NCBI GenBank assembly: GCA_030549495.1
Contig: JAUIRK010000916.1
Coordinates: forward strand, 719,501-783,500
Direction: 5' to 3'
Length of the DNA: 64,000 nucleotides
Source of the DNA: Nectonema munidae
Taxonomy: Eukaryota > Nematomorpha > Nectonematoida > Nectonematidae
In this document: one piece after another, positions 1-64,000 of the stretch
How the letters are laid out: every line of letters begins with the position of its first letter
How positions within the stretch are numbered: position 1 is the stretch's first letter
The notes under the pieces: generated by a model
What the model saw: only the letters and a program-made list of their open reading frames with translations
What the model was told of the DNA's origin: nothing
Databases searched by the model: none
Position numbers and translations under genes: made by a program

Positions 1-2215
1 ACTCCTTATTGGAAGTTATTAAAACCCTCTAATCTGGAAATATAAAACTGTGTAGAAATTAAATATTTTCTACTGAAGGTCAAGTGAAAATAATGAGATT
101 GTATTGAATCCAGGTTGGGCAAAGGAAAGTGAAAGATGCCAATATAGTTTTTTATGCACATTTTAGACTTACTCACGATTTTGGGAGATAATTTTTGAAT
201 GAAGAACTATAGAGAAGAAAAACAAAACCAATTATATGAAAAGAGTTAAACTAAGAAATGGAAACATCAACATGAAAATTAATTTTGGTCTGTCCAGGTT
301 TTTTTTTCACACGGCTGCACTTAGAAAAAACGCGATTCGGGGTGATTAATTTATTATAAAAATAGTCAGTTACCATTAAAAATAATGAGAAATTAATTGT
401 AGATATTTAAATTATACACTTTTTTATGATAAAACTTGAATCTTTATCATAAAATAAGTTAACAAATGTGTTATGGTGCATCTTTTGAATAACTAATGAA
501 AGGGCAGTTCATGGGTAACAGTAGACGATAATCCTGCCAGGCTATCACTTGAATTCTTCCAAAAGAGATCGCAGCCCGCATTTGAAAATACTGAGAAAAC
601 AAGACTGAATTAAGTTAGTAACTATGCAAAGGAGGAAGCTGCTCTCAGTGTCGTGAAAATTGATTACCTCGCACTCATTCCATCTCAATTGACGCAGAAA
701 GGCGGAGGGAGAAGTTGAGAATAAAAAACACACACTCCGAGACTAGAGGGACATGTAAAAAAAGAGCTACTGTTTAAAATGGTGTTTGAGACAAGAATGA
801 AAGCATGTGAAGAAAAGAGGAGTTACTGTTGCGGGCACAGAAGCATATAGAAACATTCTCGAAAACTTCAAGTATAATTTTGAAAGTGAATTCACAAAAA
901 AGTCGCTATCAAAATCAGGGCAGAGTAGAAGCAAACAATAAAGCAAAAACTTCTTAGCCCATATTATGCGGAAAGGCTTCTTATTTTTTGAGGAATAACA
1001 AAGGGAAACGTGCCTTGCTTACGGATTATTTATCGCATAATATCATTCACATTAAGATATAAAGATTGATATTGTTTCTGTTGGGTACTAATGCCTACTT
1101 AATCCAGTATTCAATTGCCTATTGCATATGCATACACGTGCCATTAAGGGAATGCAAAAATACTTATCCATTTGAAAACAGGTAGTGTAAGGAGGATTCG
1201 TTTGAATGGGAAGGAGTGAGTGCTACAGCAAATAAGAACGCCTGCACAACCAATCACATGGTGTGCCGGCATAGCGAAAGCGTGCTCGCGTATCAACTTC
1301 TCTTCTCCAAGTCCTTCCCTGAGACAAAGAGTGTTATTTGTGAGGAGAGATGTTGAATGTAGTGCCGATGTATTGAAGCTTCCCGAGCACTGCCACTTTT
1401 GTATACTTGCATCAAACAATAACAACTAGTGTATATAGAAAGGGCTTTGTCGCGCGCACAAGCGGCTTATGTCATTGTGATACTTTTCATTGTGTTCAGA
1501 GTGGGAGGAGGAGGATATGGGTGGTGCGCAAATCAGAAGTATATAACTGTGATAATGATCTTAATTTCATTATGAAAGCACTCTATTTATTCGATTCAAT
1601 ATATGTGTAATGTTCGGGCAATCTGTGTACTCAGTCATTGCACGAAGTGCCTAGGAAATACACGAAATGCTTGAAAACGAAGACCAGGTAATTCACGAAG
1701 TGACTGTAATTTATACATATAAATAGAGAAAGGGAAAGAAACAAGGAAACGCGCTCTATTCTTTTCCTGTTTTTTCCTTCAATTCTGAAAGATAAGTATG
1801 GGGATATGCGAGTTACCTAGAACTTTTCCTTTCTTATAATTTTTAATTAGAAAATAGGATAGTTTCTATGCAAAAGATAGGATAGAAAACTAAGCTACAT
1901 CTCTAGCTCCTTCCCTATTCAGCTATTCCCAATCTACAAACCTTTAGTGCTTTTAATAACTAGGATGCATTATTTAGCGAATCAAAGATTGCTTTATGAA
2001 AACACCTGTTGCCTATTTTTTATTGATAAACGATATTAGCCGTGCATTTTTATCAGACCAAAAGTGCCAAAATATACATTCAATTGAAAAAAAGTTTTCT
2101 TTACCAATACCTATAAATAATAATCCGTGAGATAAAATGGTACAGTTAAGTGTATAGAGTAGGCTAAGTCAAGAGAATTGCGTTTCTTTCGCCTTTCTAG
2201 CTTTGTCAGCCTATA
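1..2215. other. AT-rich background, no gene recognised
   Basis: I see no conserved coding region, RNA gene or repeat family here. The longest open frames (for example 1144-1425 on the minus strand, 93 codons) have no recognisable motif and overlap open frames on the other strand, as expected by chance. Confidence 0.6.
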
Positions 2216-2541
2216 TAAACCACTTTTTTAAGTTCTAAATTGTCGTTTTTAAATTCTAATTTTGTGTTTTAAATTTTGTTCTCAGCTATCACAAGTAAGT
2301 GGTTTTTTGAAATTTTTGCAGCATTTAATTTGATAGTTAACTTAGGTTTCATGCTATTTTGCCAACACATCCTACGATTTTTTTGTAAAAACACCTGAAA
2401 AAACTAGATCAAAGTTTAAAAAAATCAAAACATTGAAAATGTCAAAAACTACTTACTCGTGACAGCTGATAACAAATTTAGGACTTAAAAAGGACAAAAT
2501 AGGATTTTAAAAGAACAATTTAGAACTTAAAATGGTTGATA
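2216..2541. mobile_element. Palindromic MITE with repeat-built inverted termini (Tc1-like, TA target)
   Basis: The left part (about 2218-2310) and the right part (about 2450-2539) are inverted copies of each other. Left terminus AACCACTTTTTTAAGTTCTA, right terminus (reverse complement) TCAACCATTTTAAGTTCTA. Inside each arm a motif of about 20 bp built on TTCTAA and GTCGTTTTTAAA is repeated, and the arms continue inward through the motif CAGCTATCAC / GTGACAGCTG. A TA dinucleotide lies outside each end, as for Tc1/mariner insertions. There is no coding capacity. The terminus resembles those of the elements at 49620 and 52723, so I place it in the same family by inference. Confidence 0.7.
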
Positions 2542-3893
2542 TATTAGATTATTTAGTTAACATTCATAAAAAATAAACGAATATGATATTTTAGATATGT
2601 AACTTATTTTATTGTGTTACAAATTTGTCTTCGAACAACAAAATTAAACAAAACAGAATTAAAATGGAGAAATCAAAAATTAGTTACACATTTTTCAACG
2701 AAAATGGAAGTGCGATATATAAAGATGTTGCTAATTGTGTCACTATCTTTCTATATCATATTCCTATATATTTTTTAGTATCTTTATTAGCCTACTTCTT
2801 ATTGGCAAAATTTATCGAGACCGAACCACAATAGGCTTCATTTTACTCTTAGTAGGACCTCCTTACAACCATTCTTAACTGATCGCACTCAGAAACTCCT
2901 TTTTTGCATAATCTTTTGGATCAGTTGCAAATATATTATAACATCGTCTGAAACCCACATAATGTTGTTTACCCTTACAAAAATATTTTTTAGATCTATA
3001 AGTGCTTGTTCGATCAAAATTGAGTGAATATGGTATTTTTATCCATTATAAAATAAAACCTGAAAATTACCTTCTGGTACCCTGAGGATCTAAGAACAAA
3101 TTAAGGGGTGCAGTGAGAATTTGAAATAAACCACTTGTTGAAGAGAAATTTATATGTTCATGTATTCATATTTGGGTGTCATGGTGTCAATTTACTTCAA
3201 AGCATGGTAGTTCTATTTCGCATTGTCATGGGAACTTTTATTGTGACTGTGATGAATTGATCTCTCACATGAAAACCTTGACTCTTTTTGAAATACGGGC
3301 TACCATTTTAAACAAAGAGCCTGGAATTATAATGCGCCTCAATTATTATTTACAGCTATACGAATATCACTTCTTCTTGATAAAATACAAGCGCATATAG
3401 TACGTATGTTTTTGGACTGTTAGTAAAATAAATTTTATAGATAAAAACGCTCGGGAATTTTTAATAAAGAAAAATGATCTCAGAACAAAGGAACCACCAT
3501 CTGTTCGAATTTTGGCACGACTTACTAAGAACATAGCGTTCGATGTAAGATTAAAGATCGAAAATTTAAGTTTTTTGGTTACGTGTACGTGAAATTTTGA
3601 TTGCATAGCCTTTAAAATGTTAGAACTAACGAGGCATTTAGATTATTGTTTCAAACAAATTCAGAATTTTAGTTCTTTTGTCTCCCTTTGAGGAACAGTA
3701 GGGCTCTAGTGTCGCGAGAAATGAAAATTGTCTGCTTCAAGTATATAAAATTATATTAAAATTGAAGGCATACAAAATTTGATATAAAACAAAATGAAGT
3801 GTCAAGTGTAATGTAACTGCTATACGATAAGTAAAAGGTTAATTAGTAAAATAATCTAAAAAAGGATATTTCAATTTTATTGATTAATTATAT
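2542..3893. other. No gene recognised
   Basis: AT-rich sequence. Short open frames (69, 74 and 79 codons) have no family signature. No repeats were identified. Confidence 0.55.
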
Positions 3894-4043
3894 TAAAGGT
3901 AAAGGTACGGTGGGGTGTTTTCATCGAGAAGGCACAATTGCGCCGCTAGTATCGAACTATGAAGAAAGTAGGATTGATGCGGGATCGAACCTAAGACATG
4001 GAGTTTTCAAAAACCAGTATCTAACCAACCTTACTCACGCCTG
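3894..4043 (-). mobile_element. tRNA-derived SINE, diverged copy
   Basis: Read on the minus strand, the segment shares its order and motifs with the better copies at 7366-7506 and 35642-35780: a tRNA-like head with a B-box-like GGTTCGATCCC, a middle part with ATAGTTCGATA, and a tail with GTGCCTTCTCGATGAAAAC followed by CCACCGTACC. The A box is eroded in this copy. It is a retroposed element, not a functional tRNA. Confidence 0.6.
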
Positions 4044-5180
4044 TAAGCACTTCGTACAATGATATTAAAATACACTATTTTTTGAAATAAAGTAAATTTA
4101 TTTCGAGTTAGAAAAAAAGTCAAGAAAAAACAGATAAAATATGGCGTATGCCAAATAATTGTATATTTTGATATAAGCTTGAATTATTTATTTTGTGAAA
4201 TATCCTACTTGATGTTGCATCATACATGATGCCTCCTTCACTTTCATATAATTTCCTTCTTAAGAGTTTTGGTGATTTAATTTTTGAATTATCTCACTCT
4301 AAATGTTATATATGTATATATATAAGAAAAATAAGTTAAACCTTTCAAAGAACAAATTTTGTTACAAGGAAAGAAAATATCCTAATTTATACTACATCTA
4401 CACTTTAAAAGCATTTTTGAATTATGCTATGGTGTGAAATGAGCAACCGGATACGTGAAGATATACTCAAGGATTATATGCTAGCATACAAAAAATGTTA
4501 CTTGATTTCTCATAAAGAATTTTAAACAATTTGACAAAAAGTATATACTTTTCTCCTTTTTTTCTTGAAGAGGAAGAAGATGGAATTTATTTACAATAGC
4601 AGAATGAATAAAAAAGGAATATGGCTATACAAAACAGAATAACTATGTATGATGAAAAATGTTTTGTATGGTGGCCCTTAAGGAGCGCTTGGTATTGCGC
4701 AGTTTGAGAGAAAATTAAGAAATTAAGGAGTCAAAAAAATATGCCTTTCAAAATTAATATCTTGAAGATAAAAAAGAGAAAAAAAAAGTATAAATTTAAT
4801 AACATCTTTTGACACGAAAAACAGTTGGCAATAGAGCACTTTATATTTTGGCAATCATTGATGAGGTGTAGTTTGATTTCTTTTTTAAATTTCAACAAAG
4901 GAATTTAAAACTTTATATTCCAGAAATAATAGGACTTGTAAGAAACTGTTTGCCTTTATATGTGTAACTTGAAACAAAAAGTTTAGGAACGGAATGTTCT
5001 GATCTTAAAGGATAGCGATCAGAACATTGTAATTCCAACTTCAAGGTTAAATATAAAACATGCGGTTACATTGAATGAAAAAACTTGTTGAGCAAAAGCA
5101 CAACGCATGTTTGATAAATTTCAGAAGTATATTATCAAGGAAGATTTGATTTGTATGATGAAACCTTTGCTTGCTGAAGA
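4044..5180. other. No gene recognised
   Basis: AT-rich DNA with no identifiable coding region or repeat. The part nearest 5180 may contain decayed 3' sequence of the adjoining reverse transcriptase fragment, but I cannot show it. Confidence 0.5.
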
Positions 5181-5504
5181 TTAAACGTAGTTTTTTTGTA
5201 TAGAAAAAAGATTGCTAGTGTTTGCGTGTCTCCAGTTCACAATTATATAAGTTAGGTGAGGCAGAATCAGAGCTTTGTACACGAGTATGTTCACTTTTAG
5301 TGGTGAAACATTGCTTGACTTCTTCATAATACCTAGTAAACCATACATTCTACCAGTTAAATGGTCAATATTATCTTTCCAGTCTAGCTTATTATTAATA
5401 ATTAGTCCTAAAAAATTAAAATGACAGAAATCTTCTTGTTGAATCGAATCCTGATTGAATTTCACGTGGAGTGCCGAATTATAATCTAATATAGATTGAA
5501 GAAA
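5181..5504 (-). pseudogene. Non-LTR retrotransposon reverse transcriptase fragment
   Basis: The minus-strand frame is open for about 108 codons between two stops. It reads as the C-terminal part of a LINE reverse transcriptase: FLGLIINNKLDWKDNIDHL (the KFLG-hhID-L-W-HI block that follows the palm domain), then KVNILVYKALILPHLTYIIV matching the thumb-region pattern L-hYYSLh-PHLTY, and an L-IQK motif at the end. The catalytic YxDD motif and everything upstream are missing from this frame, so the copy is 5'-truncated or broken and inactive. A Jockey/CR1-type clade is plausible, but the fragment is too short to assign one. No poly(A) tail or target duplication could be recognised. Confidence 0.75.
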
Positions 5505-7365
5505 CTAGAATATTTCTGATATTTACACAAACATTCTTTTCACAAGTCTTTATTTTACCTCTTTTTGGAAATAGGAGTTTTTCGAAAAAGAAATAAGAGG
5601 ACATAACCAATCTTCAAAGAAGTGAAACATCTCAGATTAAGATCGGTTTTTTATTTGTTCGGATCATTGCATTAAGTAAATATGTGGGATTAAGATCTGT
5701 CACTTCATAAAAAATCAAATTAAGATTAAGTCTTATTTTTCTCGATACCTTTCTTGAGTGTTTATACACATTGCTCAAAACAATTGTAGCTTCTTTTTCA
5801 ATGGAATTTTATATATTTTAGCCACACGATTTTCATTTCTTGGTACCCTGGTGTCGCACTGGTCCTCAAAGGATTAAAATCAAGAAATCATTTTATCAGA
5901 ATGAACTGACGATGGCATGATAAGGGTTGCTTACAAGAAAATAGTAAAAAATAATAGGAAATTATATATAAGAAGAATCAATTCCTTTAATTTCTTCAAA
6001 GTTTATTAATCTTAGTTCCATTATATTTTCTTCGCTTCTAATTTTCCATATAATTTCAGAACATATTTTTTGAGAGTTGAATTCGATGTATTCTTGAATA
6101 GTAAGATTTTTTTATGGTATTCCCTTCCTTTTCAAAAATTAATCGTTGCGCCTTTCAATGTGAATATAGCGCAGTGATCTCCAACATGATGCATACGCTC
6201 CACAAAGAGACTTTATATAAATTAATATTTCTATTCTTCTTTGTCATTATTTGTTAAACTCAGTTTACACCAATGATCCAAAAATGGAGAACATACGATG
6301 TCCAGTTTTTAACTAAAATTAACCGGTTTATTAGGATAACTAAAGGTAGAAGAATAACTTAAGACTTGTCAATAACAAAATAAATGTTTTAAAGGCAAAA
6401 TTAGGAGGTAATTTTGTCGATATTACAAGAAATGACTGTCCATTTTATAAAAAACGGCAACAATTTTTAAAAATTAATAAAAAAGCAAACAATCAAAATG
6501 CTTGTTACCCTAGTAATAATATTTTTGAAGAAAATTTATTTAAAAAGTGGGTAGCAGTGAAAGAACCCTAAATATATGAGCATTTATATATTTTATAGTA
6601 ACTTGGTAAAGTATGAATTTCTGGCATGTAGTTGTATAAAATAGTATACAAGTGACTTTCGAGAAAGAAAGCCATAGTGAAAGCATGTGAAAAGTATCAA
6701 ATTTGAAAATGTACCTGCGTGGAATTTGTCAAAATTACAGTGTTAAACATAGAAAAGTATAAAATGTCAAAAAAGCTTACCTTTTTAAAAGTAAAAGCGT
6801 TACTCTTGACAACAAAATCATCTTCAGATAATCTTTGATCTAGACTTTGTAATTTCGAACTGGACTGATTTAAAAATTTTGACATTCTTTTTAAACTTTC
6901 GATTAAACAAAAAAGATTCAATCTGAAAATAACAAAAGATAAATTATGTTGAAAGTTAATATTAATAGCTAAAAAATACAAAATTAAATACTTATAACAA
7001 AGAAATTATTAGTAGACTATATCACAACATTTTGCCTATTTTCATTATAAAAGTATCTTTTTATTTTATTTACTTTTATATATGCAATATATATATATAT
7101 ATATATCAAGTGGAGTAGCCACGAATTTGAACCAGGAAGCTCAAAAAAATTTCAAGGTATAAAATATTCATTCTTATATCGGAGAGGGCCGACCCCGTCT
7201 ATCCTACCTATCTTAATTATAAGGAATCCTAAAAAAGCCTTTTACTTAATTATTTTCACCATGAAGAAAGTAAATTATTCAAAAGTAAGTGTAAGATTTT
7301 ATGAGATATAATGAATTTCAAGTTTCGAGGATATGATAATAATTTTAGAACGAAAAAAAATATAA
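5505..7365. other. No gene recognised; (AT)n run
   Basis: AT-rich DNA without an identifiable family. A pure (AT)n run lies at 7087-7106. The 94-codon minus frame at 6697-6981 is low-complexity and has no motif. Confidence 0.5.
7087..7106. repeat. (AT)n microsatellite
   Basis: Ten uninterrupted AT dinucleotides. Confidence 0.9.
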
Positions 7366-7506
7366 AGGTACGGTGGGTGTGTTTTCATTGACAAGGCACT
7401 GATGTACCGATTATGTCAAACTATGAACACATTGGTATCGATTAGGAATCGAACCCAGAGGCTTCCGTGCTGAGTCCATCATCTCAACCAACCTGCCATG
7501 CCACCT
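7366..7506 (-). mobile_element. tRNA-derived SINE
   Basis: This is the clearest copy of the family. On the minus strand it contains a good RNA polymerase III A box (TGGTTGAGATG, consensus TRGYNNANNNG) and, 29 bp further on, a perfect B box (GGTTCGATTCC). These are followed by a non-tRNA body with ATAGTTTGACATAATCGG and GTGCCTTGTCAATGAAAAC, ending in CCACCGTACC. Copies occur at 3894, 35642 and, as a tail-only fragment on the other strand, at 44802. Length is about 140 bp. Transcription and mobilisation by a LINE are inferred from the family type. Confidence 0.8.
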
Positions 7507-8568
7507 TTTCTAAAGTTGGATATAAATATCCAACTGAAAAAATCTTTGGCAACATAAATAATTTTTTCGAAAATGGATTTGATTTTGAATAACTTTCAAA
7601 AAATAATTTGATATTTCAATCCATTTGATCAAAAATCAAGAATTTGGGGTTTGTGCGTTAACGAAACTCAAAACCCAAAAATAACTTCATAATTGCTTCG
7701 AAAAAAACATTATCGTACGTTAGCTGCAAATTTAGTTTAAAGATAATTTTGATGAGCTTAAATTCAAAAAAGTAAATATTGATAGTACAACGGTGATCTT
7801 TTTATGCAAGAAAGGATTGCAACTCCTTTTACTTCTTCCTCGACATCAAAAAAAACGAAAAAATATATAGAGCATTTTTTGCAAATAAGTTTAAAAGTAT
7901 AAAATAAACGTGGACCTTAAATAATTTGCAGAAAATAATTTTTAAAGCAAATTAGGCCAAAAAGAAAGAACAATTTTTGTAAGATCATAAATAAAGAGGT
8001 CATTTCAATATACTGAGTATTGATTTAGTACTTTAAAACGAAGTCATCCATCCCGAAGTAAATTTGGGAAAAAAAATCCGAGTTTCAAGGCACACTGTTT
8101 ATATAAAAAAGTAATATATTTCTGAAAAAAAGTATTATTTTGGTATGTAACATGTATTTTTAATTTTTGGGATTTGGAATTATTATCATTATCATAAAAT
8201 ACATTAATGTAAAATGACAAATGATTTAAAATTTTTCTCGAAAGAGTATAAATAAATATAACATAGAATATAATTAAAATATATAAATAAAATAATTTGA
8301 AATGCTTATTTTATATGTAATTTTTTTGAAAAAAATTTTCTCTCAAGATAACCCATTTTTAAGCTCCGAGCGAATAATTTCCAGTTTAATACTCTGATTA
8401 TTCATTTAACAAATTTACTAGCTTATTTACTTAATTCAGCTAAAACTACGAAGAGAGTGATTATATTTCATATTTATCATTTTATCCTAAAAATTACTCA
8501 AAAGTATCTTCACTAATTATTATTATTCACTTTTAAGTCAATTGATTATTTTCAACTTTCTAATATTT
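7507..8568. other. No gene recognised
   Basis: AT-rich, low-complexity DNA. No coding or repeat signature was found. Confidence 0.55.
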
Positions 8569-9018
8569 CACTGGCGGATTTAAAGGAGGGAGGGGGGGGG
8601 GGTAGGAACCGCCGTACGCCCCCCTAAAATTGCATTGCCTATTGCTTGATAATTTTTTTTTATCTAATTCTTTTCGTAGAACTCAAATATTATGATGATT
8701 TCTGTAACTCGTTTTTTAGATTCAATCTTTCTCTAAAGTGAGAAGCCCTAAAAAGTTTTTTATGTTTCAATTGTAGTTAAGTGTGACACTTATTAATTTT
8801 ATATTATCAATTTTTTTTGTAAATTTATTATTTAAACACATCAAGTTTTACAACATCAATTCACTTCGCAGTTCATTGAATGAAGATCGTTTTAATGCTC
8901 TCATTCTTCTTTTTGTTTTAAAAATTTTGATAAAGCTTAAATTTATATGCTTGAAATTTGAGTTCTAAATTAGTAAAATCCGCCCCCCCCATAATGCCAA
9001 TTTCTAGATCCGTCTCTG
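8569..9018. mobile_element. hAT-like MITE with G/C-homopolymer arms
   Basis: The left end CACTGGCGGATTTAAA is followed by a G-rich run. The right end, in reverse complement, is CAGAGACGGATCTAGA, with a C run just inside it. CA...TG termini with a GGAT core and G/C runs are common in hAT-derived MITEs. No exact 8-bp target duplication is visible, so the ends may have drifted. An internal 61-codon frame is low-complexity and not a gene. A related single end lies at 17776. Confidence 0.6.
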
Positions 9019-10486
9019 CTTATATATATATACAATTTATATTTTAAGAATAAATTGTATAATACCGTTGCTTGAAAATTTTTTTCCTAAAACGGATTTC
9101 AGTATCTTGCAACATTAATATAGTTTTTGAATATTTTAATAAATTTAGCGCAAAATTTTTTATTTTGGTAGTAACAAGTGTCAACGTAAAATATTTGAAC
9201 TATTCATTTAATTAAAAAGGAAGGTCTATTTCATTAATTTTGTGAAACTATATGCAAAATTATCTTATCTAAAATGGAATTGTTCAATGCACAATCTATA
9301 TAGCACACACCAAACACATGCACTCTCTACTAATACAAAAATGTGAAAAAATTTAGAAACGAGTGGTATAATATACTTACACTAAGAAAATAATGTGATA
9401 TCGGGTTAATTTACGCGATGCACTAAGGTCATATTATCTTTGTCAAATAGTATACACTTAATGCCATGAGATAATCTCTATATACACACATTTATTCTTC
9501 TATCTATCTATATATTATATATTTAAAGGCGTTGCTAGTATTAGAGTGTTTATATTTATATAGTTTTAAACTTAATCTTGGTATTAACTTCAAGGATTAA
9601 GAAACATTGCTCAGGAATGAGTTATAGCAAATGGTGATAAGGATATTCATAAATACGAATATTTTGCACGCTGGTAAACACGCGGTAACTAAGGAGAGAT
9701 TTAGGAAAATCACGATTGGTGTTAAAGTGGATTGGATACTTTTGGTAACATTTACAGATGCATGCATGTATGCGAGGAAAAGAATTGATGAATTATTATA
9801 ATAAATTCAAATTTCATTTCTCAATACAGTACTGACACACAATTTAAAATAAATCATTATTTGTACCGACATTCAAAACTATTCGTTTTCCACTTCTTTT
9901 TATGTCCTATTCCTAAGAAACCCATCTTCACGAGGTTATGCAGGTACATTTAACTTTTTAGCAATATCACGCCAAAAGCAGTTGGAATTATCAATTGCTG
10001 AAACATTATTATTTTCATTTCCCCTTTTAATTTTTTTTATATTATTCTCATTTTGAATGTTCTTCTTCTTGCTTTGATATTTTCCTTATTTTGATGGAGT
10101 GTACCCGTTTGTAAAAAAAATATTTTAATAAACCTTTAAACCTTTTGTTATATTAAAGTAACATGAAAAGTTTTGCATTGTTGATTGACGACATATGCTA
10201 TTTTTGAATGAAAAATGTTTTTTTAAACTCTACAAACTAAAATGTTTTCAGCAACTCGGATATCCTATAAAACCTATTAGAAATTATAAATATTGTTTTT
10301 ACTTAAAAGCAAAATAATAATTCTTTTCTTATATTTTAACATTGGCTAAAAAATCAATAAAATTTGCCGTTCATCGTCATTGGTGAATATTTTTAATAGA
10401 ACCACCGTCTCTTTTAATATTATCTAGTATAGGAGGTTGTTCAAAACAAAACACTTAAATGAGTATATCATAGGCTTCTTTCTTAA
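9019..10486. other. No gene recognised
   Basis: AT-rich DNA with short simple-sequence stretches. Nothing identifiable. Confidence 0.55.
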
Positions 10487-10844
10487 AACCTACGTTTTAC
10501 GTGCGGCACGGGACCGAACGGCGGACGTAAAACGTAGGATTCGTAAAATCCAGGTTGACCTATAAATTGACATACAACACGAAAATCTTAGCCTGGATCA
10601 CACATGGTCACACCGTGTACGACGTGAGGGACTATGGCAGCTAAAGAAGACTACTACAGTGAAGTTGGATGATAATCCCTGAAGTGGAGCTGTTTTCATA
10701 ATAAAATAAGATTTTAATACATAAAATCACAAAGAAAAAACCTATTAATAATGCATTTAATGACCAAAAAGATGACGTCATCTATCATTTGGCGAGGACG
10801 TAAAATCCAGGGAACGCAAAATCAAGGTATGTAAAACGTAGGTT
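10487..10844. mobile_element. MITE with 14-bp perfect terminal inverted repeats
   Basis: The left end AACCTACGTTTTAC (10487-10500) is matched exactly in inverted orientation by GTAAAACGTAGGTT at 10831-10844. A second inverted copy of the terminus at 10525-10538 makes a 14-bp stem with 10489-10502 around a 22-nt GC-rich loop. A subterminal motif GTAAAATCCAGG occurs near both ends, in the same orientation. No coding capacity. The superfamily is not assigned because no clear target duplication flanks it. Confidence 0.65.
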
Positions 10845-12799
10845 CTACACTGATTTTAAAAACTAAAAATTAAAATATCTTCAGAATAGCAGCCTGGAGT
10901 GTCTGTTTTAGCCAGTGTTTTTCGCAGGGCCTGATAATGATTTGGAAAACACTGTTTATAGTGTACATTTGTGAAAATGGTGATTTGATACAAAAAATAT
11001 GTTTGTTTCTCCTGAAATTTGTATTGATTGAATTTTACATTTATTTTAAACGTTTAAATTATGTTTTTTGAGGTTTCTTTCGCATCCATTATTTCCAAAA
11101 AGATAACTTTTGCAGGTGTTGTATTTTGCAGAAAAGAATGTGCATGACGATTGAAATTTTCAAGGCATAGAATAGAAATATTGCTCTTGTAATTGAGAAA
11201 TGTGCAGCACACTTGCAAAAAATACGAATTAAAATATCCATATTTTTTATATTTGCGCCAATACAACAAGTGTAATACAACCATTGGAGCAAGGTGTGAA
11301 ATCAAATAAAAAATTTAACATTCTAAAAGGACCAAAAATTTGCGTGAATATAAGAAATTAAATTTGAATGTTTTTACAGATTTTTATTCATGGTATGGCA
11401 AGGGAAAAGTTTTTGGAAAATTGATCCAGAAAATGAAAAAAGATAAAGGAGTATATCCATCTTAAAGCAAAGCAATGTTTCTCAAGGTGGGCATGCTAGT
11501 TTTTATGAGCTTGTTCTTACATACAATTTTTAAGAAATATTGTCGAAAAAAAAGAACAAAAATTTATTATTTCAGAAACTTCGGATAAAATGAGGGAAGA
11601 AATCACATTACATTAACATGTGAAGAGGACTTGATAGAAACATTCAATTAGCATTTTCCTCAAAAAAGTCTACTTGATGTTTTCTTTCATTTGTTTTAAG
11701 ATATACGCATACTTTTTTAATTTCATATTCAAGCATTTTTAAAAAAGCTAAAAATATAACATTTTCAATATTTTTAAGTGATATGATTTTTAAAATAATT
11801 CAACTCTTATTCATAAAATCCACTCAAAATATTTTGTAGATTTATTACGGAATTTTTTAACAACTACCTTCAACGTTCAATTTACTCGTTTTGCCCATTT
11901 TTTAAATGGACTCTCAACGACGTATCCAGGGAGTTTACTAAACATGCAAAACCTACCTCCCATTCTTTTGAATCTTTGGTAAATCCGACACCAATACCTC
12001 AAATCAAAAAGTCGTTAAGTTACGAAAACAAATTCTTCAAACACAAGCCTAAACGAAGAATTGAAAACATTGATCTATTATGGAATTGTTTCAAGAAGGT
12101 TGTGTGAATGGTAAATATGTTTATCAGGAACACAAGTATAGTAAGTGAATGTTTATTGATGTCATCTGACATGAAGACAGAGCGTTGAGTAAATAACCTA
12201 ATGTTTTAATAAATAGGATAGAATGCTATGAGATAGATAACACCTTGCACAATAGAATGCATATAGTAATAATATAGTTGCAATACTTTTCAAATAAACT
12301 CAAGTATTTTCCTTTTAACATGGTAGTAAAATTAATATAGTAAATAGCGACGGTTGATATTGTTATGGCGCAATTATTTAATTGGCTAAGACAACGCTTC
12401 TTCTCTCTCTCTCTCTATCGTTACGTTTTTGAAAGGATGGAGAGATGTTGAGCTACAAAATGTTAAAATAAAAATTGAAGGATATACGAGATTTGAAATT
12501 TATTTTGGGAAACTGAGCAACATTTTTAGCAATTACAAAGTCCATAAAGATGCTATCAAGTTTCAAAATTTTTATACGATAGGAAATATTTTATGAGCGA
12601 GAATAAGAAGATTAATTATTTAGATCCAAATTTCAATCGAATAAAAGTTCTTCCTTTAGTGAGTCAGGATATACGGAGATATTGGATGCAGAATAAAAGA
12701 AAAAAATTGAATTGAAAAGCCAACCTCGCTTACATTGAGACAAAGTATTTTTCATATACATTACATATCATTTTAGTCAAAATTAGAAAATGTTTTGAT
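10845..12799. other. No gene recognised; (TC)n run
   Basis: AT-rich DNA with a (TC)n run at 12402-12416. Two overlapping minus-strand frames near 11054-11305 show no motif. Confidence 0.5.
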
Positions 12800-12807
12800 A
12801 TTCCAAG

Positions 12808-13092
12808 CAGAGCCCGCGCTACCTAATAAATTTTGGGGCACAAGCCCCCCCCCCTCCCCTAACTATTTCTCAAGCCTCCAGCTAATTTTCAAGCTCCCCT
12901 ATAAATTTTTTCATTACCCTAAAAAAATATGACAACATTCATGGTAATTCTTTCACGAAAATGTAATCTGTATAGATTACATTGACAAATACATTATATG
13001 TTTTATTTTCGCCTTGAAGCAGATTAATCTGATAGTTCAAAAATTAGCACCCCAACGAAGCCCCCTAAAATTTTTGCTTAGCGTGGGCACTG
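12808..13092. mobile_element. hAT MITE with perfect 8-bp target duplication
   Basis: The element is flanked by ATTCCAAG at 12800-12807 and 13093-13100, a perfect 8-bp duplication as made by hAT transposases. Termini are CAGAGCCCGCGCTACC on the left and, reverse-complemented, CAGTGCCCACGCTAAGC on the right. A poly-C run lies inside the left end. It has no open frame and is non-autonomous. Confidence 0.85.
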
Positions 13093-13347
13093 ATTCCAAG
13101 ATAAAAATAAAGCAGCAAATATTAATTAAAACTTATAAAACTTAAGAACTACAAACGTATTTTTGAAATTAAGATTCAGTGAGAAATCGGTTATAACAAA
13201 AGAAGAAAAAGGGTTACTGTGTTGTGATTGTGAGTTGCACATTTCTGAATGCAAGGACTATTAAACAAAGAACAAACCTTTTCTCGAAAAATTATAAATA
13301 AATTATACCACTGTATTCATACTTTTGTAAAAGCTGATAATGAACAT

Positions 13348-13607
13348 CAGGGCCGGCCTTAGGCCACTGCAACCTATGCGGCCGCAGTGGGCCCACGCTT
13401 CTTATTTTTCATTTTGATGATATATTGTATGATTTCGCTAAATGCAAGGTTCGCAAAGTAAAGTTACTTTGATCGTCATTTTGTGTTAATGAAAAAGTAA
13501 TAAAACAAATCCCTTTTCTTTTTTTCTAAATCTTATTTCTCACTTTTAATCTTTTTTCCTACCCACACTGGGCCCCGCGCAATCCATTTTGCATAGGGCC
13601 GGGCCTG
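13348..13607. mobile_element. hAT MITE with perfect 8-bp target duplication
   Basis: The flanks ATGAACAT at 13340-13347 and 13608-13615 are identical. Termini are CAGGGCCGGCCTTAGG and, reverse-complemented, CAGGCCCGGCCCTATGC, with GC-rich subterminal blocks (GCGGCCGCAGTGGGCCC on the left, CACTGGGCCCCGCGC on the right) that are themselves inverted. Non-coding. Confidence 0.87.
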
Positions 13608-13615
13608 ATGAACAT

Positions 13616-16357
13616 AATTATTATTATTATTCAAAAGCTGAACTCAGAAGTGAATATGTGTATCAAGTATACTGTTGAATATGCGATTTAAATTTAGTAA
13701 ACCTGAAAATTCTCGGGTGTAGTAACCCTGAGTCTTATAAGATAAAAGAAAAATTTGATAAAATCTTCAATAATAATCTTTTATTTTTTAATTGTAAGAA
13801 TAAATCGATAAATATCGATAAAACTAAAATCATTGATTGATTGATTTATAATGTGTAAATGCTGAAATGAATTAATATTGACACCAGTACCTCATAAAAT
13901 ATAAATCATTCGCTCTTGAAGCTTTTAAAAAAAATATGTGGAGAATTATTTTTCAAAACTTCGTCCTTACCCCATTGAACACCAATTTTTTGAACAGTAA
14001 TCGTGTAGGATGTATCTTAATGGAATTCTATTATTAAGGCAGAAGACTTTCGTTTCTTCTGACACTGATTCTACATCTATCCTCGAAGCAAGGGTTAATG
14101 TACATACATTATAATACTGCGTTATGCGGGCAACCGTGCATCGATTTGCCGACATCTACAAATGCCGTACTCAGATACCCGTTGATACCCATATAAAAAA
14201 TTCAAGGGAGGGCGGGTTCTAGAAGAAAAATTTTGGGTTGTGGGTAATATTTGAGAAGATTTAGTTGTTTTTTCTTTTTCTCAGGAATCAAATTGAAGTA
14301 TTAAAAAGATATGAAACTGAATCAACAAAATTTATAAGCGTCATTTACTATTGTAGTCATTAATTATAGTCTGTTATGCCCAACTTAAACAAAGTAGACG
14401 AATGTATGGGGAGAAGAATATTATACAGCACTTATTTGTTTTTGAACTCCTTCAATAAAAAAGAACATGATGTGAAGTAAGGTAGAATATAAATTTTTTA
14501 AATTAAATTAATAAAGATAAATTAATTAATTTTCTACCTGATTAGCTTATTTACACTTCATTTAAAGTAGTAGAATGCACTTATAATTTGATTTTTACTT
14601 TTTTTAAGTTTGATGGTTTGTTATCTATCAACTAAAAAGTGTTATTTATGCAGTTTTTGTATCAATGTCTCATAAGTTTTCCCATTTGATTTGAAATCTA
14701 ATGTTACAAAACGTGGCCATTTAAATTGGTCCACAAACACGTTATTTTTGGCGTAAAATAATCTTTTCATGTTTTTAGGAAATGTTTAAAAATTGTGTAT
14801 ATTTATAAATTAAAAATGTAGTTTAGAAGTGCAATTCTTTAACAAATTATTACATTTATAAAATAACATATGGTGTCTAAGGGTTTGTATAATAATGAAA
14901 ATTGAGAGACATTTAAAGCGGATGATAGTAGCGTGGAGTATTAAATATTACAAAATAAGAATATTAACAAACTCGATAATAACAATTCAAAAATAATTTA
15001 CGTCAAAATTTATGAAGTCATTCTGAAAAGCCGGGTTGCAGTATCGGTGGGGGAGATTTTCAGAAAAAAGGTGTAATCGGTTTTTAGAAGAAATTAGGAG
15101 TCAGGGAAGAAATTGAAATATGAATGAATGTATACTAGAGTGTCAAAAGGTTTCAAGTGGGACTTGGTTCAATTCCTGTGAGTTCAATATTAAGTTTACC
15201 AAAAATTTACTTTTGAAGCTATGTGTGTAAAAAATTTGGAATCCAAATAATTACTTTTTGGGTAAAGGTACAAAAATATTGCCTGTGCAGGACTCTAACA
15301 TAGATAATAGATTATGGCTTGAAAAATCGCATCCGTCTTATAAGTGGTATGGACGTCGTATGGTCACGTATTTACACGATTTTTAGTGCAGACGTTCAAA
15401 TTGAAAAGGAAGTTTTACAATTTAACTAAATTTAAAGATGTGAGCGTTTATCATGATAAAGTAGAAAATATTTTCATAAAGTTTGTGAAATCAAAATTTC
15501 CTTATAAAGATTAAATGTTTTAAAGAGGTAAATTGTAGAAGTATAAATAAATTATGTGAAAATCTTACTGGAATTGTGAAATGATTTAAGGAAGGAAAGG
15601 CATGACTTGGAGATAATAGTAAGTAAATAGTGAGCTCGCAGTCATGGGAAAGATAGAGAATATGATGTGTAGTGAGTAAGAATGTATCAGTTAAGATAAA
15701 GAGAATTATAAGGTGTAGTAAGGCAGGCAGAACAACGAATATAAATGCTGGTGCTATTAAGCAGTCAACTAAACGCGTAGCAACTTTGCGTCCCGTCAAT
15801 GCTAGCAGTACCTTGAGCAGTGCTGTTGTTTTATGTATGATTAGAGCCTTTTTGTTTCACCGTTAGGAACCCCCCGCCCCCTCCTCCCCAACCACTACAC
15901 AGTCTCACAGCATCAAAGCGACAATCACCTACTTGCGCAGCGAACGAGTTAAGTGGAGATAGCGATGAGTTTCAGGCAATTTCAAGTAACGGTTCGCTGC
16001 TGACTCGTTCTCTGGGATGCCTGTTTTAATGGCTGAATGCCAGCATGATAACAACGCGTCTAATCAGATTCCTTTGAACATACTGAGCAGGACAATGGAA
16101 ACCAGCACTTTTCATCGCAGGATTAAGTGAACATTATTTTGTGAGGCTTCTCTCTTTAATTCTATACGTGGGATTTGTTAAAGACACTCGGAGTAACACT
16201 CTCACCAAAAATGTTCACGGTTAAGGCGCAAAGTATATCAAGCTAAGAAATTTTGGCGAATCAATTGTGCAATCCCCTCTCCCACAGCCAGTTTCATCAA
16301 TGGTAGAATTATCACTCCAACTGCACTCATTTATATAATATGAGAAGCAAAATCACA
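13616..16357. other. No gene recognised
   Basis: Mostly AT-rich. The part from 15,720 to 16,330 is more balanced in composition and could contain single-copy host sequence, but I see no convincing exon: the open frames at 15491-15799 and 15672-15866 overlap on opposite strands and have no motif. Confidence 0.45.
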
Positions 16358-16361
16358 TTAA

Positions 16362-16480
16362 CCCGTTAACGCCCAGAGTCGACTTTACAAAAATAAAATC
16401 GTCTGCGTTTATCAAAGCTCTTTAATACAAATCTTCTGCTTTACATTAGATATCGTCTGATTATTCTGGTCGTTAACGGG
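16362..16480. mobile_element. TTAA-flanked MITE (piggyBac-like)
   Basis: TTAA at 16358-16361 and at 16481-16484 flank inverted ends CCCGTTAACGCCCAGA and, reverse-complemented, CCCGTTAACGACCAGA (one mismatch). TTAA target duplication plus a CCC start is the piggyBac pattern. The internal motif ATCGTCTGCGTTT recurs inverted in the element at 37274, so the two are related. Confidence 0.75.
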
Positions 16481-16484
16481 TTAA

Positions 16485-17775
16485 GCAAGTATGCCTACTT
16501 AGTTAGTAATTTAGTTTAGTTCATAAGTAAGTCAGCGAGTTTAACGCTATCGTTGGTTGATTGTCGAATGGCTTAGTTCTCCCATGACCTCAACTCAATG
16601 CTGATTTTAGAATTCTCCTTAAAATTCTGGAATTTAAATTAACAGAAAAGGTATTGAAAATTTACGATTTTACTGCTAATTATTGTTTTAAATTAAAAAA
16701 TAACTACATTTTAATAAATTGATTATTAATATATTGTTAAACATTTAATTAATATAAGTTAGGTGCGAACTGAGCTCGATAGCCAACAGCTGCAAGCAGC
16801 CTTACATGTAAACACACATGCACAGAAAAAGTTATTAAATATTATTTATTGTGACTATTTTTAACTATTATTTATGAATTTTACTTAGAATCTCCAAATG
16901 TAAACAAAAGTGCAAAGAAAGAAGAGCTTGTCAAATCCAGGAATACATACATTAAATTAACGAATTATTTTGTAAGAAATCATAATTATCGAGGAAAGTC
17001 AAAGGCGTAGACAAGTGTCATTCAGAAGTACAGGTTAATATTCAGAAGCTCCAACAATTTCATAAACGCTCATTCAAGTGCAACTGAGAGTTATGATGAA
17101 CTATACCTCTTAGGCTGAAAGGCATGATGAAAATCATCCTAGACCTATAAAAATTATATATTTTATATTCAAATGTGGTGTTTAGCGAAACAGGTTCTAG
17201 AAGTTTCATCAATACTATCTTGCAAATGTCATAATTTAAGAGCACCTGAGATTATTAATTCCGATACATTTAAGGATCATTTAAGGAACAAAAAATACAC
17301 AATTATGAAAACAGGACTTTGCATTGTTCTTTTGTCAGATGTATATTTACAAGATAAATGCCGAAACACACATATGATCCAAGGGTGTTACGCTTGTACC
17401 TATGTCACAACAAAACTACTTGAGCATGATTAAGTCAGTGCAATAAACTTTTAACAGAATCGTACTTCATGAATGTCGCCAGTGAAAAATCAATGGGGCA
17501 CAACGAGAGCAATTCTTCCTTAAAGGATAGGAAGTTTTTCTTTAGACGCTGACTACTGTCAAGTGTGTAATTGAAATTGTTTTCTAAATTGAGTTCCGAG
17601 ACTTGCCTTCCGTAAAGAACTTATAGAAGCTGTAACAACTGTATATGCTAAGAGAATTTACGGAATCATTACAATTTTAAAAGCTGTAAAACTCCAATCC
17701 AAATGCTATCGGAAACGAGATGAGCAGTTGAAAAAAGTTATTCAAAGTTATTTCAACGATATCCATGCCACAAAG
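16485..17775. other. No gene recognised
   Basis: AT-rich DNA. The 86-codon plus frame at 17173-17433 has no recognisable family. Confidence 0.5.
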
Positions 17776-17850
17776 CATTGGTGGATTTAGAGGGAACGAT
17801 GTTCCCTCCCCTCAACCCACCTCCCAATTTTTTGAGTTTAGTTTCATTTA
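17776..17850. mobile_element. Solo hAT-like MITE end
   Basis: CATTGGTGGATTTAGAGGG resembles the left end of the element at 8569 (CACTGGCGGATTTAAAGG). It is followed by a C-rich block. A matching partner end was not found, so this is a fragment. Confidence 0.4.
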
Positions 17851-17976
17851 TTCAAAAATAGTTGTACTCCAAAGCCGTGAGATGATATGAGTAAACGGTG
17901 ACCGGTAAATTCCACCAAATGCAACTTAGTTGTTTGCAACAAACACGCAATATGTAATACAAGTATTATTCTAGAT

Positions 17977-20206
17977 CAGCGCTTTTCAAACTGTGGGTCC
18001 CGACCCTTCAGTGGGTCGCGTGAAACATAAAATGGGTCGTGACAAAAAAGATGCTGAATAAATGAACGTAGTGAAGAGGGTTTGTCTTATTACACCTAAG
18101 TATTATGGGTAGTGATGTCAACTGTGGATCTTGTTATGGGTCGAAGTGAAAAACGCTGAAGTTTTTTCGCAAAGTTTTATTTGAGCGCAACCCTAAGCTA
18201 TTATTTTAAAAATAACGGAAGCCTTTATTCAAATAAAAGACATTATATTTGAAAATGAATTTATTTTGAAAATAAAGTTAATTTAGATTAGTCGGTTTGG
18301 TTTGGAAATTTCAATTTTCTAAATTTTTGAACAGATTTATAATTTATATAAATCCGCTTAAAAAGATATATCAAGGAAGTCGAATTAAGAAGGAAATTTT
18401 TTACTTTTTATAGACTATACCAGTGATTCAGCAACTTTTCTAATATGTGACGCTTTTCAGTAGTACAAAACCTACCATGATCCTCACATTTATAAGACTG
18501 AGAATGTATTAATTTTCAAGTGGATGAGAAAGTTCACGGCAAAATCGCTGCTTTTAGAGAAAGCAAAAAGCATTTGGTCCTATAATAATTAGAGCCGCTA
18601 AAATGTTGTTTTTCTTGAAGCTCCTCTTTGGCTGAGATGTTGTTGATGAGCTCGAAGAATTCTTCTTCTATGTCATCAGGAAGATCTTCCAAAGTGCATT
18701 GAAAAGGATTTCGGGAAAGTTTCAGATTGTGCATTCTCCACATGCAAATAGTATGAAAATTCTTTTTGAAAGCTTAACAAAGATTTTTTGATCTCTTGTA
18801 GCTCCTCTGAAAGTGGTTCGCCATCAACATCTTAAGTCAGTGGTTTGAACAGAGCCACAATTTCTGTCCTTACTTTCTTCTTCCAAAGAACTAATTTGCC
18901 AAAAAAAGCCTTGAGGAATCGTGTTGGTACATGCGATTAAGTCCATATGTCTGCCAAGTAGGCAAGATAGTTGCTTCAAATATCTGCAATGCATCAAAGA
19001 GCTAAAATACACCATCCAAAAGATTGCTTATTGACATCCAGAGAACAGAGCTGTAAAAGAGAAAGTTTTTCCCGGCAGAATCAATGTCTTGGTACAACTG
19101 ACAAAACAGTCAGGTCTTGAGTGACCCTCTTTTGATATGGTTGACGATGCTGTTCAAAGTTTCCAAGGTGACTTGGAGAGCAGCAGGGAGTGTCTTGAAG
19201 ACAAGAGCTCTATATTCAATCAGGCATTGTAGTGTAAAGGCATGCAAGTTCTTCTTAACCCTAGTAAGCATCCTAGCTTGGAGTCGAGCAGGCTGAAAGC
19301 TCAGTCCGTGCTAGCACCAACTAACTTTGGCCACGAGAGATCTTCCTCTTGAAAAAAGAGACTTATATGAATCTTACACATTTCTGATCGACAACAAGGC
19401 GAGCTCCGTAATAAATAGGAAGATCTTGTTCGAGGCTGCGACGTTATTGCTGTGTCATGTTCTATGATCGAATCTAGATCGTTTGAGCTGGTGTTTTTTG
19501 AAGTAGGCCAAACACATACTGATCAATTCGGGTAAACATTGTCGAGAATCTCTTTTAGTTTGAATGATTTCCGACTCTCTATAAAAAGTGTCTTCTTTCA
19601 ATTTAGAGGCAACAGCAGGACAATGTCAACGAAAAATGGGAATCCGAAGTTATGAAAGCTTTTGTTATGTGTGTTTTTCTTTCACTTATGCAAAATCATT
19701 AGTTACGAAAATAATCGTATGAGCAGGCCCATCGCTAAACTCTCAATATGAATTCCTAATAAGTACAGTCATAAAAAACAGAAAAGTTTTTTATATATTA
19801 TATTTTTTAAGGTTTAAGAAAATACATTTTTTGCTTTTTTGATTTTAGAACTCTTGAGTGGTAATGTCTTGAGGCCAAATTGTTTTAAAGCCAAATTGGT
19901 CTACTTTCGACTCAAAAATTCATTTTTCGTATGAGTATGAAAATGCCTATAAATGCATTCATCTTGAATTATCAGAACTTATTGTGATGTATATTTTTTC
20001 TATCCAATTATACATACGGGAATACATTCCATCCTTTATCGAAGGGCCTTTTTCACGACAAAACCTATAAAGATAAAGCAAAAGAACAAAAATCCCTAAA
20101 TATCATAAAAAAATTCCTCAAAGTCTTGGAAACTTTATGACCTCCAGACACTATGACACTTTTTGACCCCTTTGGGGTTCATGAACCCTAGTTTGGGAAC
20201 AACTTG
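17977..20206. mobile_element. Decayed hAT transposon
   Basis: The left terminus CAGCGCTTTTCAAACTGTGG and the right terminus, reverse-complemented CAAGTTGTTCCCAAACTAGG, match the hAT end pattern CAG-G-TTCTCAAACT-GGG. Between them lie minus-strand remnants of a hAT transposase (see 18534-19420). An exact 8-bp target duplication is not visible (TTCTAGAT versus CTTATACC), so at least one boundary may be altered or the ends may belong to two copies. A further terminus-like stretch near 18150 suggests a nested insertion or rearrangement. Confidence 0.6.
18534..19420 (-). pseudogene. hAT transposase remnant (ZBED5/FAM200-like group)
   Basis: On the minus strand, broken by stops and frameshifts, translated pieces follow the order of hAT transposases of the animal ZBED5/FAM200 type. 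About 19,420-19,100 gives SWPKLVGASTD, which matches the block before the second catalytic Asp, then LETLNSIVNHIKRGSLKT, matching the V-NYIK--L--RLF block after the conserved HR motif. About 19,015-18,820 has ISSLEEESKDR. 18,743-18,534 gives NPFQCTLEDLPDDIEEEFFE, typical of the region before the C-terminal dimerisation domain. No frame is longer than 70 codons, so it cannot encode an active enzyme. Family membership rests on remembered motif order and would be confirmed by a translated profile search. Confidence 0.65.
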
Positions 20207-20214
20207 CTTATACC

Positions 20215-23200
20215 ATCAGTGATTATTGAAAAGGATGGTATAAAATTTGAGAGGGTTAATTTCATTCTAGATTCAGCACTGTCAAAAAGTGAGTAGGAAA
20301 TTTAAAGCCTTCCTTATTAAAAGAATTCTGACAAAAATATTTAATACGAATGATATCAAAGAAGAAATGTGAATGAGGTTAAAGATATGCGTATGTTTTC
20401 AGTATTAATTGATTGTACCCAGATTGTCTCTGCTCATGATCAGAGAGGGATTGATCATTTATATGTTATTGATACCCCAGTAAACCAAAAATAGTTACTC
20501 TTGTAAATTTGGAGACATAAAGTGGTAGAACACAGGCGCTGTTCAGTTCTAAATTTGGAAATAATTGTTGCAAGCAGTGAGATTAGCCTTTTTTAAGTTC
20601 GTTTTGGTGTTATCAACTTCCCAATAAATCTCACAAAAAGAGGAAGATCAGAGATTAATAAATGAAACAGATACATCAAAAAAACTAGAACATAATTGTT
20701 GAACGGAAATTTTTTCCAATCTTCAAATCATCCTTCAGCAAGTAAACGGAACAAGTTATTTCAAAAGTTCAGTTTGCTAGAAAGCGTAGATCTCACATAA
20801 TCTCTATAATTTATCTCATATAATTTTATTAAAGTAATACTCAAATACACTTTAGATGCAGTTTGATACAACTAAATTTTGAATATTTTCTTGAAATTAA
20901 CACTGATTCCCCCTGCTCTTATTTGGCGGTCTGCACCCTCCGACAACAGCTTTAAAGGGTCCAGCAAACCGTTGTCCATGAGGGCCTATAATTTTCTTAA
21001 TGTGTCTCGAGTTACATACACTTTTGATTTTAGTTTAGATTGAAATAAAAAATGGAATAGCGGCCATCGCACCAGTAAGTTCTCTAAAAATTGTTTTATT
21101 GTCGGATTAATTTTATGAAAAACAGTACTTCTTAAGGAGTTGGCAATCTTTGTACCATTTTGATGAAATCTTGTTTAATTTTCTATTAATATTAATACAG
21201 AAAAAGAAAAATAATGCTAGAAATGGTCAAAAGTCATATCATCTTACCCGTATAGCTCAAATTTTTGATAACAAAAGATAGATTTTTTAAAAATGAAATG
21301 TACTATTTAGGAAAAAAATTTATTTCCACATGCTTCTTTCCTGGCTTCCCCATTCTAAAGGATTGTGATTAAAATTTGTTTATAATAAATATTTGAAACC
21401 TTGATGACTTTCATGAGTAGAAAAAAGTAATATCTTTACGTTAAGCCATTTCATCTCAGAAAAAATGTGACAAGAATAAGTAATTTGATATAAAAGTACC
21501 TTAAAATCAAGAAATCATCTCCTTCAGTTAAAAGTAAGGCTGGGATGAAATCGGTTAAATTAAAATATTTGAATTTGGCCTTTAAGTATTTAAAGCAGAT
21601 ATGGGCTTACTTTAACCAAATTCTTGGCGAGTCGGTTGAAAAGGCAGAAAAAAACGTTATAAACCAGAATTAAGCTCTAAATGAGTTAATTAAGGACAAT
21701 TAAATGCACTGCAGGCTTTTTGTGTTCAACTAGCATGCGCATAAATTAATATGCACAACACACTCTCTGCTTCTATTGTATTCTTATTGCTGTTCTATTA
21801 TTTAGGTATAGGCTTAATTAATTGTTCTCCAAGAACCAAAGTTATATCTATGTACCATATATAGTATGGAAATATGTATAGCGTATATACGGTTAGTAAG
21901 GAAAATTATATTTTTAAATTATGGTATATAACACACTAAAATTTGAAAGAAACAATAGCTATACTAGCATTTTCACTCATAACAAAAGAAATTGTTTAAT
22001 TACCTTTATAGATCCTTTTGTCAATAGATGTGGTATATGATATATGATATATATATATATAATAAAGTTTACCATTTACTAATTATTATTATTATTCATA
22101 TAAAATGACGTATCATTGCAAAATAGTGCAATTTAGGTTTATAAAAATGAAAGAAAAAGGGTCTGTGTTAGTTCAGTCGTGCAACGTTCAAATATCGAAA
22201 AATAAGGATACAGGGAGATTCATAAACGTTATAATACATAGAAAAAACTTTTTATTAACAAAAAATAAAATATGCGCCATGCTCTTTAATACAAATATTG
22301 TGCCATACAGTTAGTGTTCGTGATTTTTTTTTCGGTAATTTACGCCAAAAATAATTAATTTCCGGTGTTCTGGGAATAAATTCAATCTGAAAGATCTTAA
22401 AACTGGCCTTTATACGACTAAAAGTTAAAGTATAGGTTATGAAAGAAATTCTGCTAGCTTATATGAGGAAATAGACATTTTTGGTTACGACAAAAGATTC
22501 CTTTTGATTAAAGCTCATTTTTAGGAATATATATATATTATTTGATGCACACAAAATTGATTAAGATAAATACTATGAAGGTTTCTACCGATATCTTGTA
22601 GATGATGTAAGTATGGAGAAGGAACGTAAAATGCAGAAAACCATTCTTAGATTTTTTAAACGATAAAAATCAAATATATCAAATAAAGTAAATTATACTT
22701 TTTAAGTATTCAAATGAAAAATTGATAAATCACGGTAAACAAATATATTCAAGGAGCAAACAATGTCAAAAATTTGTGTGGGATCCCGTAAAACCTGATC
22801 ACTGAAAACCAGCGAAGAAAGATTATTTACAATCAAAAATTTAAAGTCAAAAAAAGTAAAAAGTTTTCACTTGGAAGCTCCCTAAGGAATCTGGGAAAAA
22901 TAATCAGGATAGACTAAACTTTTAGGTTTTTATTTCATTTCATATTTCCAATAGAAGAAGAAGGAGAAGAACGTTTAATTAATATTAATAGATTTTTAAA
23001 AAAAAAAATTATTTTATTATAAATTAGTTTTTTTAATTAGTTATTAAATTTTAACAGTTTTAAAGCAACTTCCAAAAAATATTATAAAGATTTTTGTATC
23101 AAAATGATTCAGAAAATGGTGCGATAATAAAAAATTTCTAATGCGTAGAAGGAATAGATATATTAAGAAATTGTAACAGTAGGTATAAATCATAAATTCG

Positions 23201-23589
23201 AGAAAATGTTCGGTGAAAATATGTTTCAAATTGAATTTAGGAAAGTATTATAAATCATAAAGTTTTTAGGCTGTTTTAATTCATCATGCAAATAGAAAAC
23301 TGGCATAAAAGTATAAAAATAATCCTGCTTCTTGAAAATGAACATAAATTTGCATTAGATTCATAAATTTTGTGTAAAGGAATTTTTTAAATATTTTTGT
23401 TAAAAAAGAACGAGAATGAGAGCGTTAATCATTTACTATTTGATTTCAATTCATACATTCTGGAATTTAGTGGACCCTTTTGATTACGCTGATTTATTAG
23501 TCCTCTCTGTAAAACTCTTAGAACTTTTTCCTGCAACACTATAACTAAATCTTTTAATTTTATTACCCAAAGCCAAATTGTAAATACGA
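20215..23589. other. No gene recognised; AT dinucleotide tract
   Basis: AT-rich DNA. An impure (AT)n tract lies at 22034-22062. The 69-codon plus frame at 22105-22314 has no recognisable domain. Confidence 0.5.
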
Positions 23590-23690
23590 ATGAAAAAAGA
23601 CGTTTTGTACAAATTAGAATTTTAGAAAGACAAAATAGAAAAGCAAAATAGATTTGCACAAAAACAAAATAGAAGGAAAAAGGGTATATA
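23590..23690. mobile_element. Possible solo end of the 20-bp-repeat MITE family
   Basis: The segment consists of degenerate repeats with the motifs AAAAGACG, ACAAAATAGAA and AGAAAGACAAAATAG. It ends in TAGAAGGAAAAAGGGTATA, close to the right terminus TAGAACTAAAAATGGTATA of the element at 49620. I found no left partner, so this may be a fragment or a chance similarity. Confidence 0.3.
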
Positions 23691-23733
23691 TCCATTTTCA
23701 CACGCAATTTGCTGGAAATTAACTAATCTAAAT

Positions 23734-23820
23734 CACGGGTATCAAACCTACGGTCCGCAGGGCGCATTCAGCACGCCACGAGTTACAGCGCGGCCCTCCC
23801 CGTATTTTTAACAAAATACT
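23734..23820. mobile_element. hAT element end (GC-rich)
   Basis: CACGGGTATCAAACCTACGG followed by a GC-rich block with GCGGCCCTCC matches the common hAT terminus pattern CAGGGGTCTCAAACT-CGGCCCG. The sequence stands out from its AT-rich surroundings. I could not identify the other end with confidence. Confidence 0.5.
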
Positions 23821-23829
23821 AAATGATTT

Positions 23830-26097
23830 AAACTTGAATTTTCCATTTTACGCCACGTTTTACGGTTGATGCATCAGATTTCAGCTGGAAATCACCGACT
23901 TACAAAGTAATTCTCTGATGAAAAACAACTTTTTTACAACGTGATTGATTGATTTACAAATTATTCATTGTTTTAAAAAATTCTATGTATATGTTTAGAA
24001 CGAGTTAACTTTGCAAGCAAAATTTTTTCAGTATTGAGTATTAATAAGTCAGAACAGAACATAACAAATGATCAGATAAATGCCATTTTGACAATTCCTG
24101 CTGCTATGTATTTAACTTCCGATTTTAAGAGAATTGTTAAGTAGAGATGTCAAGTTTCTGGAAAATCGCAAAAGAAAAATTAAGAATAGGAACTTAATTC
24201 AAACTATTTAAATGCTTTTAAATCATTGATTATGTTATTGTTGATTTCAAAGCATGACCCTGCGTCTTTTGAATCCTAGGGCTTGCAGAAGCTGTAAATA
24301 TTCGAAATGCGTCCGTTAATAAATATAATTAATTGAAAACAAATTGATAACTAATAAAATGATCACATGTTTAGGTACAAGTAAAGAAAATAATTACGCG
24401 AAAGTATTAATTCTCCAGTAAAAATGAACATTAAGGATAACTGCTGGTTATTTAGCACGTAGTCAATGTGTTCAAAAGCTTCTGCGTGCGTTGAGTAATA
24501 AAGCGGGGAACGTTTGCAAACATAACTGAATTGAGGATATATGCACACTTAGCGCAAACGTGGTTGAAGCGTTTTACCTATATGCTGATAGAAAGTTAAG
24601 GATTTCGAATCTAATTCCATGTCTAGTGCTGATGAGTGAAATTGAACAAACACATTGTTTCATGGAGTAAGTGATCTTAATTAGTATATATGCCGTTTAT
24701 AATTACTATTATTTTTGCCCTTATTAGCATGCTAATCCAGTAGGATTGCCTAGGCAAAGGCTCTCAGCTATGCATGCATTCGTTTCCCTATTGTTGTGCG
24801 CAGGAAGAGCGGGTTTACCTTTGTCTTCGCCAGGTAGAGTAGGTGTGTGCTGTGTAGCTCGGTGTGCAGCGAGAGATGCTGGAAAAGTGATAATTCCTCC
24901 TTTATATTCGGATTAACACACTGACATCCACAACAAAGAACTCCCTATTCAGCATCGCCAGCACGATCCTCGTGTTAGTGCAGTGCTTCAAATGTCATTT
25001 GAAATTGTGGTAGGTGACTAAACTTTGAGCTTACTTCGCTGCACCCTTCCTGACACAGGGGAAAGATATGGCGACAGTGTGCGTCAGTTTGTGTTACGGC
25101 TTCAAGCAAATTTAATATCACTTGAGCGCTATTATGGAGAAAGGAAAAGTGTGAAGAATATTCTCACAAAAACTAATTAGATTTTCTGCCATTTTTTTAA
25201 ATTTAATAATTAAGGGTGTGCCATTTTACCGAAAGGCCCGCAAATCTACAAAATCTCGTGAAATCTTCTTGTAATTTTGAAATTTTTTACCAAATGAATG
25301 AATATTTGTTTCCATTGATAGGTTAATCTTTTCAAAACGAGGATTTTGAAAACTAATCATCCAATTGCTTTTTTCATTGAATTTTTATGTAACTTAAAAC
25401 AAAGGATTTCCTTTTAAGGGAGGTCGGTGTTCCACTCACTCTCAAAGAGTTAACATATGAAAAAAAATTTTTTATCATGTTTTTTATTATGAAATCCTTC
25501 TTTAGCATACAAAATTCCAAAAAATCTTGTAACTTTCAAAATTAACTTTTTTCATTTATTAGTAAAATAAATGTTTATTAAACTAGTAAAAATTTTGAAA
25601 AGTAGATTTTATGCGATTTTTGAGGATTACCGCGGATTTCAGTAAAAAGTGACACTCATAATTACTATCTGGCAGCGTTGGACCATATACAAATGTATTT
25701 GTATTCAAATTAGGCTGATCATATTTTATGGTGACAAAATCCGGACATTTTTTCAAATACCAGCGCAAAAACAGCAACTTTAAAAACCAAGTTTAGTTGA
25801 AAAACTTGTCACATTTCTAATTCTTTTTTAAATTTATAAAAGGGTAAAGCAATTACTAAATTCTTTGTATATTTTATGTGAACAAAATTAATTGAAGGTA
25901 TTACTTTTGACGTGCATAATTTGTTTAAAAAACGGTTAAACTTGGGAAACTTCTAAATAAATTTTCAATACTGAACGTGTAACACAGTCTTTCAGTACAA
26001 TTTTTTTGAGTTTCTTATAAAAAAATGAGCATTTTTAGTACTTAATCAATTTTTGTGATAATTTGACAAATGTGTGGTGTCGATATTGTAAAGACAA
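23830..26097. other. No gene recognised
   Basis: The stretch 24,740-25,120 is more balanced in base composition than its surroundings and might include host regulatory or exonic sequence, but no open frame or RNA signature supports a call. The rest is AT-rich. Confidence 0.4.
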
Positions 26098-26105
26098 CTT
26101 ATATG

Positions 26106-26653
26106 CAGGGAAGGTGCTAGGAATTGCGGACCCCGAATTGGAAATCTGATAGCGGGGCCCCTACTCTATATAGTAAAATTTATGGGTGTTTTTTATATTT
26201 CATATAAATAAAAAAACATACAAATCAAAAAATTAGACATTTAATGCTTGGTATAAAAATTTTTTAAAGGCAATATGGATACTTTTATTGTTTTACTTTT
26301 AACATTAAGAGAGGCACATTAGGCAATTTAGAAAAAATTCTTCTAGCTTTTTTATTAGCAAAATCTTTCAAAATTATTTTTCCAAATTTGAAGCTGTGGA
26401 AAACCTAAAGTTTTAAAAAGTAAGGGAAAAATACGCAATATCTTTGCCACGTCTCATTGAAAAGTGAAAAAATTCGCCATTGCTAAGGGAGGTGACATAA
26501 TGATAATTTACTAATAATATTATGAGAAAGATGATCTCACTTTTCATTTTACGTTTTAAGTAGTATTTTGCACCTCATATAATACAAAAAAAGGGCCACA
26601 GGCACGGGGCCCAATTTGGTAGCATCGGTCAAATCGGCTTGCAACCGGTCCTG
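26106..26653. mobile_element. hAT-like MITE with 7/8 target duplication
   Basis: Flanks CTTATATG (26098-26105) and CGTATATG (26654-26661) match at seven of eight positions. Termini are CAGGGAAGGTGC on the left and, reverse-complemented, CAGGACCGGTTGC on the right. Subterminal GGACCCCG/GGGGCCC blocks face each other near the two ends (about 26130-26160 and 26590-26615). The 548-bp interior is AT-rich and non-coding. Confidence 0.7.
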
Positions 26654-26661
26654 CGTATATG

Positions 26662-28986
26662 GGGCTCATCTCCAAAAAAGAGAAATTCGTCAAAAAATTG
26701 GAAAGGCGTTGAAGGATGTAGCGAGCAAAAGTGAAAGATGATGTTTACTTAGCAGGAGGGAAATTGCATTTGGAAAAAGGAAATACAAGAATTTAATTAA
26801 AATAAATCTGCAACAATATCGATAGAATTGATTCATGTTTGCATGATTTAAGCTTGCATCGTTTTCTAACGCCAATCCCAAGTTATGCATGAAAAATAGA
26901 AGATGCGGCGTAGCATTGAATGCAATTAGGATATCATAACATATGGCATTTTTGTGTGTCTGCAAAGAGAAATTGATTTAATTATTCATTTTCATGTCTT
27001 TTTTTATATAAAATATAAAATATGTATACCATTGCATAAGTGTTATAAAATGTCAGTCATTCCAAAAAGCCTAGTTTTAACAACTCTAATCCCATGTGAT
27101 TCGATAAGTCTATCCATCCATGCTTGTAAAAAATACTGAATAAGCCTTATACTTTAATGCTATTTGTAATTTTACATGATCCAGAGTTGTTATCAGAAAT
27201 TGAGAAAAATCAATTCGACATTCTCAGTTTACTTCATTAGCAGTAGTAAATCTTTAAATGAAAACTTTCAAGGATTAAGAAGCAAAATAATCTGAGAAAA
27301 CAAGAAATTGTTTGTTTTTAAAATAATTTACAAGTTTCTTACAGAAAAAATGACAAGTTTACATTCTATAGCACGAATCGCCTAAATGTGGGCCATTAAT
27401 CTTTTCGATGTATCCCCCGTTCTATTTTAATTTTTTTTCAAAAGTATTTATCATTAATTTTTTAATATTTAAATTTAGAAACGTAAAATTTTAAAACATC
27501 TTGAAGTCCTTTTCTTCGAAATTATCAAAAGGAGTGTTAAAAATCCTATAAAATAAGCGCGAATGATTAAAAAATGTATACACGTTTACTATAACTAACC
27601 GGGAAATCAGTAATCCGGTGCAATCAGTAGTCCGCCAATGATTTTGTTTCCAAAAATTTAGAGTTTTTTTTAAAAAAATTATTAGAATAAAGTTTAACCT
27701 AAAAATTATATAATATATAGAAATTTATAAAAAAAAAGTTTACAAATTTTTACTTCTTACATGGTTATTCAGGATAAACAGGTAATTCGGCACCCTCAAA
27801 CCCAATGGTGTGGGATTAGTGATAGTCAAACAGTACATTTGCCTTTGTAGTACATTGATTGAGACACGGGTATTCGCTATTAACGAAAATATCTTTACAA
27901 TTTTCAATGAACTGACTTTTATCTGCAGCGCACAGATGATTTTAATCTTATTTTGCCATTAACTTTTTCCGCAATGCTTCGAGTCGCATAGCAAAACCTC
28001 ACTGCTCAGCCCCAACTTCCCCCCTGTCCAAGAAAATTTCTGACACATCTTCGTTCAAATTCCTTGTTTTGCGATCGAATGCTTCGGTAAGGTTTTGCTC
28101 AAAGGTAAACAATTGAATACCTAAATATAAGTGTTAAATCCAAAACAAAATGACCTTTGGCTAATAGAGTGAATGGCTGAACTATAACTGATAAACTTAA
28201 ACACTGTCGAATGCGCTAAATAAGCCTGACATTTCAAAACTAAGAGCAAGTTTTTTAAGTCGCAAATTTGGAATTGGCCTTTATTAGCATTAGGCATGGT
28301 AATCGGAATCCCAAAATTTTAGGGTATTTTTATGTCACTTATTTAGATGATATTGAAATTTGATCTTGTTTGTGTTCTTCTCATGAAAATCATAGAAAGG
28401 GGTAAAATTGGTGAAATGATAAATTTTACACTCGCTCACGAAATACTTATGATGCACTGTCAAGAAAGCAAACAAGATGAGGCATTCGGCGTATGCGAGG
28501 AAAAGTGGACAGATGCATCGTTCCTCCGTCGTTAGCAGTAAAATGAAGGCGCGCTCATAAAAGATATATTCAAAATATGGGAGTGACGCGTTGCAAACAC
28601 ATAAAGAAAAAGACGCGTCATGACGTAAGAGATAAACTCTAGAAATTTATGACGACGTTACACGACACTCACTGTCTGCCTCACAAAAAGCTGATTGATT
28701 TCTTCTACATAAGCGTTTGTTGCCAAAAGCTTTACCATAATTTTGTTGGGAGCCCTTGTGAGACTCCTGGTAATTTCACTGCCAATGGCCTACCTACTAC
28801 AAATCGATGTTAATTTAACTCCTTTTCAGGCACAATGGGATCGCAGTGTTCCAAAAATCTTCTGCTTATATAAAGAGGACACATTGAGAAAGAAAAGGGA
28901 CGATAGAAAATCAATGCCTGGAAACGTTAAAAGTTCTAATAAAATTTCAAAAAGCCGAAAATTCAATAATATCCAAAAAAATATCA
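26662..28986. other. No gene recognised; left flank of the giant array
   Basis: AT-rich DNA with a slightly richer part at 27,960-28,720. The open frame running into the array from 28,743 starts in ordinary sequence and shows no signal peptide or domain. A polypyrimidine tract with CAG at about 28,822-28,829 could mimic a splice acceptor, but the ATG behind it runs into a stop after 12 codons. I find no inverted terminus matching the right end of the array in this flank. Confidence 0.5.
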
Positions 28987-31900
28987 TTTTCGGGCGTTTT
29001 GGTTTTCGGGCGTTTGGGTTTTCGGGCGTTTTGGTTTTCGGGCGTTTGGGTTTTCGGGCGTTTTGGTTTTCGGGCGTTTGGGTTTTCGGGCGTTTTGGTT
29101 TTCGGGCGTTTTGGTTTTCGGGCGTTTTGGTTTTCGGGCGTTTGGGTTTTCGGGCGTTTTGGTTTTCGGGCGTTTTGGTTTTCGGGCGTTTTGGTTTTCG
29201 GGCGTTTGGGTTTTCGGGCGTTTTGGTTTTCGGGCGTTTGGGTTTTCGGGCGTTTTGGTTTTCGGGCGTTTTGGTTTTCGGGCGTTTTGGTTTTCGGGCG
29301 TTTGGGTTTTCGGGCGTTTTGGTTTTCGGGCGTTTTGGTTTTCGGGCGTTTTGGTTTTCGGGCGTTTGGGTTTTCGGGCGTTTTGGTTTTCGGGCGTTTG
29401 GGTTTTCGGGCGTTTGGGTTTTCGGGCGTTTTGGTTTTCGGGCGTTTTGGTTTTCGGGCGTTTTGGTTTTCGGGCGTTTTGGTTTTCGGGCGTTTGGGTT
29501 TTCGGGCGTTTGGGTTTTCGGGCGTTTGGATTTTTGGGCGTTTTGGTTTTCGGGCGTTTGGGTTTTCGGGCGTTTTGGTTTTCGGGCGTTTTGGTTTTCG
29601 GGCGTTTTGGTTTTCGGGCGTTTTGGTTTTCGGGCGTTTTGGTTTTCGGGCGTTTTGGTTTTCGGGCGTTTTGGTTTTCGGGCGTTTTGGTTTTCGGGCG
29701 TTTTGGTTTTCGGGCGTTTGGATTTTTGGGCGTTTTGGTTTTTGGGCGTTTTGGTTTTCGGGCGTTTTGGTTTTCGGGCGTTTGGGTTTTCGGGCGTTTT
29801 GGTTTTTGGGCGTTTTGGTTTTTGGGCGTTTTGGTTTTCGGGCGTTTGGGTTTTCGGGCGTTTTGGTTTTCGGGCGTTTTGGTTTTCGGGCGTTTGGATT
29901 TTTGGGCGTTTTGGTTTTTGGGCGTTTTGGTTTTCGGGCGTTTGGATTTTTGGGCGTTTTGGTTTTTGGGCGTTTTGGTTTTCGGGCGTTTTGGTTTTCG
30001 GGCGTTTGGGTTTTCGGGCGTTTTGGTTTTCGGGCGTTTTGGTTTTCGGGCGTTTTGGTTTTTGGGCGTTTTGGTTTTCGGGCGTTTGGATTTTTGGGCG
30101 TTTTGGTTTTTGGGCGTTTTGGTTTTCGGGCGTTTTGGTTTTCGGGCGTTTGGGTTTTCGGGCGTTTTGGTTTTCGGGCGTTTTGGTTTTCGGGCGTTTT
30201 GGTTTTCGGGCGTTTGGGTTTTCGGGCGTTTTGGTTTTCGGGCGTTTGGGTTTTCGGGCGTTTTGGTTTTTGGGCGTTTTGGTTTTCGGGCGTTTGGATT
30301 TTTGGGCGTTTTGGTTTTTGGGCGTTTTGGTTTTCGGGCGTTTGGGTTTTCGGGCGTTTGGGTTTTCGGGCGTTTTGGTTTTCGGGCGTTTTGGTTTTCG
30401 GGCGTTTTGGTTTTCGGGCGTTTGGATTTTTGGGCGTTTTGGTTTTTGGGCGTTTTGGTTTTCGGGCGTTTTGGTTTTCGGGCGTTTGGGTTTTCGGGCG
30501 TTTGGGTTTTCGGGCGTTTTGGTTTTCGGGCGTTTTGGTTTTCGGGCGTTTTGGTTTTCGGGCGTTTGGGTTTTCGGGCGTTTTGGTTTTTGGGCGTTTT
30601 GGTTTTTGGGCGTTTTGGTTTTCGGGCGTTTGGGTTTTCGGGCGTTTTGGTTTTCGGGCGTTTTGGTTTTCGGGCGTTTGGATTTTTGGGCGTTTTGGTT
30701 TTTGGGCGTTTTGGTTTTCGGGCGTTTGGATTTTTGGGCGTTTTGGTTTTTGGGCGTTTTGGTTTTCGGGCGTTTTGGTTTTCGGGCGTTTGGGTTTTCG
30801 GGCGTTTTGGTTTTCGGGCGTTTTGGTTTTCGGGCGTTTTGGTTTTCGGGCGTTTGGGTTTTCGGGCGTTTGGGTTTTCGGGCGTTTTGGTTTTCGGGCG
30901 TTTTGGTTTTCGGGCGTTTGGGTTTTCGGGCGTTTGGGTTTTCGGGCGTTTTGGTTTTCGGGCGTTTTGGTTTTCGGGCGTTTTGGTTTTCGGGCGTTTG
31001 GGTTTTCGGGCGTTTTGGTTTTCGGGCGTTTTGGTTTTCGGGCGTTTGGGTTTTCGGGCGTTTTGGTTTTCGGGCGTTTTGGTTTTCGGGCGTTTGGATT
31101 TTTGGGCGTTTTGGTTTTTGGGCGTTTTGGTTTTTGGGCGTTTGGGTTTTCGGGCGTTTGGGTTTTCGGGCGTTTTGGTTTTCGGGCGTTTGGGTTTTCG
31201 GGCGTTTTGGTTTTCGGGCGTTTTGGTTTTCGGGCGTTTTGGTTTTCGGGCGTTTTGGTTTTCGGGCGTTTTGGTTTTCGGGCGTTTTGGTTTTTGGGCG
31301 TTTTGGTTTTCGGGCGTTTGGATTTTTGGGCGTTTTGGTTTTTGGGCGTTTTGGTTTTTGGGCGTTTTGGTTTTTGGGCGTTTTGGTTTTCGGGCGTTTT
31401 GGTTTTCGGGCGTTTTGGTTTTCGGGCGTTTTGGTTTTTGGGCGTTTGGGTTTTCGGGCGTTTGGGTTTTCGGGCGTTTTGGTTTTCGGGCGTTTTGGTT
31501 TTCGGGCGTTTTGGTTTTCGGGCGTTTGGGTTTTCGGGCGTTTTGGTTTTCGGGCGTTTTGGTTTTCGGGCGTTTGGGTTTTCGGGCGTTTTGGTTTTCG
31601 GGCGTTTTGGTTTTCGGGCGTTTTGGTTTTCGGGCGTTTGGGTTTTCGGGCGTTTGGGTTTTCGGGCGTTTTGGTTTTCGGGCGTTTTGGTTTTCGGGCG
31701 TTTGGGTTTTCGGGCGTTTGGGTTTTCGGGCGTTTTGGTTTTTGGGCGTTTTGGTTTTCGGGCGTTTTGGTTTTCGGGCGTTTGGGTTTTCGGGCGTTTT
31801 GGTTTTCGGGCGTTTTGGTTTTCGGGCGTTTTGGTTTTCGGGCGTTTGGGTTTTCGGGCGTTTTGGTTTTCGGGCGTTTGGGTTTTCGGGCGTTTTGGTT

Positions 31901-34900
31901 TTTGGGCGTTTTGGTTTTCGGGCGTTTGGATTTTTGGGCGTTTTGGTTTTTGGGCGTTTTGGTTTTTGGGCGTTTGGGTTTTCGGGCGTTTTGGTTTTCG
32001 GGCGTTTTGGTTTTCGGGCGTTTTGGTTTTCGGGCGTTTTGGTTTTCGGGCGTTTTGGTTTTCGGGCGTTTTGGTTTTCGGGCGTTTGGGTTTTCGGGCG
32101 TTTTGGTTTTCGGGCGTTTGGGTTTTCGGGCGTTTTGGTTTTCGGGCGTTTTGGTTTTCGGGCGTTTTGGTTTTCGGGCGTTTTGGTTTTCGGGCGTTTG
32201 GGTTTTAGGGCGTTTTGGTTTTTGGGCGTTTTGGTTTTTGGGGGTTTTGGTTTTCGGGGGTTTGGGTTTTCGGGCGTTTTGGTTTTCGGGCGTTTTGGTT
32301 TTCGGGCGTTTGGATTTTTGGGCGTTTTGGTTTTTGGGCGTTTTGGTTTTCGGGCGTTTGGATTTTTGGGCGTTTTGGTTTTTGGGCGTTTTGGTTTTCG
32401 GGCGTTTTGGTTTTCGGGCGTTTGGGTTTTCGGGCGTTTTGGTTTTCGGGCGTTTTGGTTTTCGGGCGTTTTGGTTTTCGGGCGTTTGGGTTTTCGGGCG
32501 TTTGGGTTTTCGGGCGTTTTGGTTTTCGGGCGTTTTGGTTTTCGGGCGTTTGGGTTTTCGGGCGTTTGGGTTTTCGGGCGTTTTGGTTTTCGGGCGTTTT
32601 GGTTTTCGGGCGTTTGGGTTTTCGGGCGTTTGGGTTTTCGGGCGTTTTGGTTTTCGGGCGTTTTGGTTTTCGGGCGTTTTGGTTTTCGGGCGTTTTGGTT
32701 TTCGGGCGTTTGGGTTTTCGGGCGTTTTGGTTTTCGGGCGTTTGGGTTTTTGGGCGTTTTGGTTTTCGGGCGTTTTGGTTTTCGGGCGTTTTGGTTTTCG
32801 GGCGTTTGGGTTTTCGGGCGTTTTGGTTTTCGGGCGTTTTGGTTTTCGGGCGTTTGGATTTTTGGGCGTTTTGGTTTTTGGGCGTTTTGGTTTTCGGGCG
32901 TTTGGATTTTTGGGCGTTTTGGTTTTTGGGCGTTTTGGTTTTCGGGCGTTTTGGTTTTCGGGCGTTTGGGTTTTCGGGCGTTTTGGTTTTCGGGCGTTTT
33001 GGTTTTGGGGCGTTTTGGTTTTAGGGCGTTTGGGTTTTCGGGCGTTTTGGTTTTCGGGCGTTTGGGTTTTCGGGCGTTTTGGTTTTTGGGCGTTTTGGTT
33101 TTCGGGCGTTTGGATTTTTGGGCGTTTTGGTTTTTGGGCGTTTTGGTTTTCGGGCGTTTGGATTTTTGGGCGTTTTGGTTTTTGGGCGTTTGGATTTTTG
33201 GGCGTTTTGGTTTTCGGGCGTTTTGGTTTTCGGGCGTTTGGATTTTCGGGCGTTTTGGTTTTCGGGCGTTTGGGTTTTCGGGCGTTTTGGTTTTTGGGCG
33301 TTTTGGTTTTCGGGCGTTTGGATTTTTGGGCGTTTTGGTTTTTGGGCGTTTTGGTTTTCGGGCGTTTGGGTTTTCGGGCGTTTTGGTTTTCGGGCGTTTT
33401 GGTTTTCGGGCGTTTGGATTTTTGGGCGTTTTGGTTTTCGGGCATTTGGTTTTCGGGCGTTTTGGTTTTTGGGCGTTTTGGTTTTCGGGCGTTTGGATTT
33501 TTGGGCGTTTTGGTTTTTGGGCGTTTTGGTTTTCGGGCGTTTGGGTTTTCGGGCGTTTTGGTTTTCGGGCGTTTGGGTTTTCGGGCGTTTTGGTTTTTGG
33601 GCGTTTTGGTTTTCGGGCGTTTGGATTTTTGGGCGTTTTGGTTTTTGGGCGTTTTGGTTTTCGGGCGTTTGGGTTTTTGGGCGTTTTGGTTTTCGGGCGT
33701 TTGGATTTTTGGGCGTTTTGGTTTTCGGGCGTTTTGGTTTTCGGGCGTTTGGGTTTTCGGGCGTTTTGGTTTTCGGGCGTTTGGGTTTTCGGGCGTTTTG
33801 GTTTTCGGGCGTTTTGGTTTTCGGGCGTTTTGGTTTTCGGGCGTTTTGGTTTTCGGGCGTTTTGGTTTTCGGGCGTTTTGGTTTTCGGGCGTTTGGGTTT
33901 TCGGGCGTTTGGATTTTTGGGCGTTTTGGTTTTTGGGCGTTTTGGTTTTCGGGCGTTTGGATTTTTGGGCGTTTTGGTTTTTGGGCGTTTTGGTTTTCGG
34001 GCGTTTTGGTTTTCGGGCGTTTGGATTTTCGGGCGTTTTGGTTTTCGGGCGTTTGGGTTTTCGGGCGTTTTGGTTTTCGGGCGTTTTGGTTTTCGGGCGT
34101 TTTGGTTTTCGGGCGTTTGGGTTTTCGGGCGTTTTGGTTTTCGGGCGTTTGGGTTTTTGGGCGTTTTGGTTTTCGGGCGTTTGGGTTTTCGGGCGTTTTG
34201 GTTTTTGGGCGTTTTGGTTTTCGGGCGTTTGGATTTTTGGGCGTTTTGGTTTTTGGGCGTTTTGGTTTTCGGGCGTTTGGATTTTTGGGCGTTTTGGTTT
34301 TTGGGCGTTTGGATTTTTGGGCGTTTTGGTTTTCGGGCGTTTTGGTTTTCGGGCGTTTGGATTTTCGGGCGTTTTGGTTTTCGGGCGTTTGGGTTTTCGG
34401 GCGTTTTGGTTTTTGGGCGTTTTGGTTTTCGGGCGTTTGGATTTTTGGGCGTTTTGGTTTTTGGGCGTTTTGGTTTTCGGGCGTTTGGGTTTTCGGGCGT
34501 TTTGGTTTTTGGGCGTTTTGGTTTTCGGGCGTTTGGATTTTTGGGCGTTTTGGTTTTCGGGCATTTGGGTTTTCGGGCGTTTTGGTTTTCGGGCGTTTGG
34601 GTTTTCGGGCGTTTTGGTTTTCGGGCGTTTTGGTTTTCGGGCGTTTTGGTTTTCGGGCGTTTTGGTTTTCGGGCGTTTTGGTTTTCGGGCGTTTGGGTTT
34701 TCGGGCGTTTTGGTTTTCGGGCGTTTGGGTTTTCGGGCGTTTTGGTTTTTGGGCGTTTTGGTTTTCGGGCGTTTGGATTTTTGGGCGTTTTGGTTTTTGG
34801 GCGTTTTGGTTTTCGGGCGTTTGGGTTTTCGGGCGTTTTGGTTTTTGGGCGTTTTGGTTTTCGGGCGTTTGGATTTTTGGGCGTTTTGGTTTTCGGGCAT

Positions 34901-34980
34901 TTGGGTTTTCGGGCGTTTTGGTTTTCGGGCGTTTGGGTTTTCGGACGTTTTGGTTTTCGGGCGTTTTGACCCGGCAACCG
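28987..34980 (+). repeat. Giant 16-bp tandem array, about 374 units, ending in a transposon-like terminus
   Basis: From 28,987 to 34,968 the sequence is an almost uninterrupted head-to-tail array. Unit types are TTTTCGGGCGTTTTGG, TTTTCGGGCGTTTGGG, TTTTCGGGCGTTTGGA and TTTTTGGGCGTTTTGG. The plus strand is nearly free of A, and each unit is 8-9 G/C of 16 in a strongly AT-rich region. Unit length is fixed apart from one 15-bp unit near 33,441-33,456. Because 16 is 1 modulo 3, all three plus frames give the same 16-residue period (FGRFGFRAFWFSGVLV) and all three minus frames give PKTKTPENQNARKPKR, so frames of up to 2111 codons arise without selection for protein. No start context, splice structure or non-repeat domain supports a gene. 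The right edge, GTTTTGACCCGGCAACCG, resembles the termini of the elements at 44956, 51215, 54329 and 57987. I infer an expanded terminal repeat of that transposon family. No left terminus was found at 28,987. Confidence 0.9.
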
Positions 34981-35641
34981 ATATTCTTTATGGATATATT
35001 ACAGGTGTTTGTGGTGAACAAACAAATCACGAAACCTTATTCAAGTATAATTCTTTTAAGTCCTTTTCTTTCAAGTAACGGGCTTCAACTTGATAAATAT
35101 ATTTATACCTCGCAGTTTTGATAAAATAAAACGTGCCAAAGATGGAACGCGTACCGAACTTCAATATTAGCGCAGTTTATTTAGTTTTTTATGTACTTAA
35201 TTATGGATGGTAGTTTTTACAAAATAATTACTGTCTCGTATCGTAATTACGAAACGTAACGTACCGTATACCACCACTGGTTAAGATAAGATATTTTTAC
35301 TACTATAGATAGAATAACAGTTTGTCTTTCGGCTGATATCCATCGGATCAAACATGATGGACTTTTAAAACTTTATTACTGGCTATTGTTCAAGGTGCAG
35401 AAGAAAATGTAGACCAAGACACAGCAGGTTAAACGGCTTTGTAGAATTGATAGGATTGTCCTTCTCTCAGTTGATCCAAAGAGGCGGAAAAAAAAGGTTA
35501 AAATTAATTTTCGTGTAGATTCATGAAGACCAATGTGATCCTAATGACCATATGTAGTTATAAGTTGAAATATTTATTAGTTGAATTCAAAAGTTACATA
35601 TTATATGAGGATTAAACACATTTTTTTCAAGATAAGAAAGT
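34981..35641. other. Right flank of the array, no gene recognised
   Basis: Sequence returns abruptly to AT-rich background. The hexamer directly outside the array terminus is ATATTC. No coding region seen. Confidence 0.55.
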
Positions 35642-35780
35642 AAAGGTAAAGACTGTGGGTGTGTTTTCATTGACAAGGCACTGATGTACCGCTTATGTCA
35701 AACTATGAACAAATTGGTATCGATGAGGAAACGAACCCATAGGCTTCCGTGCTGAGTCAATCATCTCAACCAACCTGCTT
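35642..35780 (-). mobile_element. tRNA-derived SINE
   Basis: This copy closely follows the one at 7366-7506. On the minus strand it has the same A box (TGGTTGAGATG), a B box degenerated to GGTTCGTTTCC, and the tail GTGCCTTGTCAATGAAAAC. Its end lies about 20 bp from the hAT MITE at 35801. Confidence 0.8.
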
Positions 35781-35800
35781 TAGTTAAGAAGTGTTAGATA

Positions 35801-35968
35801 CAGGGGCGTAGCCAGAGGGCGGGGCAAGGGGGACAGTGCCCCCCCCCCCCCCCCCCCCCCCCCCCAAATAATTTTATTTCCAATATGCTTGCCCCCCTAA
35901 ATTCCTTGCATGCCCCCCCCCCCCCCCCCCCCCCCCCTCCCAACTTCCATTTTTTGGCTACGCCACTG
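35801..35968. mobile_element. hAT MITE with two long poly-C runs
   Basis: Termini CAGGGGCGTAGCCAGAG and, reverse-complemented, CAGTGGCGTAGCCAAAA are a common hAT end. Flanks GTTAGATA (35793-35800) and ATTAGATA (35969-35976) match at seven of eight positions. The 168-bp interior holds C runs of 27 (35839-35865) and 25 (35913-35937) bases on the same strand. Run lengths are probably unreliable in the assembly. Confidence 0.85.
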
Positions 35969-35976
35969 ATTAGATA

Positions 35977-36591
35977 AGGAAATAGATTTATAAATTAGTT
36001 TTATTATCTAGCAAGTATCGTTGGATGACTGTGATGGGTTAATTATAAATTAGCGTAAAATTACTTATTTTGCCCATACTCATATAATTTATATATAAAG
36101 AAACTTCGACAAAAAGTATAATACATTTACAATCGCCAATCTTGCAGAGAAATTGAATTTTTCAGATTTTCAGAAATGCTAACTATCTTGATTTAGGCGG
36201 GATTATACCGATTTAGCTCAACCCGATTCCCAAAGATAAAAATTGGGCAAAATCGCGATTTTAGAAGATTCTTTTTTTCTATTTGTTTAAGCAATAAATT
36301 TATTATTTTATAAAAATCTATTCCAAGGCTGATTGTAAAAGAATTTTCTGTATGGTAAAAAGGATGTAATCTGAACGTCAATCATGCTAACATCACTTAT
36401 AATATTATTATGAATTTGAACCTATACAGCAGATGTTGAAGACTGCTAAATAAAGCTTGTTTGATTTATAATAAAACAAATTGTTGAATAAGATGAAAGT
36501 TATATTTAATAAAAAAGTTTTAGTAATCTTATAACTATTTTTAAGTTTTTGGTATAGCATCCATAAGGAAGAATAATCTTCCATAGCTGAA
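35977..36591. other. No gene recognised
   Basis: AT-rich background; the 62-codon minus frame at 36193-36381 has no motif. Confidence 0.55.
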
Positions 36592-36672
36592 CGGTCATGA
36601 TAGTCACGATTGGGAATCGAACCCAGACCATCTGTATCAATACCCTACTACGCTCTTACTATTTCAAATTTC
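36592..36672 (-). mobile_element. tRNA-derived SINE head, second family
   Basis: On the minus strand an A-box-like TAGTAAGAGCG is followed by a perfect B box GGTTCGATTCC and then CCAATCGTGACTATCATGACC. The sequence after the B box differs from the 7366 family, so this is a separate tRNA-derived retroposon or a decayed tRNA. It does not fold into a full tRNA by eye. Confidence 0.5.
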
Positions 36673-37269
36673 TAATAAAATAATAATTATAGATAGTTAT
36701 GATGTTAGGAACTTATGAAACATATTCTGCAGAAAAAATACCAATAATATTTGAAAAAGGTAAGGTATAAACCGATTTTTGATTTAAAAAAGCGTGAAAA
36801 TCTGCCATGAAAATGTTTGCAAGTATGGATTCTCCTAATGATTTGAAAAATAAGTGTTTTATTGAAAATTGAAATCGTTTCTTTAAAAAATGTATGATTA
36901 AACTCAGTATAATTGAGATTAACACGAATCAAAATAGCTTTATATTTCATATTTTAGATTAAAAAGACGACTCACAAAAAACAGATCTGTTGAAAAAAAA
37001 ATAATTGAAATCAATAATCTTATGATTTGAAAAAAATTATCCCGGAAACCTTAAATTTTATCGGCCTCACCTACAACCATGTTAAAAAGCCATGCATTAC
37101 AAAATGTTTTTTTAAACTTTTTCAAAGAAACATCCCTAACCCATTAACAAATCATATTTGAAATCCTGTCCAATAATTACGAATCCGAAAAATTCAAATG
37201 AAGGAACACTCTTTTTAACCCATTTTTTATAAATCAAAAAAATTATATTTGAAGATTTAATTAAAAATC
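36673..37269. other. No gene recognised
   Basis: AT-rich background. Two overlapping minus-strand frames at 36705-36950 are low-complexity. Confidence 0.5.
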
Positions 37270-37273
37270 TTAA

Positions 37274-37402
37274 CCCATTTAAGGCCAAGCAAAGCAGATG
37301 ATATCTAAAAAACGCAGACGATTTATATTCAAAGTCATTGAAAAAAGCAGACGAAGATGAAATTACTTATGTTCCAAAATAGGAACATTGGCCGTAAATG
37401 GG
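37274..37402. mobile_element. TTAA-flanked MITE (piggyBac-like)
   Basis: TTAA at 37270-37273 and 37403-37406 flank inverted ends CCCATTTAAGGCCAA and, reverse-complemented, CCCATTTACGGCCAA (one mismatch). It shares the internal motif AAAACGCAGACGATTT (inverted) with the element at 16362. It also contains ATGTTCC-AAAAT-AGGAACATTGG, which resembles the terminal repeat AGGAACATTGG of the full piggyBac element at 55505. Confidence 0.75.
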
Positions 37403-37406
37403 TTAA

Positions 37407-37905
37407 GGGAACCTACAGCAGCGTATCCAGGACAAGAACCCTTTATAATGGATGTTAATTTGGGAGTCCTTTAAGATTTCTAACAACACTTCAAAACACC
37501 AAAAACTGAATAATAGATATAGAGGGGTATGCAAAATAAAAAAACTCTAAAAATCGTTTATTTTTATTAATTCATTTTGATTAAGCCAACCATCCCAGCT
37601 ACAGTAGCTACACTACTAAGGATACATAAGTCTTTTTTTAGAGATAAAATTTAGCCTTAAACTACAAACTCCCTCTCAAGAAATGTTCAAAAAGCGGAGC
37701 TTGCTAGATAGATATATCCTTGATATTGCATGGAGAAGAAATATTTAAATGCTACAAGAACTTGATAAGCTTGAAAGAAAGAAAAAGATTTATTGATGCA
37801 CGAACAAAGAAAAATGTTTGATATAAATGTGTATTTTGCTATTGCATAATTCACTCATTCATTCCATCGAATGGTGTTATCACGAATAAACAAAGACGCT
37901 TTAGA
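37407..37905. other. No gene recognised
   Basis: AT-rich DNA lying between the TTAA MITE and the next hAT end. Confidence 0.5.
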
Positions 37906-40160
37906 ACGGGGATCTCAAACTCAAATTGAGTAGAGTGCACATATCATGCCGATGCTGGTCTAAAAGGAACACAAAATATTTTCTGACATTATTCCAATAA
38001 TAAAAGATGTCCGAGTTAGATGCTAGCAAAAGCAGTATATCTCTTTCTCAAAAACCAATGATCAATTATTGTATCGATAATAATGGTTAAGACAAAAGAA
38101 CCCATGCAAGTTTCACAAAAAGATCATGTGAATATTAATATAAATGTGATTTTCAAATCGAAGATAAAACATATATTTTCATGCAAATTAAGAAATTTAA
38201 CAAAAAAGTTCAATTGTAAACGAAAATGTCACCTTACTAAAGCGAAAACTTGTCTTTGAAAAAATCACAAAAAAAAGTTTTGTGGAAAGCTAAGGTTACT
38301 TAGAGTTGACAGGTGAATGTATTTTTTGCTCAAAACTCCTGCTACTTTTCAGGCACGGCTTTTTCTTAGCTAGTTCGGACGTTTGTTCTGGTTGTTGAAT
38401 AATCCTCTTTATTTTTGAGGTTGAAAATACTCTCTTTTTCTAATGAGCTTCCAAACATACACAAAACTTTCTTGATCAAACTTATGATATTTCGGTATTT
38501 CACAGGATCATCATAAGTGTAAAGCTGAAGCACTCAAACAACTTTTTTCAATGCAAATGGGCTGGGCAGTGATGTCAATAGTTTCGCTTTGAATAGAGGA
38601 AGAAACATTAATAGCAACAGCAAATTGGTTCAAAAGATATGAAGCTTGGTTTTTTGAGCTTTGTTTTCCCCATTAATTTGAATCGACTGTGAAATTCTCT
38701 CTGCAGTTTTTGATAAATTCCACACACATACGTAGTACTTCATAGTCAACTAAAATCAAGGTTTTCAGAGATGGGAAATAGTGAATGATTTTAAAATAAT
38801 TGTTTTTCCCACAGATCTATTCTTCTTTTGAAGGCAGTGATTTAGTCACTCATTTGAATAATCTTGTTAGACTCACCTTGGAATTTTAAATTGAGTGCAT
38901 TCAGGTGTTTGGTAGTGTCAAAAAGAAAGCTAGATATGTACAAAAGGCAACATTACCTAGTTTTCGAACATCTGGTTGCTTTATAGCTATGAAAACAACT
39001 ATTTAAAACAATCTCGCCAAAACAGACTTAGCAAGAGTACCTAAAAGTAGCGCAGAACTCCAAATTCGCTATTCCTTTTCTCTAGGAAATCCTTGAAATG
39101 GCGATGATTCAAACTCCGTGTTCTGATAATTACGATTTGACCAAGATATTCATGACATTTCATAGCTTTACTGCTTTTCAAGAGAAGTCGTCCTTATGAA
39201 TCAGATGATGAACAGGTACAATAATTGATTTAACAGCCAAGTTCAAATTGCTTTGCCTTAACTTAATCAAGCCAGAGTTTTTAGAAGACATCTTAGGTAC
39301 AACATCAGTTGCTACAGACCCAAACTTCAACAAACTCAACCATTACCGTCAACGCAACTTTTAAACGCTTTATTACATACTTTCTGCCAGCGTGTGATTG
39401 ACTGTAACTAACTGAATAAGTTCTTCGATTATTTTAAGATCTTTGGCAAGGACGCAAATGAAAAATTAACAAAATACAGGTTAACACATGCCATTACACT
39501 CATCAAGTGACAGAAATAAGTATCACAATTTTGAGATTGTAAAAATGACGCCACTGATTGAAATTTGTGTCATTCTCTAGGCAACTGAGAGACTATTAAA
39601 AATTTTTTTTTAACTTTTTCTGGACAGAGAGTTTGAGCAACAGAGAGGACAGAGAGTCTATCACAAATTGACCCTCAGTAACTGTGTGAGATGTCTTTCC
39701 AATCATTTGACTGGTAATATAGCTGGTTTTTGTAACATCTGATGGTTTGTGCAATTGGTTGTAAACATATCTCTTGTGTAACATCTCTCTTGTGAAACGA
39801 TGATTCCCCTTAACAAAGTTTATCATCTCTTAATTTGGCTTCAAAATTATCAAAGTCTTTATACTGTCAATTGTGGTGCTGATTTATATTGTACACTTTC
39901 GGAAGGGCAATTGTCGATAGACAGTAAGAACGGAATCTATCGTTTTTCACTTTTACGTGCCAGAATCTACATCACAAGTAGTTTGCTATCTTGCTGACAT
40001 TTCTTGAAGTGTCATTTTTCCTTCTAACATTTTCACCTTTTGAAAACCCGTTTTTGAAGAGTGATTTTAAATGGGCTCCTTATAATTCAAACTAAAGGGA
40101 AATAAAAAATTAGCCCCTATTTTGAAATTAATTTGACAAGAATTAGGTTATGATGCTACG
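37906..40160. mobile_element. Decayed hAT transposon, right end uncertain
   Basis: The left end CGGGGATCTCAAACTCAAAT fits the hAT terminus CAGGGGTCTCAAACT. The minus-strand transposase remnants that follow end near 40,110. I could not find a convincing right terminus: GTTTGAGAC near 40,930 is one candidate, which would make the element about 3 kb. No target duplication was established. Confidence 0.5.
38330..40110 (-). pseudogene. hAT transposase remnant (GTF2IRD2/ZBED-like group)
   Basis: Read from about 40,100 down to 38,330, broken by many stops and frameshifts, the translation follows the hAT transposase order. First comes NYDNFEAKLRDDKL, then TSYITSQMIGKTSHTVTEGQ (the SY-hS--IAK-gKPFTEGEF block). 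Further on are ATDVVPKMSSKNSGLIKL, the block around the second catalytic Asp, and the pair TKHLNALNLKFQGE and HYFPSLKTL, which mark the C-terminal half. The longest uninterrupted piece is the 76-codon frame at 39596-39826. It is a dead copy. The assignment is by remembered motifs; it differs in sequence from the hAT remnant at 18534, so these were two separate insertions. Confidence 0.7.
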
Positions 40161-43100
40161 CACGTATCTACTACAGGTATTACCAGTGAGCAAGAACTTT
40201 GATGTTAAGTTAGTTAAGTTAAGTTGTTTGTGACGTTCGCATCCATCCTTTCGGATATCGTGGCCCGCCCGAAATGCTGAGTCCAGGTCTACGTGGACTT
40301 TCCATCCCACTAAACACCTACCGGCCCTTGTGACTGCATAGCTATACCTTGTTATATATATTATTTTACAAGAATTTATATTACAATATATAAATACAGC
40401 TGAGTGATCGATACTATCCTAACGGGAACGCTCCCAATTTGGGAAAGAATTTTAATGTCTAGTGATAGCTTGATTACTAACCACGTAAAATCAGGTCACC
40501 AGAGCACTACCTAACTTTGATGTTAAAGGTGCTTTTTGTGTGCTCTCAAACGGTACTTACATCCTCAGCTCAGGTGGCTTGAGCCACAGTGAAGTGACAA
40601 CAATTTATTTAAGTTAATGTGAGGGAGCTCTGGCGTTGCTACTAGACGCTAGTAACCTCTCACAATATAGAGCGATGGATTTCTTCTTGCAGATAGTGGG
40701 ACGCAGAAAATCATTTAGTGGAGCACGTGTTGGAAACTCTTCTTTATAAGGTGCTTCATTATATTCACTCGGTTCTTTTGTACCCTTTACAAAATATTGC
40801 TCTAAACACACCAGTAAAATGGCGCTGAAAACTCCAATTATAATTTATAATCTGATACCATACACACACCAAATTATTTCACTCAGAGAAGGACATACCC
40901 AATCTTCTAAAATCATAAAAAGAAAAGTTTGAGACTTTCACATATGTGCATGACAATTTTTGTGGTGTGAAAAACGATATTGAATCGAGAAGGTAAACGC
41001 GGCTGATACGGATAACGTATTATGAAACAGTGATACATGGTTGTCAGTCAAATGTATTTATTTAAATATAAGAGGAACATTTTTATGTGGAGATTTGAAC
41101 CGGTAACCTTTTCTAAACGGAGTCTTAGTTTTTGAAATAAGGCAGAATTAATGTAGGTGTGTAGGCAGAGCTTTGGAGTAATATTATGAAGAAACATACC
41201 TTTGCGAGGAAGACGGTTTCGAAAATGACTTGAGGACAAATTTAGCAGAGAGTGCTTCTAAAATAACATAGAGTGAAAGTGAATTAATTTTAATACGTAT
41301 AAAATTAATGCTTATGCCTTTGTAATTTATTTACTCCTTTCTGACACTTTCATTTTCCCTGCTATTTCTCTTGTTCTCTTTATACACTTCGCAACATGCA
41401 ATAAAGTATTCCGACGTTTACAAATTTTCTCATAGCACTCCTTCACTTATGCAAATTTATTCAATTAATTCTTGGCTTACTAAAAGTACAAGTTAATTCT
41501 ACAAATGATTTATTTACTCATATTAAAAAAAGAGATTTAATAGCAACGACAGAGCGAAGATAGCACGCAAAACAGTTAATTGATTCAAACTATGCAAACA
41601 GAAGAATTCCAATTCTACGTTTATCTGCATTTTATAAGTATTATTGAAGGCGCCAGACAGATTATTCAGATACCTTAATTTCCATGTTCGACAGAAGACG
41701 TGGAAAATTTAGCTTCTCGATGAAACTAATTTTTATTATATTACTTTTAACATTCTTCAAATTTCCAACATATTTAAACTTTGAATAAAATGTTCTTGAA
41801 ATACTTATTAATGCTATTCATATCTGGAGGCTTTATGTTCGATTGAAACTCAGCACTTTGATGTTTTAAAAATTGTGTATATAATCTCTTATTGATGTTC
41901 TTAAATATGTATATCTTCTAGATTTTAGATATAATGTCGGTGAACTTGATATTATAATTCAATAAACATTTTTCTTTTTATTTCACTTTTACGCGTTTAG
42001 TTTATGCCTTGAATATGAATGCCTCTTTTTCCTCTCCACTTACCAGAACATTACGTTTAAGCTCTTCTTTATTAGATTTAATTTATCTAGCCACGCTCAC
42101 TAAGTTATCCTTCCGGTGAAAATTTCTAGACTTTTTGACAAAAAAGATTTTTTATTGTTATGCGTCATGAAAATATTTTGGGTCCCCTGAATTAAACAAT
42201 TGTATATTTGACCAATATAAATGAAAAATACGAAACTACAAATTGATTAGCACTTTTCAATAAACAAGTGGCCTCTTAAATTAATTCAATTAAAAATATA
42301 AAGATTAAGTTTAGTTCATCCATAAAAGAGTGTCATAAAAAGTCTATAAATTATTTTATCATCTTAGCAAATAAAAAATTTACCGTGCTTATAAATTTGG
42401 AATGATATTTTAAATGTTATTCGTATGTAAGATAATTAATAAAAAAAACTTACTAATAGTTTTAAAAATTAGATTCTGAGACAAAACTGAATGCAGAATT
42501 AGGATAGAAAATAACCCAATTAAAAATGAGCTTTTTAATACTGATATAAAGGATCTAAATTCATTAGAAAACTTATATTTACAAACTTTTACTCTACTTT
42601 TAAAAATTTTAATTTAACACCATCTATATTTTAAATGATTCCATAAATCGAAATGTACTTACTTGACAAAAGATACTCAATATCCTTTATAAAACTTCAA
42701 ATTTAGCTTTCCTATTTTTTAAGTTAACTAAAAACTGGATAAGAACTAAGCTTATCAAGTAAGTTGGATAACTAAATCTTGCCCTTTTATCATCAAAATT
42801 TTTTTAGTGTTCTTGCTTCCTATTTTGAGAAAAACTGACTTTCATGTCCCACAATGAAAGAAAATTAGGTATTCCTCTCTCTCAAAGAAAAGTTTTATTT
42901 ATATCTTCAAGTCTGCCAAGCTAGTCATAGTTCCTTTTTTATCTATGAAAATACCAAACCACCTCTAAGCCACTCAATCATGAGTGTCTCATGCGAATAT
43001 TTTAAGCATTTCAATGTCTGTTCAATCATATCAGAATGATTTGCTGGGTAAAGTTAGTTTCGAATTGTGGAATGCATACTCTAAATTACAAATATCAGAG

Positions 43101-43407
43101 GAGCACAAGTTGACTTCAAAGTATCGGGCGATATAAAGGGAAGCATGTTCGCCTTTATGTTTTATTGGAGAAAGGAATGGGAATGAATTAAATGATCGCA
43201 AAGTTTATTTTTGAAACTGAGATCTTAACACCAGAAAGAGCAGCCGCGTCAATAGACGCATTTTGAATTTATGTGACTTTTTATTTACATCTTTTATGGG
43301 AGTGGGTTGGTTTGAGATATCAAAGCACTTTCAGCCGTAAGGCTATATGCTCGCATTATGCTTAAGATCGTTAATCACAGTTTTTGTGAATTTGTTTTTA
43401 GAGTTGG
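40161..43407. other. No gene recognised
   Basis: The part 40,190-40,560 is less AT-rich and includes a small hairpin (AGTCCA...TGGACT near 40,281-40,300). It may be an unknown short repeat. A B-box-like GGTTCAAATCT on the minus strand near 41,090-41,102 hints at another worn SINE. The rest is AT-rich without coding signal. Confidence 0.4.
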
Positions 43408-43479
43408 GAGCCTTGGGGATCGAACCCCTGAGCTTCAACTGTTAAGCTGGGAGGTACACACTAACAACCATTGAGGCTC
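43408..43479 (-). ncRNA. tRNA-like sequence or SINE head
   Basis: Over 72 nt on the minus strand, a 5' GAGCCTC can pair with a 3' AAGGCTC (one mismatch) as an acceptor stem. A near-perfect T arm GGGGTTCGATCCCC precedes the 3' strand, and AGCTT...AAGCT forms an anticodon-like stem with an 8-nt loop AACAGTTG. The D arm is poor and the anticodon loop is one base too long. It is therefore more likely a tRNA pseudogene or the head of a tRNA-derived retroposon than a working tRNA. Confidence 0.5.
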
Positions 43480-44801
43480 TTATGAGAGTGGGTATTGAAA
43501 TTTTCACAGTTTTAATATTTTTATACAAGACGTGATATTTTTTTTTATTAAAATTTGTTTCACATATGCAAAAATCTTTCTTTTTTTTTAATTTTTAATT
43601 TGTTTATATTAAAAATTGTTTCAGATATTCAAAATAATGTGTCTGATTTTATAATCAAATACTTCTGTTTCTGTCCTTTAAATCATGTTCTTTTTCTTTT
43701 TTTAAATAATATACAACGAAATTTCCCATTTTGCGTCAATGGGCACTTTTGGACATTTTGATAAAAATATCTTGCAGTCCTTCTAGTACAGTTGTTTCCA
43801 AAATTTTACTCTTGATGTCACATTTTAGTTTAGAAAAAAGCTGACGTAGATAACTTCTTACTAGTTAAAAAGAAGAGCACGATCCATTCTTACTCGGAAA
43901 ATATATACCAATTATTTTTATACCAAGATTTTCACTTATTTATAATTGTATTGTAAAAAATATTGGAAAATAATTGCTCCTATGAATGCGCGAGATGAAT
44001 ATAACAAGTTTCTTAACTTCAAGTTTTAGAGAAGACAATGCATACTGCAAATTACTAAAACTTCCAATCGATTTGGTTGCTTGGTTTGTATCAAAACAAA
44101 TGTTAAGTTTTTAAACTTAAACTAACATTTTTTTCAGTGTAAAAATGTATTTATCAATTTTTAAGTATATTATTCAAATTTGATTTATACTTTATCATTT
44201 TAATAGGTCCACAATCAAAAAATATTGATTGAAATGAATGATTTAAGTGCATTCAACTCAAAAAAGAGGAATTCAGAATATTTATAATGGATATAACTAA
44301 AAAGCCTCTGGTGTCAACGAAAGCTTCATACTACTCTTAATACGTTCTTTAGAACCGCCCTATCAAACTACACAAAAATAGATAGCCGTATCTAACTTTT
44401 ATATGACAATGACAGTTTATATAATTAGAAAAAACAACAATTTGCCAATATGTTAATTAATTGAGAATAAAATCCAAATAAATTAAACTTTACACTGAAA
44501 TTATGCTCGATTTTGAAGATATAGTCAATTTGTTTTGTTCATTATTTATAAATGAAGTGTTATTGTCATTCTTCAAATTTTAGTTAATTACTACGACGTC
44601 TATTGCTACTAAAATTATGCCCATAAAGATTTTGAAAATAGAGATATTTTTTGAAAATCCTTCTTTGAAAATGGTTTAAATTCCAAAAAGTTTAAATCTT
44701 TAATTTATCTAAGTTTTTGTTTTTATCCATCATTTTAAAAACTTTATAACTAAATAATAAGTTAAAAACTGTTCTGTGATGCGTTAGGTTGTCTAAATAC
44801 T
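43480..44801. other. No gene recognised
   Basis: AT-rich DNA. The 68-codon frame at 43555-43761 is hydrophobic and F/L-rich from T-rich sequence, with no family signature. Confidence 0.5.
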
Positions 44802-44853
44802 AAGCTCGTAGTTTGACAAAAGAAGTGCACTTGTGCCTTTTCGATGAAAACAC
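44802..44853 (+). mobile_element. SINE tail fragment
   Basis: CGTAGTTTGACAAAAG followed by GTGCCTTTTCGATGAAAACAC matches the 3' part of the 7366 SINE family, here on the plus strand. The tRNA head is missing. Confidence 0.6.
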
Positions 44854-44955
44854 AATGAGATCAAATAAGAGCTGCATTTAGCATTACAATTCCAGCTACA
44901 ACTTTGAGGGGGCGTGTTTGGTTACCCATGGTCTACGTGTCGCTACTCAAAATAA

Positions 44956-46026
44956 CGGTGATTAGTCAAAATGGGCGAAAACCAAAACGGATAAAAATTA
45001 AAATTTAAAAGTTTTTCCAAAATTATTAAAAATTTTTCAATATTTTTGATTTTAACAGTTATGAATTTTTATTCCATTTTGTTATAATTTAATAATTTTT
45101 TATATAGATATATATATAGAATTTTAGATGGAAAACCCATCTGGTTTAACCGATTTTGGGTATTGTTCCTGTAGAGGAATGCAGCCAACTTGAATTTCCT
45201 TTCGAATTCAATAAGGATTAAAATCCTCTAATTTGCACTAACTAAAATGGGTTAATCAAAATACTCTGATGTATCTTTCTTATCAACTCAATCACCGAAT
45301 AGTAAACTATGGATTTATGCAAAAATGTCACTCAATATTGTAAAGTATGTATATATGAATTTAAAGTTCTAGATACGTAAAAAATGTTATTTAGAATTTA
45401 AAAATTTTTAATTTTATAAGTAAAAAAATTTTTAACGGTTCTTTAAAACAAAAATAAAAAGTGTGAAAAATAGTATAAAATGAGGATTTTGAATGTTTTG
45501 CTGTAAATAGCTTAAATTTTCAAGTGTTTTAGTTTTCAGAAACTTTGAGCAAGAAACATTGAATTTTATTTATACATATAATACAAACAAAAATGCATAG
45601 AAATTTAAAATAAATTAAAAGATCTATATAAAAAATTCTGATTTATTTCAACTAAATAAAAAAAAAATGAAAAAATAGAAAGTAAAAACAAAACATAAAA
45701 ATCGTCTTGAAAAAATCAATTTTAACAAAAAAATATAAAAATTGTTTAAAAAATAAAATAGTTTTAAAAATTATAAATTTTAATCTTAAAGTAAAGTAGC
45801 ATAAAAAAATATATAGGGGAATTTTGGTTTTTCGGTTTTTTCATTTTTGAGTGTTGAATTTTGAAGATAAAATATTATGAATATAAATAGCATAACATTT
45901 TAAATCTATGTATAAGAAAGTTGAAAGAATTTCATAAAAATTTTAATTTTAATTTTTGACCTTTTTGGTTTTGTGCACTTTTGGTTTTGGGGCGTTTTGG
46001 TTTTGGGGCGTTTTAACCAAGAAACG
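44956..46026. mobile_element. Non-autonomous element with CGAAAACCAAAACG-type inverted ends
   Basis: The left end reads CGGTGATTAGTCAAAATGGG then CGAAAACCAAAACGG. The right end, reverse-complemented, reads CGTTTCTTGGTTAAAACG then two copies of CCCCAAAACCAAAACG-like units. The terminus and the repeated unit are the same type as the right edge of the giant array. The 1-kb interior is extremely AT-rich and non-coding. No firm target duplication. Confidence 0.65.
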
Positions 46027-49000
46027 AAAATCACTAGGTATTTTGCGTATGCTAAAAGATTTTTAAAAAAATAGGATAAAGTTTTTCAAGCACTCTATTT
46101 GTATACGGGGCTGATTTGAAAAATTGGCTAAATTTGTTTGATCAAACGTTTAAAATTAATAAAAAATAAAAATTTACTATTTATTACACTATTATGTGTT
46201 TCTCTTTTTGTTTCCAAAGTAGAGTAGACTTTTTTTATACTGAAGAACATTAACACAAAGATCTTAGGAAATACCACATTGAAGCAAGGTTAGAATAGAA
46301 GTCTCAACGTCATGAGTGAGAGCATAACAGACCTCATGTTGAAAACGTTCTTTCTTTTTTTTTTGTTGAAATATTTTAATAGCAGTCTTTGAGGAATGAA
46401 TATTCCTAGAAAATTTTTATACAAGTATAAAGCTAGTCTTGTTTTTTCAAGGTAATAATTTAAATTACAAAAATATTGTTCAACTTTTAGTTATAAAAAT
46501 AAAATTTTTTACTAACATAAAATCTTTGAAGTATTGAATCGAAATCATATTCTAAATTATTGCAATAAATAATAATCTTTGATTAAAAACTAAAACTGAA
46601 ATCAAAAGTTAGCAACTATTAGACGATTGTAAAAAAATTATCCCAAAAATGGTGGTTTAAATACACGTTGATGACAACTAATTTGTTTTTCGTAAATTTT
46701 TGCTAAAACTATATGTGTCCTTATTTGAAGTATTAAACTTGTCACAAAGAAAAAGAATATTATCAAAATTCAAATTAACTTATTAAACAAATTTAAATCT
46801 TGTCAGAGAACACATTTCATGAATCTGTTGTAAAAGTTAAGGAATAAATTTAGAAAAAATGTGATAAAAATTTTTCTGAGCGACGTAAATAACGCATTTT
46901 ATTACAGAAAAATCTGATGACATTAGAAATTTGTATATAAAACAATCCAAATCTGCAATAAATATATTTTACCCAAATTTTGCAATAAAGTACCCTTCAC
47001 ACGCTGGCTCAAAATCGGTGAAGAAAATCACATTTATTGGATACAAAATGGCAAATTTTTAACTTTTTCCACGCTGCAAAGTAATATTAGTTTAACTTAT
47101 CTGATCAATTACACGTTTAAGTCGTCTTGGTCTTTAATTTCATCATGTTGTTTATAAGCATAAATATATTACCACATATACATTTTACAGAAAATATCAA
47201 CTTACAAAATCTATTAATCTCTCATGAACTCAATTTATCTAACAAATAAAGTATATGGCTAACTAAATAACAAACAAACCGACTTATTAATAACTTGGTA
47301 AGTATATAATAATTGATTAAAACTATAAATATTAAAAGTTAATTTAAAAGTTAACCGTTTTTATTCAAAAAAATTTTTTCTACGCAATTTTTTTATGTGG
47401 GCGAAAATTCATCCCATAAATTTTTTTGAATAAAGAGTGTTCACTTTTTATAATTTCCACGTCTACTTCATCTATATAGGTAATTAATTAATTATCTTGT
47501 TAATTGCTTAAATAATAATTACTAAAAGACGAAAAAACCACAATTATTAATTAAAACGCAAGATTATTATACTCCGATTTTTTTGAGAAATAATTTTTCA
47601 AATATCTAATTTGCAAAAAAAGGGGAAAGAGCGCGAACATTTTGGAAATGATTTCTCAATAAAATGCTATCATAAAAATAGTAAAAAACAATTATAATAA
47701 TTAAATGATCTAACAATATTTTTAATTGGATTTTTATTATATTTACTACAAAAATTGTGTTTATTCTAATGCATTTTTCATTTAAACGTCGTAAACATTT
47801 TTGTTGTGATCATGATTTGATGTGACATCGGTTGAAAAACAGTTTGAAGTTTGTTTAAAATAACACCCTTGTTTCTGAAAATTTTGTCATGGCGGTCCGG
47901 CAACTGTTTTTTAAATTTGTCAAAGATCTTTTTATCATTGTTCTTTTGAAAATTCTTTGTAAATTATTTTGAGCTGCTAAATTTGCAATTGTATAAAATT
48001 TAGAAGCTAGATTTGATTGCAAATAAATTTTATTTGGATATTGAGGTTTCTGTTTTATCAGGTCCTAATTCATCAAAATTCAGAATCGAACCAGGGGCTA
48101 AAGTGGGGTGGGGGTTAGCCCAATCATTTTTTGGACAAATCTGGAAAAAGAATTAAAATTTGAAATACTAAAAAATAAATTGTTACTTTTATTCGATGAA
48201 TATAAATATGTATGATGGAAAATTTAGTTGAACAATGGTAAAATGATATTGATTATTTCGCATTGCCCTTATCTAAAGTTTTGGTAAAATTTAGGGATTA
48301 ATTTACTCAATACAAATACATGCACAAAAGTATCTTATATCAGGGCGGAAACATGCTTTTCTGAAATGAATTTTTCTGAATATTCAATATACGAAAGCAT
48401 TGAGAAAGAATATGGTCTAGTGTTACAAAATCAATATTTTCTCGTAGCATCTTAGCGATCTGAAGTACAAGCCTTCTTTCAGAAAGTCAAAGTAAACTTG
48501 ATTGAAGTGTACACTCAAAATTTGGGGAAGACGAATTGCCGGTTCCAAATCTACAGGTTGACTCGTATATAAGTGTGATGTTTCCAAAGTTTGGCATATG
48601 TTTTTAAGTGGGCTGTTAAAATCTTTGCTTCTTCCTGACCTAATAGAACGATATATTGATGTGGACATTTGAGGCTAGCGTGCCTTAGATCCCTGACTTT
48701 TCTGTCGAATACGACGTATATGATGTCGGTGTGGATAGGGGTAAAATGTTCGAACCCCAGTAGTGCTCAGCTTAGTACCAGTTGATTAGCATTATCATGA
48801 AAAATTAGAAAAGCCAAGGGGACGCATAGAATCGATTTCTTTTTCCAAAAAACATTTTAGTTAGAAAGAAATATTTTGGAAGCACATTTAATAAAATTTT
48901 GTGAATTAATAAGATTCAATTTCTTACCTTGATGGTTGACATGAGCTTTATAGAACTCCTGAGATAAAGTGTGTTAGTTTTAATAGATAAAAGTTTTAAT

Positions 49001-49617
49001 GCTTTTTTCTTTAAATCAAAATAAAGTTATGCATCTATTTTATAGAAAACTTTCAAAATTGCTTTATTTTTGTAGTTGTTATTTTTATGGTTGTGTCGTA
49101 TAGAACTTGGGTACAAAAAATAGGCGTTTCTAGTGTTATCAATCAACTGCATATGATTTAAAACTTCGTTGAAATGGACTTCAAGTAAACCGCTTTAACC
49201 ACGCTCTTGTATTTTTCTTTGATAAAAAGTGGGATTCTCGTCTTTTCAGGGGAACGCCAACGCAAAACTGCATGTCCCTTATTTTCAACGTGAAAAAGCT
49301 GACTCGGAATAATGAATGCGTATAGACACACAGGATAACTTATCTCTCTGCACTGCTACTCGGATTGTGTGTAAGGAAAGATGCACCTCCTCCTCCAGGT
49401 TGTGCAATGCAGGCGAATCAACCACTCATCAACATTCCAAATGCACGGAGGAGTGACGGCGGCTCCCTCCTATCTTAAAATACAAAGGAATGTAAATGAA
49501 GTTTTTGAATCGCTAGAAGCAGTCCATGGCAAAGTTTGTTTTTCCACTCTCGAGATGGGGAGTAATGGAAAAAACTTTCAGTAAAAGTACGTTGCATAGT
49601 AAAAGTATGTTTATATA
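46027..49617. other. No gene recognised
   Basis: Very AT-rich to 48,000. A B-box-like GTTCGAACCCC at about 48,751-48,761 and moderately balanced DNA at 49,200-49,600 are noted, but nothing supports a gene. The 67-codon frame at 49381-49584 has no known domain. Confidence 0.45.
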
Positions 49618-50288
49618 TACCATTTTTGGTTCTAAACGGTCTTTTTTACATTCTAAAGTGTCTTTTTTAAATTCTAGTCTTGTTTCTTAATAAATGCGCG
49701 TAATATTATGTGCGATTGTAAGGTTCTGTAGATGTGTTGAAAGTTTTTCAACATACCTGAAGAAAAAAGACACTTTAGAATTTAAAGATACACTGATAAT
49801 TTTCTAATTCTCCGCCTCTATTCAAGTCTTTTTTAATTCGATGCAACAAGTAGTTCATTTATAGACAAGTTTTTAACTCTTCAAATTTTGCCTTCTGCTT
49901 AGATTGATTTTATATTATAGTAACATAAAATTAAAAATTTTTTTAGTTTGTATCGAAAGTTTCAACTAAGCAAAAAAGTGAATTTTAAAACTTAGTTTCG
50001 AAAAACGTTTTACATCCATTATAAAATGAAAAAAAGTGTTAACACAAACTTCTTTATTATCATTCAAGTAATTTAAAGCAAAAACAATATATCATATTTT
50101 ATGAAGAAATAGAAACTCTCATTTGTTCTTTTTGTATGTTAAGTAGTGCATGTGCAGTGTAGCTTTTGCTTTCCTCGCTGTTTATTGAGGAAACAGCTTT
50201 TTTGATCACTTCATCTAGCATGAAAGAAAGTGTTGTCTAAAATAAAAGGTTTTAAAACATGTTTTATAAATATTGAAGCAAACCTTAC

Positions 50289-50534
50289 TTAATTTCTGTT
50301 TTGCAAAATTTTTGAATTTTGAGAAGCCAGCTCAATTGGATTCAGCATGTAACTATAAGGAGACAAAAACTTCAATATTTGTCCATCTGAAGTTATTAAG
50401 TTTTCTATAGTTTGAGTTTTATGGATCTTACCGTTATCCATAATAATTAGCCAGCAGTTTTTTAGGTTACTTATTTTAGATAACGGTTCGATCAAAAATT
50501 CTTTTAGGAAAAAATGTAACATTGATAGCAGCAA
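50289..50534 (-). pseudogene. Tc1/IS630-type DDE transposase fragment, inverted copy
   Basis: Eighty-one codons on the minus strand read as the C-terminal part of a DDE_3-type transposase: CWLIIMDNGKIHKT, the strand carrying the second catalytic Asp, then LKFLSPYSYMLNPIELASQN, the conserved PPYSP-LNPIE motif with the catalytic Glu. It ends at a stop soon after. The N-terminal DNA-binding domains and the first Asp are absent. The same stretch is present in opposite orientation at 50528-50813. Confidence 0.75.
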
Positions 50535-50813
50535 TGAGCAAAAGCGGGGTAGTTTATTACAAAATTATCAATGATGGTACCTGTAATTCAAAAAAGTTTG
50601 CAGAATTTTTGAACGAAGCTATCTAAAATAAGTAACCTAAAAAACTGCAGGCTAATTATTATGGATAACGCAAAGATCCACAAAATTCAAACTACCGAAA
50701 ACTTAATAAATTCAGATGAACAAATTTTGAAGTTTTTGTCTTCTTATAGTTACATGCTGAATCCAATTGAGCTGGCTTCTCAAAATTCAAAAATTTTGCA
50801 AAACAGAAATTAA
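50528..50813 (+). pseudogene. Tc1/IS630-type DDE transposase fragment, frameshifted
   Basis: The plus strand begins with AMSKSGVVYYKIINDG and NSKKFAEFLNEAI, the block that surrounds the strand after the first catalytic Asp. It breaks at a stop near 50,625 and resumes in another frame with RLIIMDNAKIHKIQ and FLSSYSYMLNPIELASQ. The spacing from the Asp of MDN to the Glu of NPIE is 34 residues, as in DD34E Tc1 elements. It overlaps the minus-strand copy by a few bases and faces it. The break and the missing N terminus make it inactive. Confidence 0.72.
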
Positions 50814-51214
50814 GTAAGGTTTGCTTCAATATTTATAAAACATTTTTTAAAACCTTTTATTTTAGAGACAATACTTTCTTTCATGCTAGATGAAGTGATC
50901 AAATAGAAAATTATCAGTGTATCTTTCAACACGTCTACAGAACCTGACAATCGAACATAATATTACGCGCATTTATTAGAAACAAGATTTCAAAGCTTAT
51001 TCAGAAAAGTATAATCAAAAAAGACACTTTAGAATTTAAAAAAGTCACTTTAGAATTTAAATAAGACACTTTCGAATTTTAAAAAGACACTTTAGAATTT
51101 AAAAAAGACACTTTAGAATTTTAAAAAGACACTTTAGAATTTGAAAAAGACAATTTAGAATTTAAAAAAGACACTTTAGAATTTGAAAAAGACTGTTTAG
51201 AACTAAAAATGGTA

Positions 51215-51815
51215 TAGATTCAAAACACCCGATTCCAAAACGCCTGAAAACCAAAATGCCCGAAACCAAAACTCCCGAAAATAATAATTCGGGCGCTACT
51301 ATTTTTTGAAGTTTATTCTATTTGGATAGTTTTCAAAACGGTTGATTTGACACGAAATGATAGTGATCAATTTGACTTGAAAGATAAAAGTGATCATACA
51401 AAAGTACAATATTTCTTTGGTTTGAAAAACAATTAAACTACCAATTTAAAAGGAAAATCAGTTTGAAACCAGAAAAGATGTGACTAATTTAAAGAGGAAA
51501 ACAAGAATATAAATAATTTCTGATTTTGGTTCAAAATTTCAGGAGTAGTTTGATTCGATAAGATTGATAAATTAGGAATCTTGTATCTGTTTTTATGCAT
51601 GTGAAACAAGAAAGTGTTAAATTTAACATATTCTTAGAAAAATAGATAAGATAATAATTGGAAAAAAGCGTAGATACAAGAAAAAATCTAAAATTTTTAA
51701 ATATTTTTGTAGATTAAAGCTTCCGACGTTCTTGTATCGGGTGTTTTGATATCAGGCATTTTGGTTTCGGGCGTTTTGGTTTTTGTACGTATTGGTTTCG
51801 TGCGTTTTGACCCGA
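51215..51815. mobile_element. Element with CCCGAAACCAAAA-type inverted ends
   Basis: The left end has four degenerate units such as CAAAACACCCGATTC, CAAAACGCCTGAAAAC, CAAAATGCCCGAAAC and CAAAACTCCCGAAAA. The right end has about five in inverted form, including GGTTTCGGGCGTTTTGG, and finishes with GCGTTTTGACCCGAATTC. The unit is recognisably that of the giant array. It abuts the foldback element ending at 51212, with only a TA between. The AT-rich interior is non-coding. Confidence 0.7.
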
Positions 51816-52720
51816 ATTCTTTAAAATATATAAGATCCCATTAAAAAGGAAAGCGGACGATTAGTCTTCGAAATTCTGATCCTCAAAGCTTTGAAACTGA
51901 AACATTAAAATGTAAAGCTTATTTTTTAAATTTTGTATGTTTTGAAAGCATTTAAAGGAGGATGTATGTTTAAACTACTGTAAATCAAGAAAATTTTATG
52001 AGTATTGTTAATTTGAGCAAACTTAAAGTTATTTTTTAAAAAGGTTTTGAGCGAGATTAATGAAAGAAATGTCTGCTTGAGAGAACCTAACACTATTATT
52101 TGAATAAGTAAATCTCATAGTGGATAAATAAAAATGTGGACACAACGATAATTTTCGCCCCTAACTAAAATAGGTGGTGGGATAATGGGAGGTTGACATT
52201 ACTTAAGGTTGAAAATTAAGTGAATTAAATTAATAATATAATTAGTAAAAATAATACGAAAAATCATCGTAATTTTATTGGGTTAAAATTTTTAATGTTA
52301 TATCATGCATTTTTAGTATTATGGTCTTGTGTATTTATATTATCATATGTTGATTTGTGTATTCAAATACATCCCCCTCCTTCTCCAGGTCTTTATTTTG
52401 ACTAGCCCCTGAAACTCCCTCGAAATATATAGATGATATACAGTTTCTTATAGTCCAGGCCCAATTAAAATCAGTTTGCCGCCGTACTTAACTCTGGCGA
52501 TGAGGCTGAGTACAAATAAAGTGAAAGTAAATTAATTCAAGAATGAATACCATTTTTATCGATTTTTCAAGACTTTTCATTCTTGTATTAATTATGGATC
52601 ACATTCAGAATTATCACGCCACGAATCCCACATTAAGAATTCTCAAGTATAAATATAGGAAAAGTATTACATTTATTTTCTTTAATACAAAATAATTAAT
52701 TTTAAACTTTGGCCTATCTA
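51816..52720. other. No gene recognised
   Basis: AT-rich DNA with no coding signal. Confidence 0.5.
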
Positions 52721-52722
52721 TA

Positions 52723-52991
52723 CCATTTTTAGTTATATATTGTCTCATTGCAACTCTATTTGTCTTTTTGCAATTCTGTTTTGTTTTTTGCCACTCTGTT
52801 TTCTCCAACTTTTTTTTAATTTTACTTTTTATTTGTTATATTTATATTACGTTGACATGTACTTTTTTAATTTTTTGATATTTTGACTATTTACACGATG
52901 AAATTTTTTTGCAGAAAATCAGAAAATGAAACAAATTAGAAACTAAAAAGAAGGAAACAGAATTGCAGAGAACAAAATAGAACTAAAATGG
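52723..52991. mobile_element. MITE of the 20-bp-repeat, TA-target family
   Basis: TA at 52721-52722 and 52992-52993 flank ends CCATTTTTAGTTATATATTG and, reverse-complemented, CCATTTTAGTTCTATTTTG. Each arm has degenerate repeats of about 20 bp (CAACTCTATTTGTCTTTTTG, CAATTCTGTTTTGTTTTTTG on the left; inverted equivalents on the right). The first part of its left arm is duplicated at 53561. Confidence 0.75.
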
Positions 52992-52993
52992 TA

Positions 52994-54328
52994 TACAAAG
53001 AAGACATGTTTGTTTTTTAACAAATATATAATAAGAAGGAAATAACAAGTCTCAGACAGAACGTAAAAAGACACACTAACAAATGGGAAAAATATCTAAA
53101 TGATAGAAGGGCAAATTGAAGTCTTAAATTGTGTTTCACTGGTTATTGCGTCATCTGTCTGTTATCTATGAGTGCTAGATAGTCTGTAAGAAAAGGCCAC
53201 TATAAAATATCTATCTACCAAATTAACTGTTTTAAATTTTACTAACTCACTTACTAAACGTATGCAAACTAACAATTAAAGTAACCAGGGAGATGCGATC
53301 TTCTTTGGGCGGTTAATATAAAAAAATATATGTACAAGCAAGAATACGCCTTTATTATTATAGAAATGAGAAAACCTTTTAAATTGCCTATCGTATCTAA
53401 TAAAGATGAATTTTGAAGGTGTTATTTAAAACTTTTGACATCATTCATTTCCTAAGTTGATTCTTTAAAGATGGCGTTAAAAAATTTTCTAATGTTAAAA
53501 AATGAAATGAGAGCAGGCACTGAACAAAGCTGTTAATTTCAGTGCTGGAAAAAGCGCGCTTTTTAGTTATATATTGTCTCATTGCAACTCTATTTGTCTT
53601 TTTGCAATTCTGTTTTGTTTTTTATTGCACAAAATTTTTTATCAATTTGTATCATACATTTTGCCAAACGAATAATTTTTATATTTAACTGCATAAAAAT
53701 AGGAAAGCACAAAATTCGTATAACAAAAACGTAAAAAATAATGCTGTAGTTGCAAAAACGATCAAAGGAAATATTGCAGCGCTTTTAAAAAGAGCATTCA
53801 ATAAAATCAAAACACACTGAAAATTTAATTCGAGTTCAAAAACTGATGAATTTAAGCAGTTTTCTTGTTTTTTCTGTTGAAAGATGCTTTTTCAAGGTGC
53901 TCCAATCATGTCAAAATGACTTCTTGAGATCTGCAATGGAGCGGGAGCTGATAAAAGCTGGATGGTCCAATTAAAAAAAGTCTTGCGGTACCAATGGTGT
54001 TATCAAAAATACAAATTTCTATTATCAATTAAAAAAGAAAACACAAAACTGAAAAAATCTTTAAGAGTTTTAAAGGTATTCAAATTTAAAAAAGCCTTGT
54101 TTTTATTTGGTTTTTTAGTTTCCATTTTATCGAATAAAAGTCACATGCGATTTTTTTGGGCTTTGTAAAATTGCCTGATTAAATTATTATCTAAGGCCTG
54201 GGCGGCATCCCTGAAACTTTAGGTGTGAAGCTCGGACTCCACTGTGATTTTTCCACTGGTGACCACCTAGGCCTGTGAGGTCTCTGAAAGTAAGTAATTA
54301 ACCTCACTACGTATGTAACTAACTAATA
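52994..54328. other. No gene recognised apart from a MITE fragment
   Basis: AT-rich DNA. An imperfect 12-bp inverted repeat AGGCCTGGGCGG / CCACCTAGGCCT bounds a small, less AT-rich segment at 54194-54274 of unknown nature. Confidence 0.45.
53561..53623. mobile_element. Solo arm of the 52723 MITE family
   Basis: About 63 bp are essentially identical to 52727-52789 (shared start TTTTAGTTATATATTGTCTC). No partner arm was found, so this is a deleted copy or a local duplication. Confidence 0.7.
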
Positions 54329-54956
54329 GGGTTGGATCAAATACTGATTTAAAAATCTCAATAGAAATAGTAATACTCTTGTTCGCAAAATTTTAAAATA
54401 CATATACAAATATTTTTATTTTGAATATAAAAGAAATACATCAAATTTTCCTTTAAATACAATAATACATTTGTATTTGTCGCAACCACATTACACATTC
54501 CCTCACATATAATTATAAAAAACACTAAAATAAACTTGAAAAAAATATCGTAGGAAGAAGAGGATTTTGAAATTATCGAACAAAGTAAAATATCAATAAA
54601 GTTTCTGAAAGAATGATAGATTATAGTTTTCTCAGCTGCACTTCATAATATATTTCAATTATACACCTGCAAATGCCTTATTTATACCAAATTGAGATGA
54701 TAAAATAATAATCATTTCAATTCATTTACTTTACACACATGTTATCGTTTAATTTCACTTACACTTAGTCTTTTTTCCAATTTTGGATGCCAAAAATTGA
54801 GAAGAATAAATCTTACCAAGATTTATAAATACACATACTTTTGATTCTGAATATAAAAATACAATTGCAAATAGATAAACTTTATATTTAAGGTATCTAG
54901 TCAAAAAAAATTTGGTAGCGTAGATTTTAGTTTTCGGCGATTTTGACCAGCAACCC
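54329..54956. mobile_element. Possible member of the array-type element family
   Basis: The right end TTTTCGGCGATTTTGACCAG-CAACCC matches the family terminus. The left end GGGTTGGATCAAATACTG is a weaker match to its inverted form. Only about one unit is present at the right end. The boundary on the left is uncertain. Confidence 0.4.
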
Positions 54957-54963
54957 ATCAACC

Positions 54964-55167
54964 TATTAAATCACTATAACAAACTAAACAATTAAAAAAT
55001 TAACTGGTCTTTTTTACAATTATTAACTGGGCGACTAAACATTTTCTAACTTATATCGTTTCAATGTTCGGTCTTTTTTGTCGTTCAGGGGGATAAATGC
55101 ACTTGGTGCAGCTGAAATAATAACATTGGTTTCAGAATTCTAGAACCGTTTTCCTTCCAATGTTCCT
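54964..55167. other. No gene; ends with a piggyBac-type terminus
   Basis: AT-rich sequence ending in CCAATGTTCCT directly before a TTAA. This is the inverted form of the piggyBac terminal repeat, so it may be the right end of another copy whose left end I could not locate. Confidence 0.4.
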
Positions 55168-55171
55168 TTAA

Positions 55172-55500
55172 AGGAACATTATTTTTATTTGATTACTAAG
55201 TTAAATTATAATGAAAATTTTTAGAAGAAAAAATATATTTGTTCAATTTAACATTTTTAAAAAAGAAATTAGTTTATTTTTGTTTGATATTTTTCCGAAA
55301 TGATATAAAATTAAGGAATTTATTTTTTGCTTATTTTTGTCAAAAAAACAATCTAGTTTTTTAAATGTCTTATTTTTCCAATCTACACTTGTACATTAAA
55401 TTTTTCAAAAAAAAAGATTTAAAATAACTAACTTCATTTTAATTTTGCTTAAAGTAAGACTTTGAGCAAGTTTTATTGATAAAACATTTTTGCTGTTCCT
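55172..55500. mobile_element. TTAA-bounded segment with piggyBac-type ends
   Basis: Lies between TTAA at 55168-55171 and TTAA at 55501-55504. It starts AGGAACATTATTTTT and ends TTGCTGTTCCT, so its outermost seven bases are inverted. It is 329 bp, AT-rich and non-coding. It could be a MITE of the piggyBac family next door or a remnant left by an earlier insertion. Confidence 0.5.
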
Positions 55501-55504
55501 TTAA

Positions 55505-57407
55505 AGGAACATTGGAGGGTTTACACTTATCTTTCTCTCCCTATCTATACAGGTTTATATACATACTATTCTGAATAAATATATATAAAATTATTTATGT
55601 ATTAAAAATATTTTCAAAAATATACTTTATCAATTTTTAGATAAAATTTTTAAATGGAAAGTTTCAAAAAGGTTACTACTTTACCTGAAGCTTATGACTA
55701 TCTTGTAAATCAAAGTGTAAAAAATATCATTATTCTTCCTCCTAATTGTTTAGCTGAAAATGTGAGCGAAACCGAAGAAGTATACAGCGATAAAGAAGAC
55801 GAGTTTGAGCCAGCTGGGGAAATTGAAATAGAATTTGATGGGGATGTTGTTGAAGCAAAGCCAAGAAAAAAAGGTGCCAAGCTTGAAAACGTTGAATGGC
55901 ACAAGAATCGAACATTTGTTTCTCAAATGGCAGAAGATGATCTAGAAATCAAAGAAAAAATTTCGGAAATATGTGAAAGTTGCCCTTTTCTTCTATGGAA
56001 AAACTACTTCTTCAAAGATATCATCTCCCTTATTGTTGATCAAACAAACCTTTACGCAAATAGAGATATGAACAATCAAAGTTTCTCAGTGACCGAAGAT
56101 GAAATTCAAGTTTTTTTGGGAATTTTGATTTTGTCAGGATATCACAGTGTTCCTGAAGAACATCAATTCTGGTCTACACAACCCGACTTGGGAGTTGCTC
56201 TTGTTCATAAAAATATGAGCAAAAATCGGTATTTAGAGATAAAAAAATATATTCATTTTTCAAACAATTTACATTCTTCAATTGACAGACTCCGTAAAAT
56301 TTCTCCATTATACAAAATTTTAAATAAGAATTTAATTCAGTTTGGAGTTTTGCATAAGCTCCTTTCTATTGACGAATCTATGGTTCCATATTATGGTCGC
56401 CATAGTTCAAAACAATATATAAAAGGTAATCCAATACGTTTTGGCTACAAAATTTGGTCTATTTGTAGTTCAACAGGATACCCTTACTACTTAAAAATAT
56501 ATCAAGGTAAAGAAGAATTCGCAAGACTCCTTGGACAAGGACTCCATTGAGTACTAGAGTAGTGAATGAACTAACAAGAGAAATTTTAAAAGTTTCTACT
56601 CCTGAAAAACACGAACTGTACTTCGACAATTTTTTTTCTAGCTATGATTTGATGCTCGATTTGAGAAAAAGAGGTTTGCGCTCAGCGGGAACTATTAGGT
56701 GTAACAGAATATCTGGAGCTAGTAGTTTTCTCATGGATGACAAACAACTCAAAAAGAAAGAGAGGGGAACGTATGATTTTTGTAGTGATGGAAAAGTTTT
56801 TTTTATCAAATGGAATGATAATTCAATTGTAAGCTTAGCAAGTAACTGGCTTACTGATGAACCTTTACATGTTGCTAAAAGAAGAAATAAATTTGGCGAA
56901 AAAGCAGTGAAGCAACCGCACATTGTGTCTATGTACAACAGAAACATGGGTGGTGTAGACATTATGGATAAATTATTGAGTTCATACAGACCAAAGATTC
57001 GGGGCAAAAAATGGTATTGGCCTTTGTTTACAAATGTGTTGAACTTATCCATAGTGTCTGCATGGAAATTTTATTCTTTGATATACGATGAGAAAATGTC
57101 TCATTTAGAATTTAGAAGAACAATTGCATTATGCTTGTTCAAATCTAAAGTTGAAAATAAACTTGCTGCCCGCCTCTCTGTTGGAGAAAGGTTGAACATA
57201 GAAAGCATACGTTGTGACTTATCTGAACACATAGCAGTGAAAACTTCACAAGGACGCTGTAAAATTTGCAAAAAGAACACAACTAAAATGTGTAACAAGT
57301 GCAATGTGAGGTTACATAATGAAAGAGGAACAGCATGTTTCGATTTTTATTATAAAAAATAAACTTTTGTGTTTTTGTAGTATTTTTAGAAAACCTCCAA
57401 TGTTCCT
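55505..57407 (+). mobile_element. piggyBac-family transposon, near complete
   Basis: TTAA at 55501-55504 and 57408-57411 are the expected target duplication. Terminal inverted repeats are 18 bp (55505-55522 and 57390-57407, 17 of 18 identical, core AGGAACATTGGAGG). The 1,903-bp element carries one transposase gene, broken once, beginning 149 bp inside the left end and ending 45 bp before the right end. The bases outside each TTAA are also copies of the inverted terminus (TGTTCCT on the left, AGGAACATTG on the right), so each junction is a palindrome around TTTAAA. Confidence 0.92.
55654..57362 (+). pseudogene. piggyBac transposase, one frameshift
   Basis: The enzyme family cuts and pastes DNA at TTAA. 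The first frame (298 codons from ATG at 55654) has an acidic N terminus (residues 40-65), then the catalytic core: a block typical of the piggyBac DDE domain ending in LLSIDESMVPYYGRHSSKQY, where D240 would be the first catalytic Asp. It stops at 56550. The second frame, open from about 56547, carries HELYFDNFFSSYDLM with the second Asp (codon 27 of that frame), NRNMGGVDIMDKLLSSYRP with the third (codon 138), and a C-terminal Cys-rich zinc finger (RCKICKKNTTKMCNKCNVRL). The two frames overlap by four bases, and the downstream one is shifted as if one base had been lost between the GKEE motif and TRVVNELTREIL. All three catalytic Asp codons and the finger survive, so decay is recent. An AATAAA signal overlaps the stop. 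A programmed shift is possible, but no slippery heptamer is evident. Confidence 0.9.
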
Positions 57408-57411
57408 TTAA

Positions 57412-57986
57412 AGGAACATTGTGAAAAACCATCTAAAATGTATTTTTTGTTTGATTCAACTATTTTAATAGAATAAAACACATAAAATATCAGTATTTTA
57501 GTTTTTGTAAATGTATTACATACAATCCAAAAATTTTGGTAGGAAAACGGTAAATAAACCTGCACTGCCTTTATTGAATAGAGCAAATGTTGTGAGGCCA
57601 GTAGATACAAGGAAGATAAAAAAAGACAAATGGTATTCCCCTTTTTGAATTCTCTGATTTCACATATGTTTGAAGTGTAATCTCTTAAAAACCTTTTCTC
57701 CGCTAAATTTTTAATGATTTAAGTGCTAATCCAGATGGCTCCCTTGTGATTTATGATACATTGCATACACACATATATCCTTCATAAGAATTAGGAGATT
57801 ACAAAAAGCTATTATTATCTATTATGATGAGAATGAGTGAGGCAATTCAAAAATATACTACAGTTGACAGAATTCTGAATCATTATCCCCTTTCTAACTT
57901 TACAAATTTAATCACCCTACGCACTAGGATAAAGCAGTGCACGACGGGGCGTTGCATAATCATGACTTTTCGTACCCAAGATATTT
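57412..57986. other. No gene recognised
   Basis: Begins with AGGAACATTG, an inverted piggyBac-type terminus outside the TTAA. Otherwise AT-rich and featureless; the short frames at 57386-57610 and 57824-58009 show no motif. Confidence 0.5.
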
Positions 57987-58698
57987 CGGTGCCTGGTCAA
58001 CACGTCTGAAAACAAAACGCCCGATCAAAAAAGAATTTTTAATATTTTTCTAGCCATATGGCCATTTTCAAATATAATAATACTAATCAGACTTTTTAAT
58101 TAATTTTTTTTGTTTTTCCAATTAAAAAATGTATTAAACGCATCGAGCTTAAAGGAATGAAAATAAAAATGCAACTATATGGTTAAATAACTTTTAAACA
58201 AAAGGGACTTAATGTAAGTGATCAAATCAAAATGGATTATAATGGCATTTTATTCAATTAACAATTTAGTCCATTAAAATTTTGATTTATTTTTTCAGTT
58301 TTTAAAAGATACTCAAACCGGTTCCTAGTCAAACCTACAAAAACTAAAATCGCTACTTCAAAATCCCGAAAACTAAAATCCCGACTTCCAAAATTCCTGA
58401 AAACTAAAGTTTTCAAATTGCAGGTCAACCGGTTTAGGTCTTGAAGTACGAGCTTTTTTACTATGAAAATGTTAGTTGTTATAAAGTTAGTTGAGATTTG
58501 TTAATAAAATAAGTAGGTAAGCTAATAAGAATGAATTCATAAATTGATATACTACAAATGAAAATAAACTTCATATGTATTTATATTTGATAACGTAATT
58601 CTATATATATCATGAAATAATTTTACAAATTCATTTTTGATTTTCAGACGTCTTTGTTTTTTGACGTTTTGGTTTTCCGACGTTTTGACTAGGAACCG
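57987..58698. mobile_element. Array-type element with matched ends
   Basis: The left end CGGTGCCTGGTCAACACG, then TCTGAAAACAAAACGCCCG, is matched by the reverse-complemented right end CGGTTCCTAGTCAAAACG, then TCGGAAAACCAAAACGTC. Flanking hexamers ATATTT (57981-57986) and ACATTT (58699-58704) agree at five of six positions and may be a target duplication. A second left-type terminus, CGGTTCCTAGTCAAA at 58319, with units AAAACTAAAATCCCG behind it, indicates a nested or duplicated end. The interior is non-coding. Confidence 0.7.
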
Positions 58699-58704
58699 AC
58701 ATTT

Positions 58705-60997
58705 CATACGTAGTTTTATGCTAAATTAGGGAAAATATTTGTTTTCGATTTTTTAGCGTTAATTGCCGATAATCAAGTCATAATCGAAGACTATGTCAAA
58801 GATTTCAAGACGTTTCGTAATCAAGACATTTTCGTACCAAAATTGGTCATTTGGTGCACAGAATTAAAAAAACGGGTTAAGAAACGTTTAAAACTTGGTA
58901 GGAAATGCCTGGTGCATAATATCCTACACAGATGTCAAATCCTTTTCTAGATCTTAAAATAGAAGTTACAACGTTACATTCAAAGAACAATCTTGGTAAA
59001 TATAGATGGACCGTGGAAAGTGAGGCATTATTCCAACTTTTATGTTTATCTTGATCTTCTATTTACGATAACTATTAAGATGTTTCGATTTACAATAACT
59101 AAATTTTAAAGAGAAGTGAAACGCAAAAGAAACAATTTTATTTTTAATATTCTACTTACCCGCATAATCATCTTCCTTTTCACTCGGAGGTAAGATTGCT
59201 TTCGAGAAGCAAATTTCTAACTCGACTAAATTCGTGCTGCGTGAGGATATCAAATGATTTTTTCAGCAGCAAATTAATCCGAAATTTCAAGAACGATTGT
59301 TGCAAACTTAGCATGTATATGTTTCGCTGTTAAATGAACGAAGCAATCGATTACCACGGCAAAGTTAGGGTTTATTCACACTATGAGGCAAAGTAGATGC
59401 TTTTCAAAAGAAAATACCACGGTAGCCTATGCAGTTGGCTGAAAAAGATCTGCACATTTTGAAGAATATATGGAAGGGAGGGGTACTTTTCTTTGCGTTC
59501 GTCGGCAAGTGGTATCGATAGTTAAACAGCATTCACAGTCATTGACAGAATTTTGTTTGTTTTTACCCAAAGGAAGAAGATCGTGGGCATGGCAATATGT
59601 GAATAATAGATCGCATTGTAACAAATATTGAGCATAGCAATTTAAACATATATATAAACAAGAAGGCCTCGCTGATTTCTCATGCGATGACATTCTTTAA
59701 GTTAAATTTTAGTCATCCTTATCAAGATACCATTTTTCGACCCAACACTTAGTAAAAAACAATGAAAACTTTGATTCAATGTTCAGCAATATATCTGTGC
59801 AAAGGCATTTTTATCCGTCACTACTCACTTTGAATCAGATAAATGATTAACCAAAAAAGTTTGATTCTATCAATAATTAAAAAATTTTTTTTTACTTCCA
59901 AATCAAGTTTATTCAAAATATTATAAAAAATATTTAAAATTTTATGTTTTATAGTTGTCAATAAATTAATTATAATTCAAGTTTTTTTTAATTATTGACA
60001 GAAAAAGGATAAATATACCTCCATTTCTTATTAAATCAATAAAAGTTTTCTGATTCTTATTATGTAAATGTATATTTAATTTTTTATTAATTCATATTAG
60101 TAATTTTTTTTTGATTATTGATATGAGGCGTAATTGACTCGATGCGAAATTGTTCAAAGGACGAATTGTCGCTGAATTTCATGCGGCTTTCAAGCTTTTG
60201 ATTTTCACTAAGGTAAATGATGGCTTAATTTTAAGGAAATTCTTAGGTTAAGTCAATAAGTTTAAATCTTCAGTTTTATTGAAAATGAAATGGGATTTCG
60301 TGAGGAGTATATTTTATTTTTGTATATCTAATTTTGATATCGTTTGATTTGGCACATTTAATGTATAATTATTACGTCCCAAATTTGAAACTGTAAAATG
60401 TAGATAGTTTAATTCCGATAATTAAAACATAAAAAATTTGAAGAGACAAAAAATAATTACAAAAATTTTATAACTACCAAAAATTTTATAACTACCAAAA
60501 ATTACTAGCACTCATAAATTAGATCACTAAAGTTTTTTTGACACAACATTCATTATTTTCTTCAATGTTAGAGGATGTGAATTAATGACAAACAACTCAC
60601 TTACTCATAAAGATACAGAGAAGACGTCATTTAAAGTTAAAGATATATATTTAAAAAAAAAGTTTCAATGATATATATTTTCCATCTTTTTTTAGAGATA
60701 TCCTACAACAAAACAGTGGAAACATTAATTTGAGAAAAAAAGTATTATGAATATTGTTCATTCAATGAATAAGTTCAAATCATTTTTTTTTTCAATTTAT
60801 CAAGTTTTTAATTTCAAATTTTTGTTCTAGTAACTTTAAGGACAGTTAATGTTATTAGTATTTTCTAGTTATCTTAACTTGATTAGTTAATATTTGGGCA
60901 AAGGTGTTTACTAATTTAATTAGTGAATGCAACTAATTTTTTTCGAAGTGAAACAATTGTCTGATATCTCAAGCCATATCAGAAGTGCATTCCATAA
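58705..60997. other. No gene recognised; small tandem repeat
   Basis: AT-rich DNA. Two and a half copies of an 18-bp unit AAAAATTTTATAACTACC lie at 60461-60506. The stretch GCGAAATTGTTCAAAGGACG near 60,141-60,160 resembles the internal repeats of the MITE at 61006 and may be a fragment of it. The 88-codon minus frame at 59427-59693 has no family signature. Confidence 0.45.
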
Positions 60998-61005
60998 TTT
61001 AGGAG

Positions 61006-61554
61006 GGTCGACAGACATTTCGCCCCATAGACAATTCGCCCCATAGACAAATTTTCTCATAGGCTATTTGTTTCATCCATCTCTGTTTATTATATGTGTA
61101 AAATTATTAAAAAAATTGTTATTCTTGTTTATTTTATCTCTATTAAATTATTTCAAATTAATCATTTTATCTCTTAATTTTTTTATATCTTTTTTAAATA
61201 ATTATAAATAAAAATGATTAATTGTCCTTTTTGATAAAGATATAAAGAAAAAAAAGAATTTATAAAAATGAAAAATGACAGTAGAGTGAAGCATAAAAAA
61301 AGGTCAAAACTAAGCCACTAAATATTTTTTTCAATAAAGGAATTAGAAAAAAATAATAATATTTTTATCGGTAAGCGGTAAGTGTGTGAAGTAGGCGAAC
61401 GTATGAAGTTTCAGTGTATAGGTTAAGTCATTTTGTCTCATGAAAATAATGGGCGAATTGTTCATGGGACGAACTGTCTTATGAAAATAATAGGGCGAAT
61501 TGTCCATGGGACGAACTGTGTTATGAAAATAATGGGGCGAAATGTCCGAGGACC
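61006..61554. mobile_element. MITE with GACATTTCGCCCC ends and internal repeats
   Basis: Ends are GGTCGACAGACATTTCGCCC and, reverse-complemented, GGTCCTCGGACATTTCGCCC. Flanks TTTAGGAG (60998-61005) and TTTAGGGG (61555-61562) match at seven of eight bases, a hAT-type 8-bp duplication. Near the right end about two and a half copies of a roughly 43-bp unit (61437-61545), built on TTATGAAAATAAT-GGGCGAA and GGGACGAACTGT, are arrayed; near the left end the motif TTCGCCCCATAGACAA is repeated. Non-coding. Confidence 0.72.
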
Positions 61555-61633
61555 TTTAGGGGCATAAAGGAAAACAATATTGCTTCATCAGCAGTAGTTG
61601 CATCAGGAACAGAGAAGCTTTTTCCCTATGAAG

Positions 61634-61854
61634 CTCAAGCACTCAGCAAAAAAAGTTTATAAAAACAAGGAGTAGAAAACATTTTTCTAAGGCTTCTTTC
61701 TGACTGGAATAACAACCTTCCAAAGTACTTCATTGATTTCTCGTCTTTGCATACATTGAAGGAGCGCCTTGATTTCTTCTGGAAGGACAAAATGTTAACC
61801 TTTGATTGGTCGAACTTCCCCACTTTACACTTGTCATTTACAAAGTTAACTTAA
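61634..61854 (+). pseudogene. LINE ORF2 C-terminal remnant
   Basis: On the plus strand, with one stop and one frame change near the start, the translation gives KKVYKNKE...KTFF then SDWNNNLPKYFIDFSS and LHTLKERLDFFWKDKM. This is the usual C terminus of CR1/L2-like and related LINEs, whose pattern is R--FFS-RV---WN-LP--VV-A-S---FK-RLD--W. It ends at a stop at 61852-61854. It is a truncated 3' end of an old insertion. Its relation to the reverse transcriptase fragment at 5181, which is on the other strand, cannot be judged from sequence that does not overlap. Confidence 0.65.
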
Positions 61855-62513
61855 ATTGAAAGTATTTTGACAGGCTTATTTCTAGTCTTTCTTTTCGCTT
61901 AATAAATTATGTTATATTAAATTCTTTCAATTAATGAATAATTTCTCCTTTTCTTTGCAGTTAAAATTACGATTTTGCCCAATTTTCTGGTCATGAAGTT
62001 ATTTAAAATGAACATAAATTATTTATCTGCCTTTCAAGTTATTTCTAAAGTTGGCATTTAATTCTTTTAATTTCTTAAAAAAAATTAAAAAATCAATTAA
62101 ATAATAATTAATTATTGTATGAATTTGTAAAATAAAATTTCCATTTCTTGTCTTATGAATAAAGAGTTTTATGCTCATTCTTTGTAATATTGAGAACATT
62201 TACTGTTCAATCAGTAAAAAACATGAAGTAATAATAATTCAATGTTGAATTATACTCTACTATAGATAGTAATGTTTGCGAACATAATTTCTCTGCGAAA
62301 CTTTATCTAACTTGACTACATAATATTTTACTCTTAGTTTTTTTGAATTTGAGTAGGGTTTTCAAAAAAAGTCAATATTCAGAGTTATTTGATTTTGGAT
62401 TTCTTTCTAAAAACATTTGGTTAACGTTATTACACAAGGCAAGCCAATGCAAGACGTTTTTGAGAAGAAGGGAATTTCGATTCACAGAAATGCGAAAAAG
62501 GTCGAAGCCCCAC

Positions 62514-62569
62514 TTTTTAACCCTTCAAAATATGGATAATCTAATCTAATATATAATAATTTCAAGCAA
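62514..62569. repeat. 56-bp direct repeat, copy 1
   Basis: Identical to 63591-63646 except for one base. It begins TTTTTAACCCTTCAAAATAT, so it contains TTAACCC, the form of a piggyBac-type terminus. Confidence 0.85.
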
Positions 62570-63590
62570 TCTAATCTTGGATTGGCTTGCATTGTGTGAT
62601 AACTGATAACGTAATCAAATTTGCTTACTCGCATTCATCGTAGTTATTATCATATATATCTCTTACATATTCATTCTTGTTTCTCAAAATTAAAAATTAA
62701 AAATTAGTAGCCCTAATTCAATACACTTTAAAATAAAGGAAAATTGAGATGGGTATATGTATACATTAAAAACATACTTGGGCTAGCAACAAAACGAAGA
62801 GAGGGCAAGACAACGCACTTCGTATGGATATTTTAGAGGTGTAAACTTTTCATTAAGTGATGTGTTAGAATGACTTGATTCCGAATCTCTACTGCTTTGT
62901 CATGAGAGATGATGTACTTAGGAAAGTGGTTATTGTTAGCCTGATAAACGCATGCCTAAGATTTGTTATCCTTTGTACTTTACACTGAAACTTCTCATCA
63001 AATATACTTGACCTTTAAGTTGATACTTTTTTGCACTTAGTTTACAAGCATGAGAATATTGTAGGCATTATCTTTAGGATGATACACTCTTCATCATCCA
63101 ATCAATGGATAGAAATTGTAACGGTGATGTCGTGAGCACCACATAACTTTGACAACCTAAGACTATAGAAGTTGCCGTGAACTACTTCTTTGTAACAAAG
63201 GCCCTACTTTCCTATCACAACGGATCAAAATTATTTTAGAGATACAGAAGTGTATTAGCGTAAATATTCCTTAACATGTGGGCAAAAATGGCAAGATAGA
63301 AACTATCTTTTGCACCACTGCCTTTGCTAACCCCGCAATATTACCTCTAATACAGTTTAGTTATTCAATTTGATGATTTCAAAATAATCATACCTCAAAT
63401 TCAAAATTAAATTTTAGAAATCCTCATCTATTATACAAAACATATGTATAGCATGAATATATGTATGATGTAATGAGGATCTAAAATATACCTTGAATTA
63501 AATATCATATAGAAGAAATCAGTGAGAACCAGGGATAACATTGGTCGTTTTTAAACCAAGATTCTGGTTTTTCCAAATATTTACTAGTAG

Positions 63591-63646
63591 TTTTTAACCC
63601 TTCAAAATATGGATAATCTAATCTAATATATTATAATTTCAAGCAA
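63591..63646. repeat. 56-bp direct repeat, copy 2
   Basis: Second copy, 1,077 bp after the first. The flanking bases of the two copies are unrelated. Confidence 0.85.
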
Positions 63647-63923
63647 ATCATATATAATCGCGCAAAAATTTAATTTGTGCGGCAAAAAATTTTAACTCCA
63701 CCCTCAGCTTATGCGTTGAAAAATTCAATTTGTGCGGTTTTAAAACACGCTACCGATTCGTTACCATGGCAACGGCATTTTGAAAGAGCCACAACTGTGT
63801 TCAACATGGCAATGAATTATTATTTCTATCTTATCAAAATAACTTAATCTTAATTATTATTTGTATCTTAATTATTATTTTTTATTTCTATCCTTATCAA
63901 ATTTTCTTCATTTTAGCCATATT

Positions 63924-64000
63924 ATGTCCAATAACAAGATTGATTTAACTCAAAAGAATGAGAAGAGGAAAACACTTTCTTTGGACATTATTAGGTTTAT
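63924..64000 (+). CDS. Possible pogo/Tigger-type transposase N terminus, cut by window end
   Basis: The frame opens with ATG at 63924 and stays open to the end of the window (25 codons visible). The motif EKRKTLSLDIIRF resembles the start of the CENP-B/Tigger DNA-binding domain (KRK-LSL--K--II). An AG directly after a pyrimidine-rich stretch ends at 63917, so the ATG could also lie just inside an exon. The evidence is only a short motif; it may be another helix-turn-helix protein or chance. Confidence 0.35.
   Translation, partial: MSNNKIDLTQKNEKRKTLSLDIIRF

Follow-up and report, generated by a model that had tools for sequence, protein, structure and literature searches.

The long array of 16-bp units in the window (the whole 64 kb stretch analysed, which lies within the 1.5 Mb contig C612 of a 211.6 Mb assembly) is very probably a beta terminal repeat that became enlarged in one copy of a non-autonomous cut-and-paste DNA transposon, and it would have grown in situ. 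A sequence-only reading had already regarded the array as an exploded transposon terminal repeat, and this is supported by two elements on other contigs (L009 and L010), each complete with both termini, an 8-9 bp target duplication and an array of kilobase size. The elements of this family are two-ended, they are accompanied by target duplications and empty sites, their tips have units beside them, and two elements of 4-5 kb with a beta array are bounded by duplications. The features of the window are given in Table 1.

Table 1 Features of the transposon family in the window (positions are those of the window)
Feature	Position	Strand	Ends, units and remarks
Array of ~373 units of 16 bp, head to tail (main variants CGGGCGTTTTGGTTTT and three others)	28987..34961	+	Read as expanded beta-side terminal repeat
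Beta terminus CGTTTTGACCCGGCAACC, closing the array	34962..34979	+	Terminus match
Divergent member, 1.07 kb	44957..46025		Left GGTGATTAGTCAAAATG and 1 unit; right CGTTTTAACCAAGAAAC and 3 units
Alpha/beta subfamily member	51211..51819		Decayed beta end left; alpha end CGTTTTGACCCGAATTC right, 5 units
Probable relic	54330..54955		Right end GATTTTGACCAGCAACC and one unit-like stretch
Beta/gamma subfamily member	57988..58697		Left GGTGCCTGGTCAACACG, right CGTTTTGACTAGGAACC; 2 and 3 units
Possible nested element inside 57988..58697	58319..58440 (right boundary approximate)		Starts CGGTTCCTAGTCAAACC; different repeat unit
Empty-site match for the L055 element, 90 % over 150 bp	61006..61154	+	L055 sits in another copy of the repeat

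TRF placed the array at 28,987-34,968 with a period of 16, 373.9 copies and 93 % match, and four unit variants account for 359 of the 373 units (166, 81, 78 and 34, respectively). The array runs into GTTTTGACCCGGCAACCG at 34,963-34,980, the sole match in the window at ≤3 mismatches (0.01 expected from shuffles). The claim that the array ends in a transposon terminus was thus borne out, array and terminus being exact in the window by TRF and by motif match. The GACCCGGCAAC form of this beta terminus also ends a two-ended copy of 588 bp (L035), whose own target duplication is poor (5/9).

Within the array, an excess was observed at lag 102 (43.5 % vs 29.7 %). Block duplication was considered but dropped, as the longest repeated unit block (21 units) was within the range of order-2 and order-3 Markov simulations. 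As the unit has few stop codons, the array is traversed by very long open frames on both strands (28826-34998 on the forward strand), which do not represent genes. No Rfam matches and no tRNAs were found in the window.

When the genome was searched, the pattern of array plus terminus gave 338 forward and 134 reverse matches, array-internal matches included, and its reversed control gave 0. The tips of the family are asymmetric and are of beta (GGTGCC...), alpha (GAATTC...) and gamma (GGTTCC/GGTTCA...) type. The beta tip CGTTTTGACCCGGCACC was found 52 times exactly and 471 times (208 + 263) at ≤2 mismatches (reversed control 2), the alpha tip CGTTTTGACTCGAATTC 70 times exactly and 196 times (103 + 93) at ≤2 mismatches (control 51), and the gamma-type tip CGTTTTGACTAGGAACCG 310 times (150 + 160) at ≤2 mismatches (control 0); these counts are not additive, as the beta and gamma patterns overlap. 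Sixty-eight loci were read, of which L002, L012, L049 and L051 repeat another locus or the window, leaving 64 distinct loci. Paired inverted ends were found in 41 of the 64; in the remaining 23, no partner end was seen within the stretch read. The paired elements are 355-5,245 bp long, with 32 of the 41 between 480 and 700 bp.

Ordinary copies are mostly ~0.5-0.7 kb in length and have, inward of the tip, GTCAAAACG and a few inverted 15-16-bp units that resemble the tip, placed around an AT-rich core. The alpha/beta subfamily (GAATTCGAGTCAAAACG ... CGTTTTGACCCGGCACC) is represented by 22 aligned copies, of which 21 are 93-97 % identical to the majority sequence and one 85.5 %. A second subfamily, beta/gamma, has the form GGTGCCTGGTCAAAACG ... 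CGTTTTGACTATGAACC. The inverted terminal repeats (TIRs) are built from tandem repeats of variable number, as in foldback-type elements, but, apart from the exploded copies, in which repeat predominates, they are not long TIRs that form most of the element. For 19 of the 22 alpha/beta copies (elements of 481-662 bp), the beta-side repeat could be traced inward to an edge located 44-128 bp from the tip. In FB elements, TIR length changes through gain or loss of internal tandem repeats. The term "foldback-like" of the sequence-only reading is kept for the structure and not as proven family membership, since the copies are mostly 0.5-0.7 kb long and MITE-like, with short, repeat-built TIRs. In 39 of the 41 paired copies (L009 and L010 were left out), no open frame overlapped the element by more than 350 nt, and a Pfam scan of 10 of the 33 listed frames in paired copies gave none above the cut-off.

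Target-site bases matched at 8 or 9 of 9 positions in 26 of the 41 paired loci (boundaries movable by one base) vs 0.86 loci expected when the right flanks were permuted, and at fewer than 8 of 9 in the other 15. Exact duplications of 8 bp and of 9 bp were both seen among the paired loci. When 42 joined-flank queries were used, seven junction-spanning matches were obtained from six queries, and matching empty sites were identified for four insertions among the loci examined. The empty site of L015 is clean, being an uninterrupted copy in L082 (C739) with 87.5 % identity over 304 bp, and so is that of L055 in the window (Table 1); the matches for L004 and for the L011/L012 pair have gaps close to the junction, and both of the junction-spanning matches for L017 were weak. 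L011 and L012 look like inverted duplicates of one insertion. The family thus has the constant duplication size class and the empty sites of cut-and-paste elements and MITEs. Such sites and duplications had been named in the sequence-only reading as checks, together with an alignment of genome copies and a tabulation of units per end; the copies were aligned as above and the units were tabulated as follows.

Counted inward, and with a few duplicate loci included, units were present next to 58 of 62 beta, 28 of 28 alpha and 21 of 22 gamma ends; the first set of loci was found with a pattern that already contained the unit, and the gamma figure, obtained mainly from a terminus-only search, gives the less biased estimate. 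Between 0 and 12 units were counted at ordinary ends, and 21 at one beta end (L054). The counter stops early on irregular arrays, so that fewer than eight units were counted for L010 despite an array of ~3.9 kb, and a decayed end in L037 was missed. The sequence-only reading was to be given up if genome copies of the terminus were never next to units, or if other arrays lacked the terminus; units adjoin nearly all ends, and the terminus also closes other arrays. Because the unit contains the tip sequence CGGGCGTTTTG, it probably originated as a duplicated tip, an origin that has also been proposed for Tetris (see below).

The four dispersed elements reported earlier in the window are all present, but their termini had been listed out of order. 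The first element ends in GTTTTAACCAAGAAAC(G). The second, whose end had been placed at 51,815, ends in GTTTTGACCCGAATTC at 51,819, the third in TTTTGACCAGCAACC at 54,955 and the fourth in GTTTTGACTAGGAACC(G) at 58,697. That most of them have the inverted form at the other end is clear for the first and the last and holds for the second by way of its relatives, but not for the third, in which no convincing left end was found. Target duplications match at 7/8 in the first (AAAATAAC/AAAATCAC, p 0.019) and in the fourth (GATATTTC/GACATTTC, p 0.023); the match in the second is not significant (6/8, p 0.15), and there is no duplication in the third (3/8). The second element shares 88-94 % identity with the 14 best relatives listed, and a 21-bp tandem repeat (9.2 copies, 51017-51209) stops beside its left end.

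Long arrays were also found elsewhere in the genome. L009 (C616) is a complete element of 5,245 bp with ~5 units at the alpha end and a beta repeat of ~324 units. Its duplication GAATTCAAG is present on both sides (9/9), and its flanks overlap by exactly 9 bp in the genome search; no uninterrupted empty site was found among the scored candidates, and the left flank matched only itself. L010 (C728) is complete as well (4,393 bp), with an irregular array and the duplication CATCCCAT. The C728 array (1900-5100 of the locus) has G4T4-like and poly-T stretches, unlike the regular arrays, and suggests an older or differently mutating sequence. In C365, a decayed beta end (~273,273), a 31-bp dimer array and an alpha-type terminus with one mismatch (286,720, expected strand) together cover ~13.4 kb and represent a probable 13 kb exploded element, of whose array the first kb was read and matches are listed to 281,230. 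The C365 pattern gave 314 forward matches in the genome, and the 100 listed are all in C365 up to 277,972. At C32, an alpha-type end (one mismatch) lies at 272,804, with array matches from 273,403 to 278,741; this locus is known by coordinates and, like C365, it fits the pattern of an exploded element. Arrays of TIR units of kilobase length that are continuous with an element end, as in Tetris, were thus observed in C612, C616 and C728, and in part in C365.

When the arrays were compared over the parts read, no 48-mers were shared among C612, C616 and C365 (0.000), and the fraction shared with C728 did not exceed 0.143. The higher-order pattern also differs, with a consensus of 125 bp in L009 and 31 bp in L037, and no two loci read carry the same long array. 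The arrays look separately homogenised.

The largely private unit variants point to independent amplification, after insertion. A transposase supplied in trans would make the target duplications of 8-9 bp, and the beta-side units may then be amplified in place by slippage, unequal exchange or repair copying. The opposite order, in which long arrays formed before transposition and giant one-sided elements jumped as such, is unlikely: it agrees with the duplications at both ends of L009 and L010, which leave the amplification undated, but not with arrays that are largely private in unit variants and higher-order pattern, with no long array shared among the loci read, nor with the small number of units at ordinary ends.

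It is still less probable, and in our opinion very improbable, that a pre-existing 16-bp satellite was hit by, or recombined with, a transposon end and that the link is secondary. The unit is found beside nearly all ends read and contains the tip, and two complete duplication-bounded elements contain arrays, which weighs more than the single terminus of the window array and its left edge in DNA without significant similarity to the element. An assembly artefact, with repeats collapsed or invented, can practically be set aside; low-complexity arrays are difficult to assemble, but the four arrays read at least partly have different unit variants in contigs of 0.96-1.5 Mb, and two of them have the element ends and duplications in place.

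If the window array grew after insertion, its alpha end and core would have been lost later, which would leave a satellite-like array closed by a single terminus. The absence of an identifiable left terminus, already stated in the sequence-only reading, was confirmed by three null results. The left flank had no significant similarity to five element cores (in the best case, 9 of 200 shuffles were as good), and a core remnant at this position was rejected; the target duplication was not significant (6/8, p 0.14); and no uninterrupted empty site was found among 40 scored candidates. The alpha half of this copy was probably deleted or recombined away. The right flank (34981-35280) is another dispersed repeat, present in 38 other places with 69-83 % identity (40 of 287 candidates scored). 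Nineteen of the 38 alignments start ≤3 bases from the array junction or terminus, 14 start further right, and five extend 8-25 bases beyond the junction into the left flank. Two C runs (27 and 29) lie close together at 35839-35941, and C-rich stretches are also found to the right of the L009 element.

It may further be asked why the growth is one-sided. Long arrays are on the beta side in all five cases found (window, L009, L010, C365 and C32), with a chance of 1 in 32 if both ends were equal, where the array patterns were built from beta-type units and the loci were taken from the matches listed, so that there are at least five long arrays. The innermost beta unit of alpha/beta copies faces an inverted unit (AACGCCCGAA-TTATTATT-TTCGGGCGTT) in 19 of 22 copies at ≤6 edits, exactly in two. 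Tentatively, and with more doubt than belief, we suggest that the beta end acts as a satellite seed that is intrinsically unstable and ignites by itself, and that each insertion plants a hot spot that can amplify to hundreds of units, always on the beta side; replication may be stalled by the G-rich direct units next to the inverted one. If this were true, transposition would keep sowing new private satellites.

The route from mobile element to satellite put forward in the sequence-only reading is supported by L009 and L010, but it is not new, as the TIR repeats of the foldback element Tetris (TIR-220) of Drosophila virilis were reported to found satellites in 2014 (PMC4079207). Like the present family, Tetris has a non-autonomous foldback structure, tandem repeats in its TIRs, a unit that shares outer TIR sequence and satellite arrays of kilobase length inside the element; its duplications are 8-10 bp, and no transposase was found for it (PMC4079207). 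Unlike the 16-bp unit here, the Tetris unit is ~220 bp, and its TIRs reach 1,735 bp (PMC4079207). It was described by sequence analysis and FISH from three structurally complete copies, with arrays of up to 66 copies and a location in beta-heterochromatin (PMC4079207), whereas the present family offers, at the sequence level, termini in the hundreds, arrays exceeding 300 units and complete elements in which array and duplications can be read together.

In Tm1 of root-knot nematodes, asymmetric short terminal motifs also lie outside an inverted repeat of variable-number tandem units, which are ~14 bp long; many copies are MITE-like, and the duplications are 8-10 bp, commonly 9 (PMC3169594). Asymmetric motifs outside tandem-unit TIRs and duplications of ~9 bp were likewise found in the present family, and the Tm1 tip motif CGGTTAA recalls CGGTTCC here (PMC3169594). 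The unit sequence is different, and Tm1 motif C had 0 matches at ≤1 mismatch in the 362,521 bases covered. Between one and nine units make up the TIRs of Tm1, and kilobase arrays are not mentioned in the accessible part of the report (PMC3169594). TIR length shifts by gain or loss of internal tandem repeats in Galileo of Drosophila as well, but Galileo belongs to the P superfamily and has repeats of ~210 bp, of which up to three are mentioned (PMC3573991). Merlin elements, for which internal tandem repeats have been reported, share the 5'-GG ends and the 8-9 bp duplications, and a spread of proto-satellites was proposed for them (PMC8101967). In the miDNA4 MITE of Xenopus, an array inside the element grows and the element ends are then lost, but the monomer is internal to a Tc1/mariner MITE and is not the terminal repeat itself (PMC12628747, PMC9659126).

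The present family is not named in the titles or abstract openings found in the literature, a search made without the motifs as text and with most subscription journals outside its scope. It is a new family of known type, distinguished by the unusual shortness of its unit, by one-sided growth and by the presence of several intermediates in the same genome. Apparent stages of satellite birth occur side by side, namely elements with few units, two complete elements with one-sided arrays of 4-5 kb, a probable 13 kb element and an array that keeps one terminus. How the repeat of a transposon turns into a satellite can thus be tested by comparing alleles and sister species, and our results suggest that a unit of only 16 bp is enough to seed one.

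With regard to the transposase, we give a Mutator-like enzyme (MULE) about an even chance. Tm1, the nearest structural match, is Mutator-like, with a single copy that encodes such a transposase (PMC3169594). MULE searches gave 147 matches in the genome (150 of 419 candidates scored), with one within 8 kb of the 184 listed termini and 2.0 expected. A Merlin transposase (IS1595-type) instead is possible, at somewhat lower probability. The beta and gamma tips start with GG, and exact 8- and 9-bp duplications occur, as in Merlins, but the alpha tip starts with GAATTC. In six of 20 Merlin loci (L072-L076 and L083), ends starting with GGTA flank exact 8-bp duplications, in a search that imposed GGT starts and gave no pair in 12 of the 20; the tips of our family were the element's own ends in none of the 20 Merlin loci read. 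Merlin matches (150 scored of 311 candidates) lie ≤8 kb from listed termini in six pairs vs 2.1 expected, but these pairs stem from four elements, one of which (L015) is inserted in a Merlin gene. This L015 element (C444) is of gamma/beta type and has CGGCCG-type units.

An autonomous partner was also sought by comparing MULE and Merlin matches with the 184 listed termini, and none was found with a transposase shown between family tips. A link to piggyBac was considered, as piggyBac-like fragments were seen by eye near several loci, but it was dropped; the fragment on the inner side of a beta end (L036/L089) comes after an unpaired end and a microsatellite. The piggyBac relatives that carry a species name are from invertebrates. 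In the window, a piggyBac-type transposase (DDE_Tnp_1_7; 55654-57362, forward strand) is located between the 54 kb and 58 kb elements and is split over two overlapping frames, thus apparently frameshifted. A lone gamma-type end, which in addition resembles the 54 kb relic in the window, is located ~0.85 kb beyond a Merlin in L085 (4515-4565).
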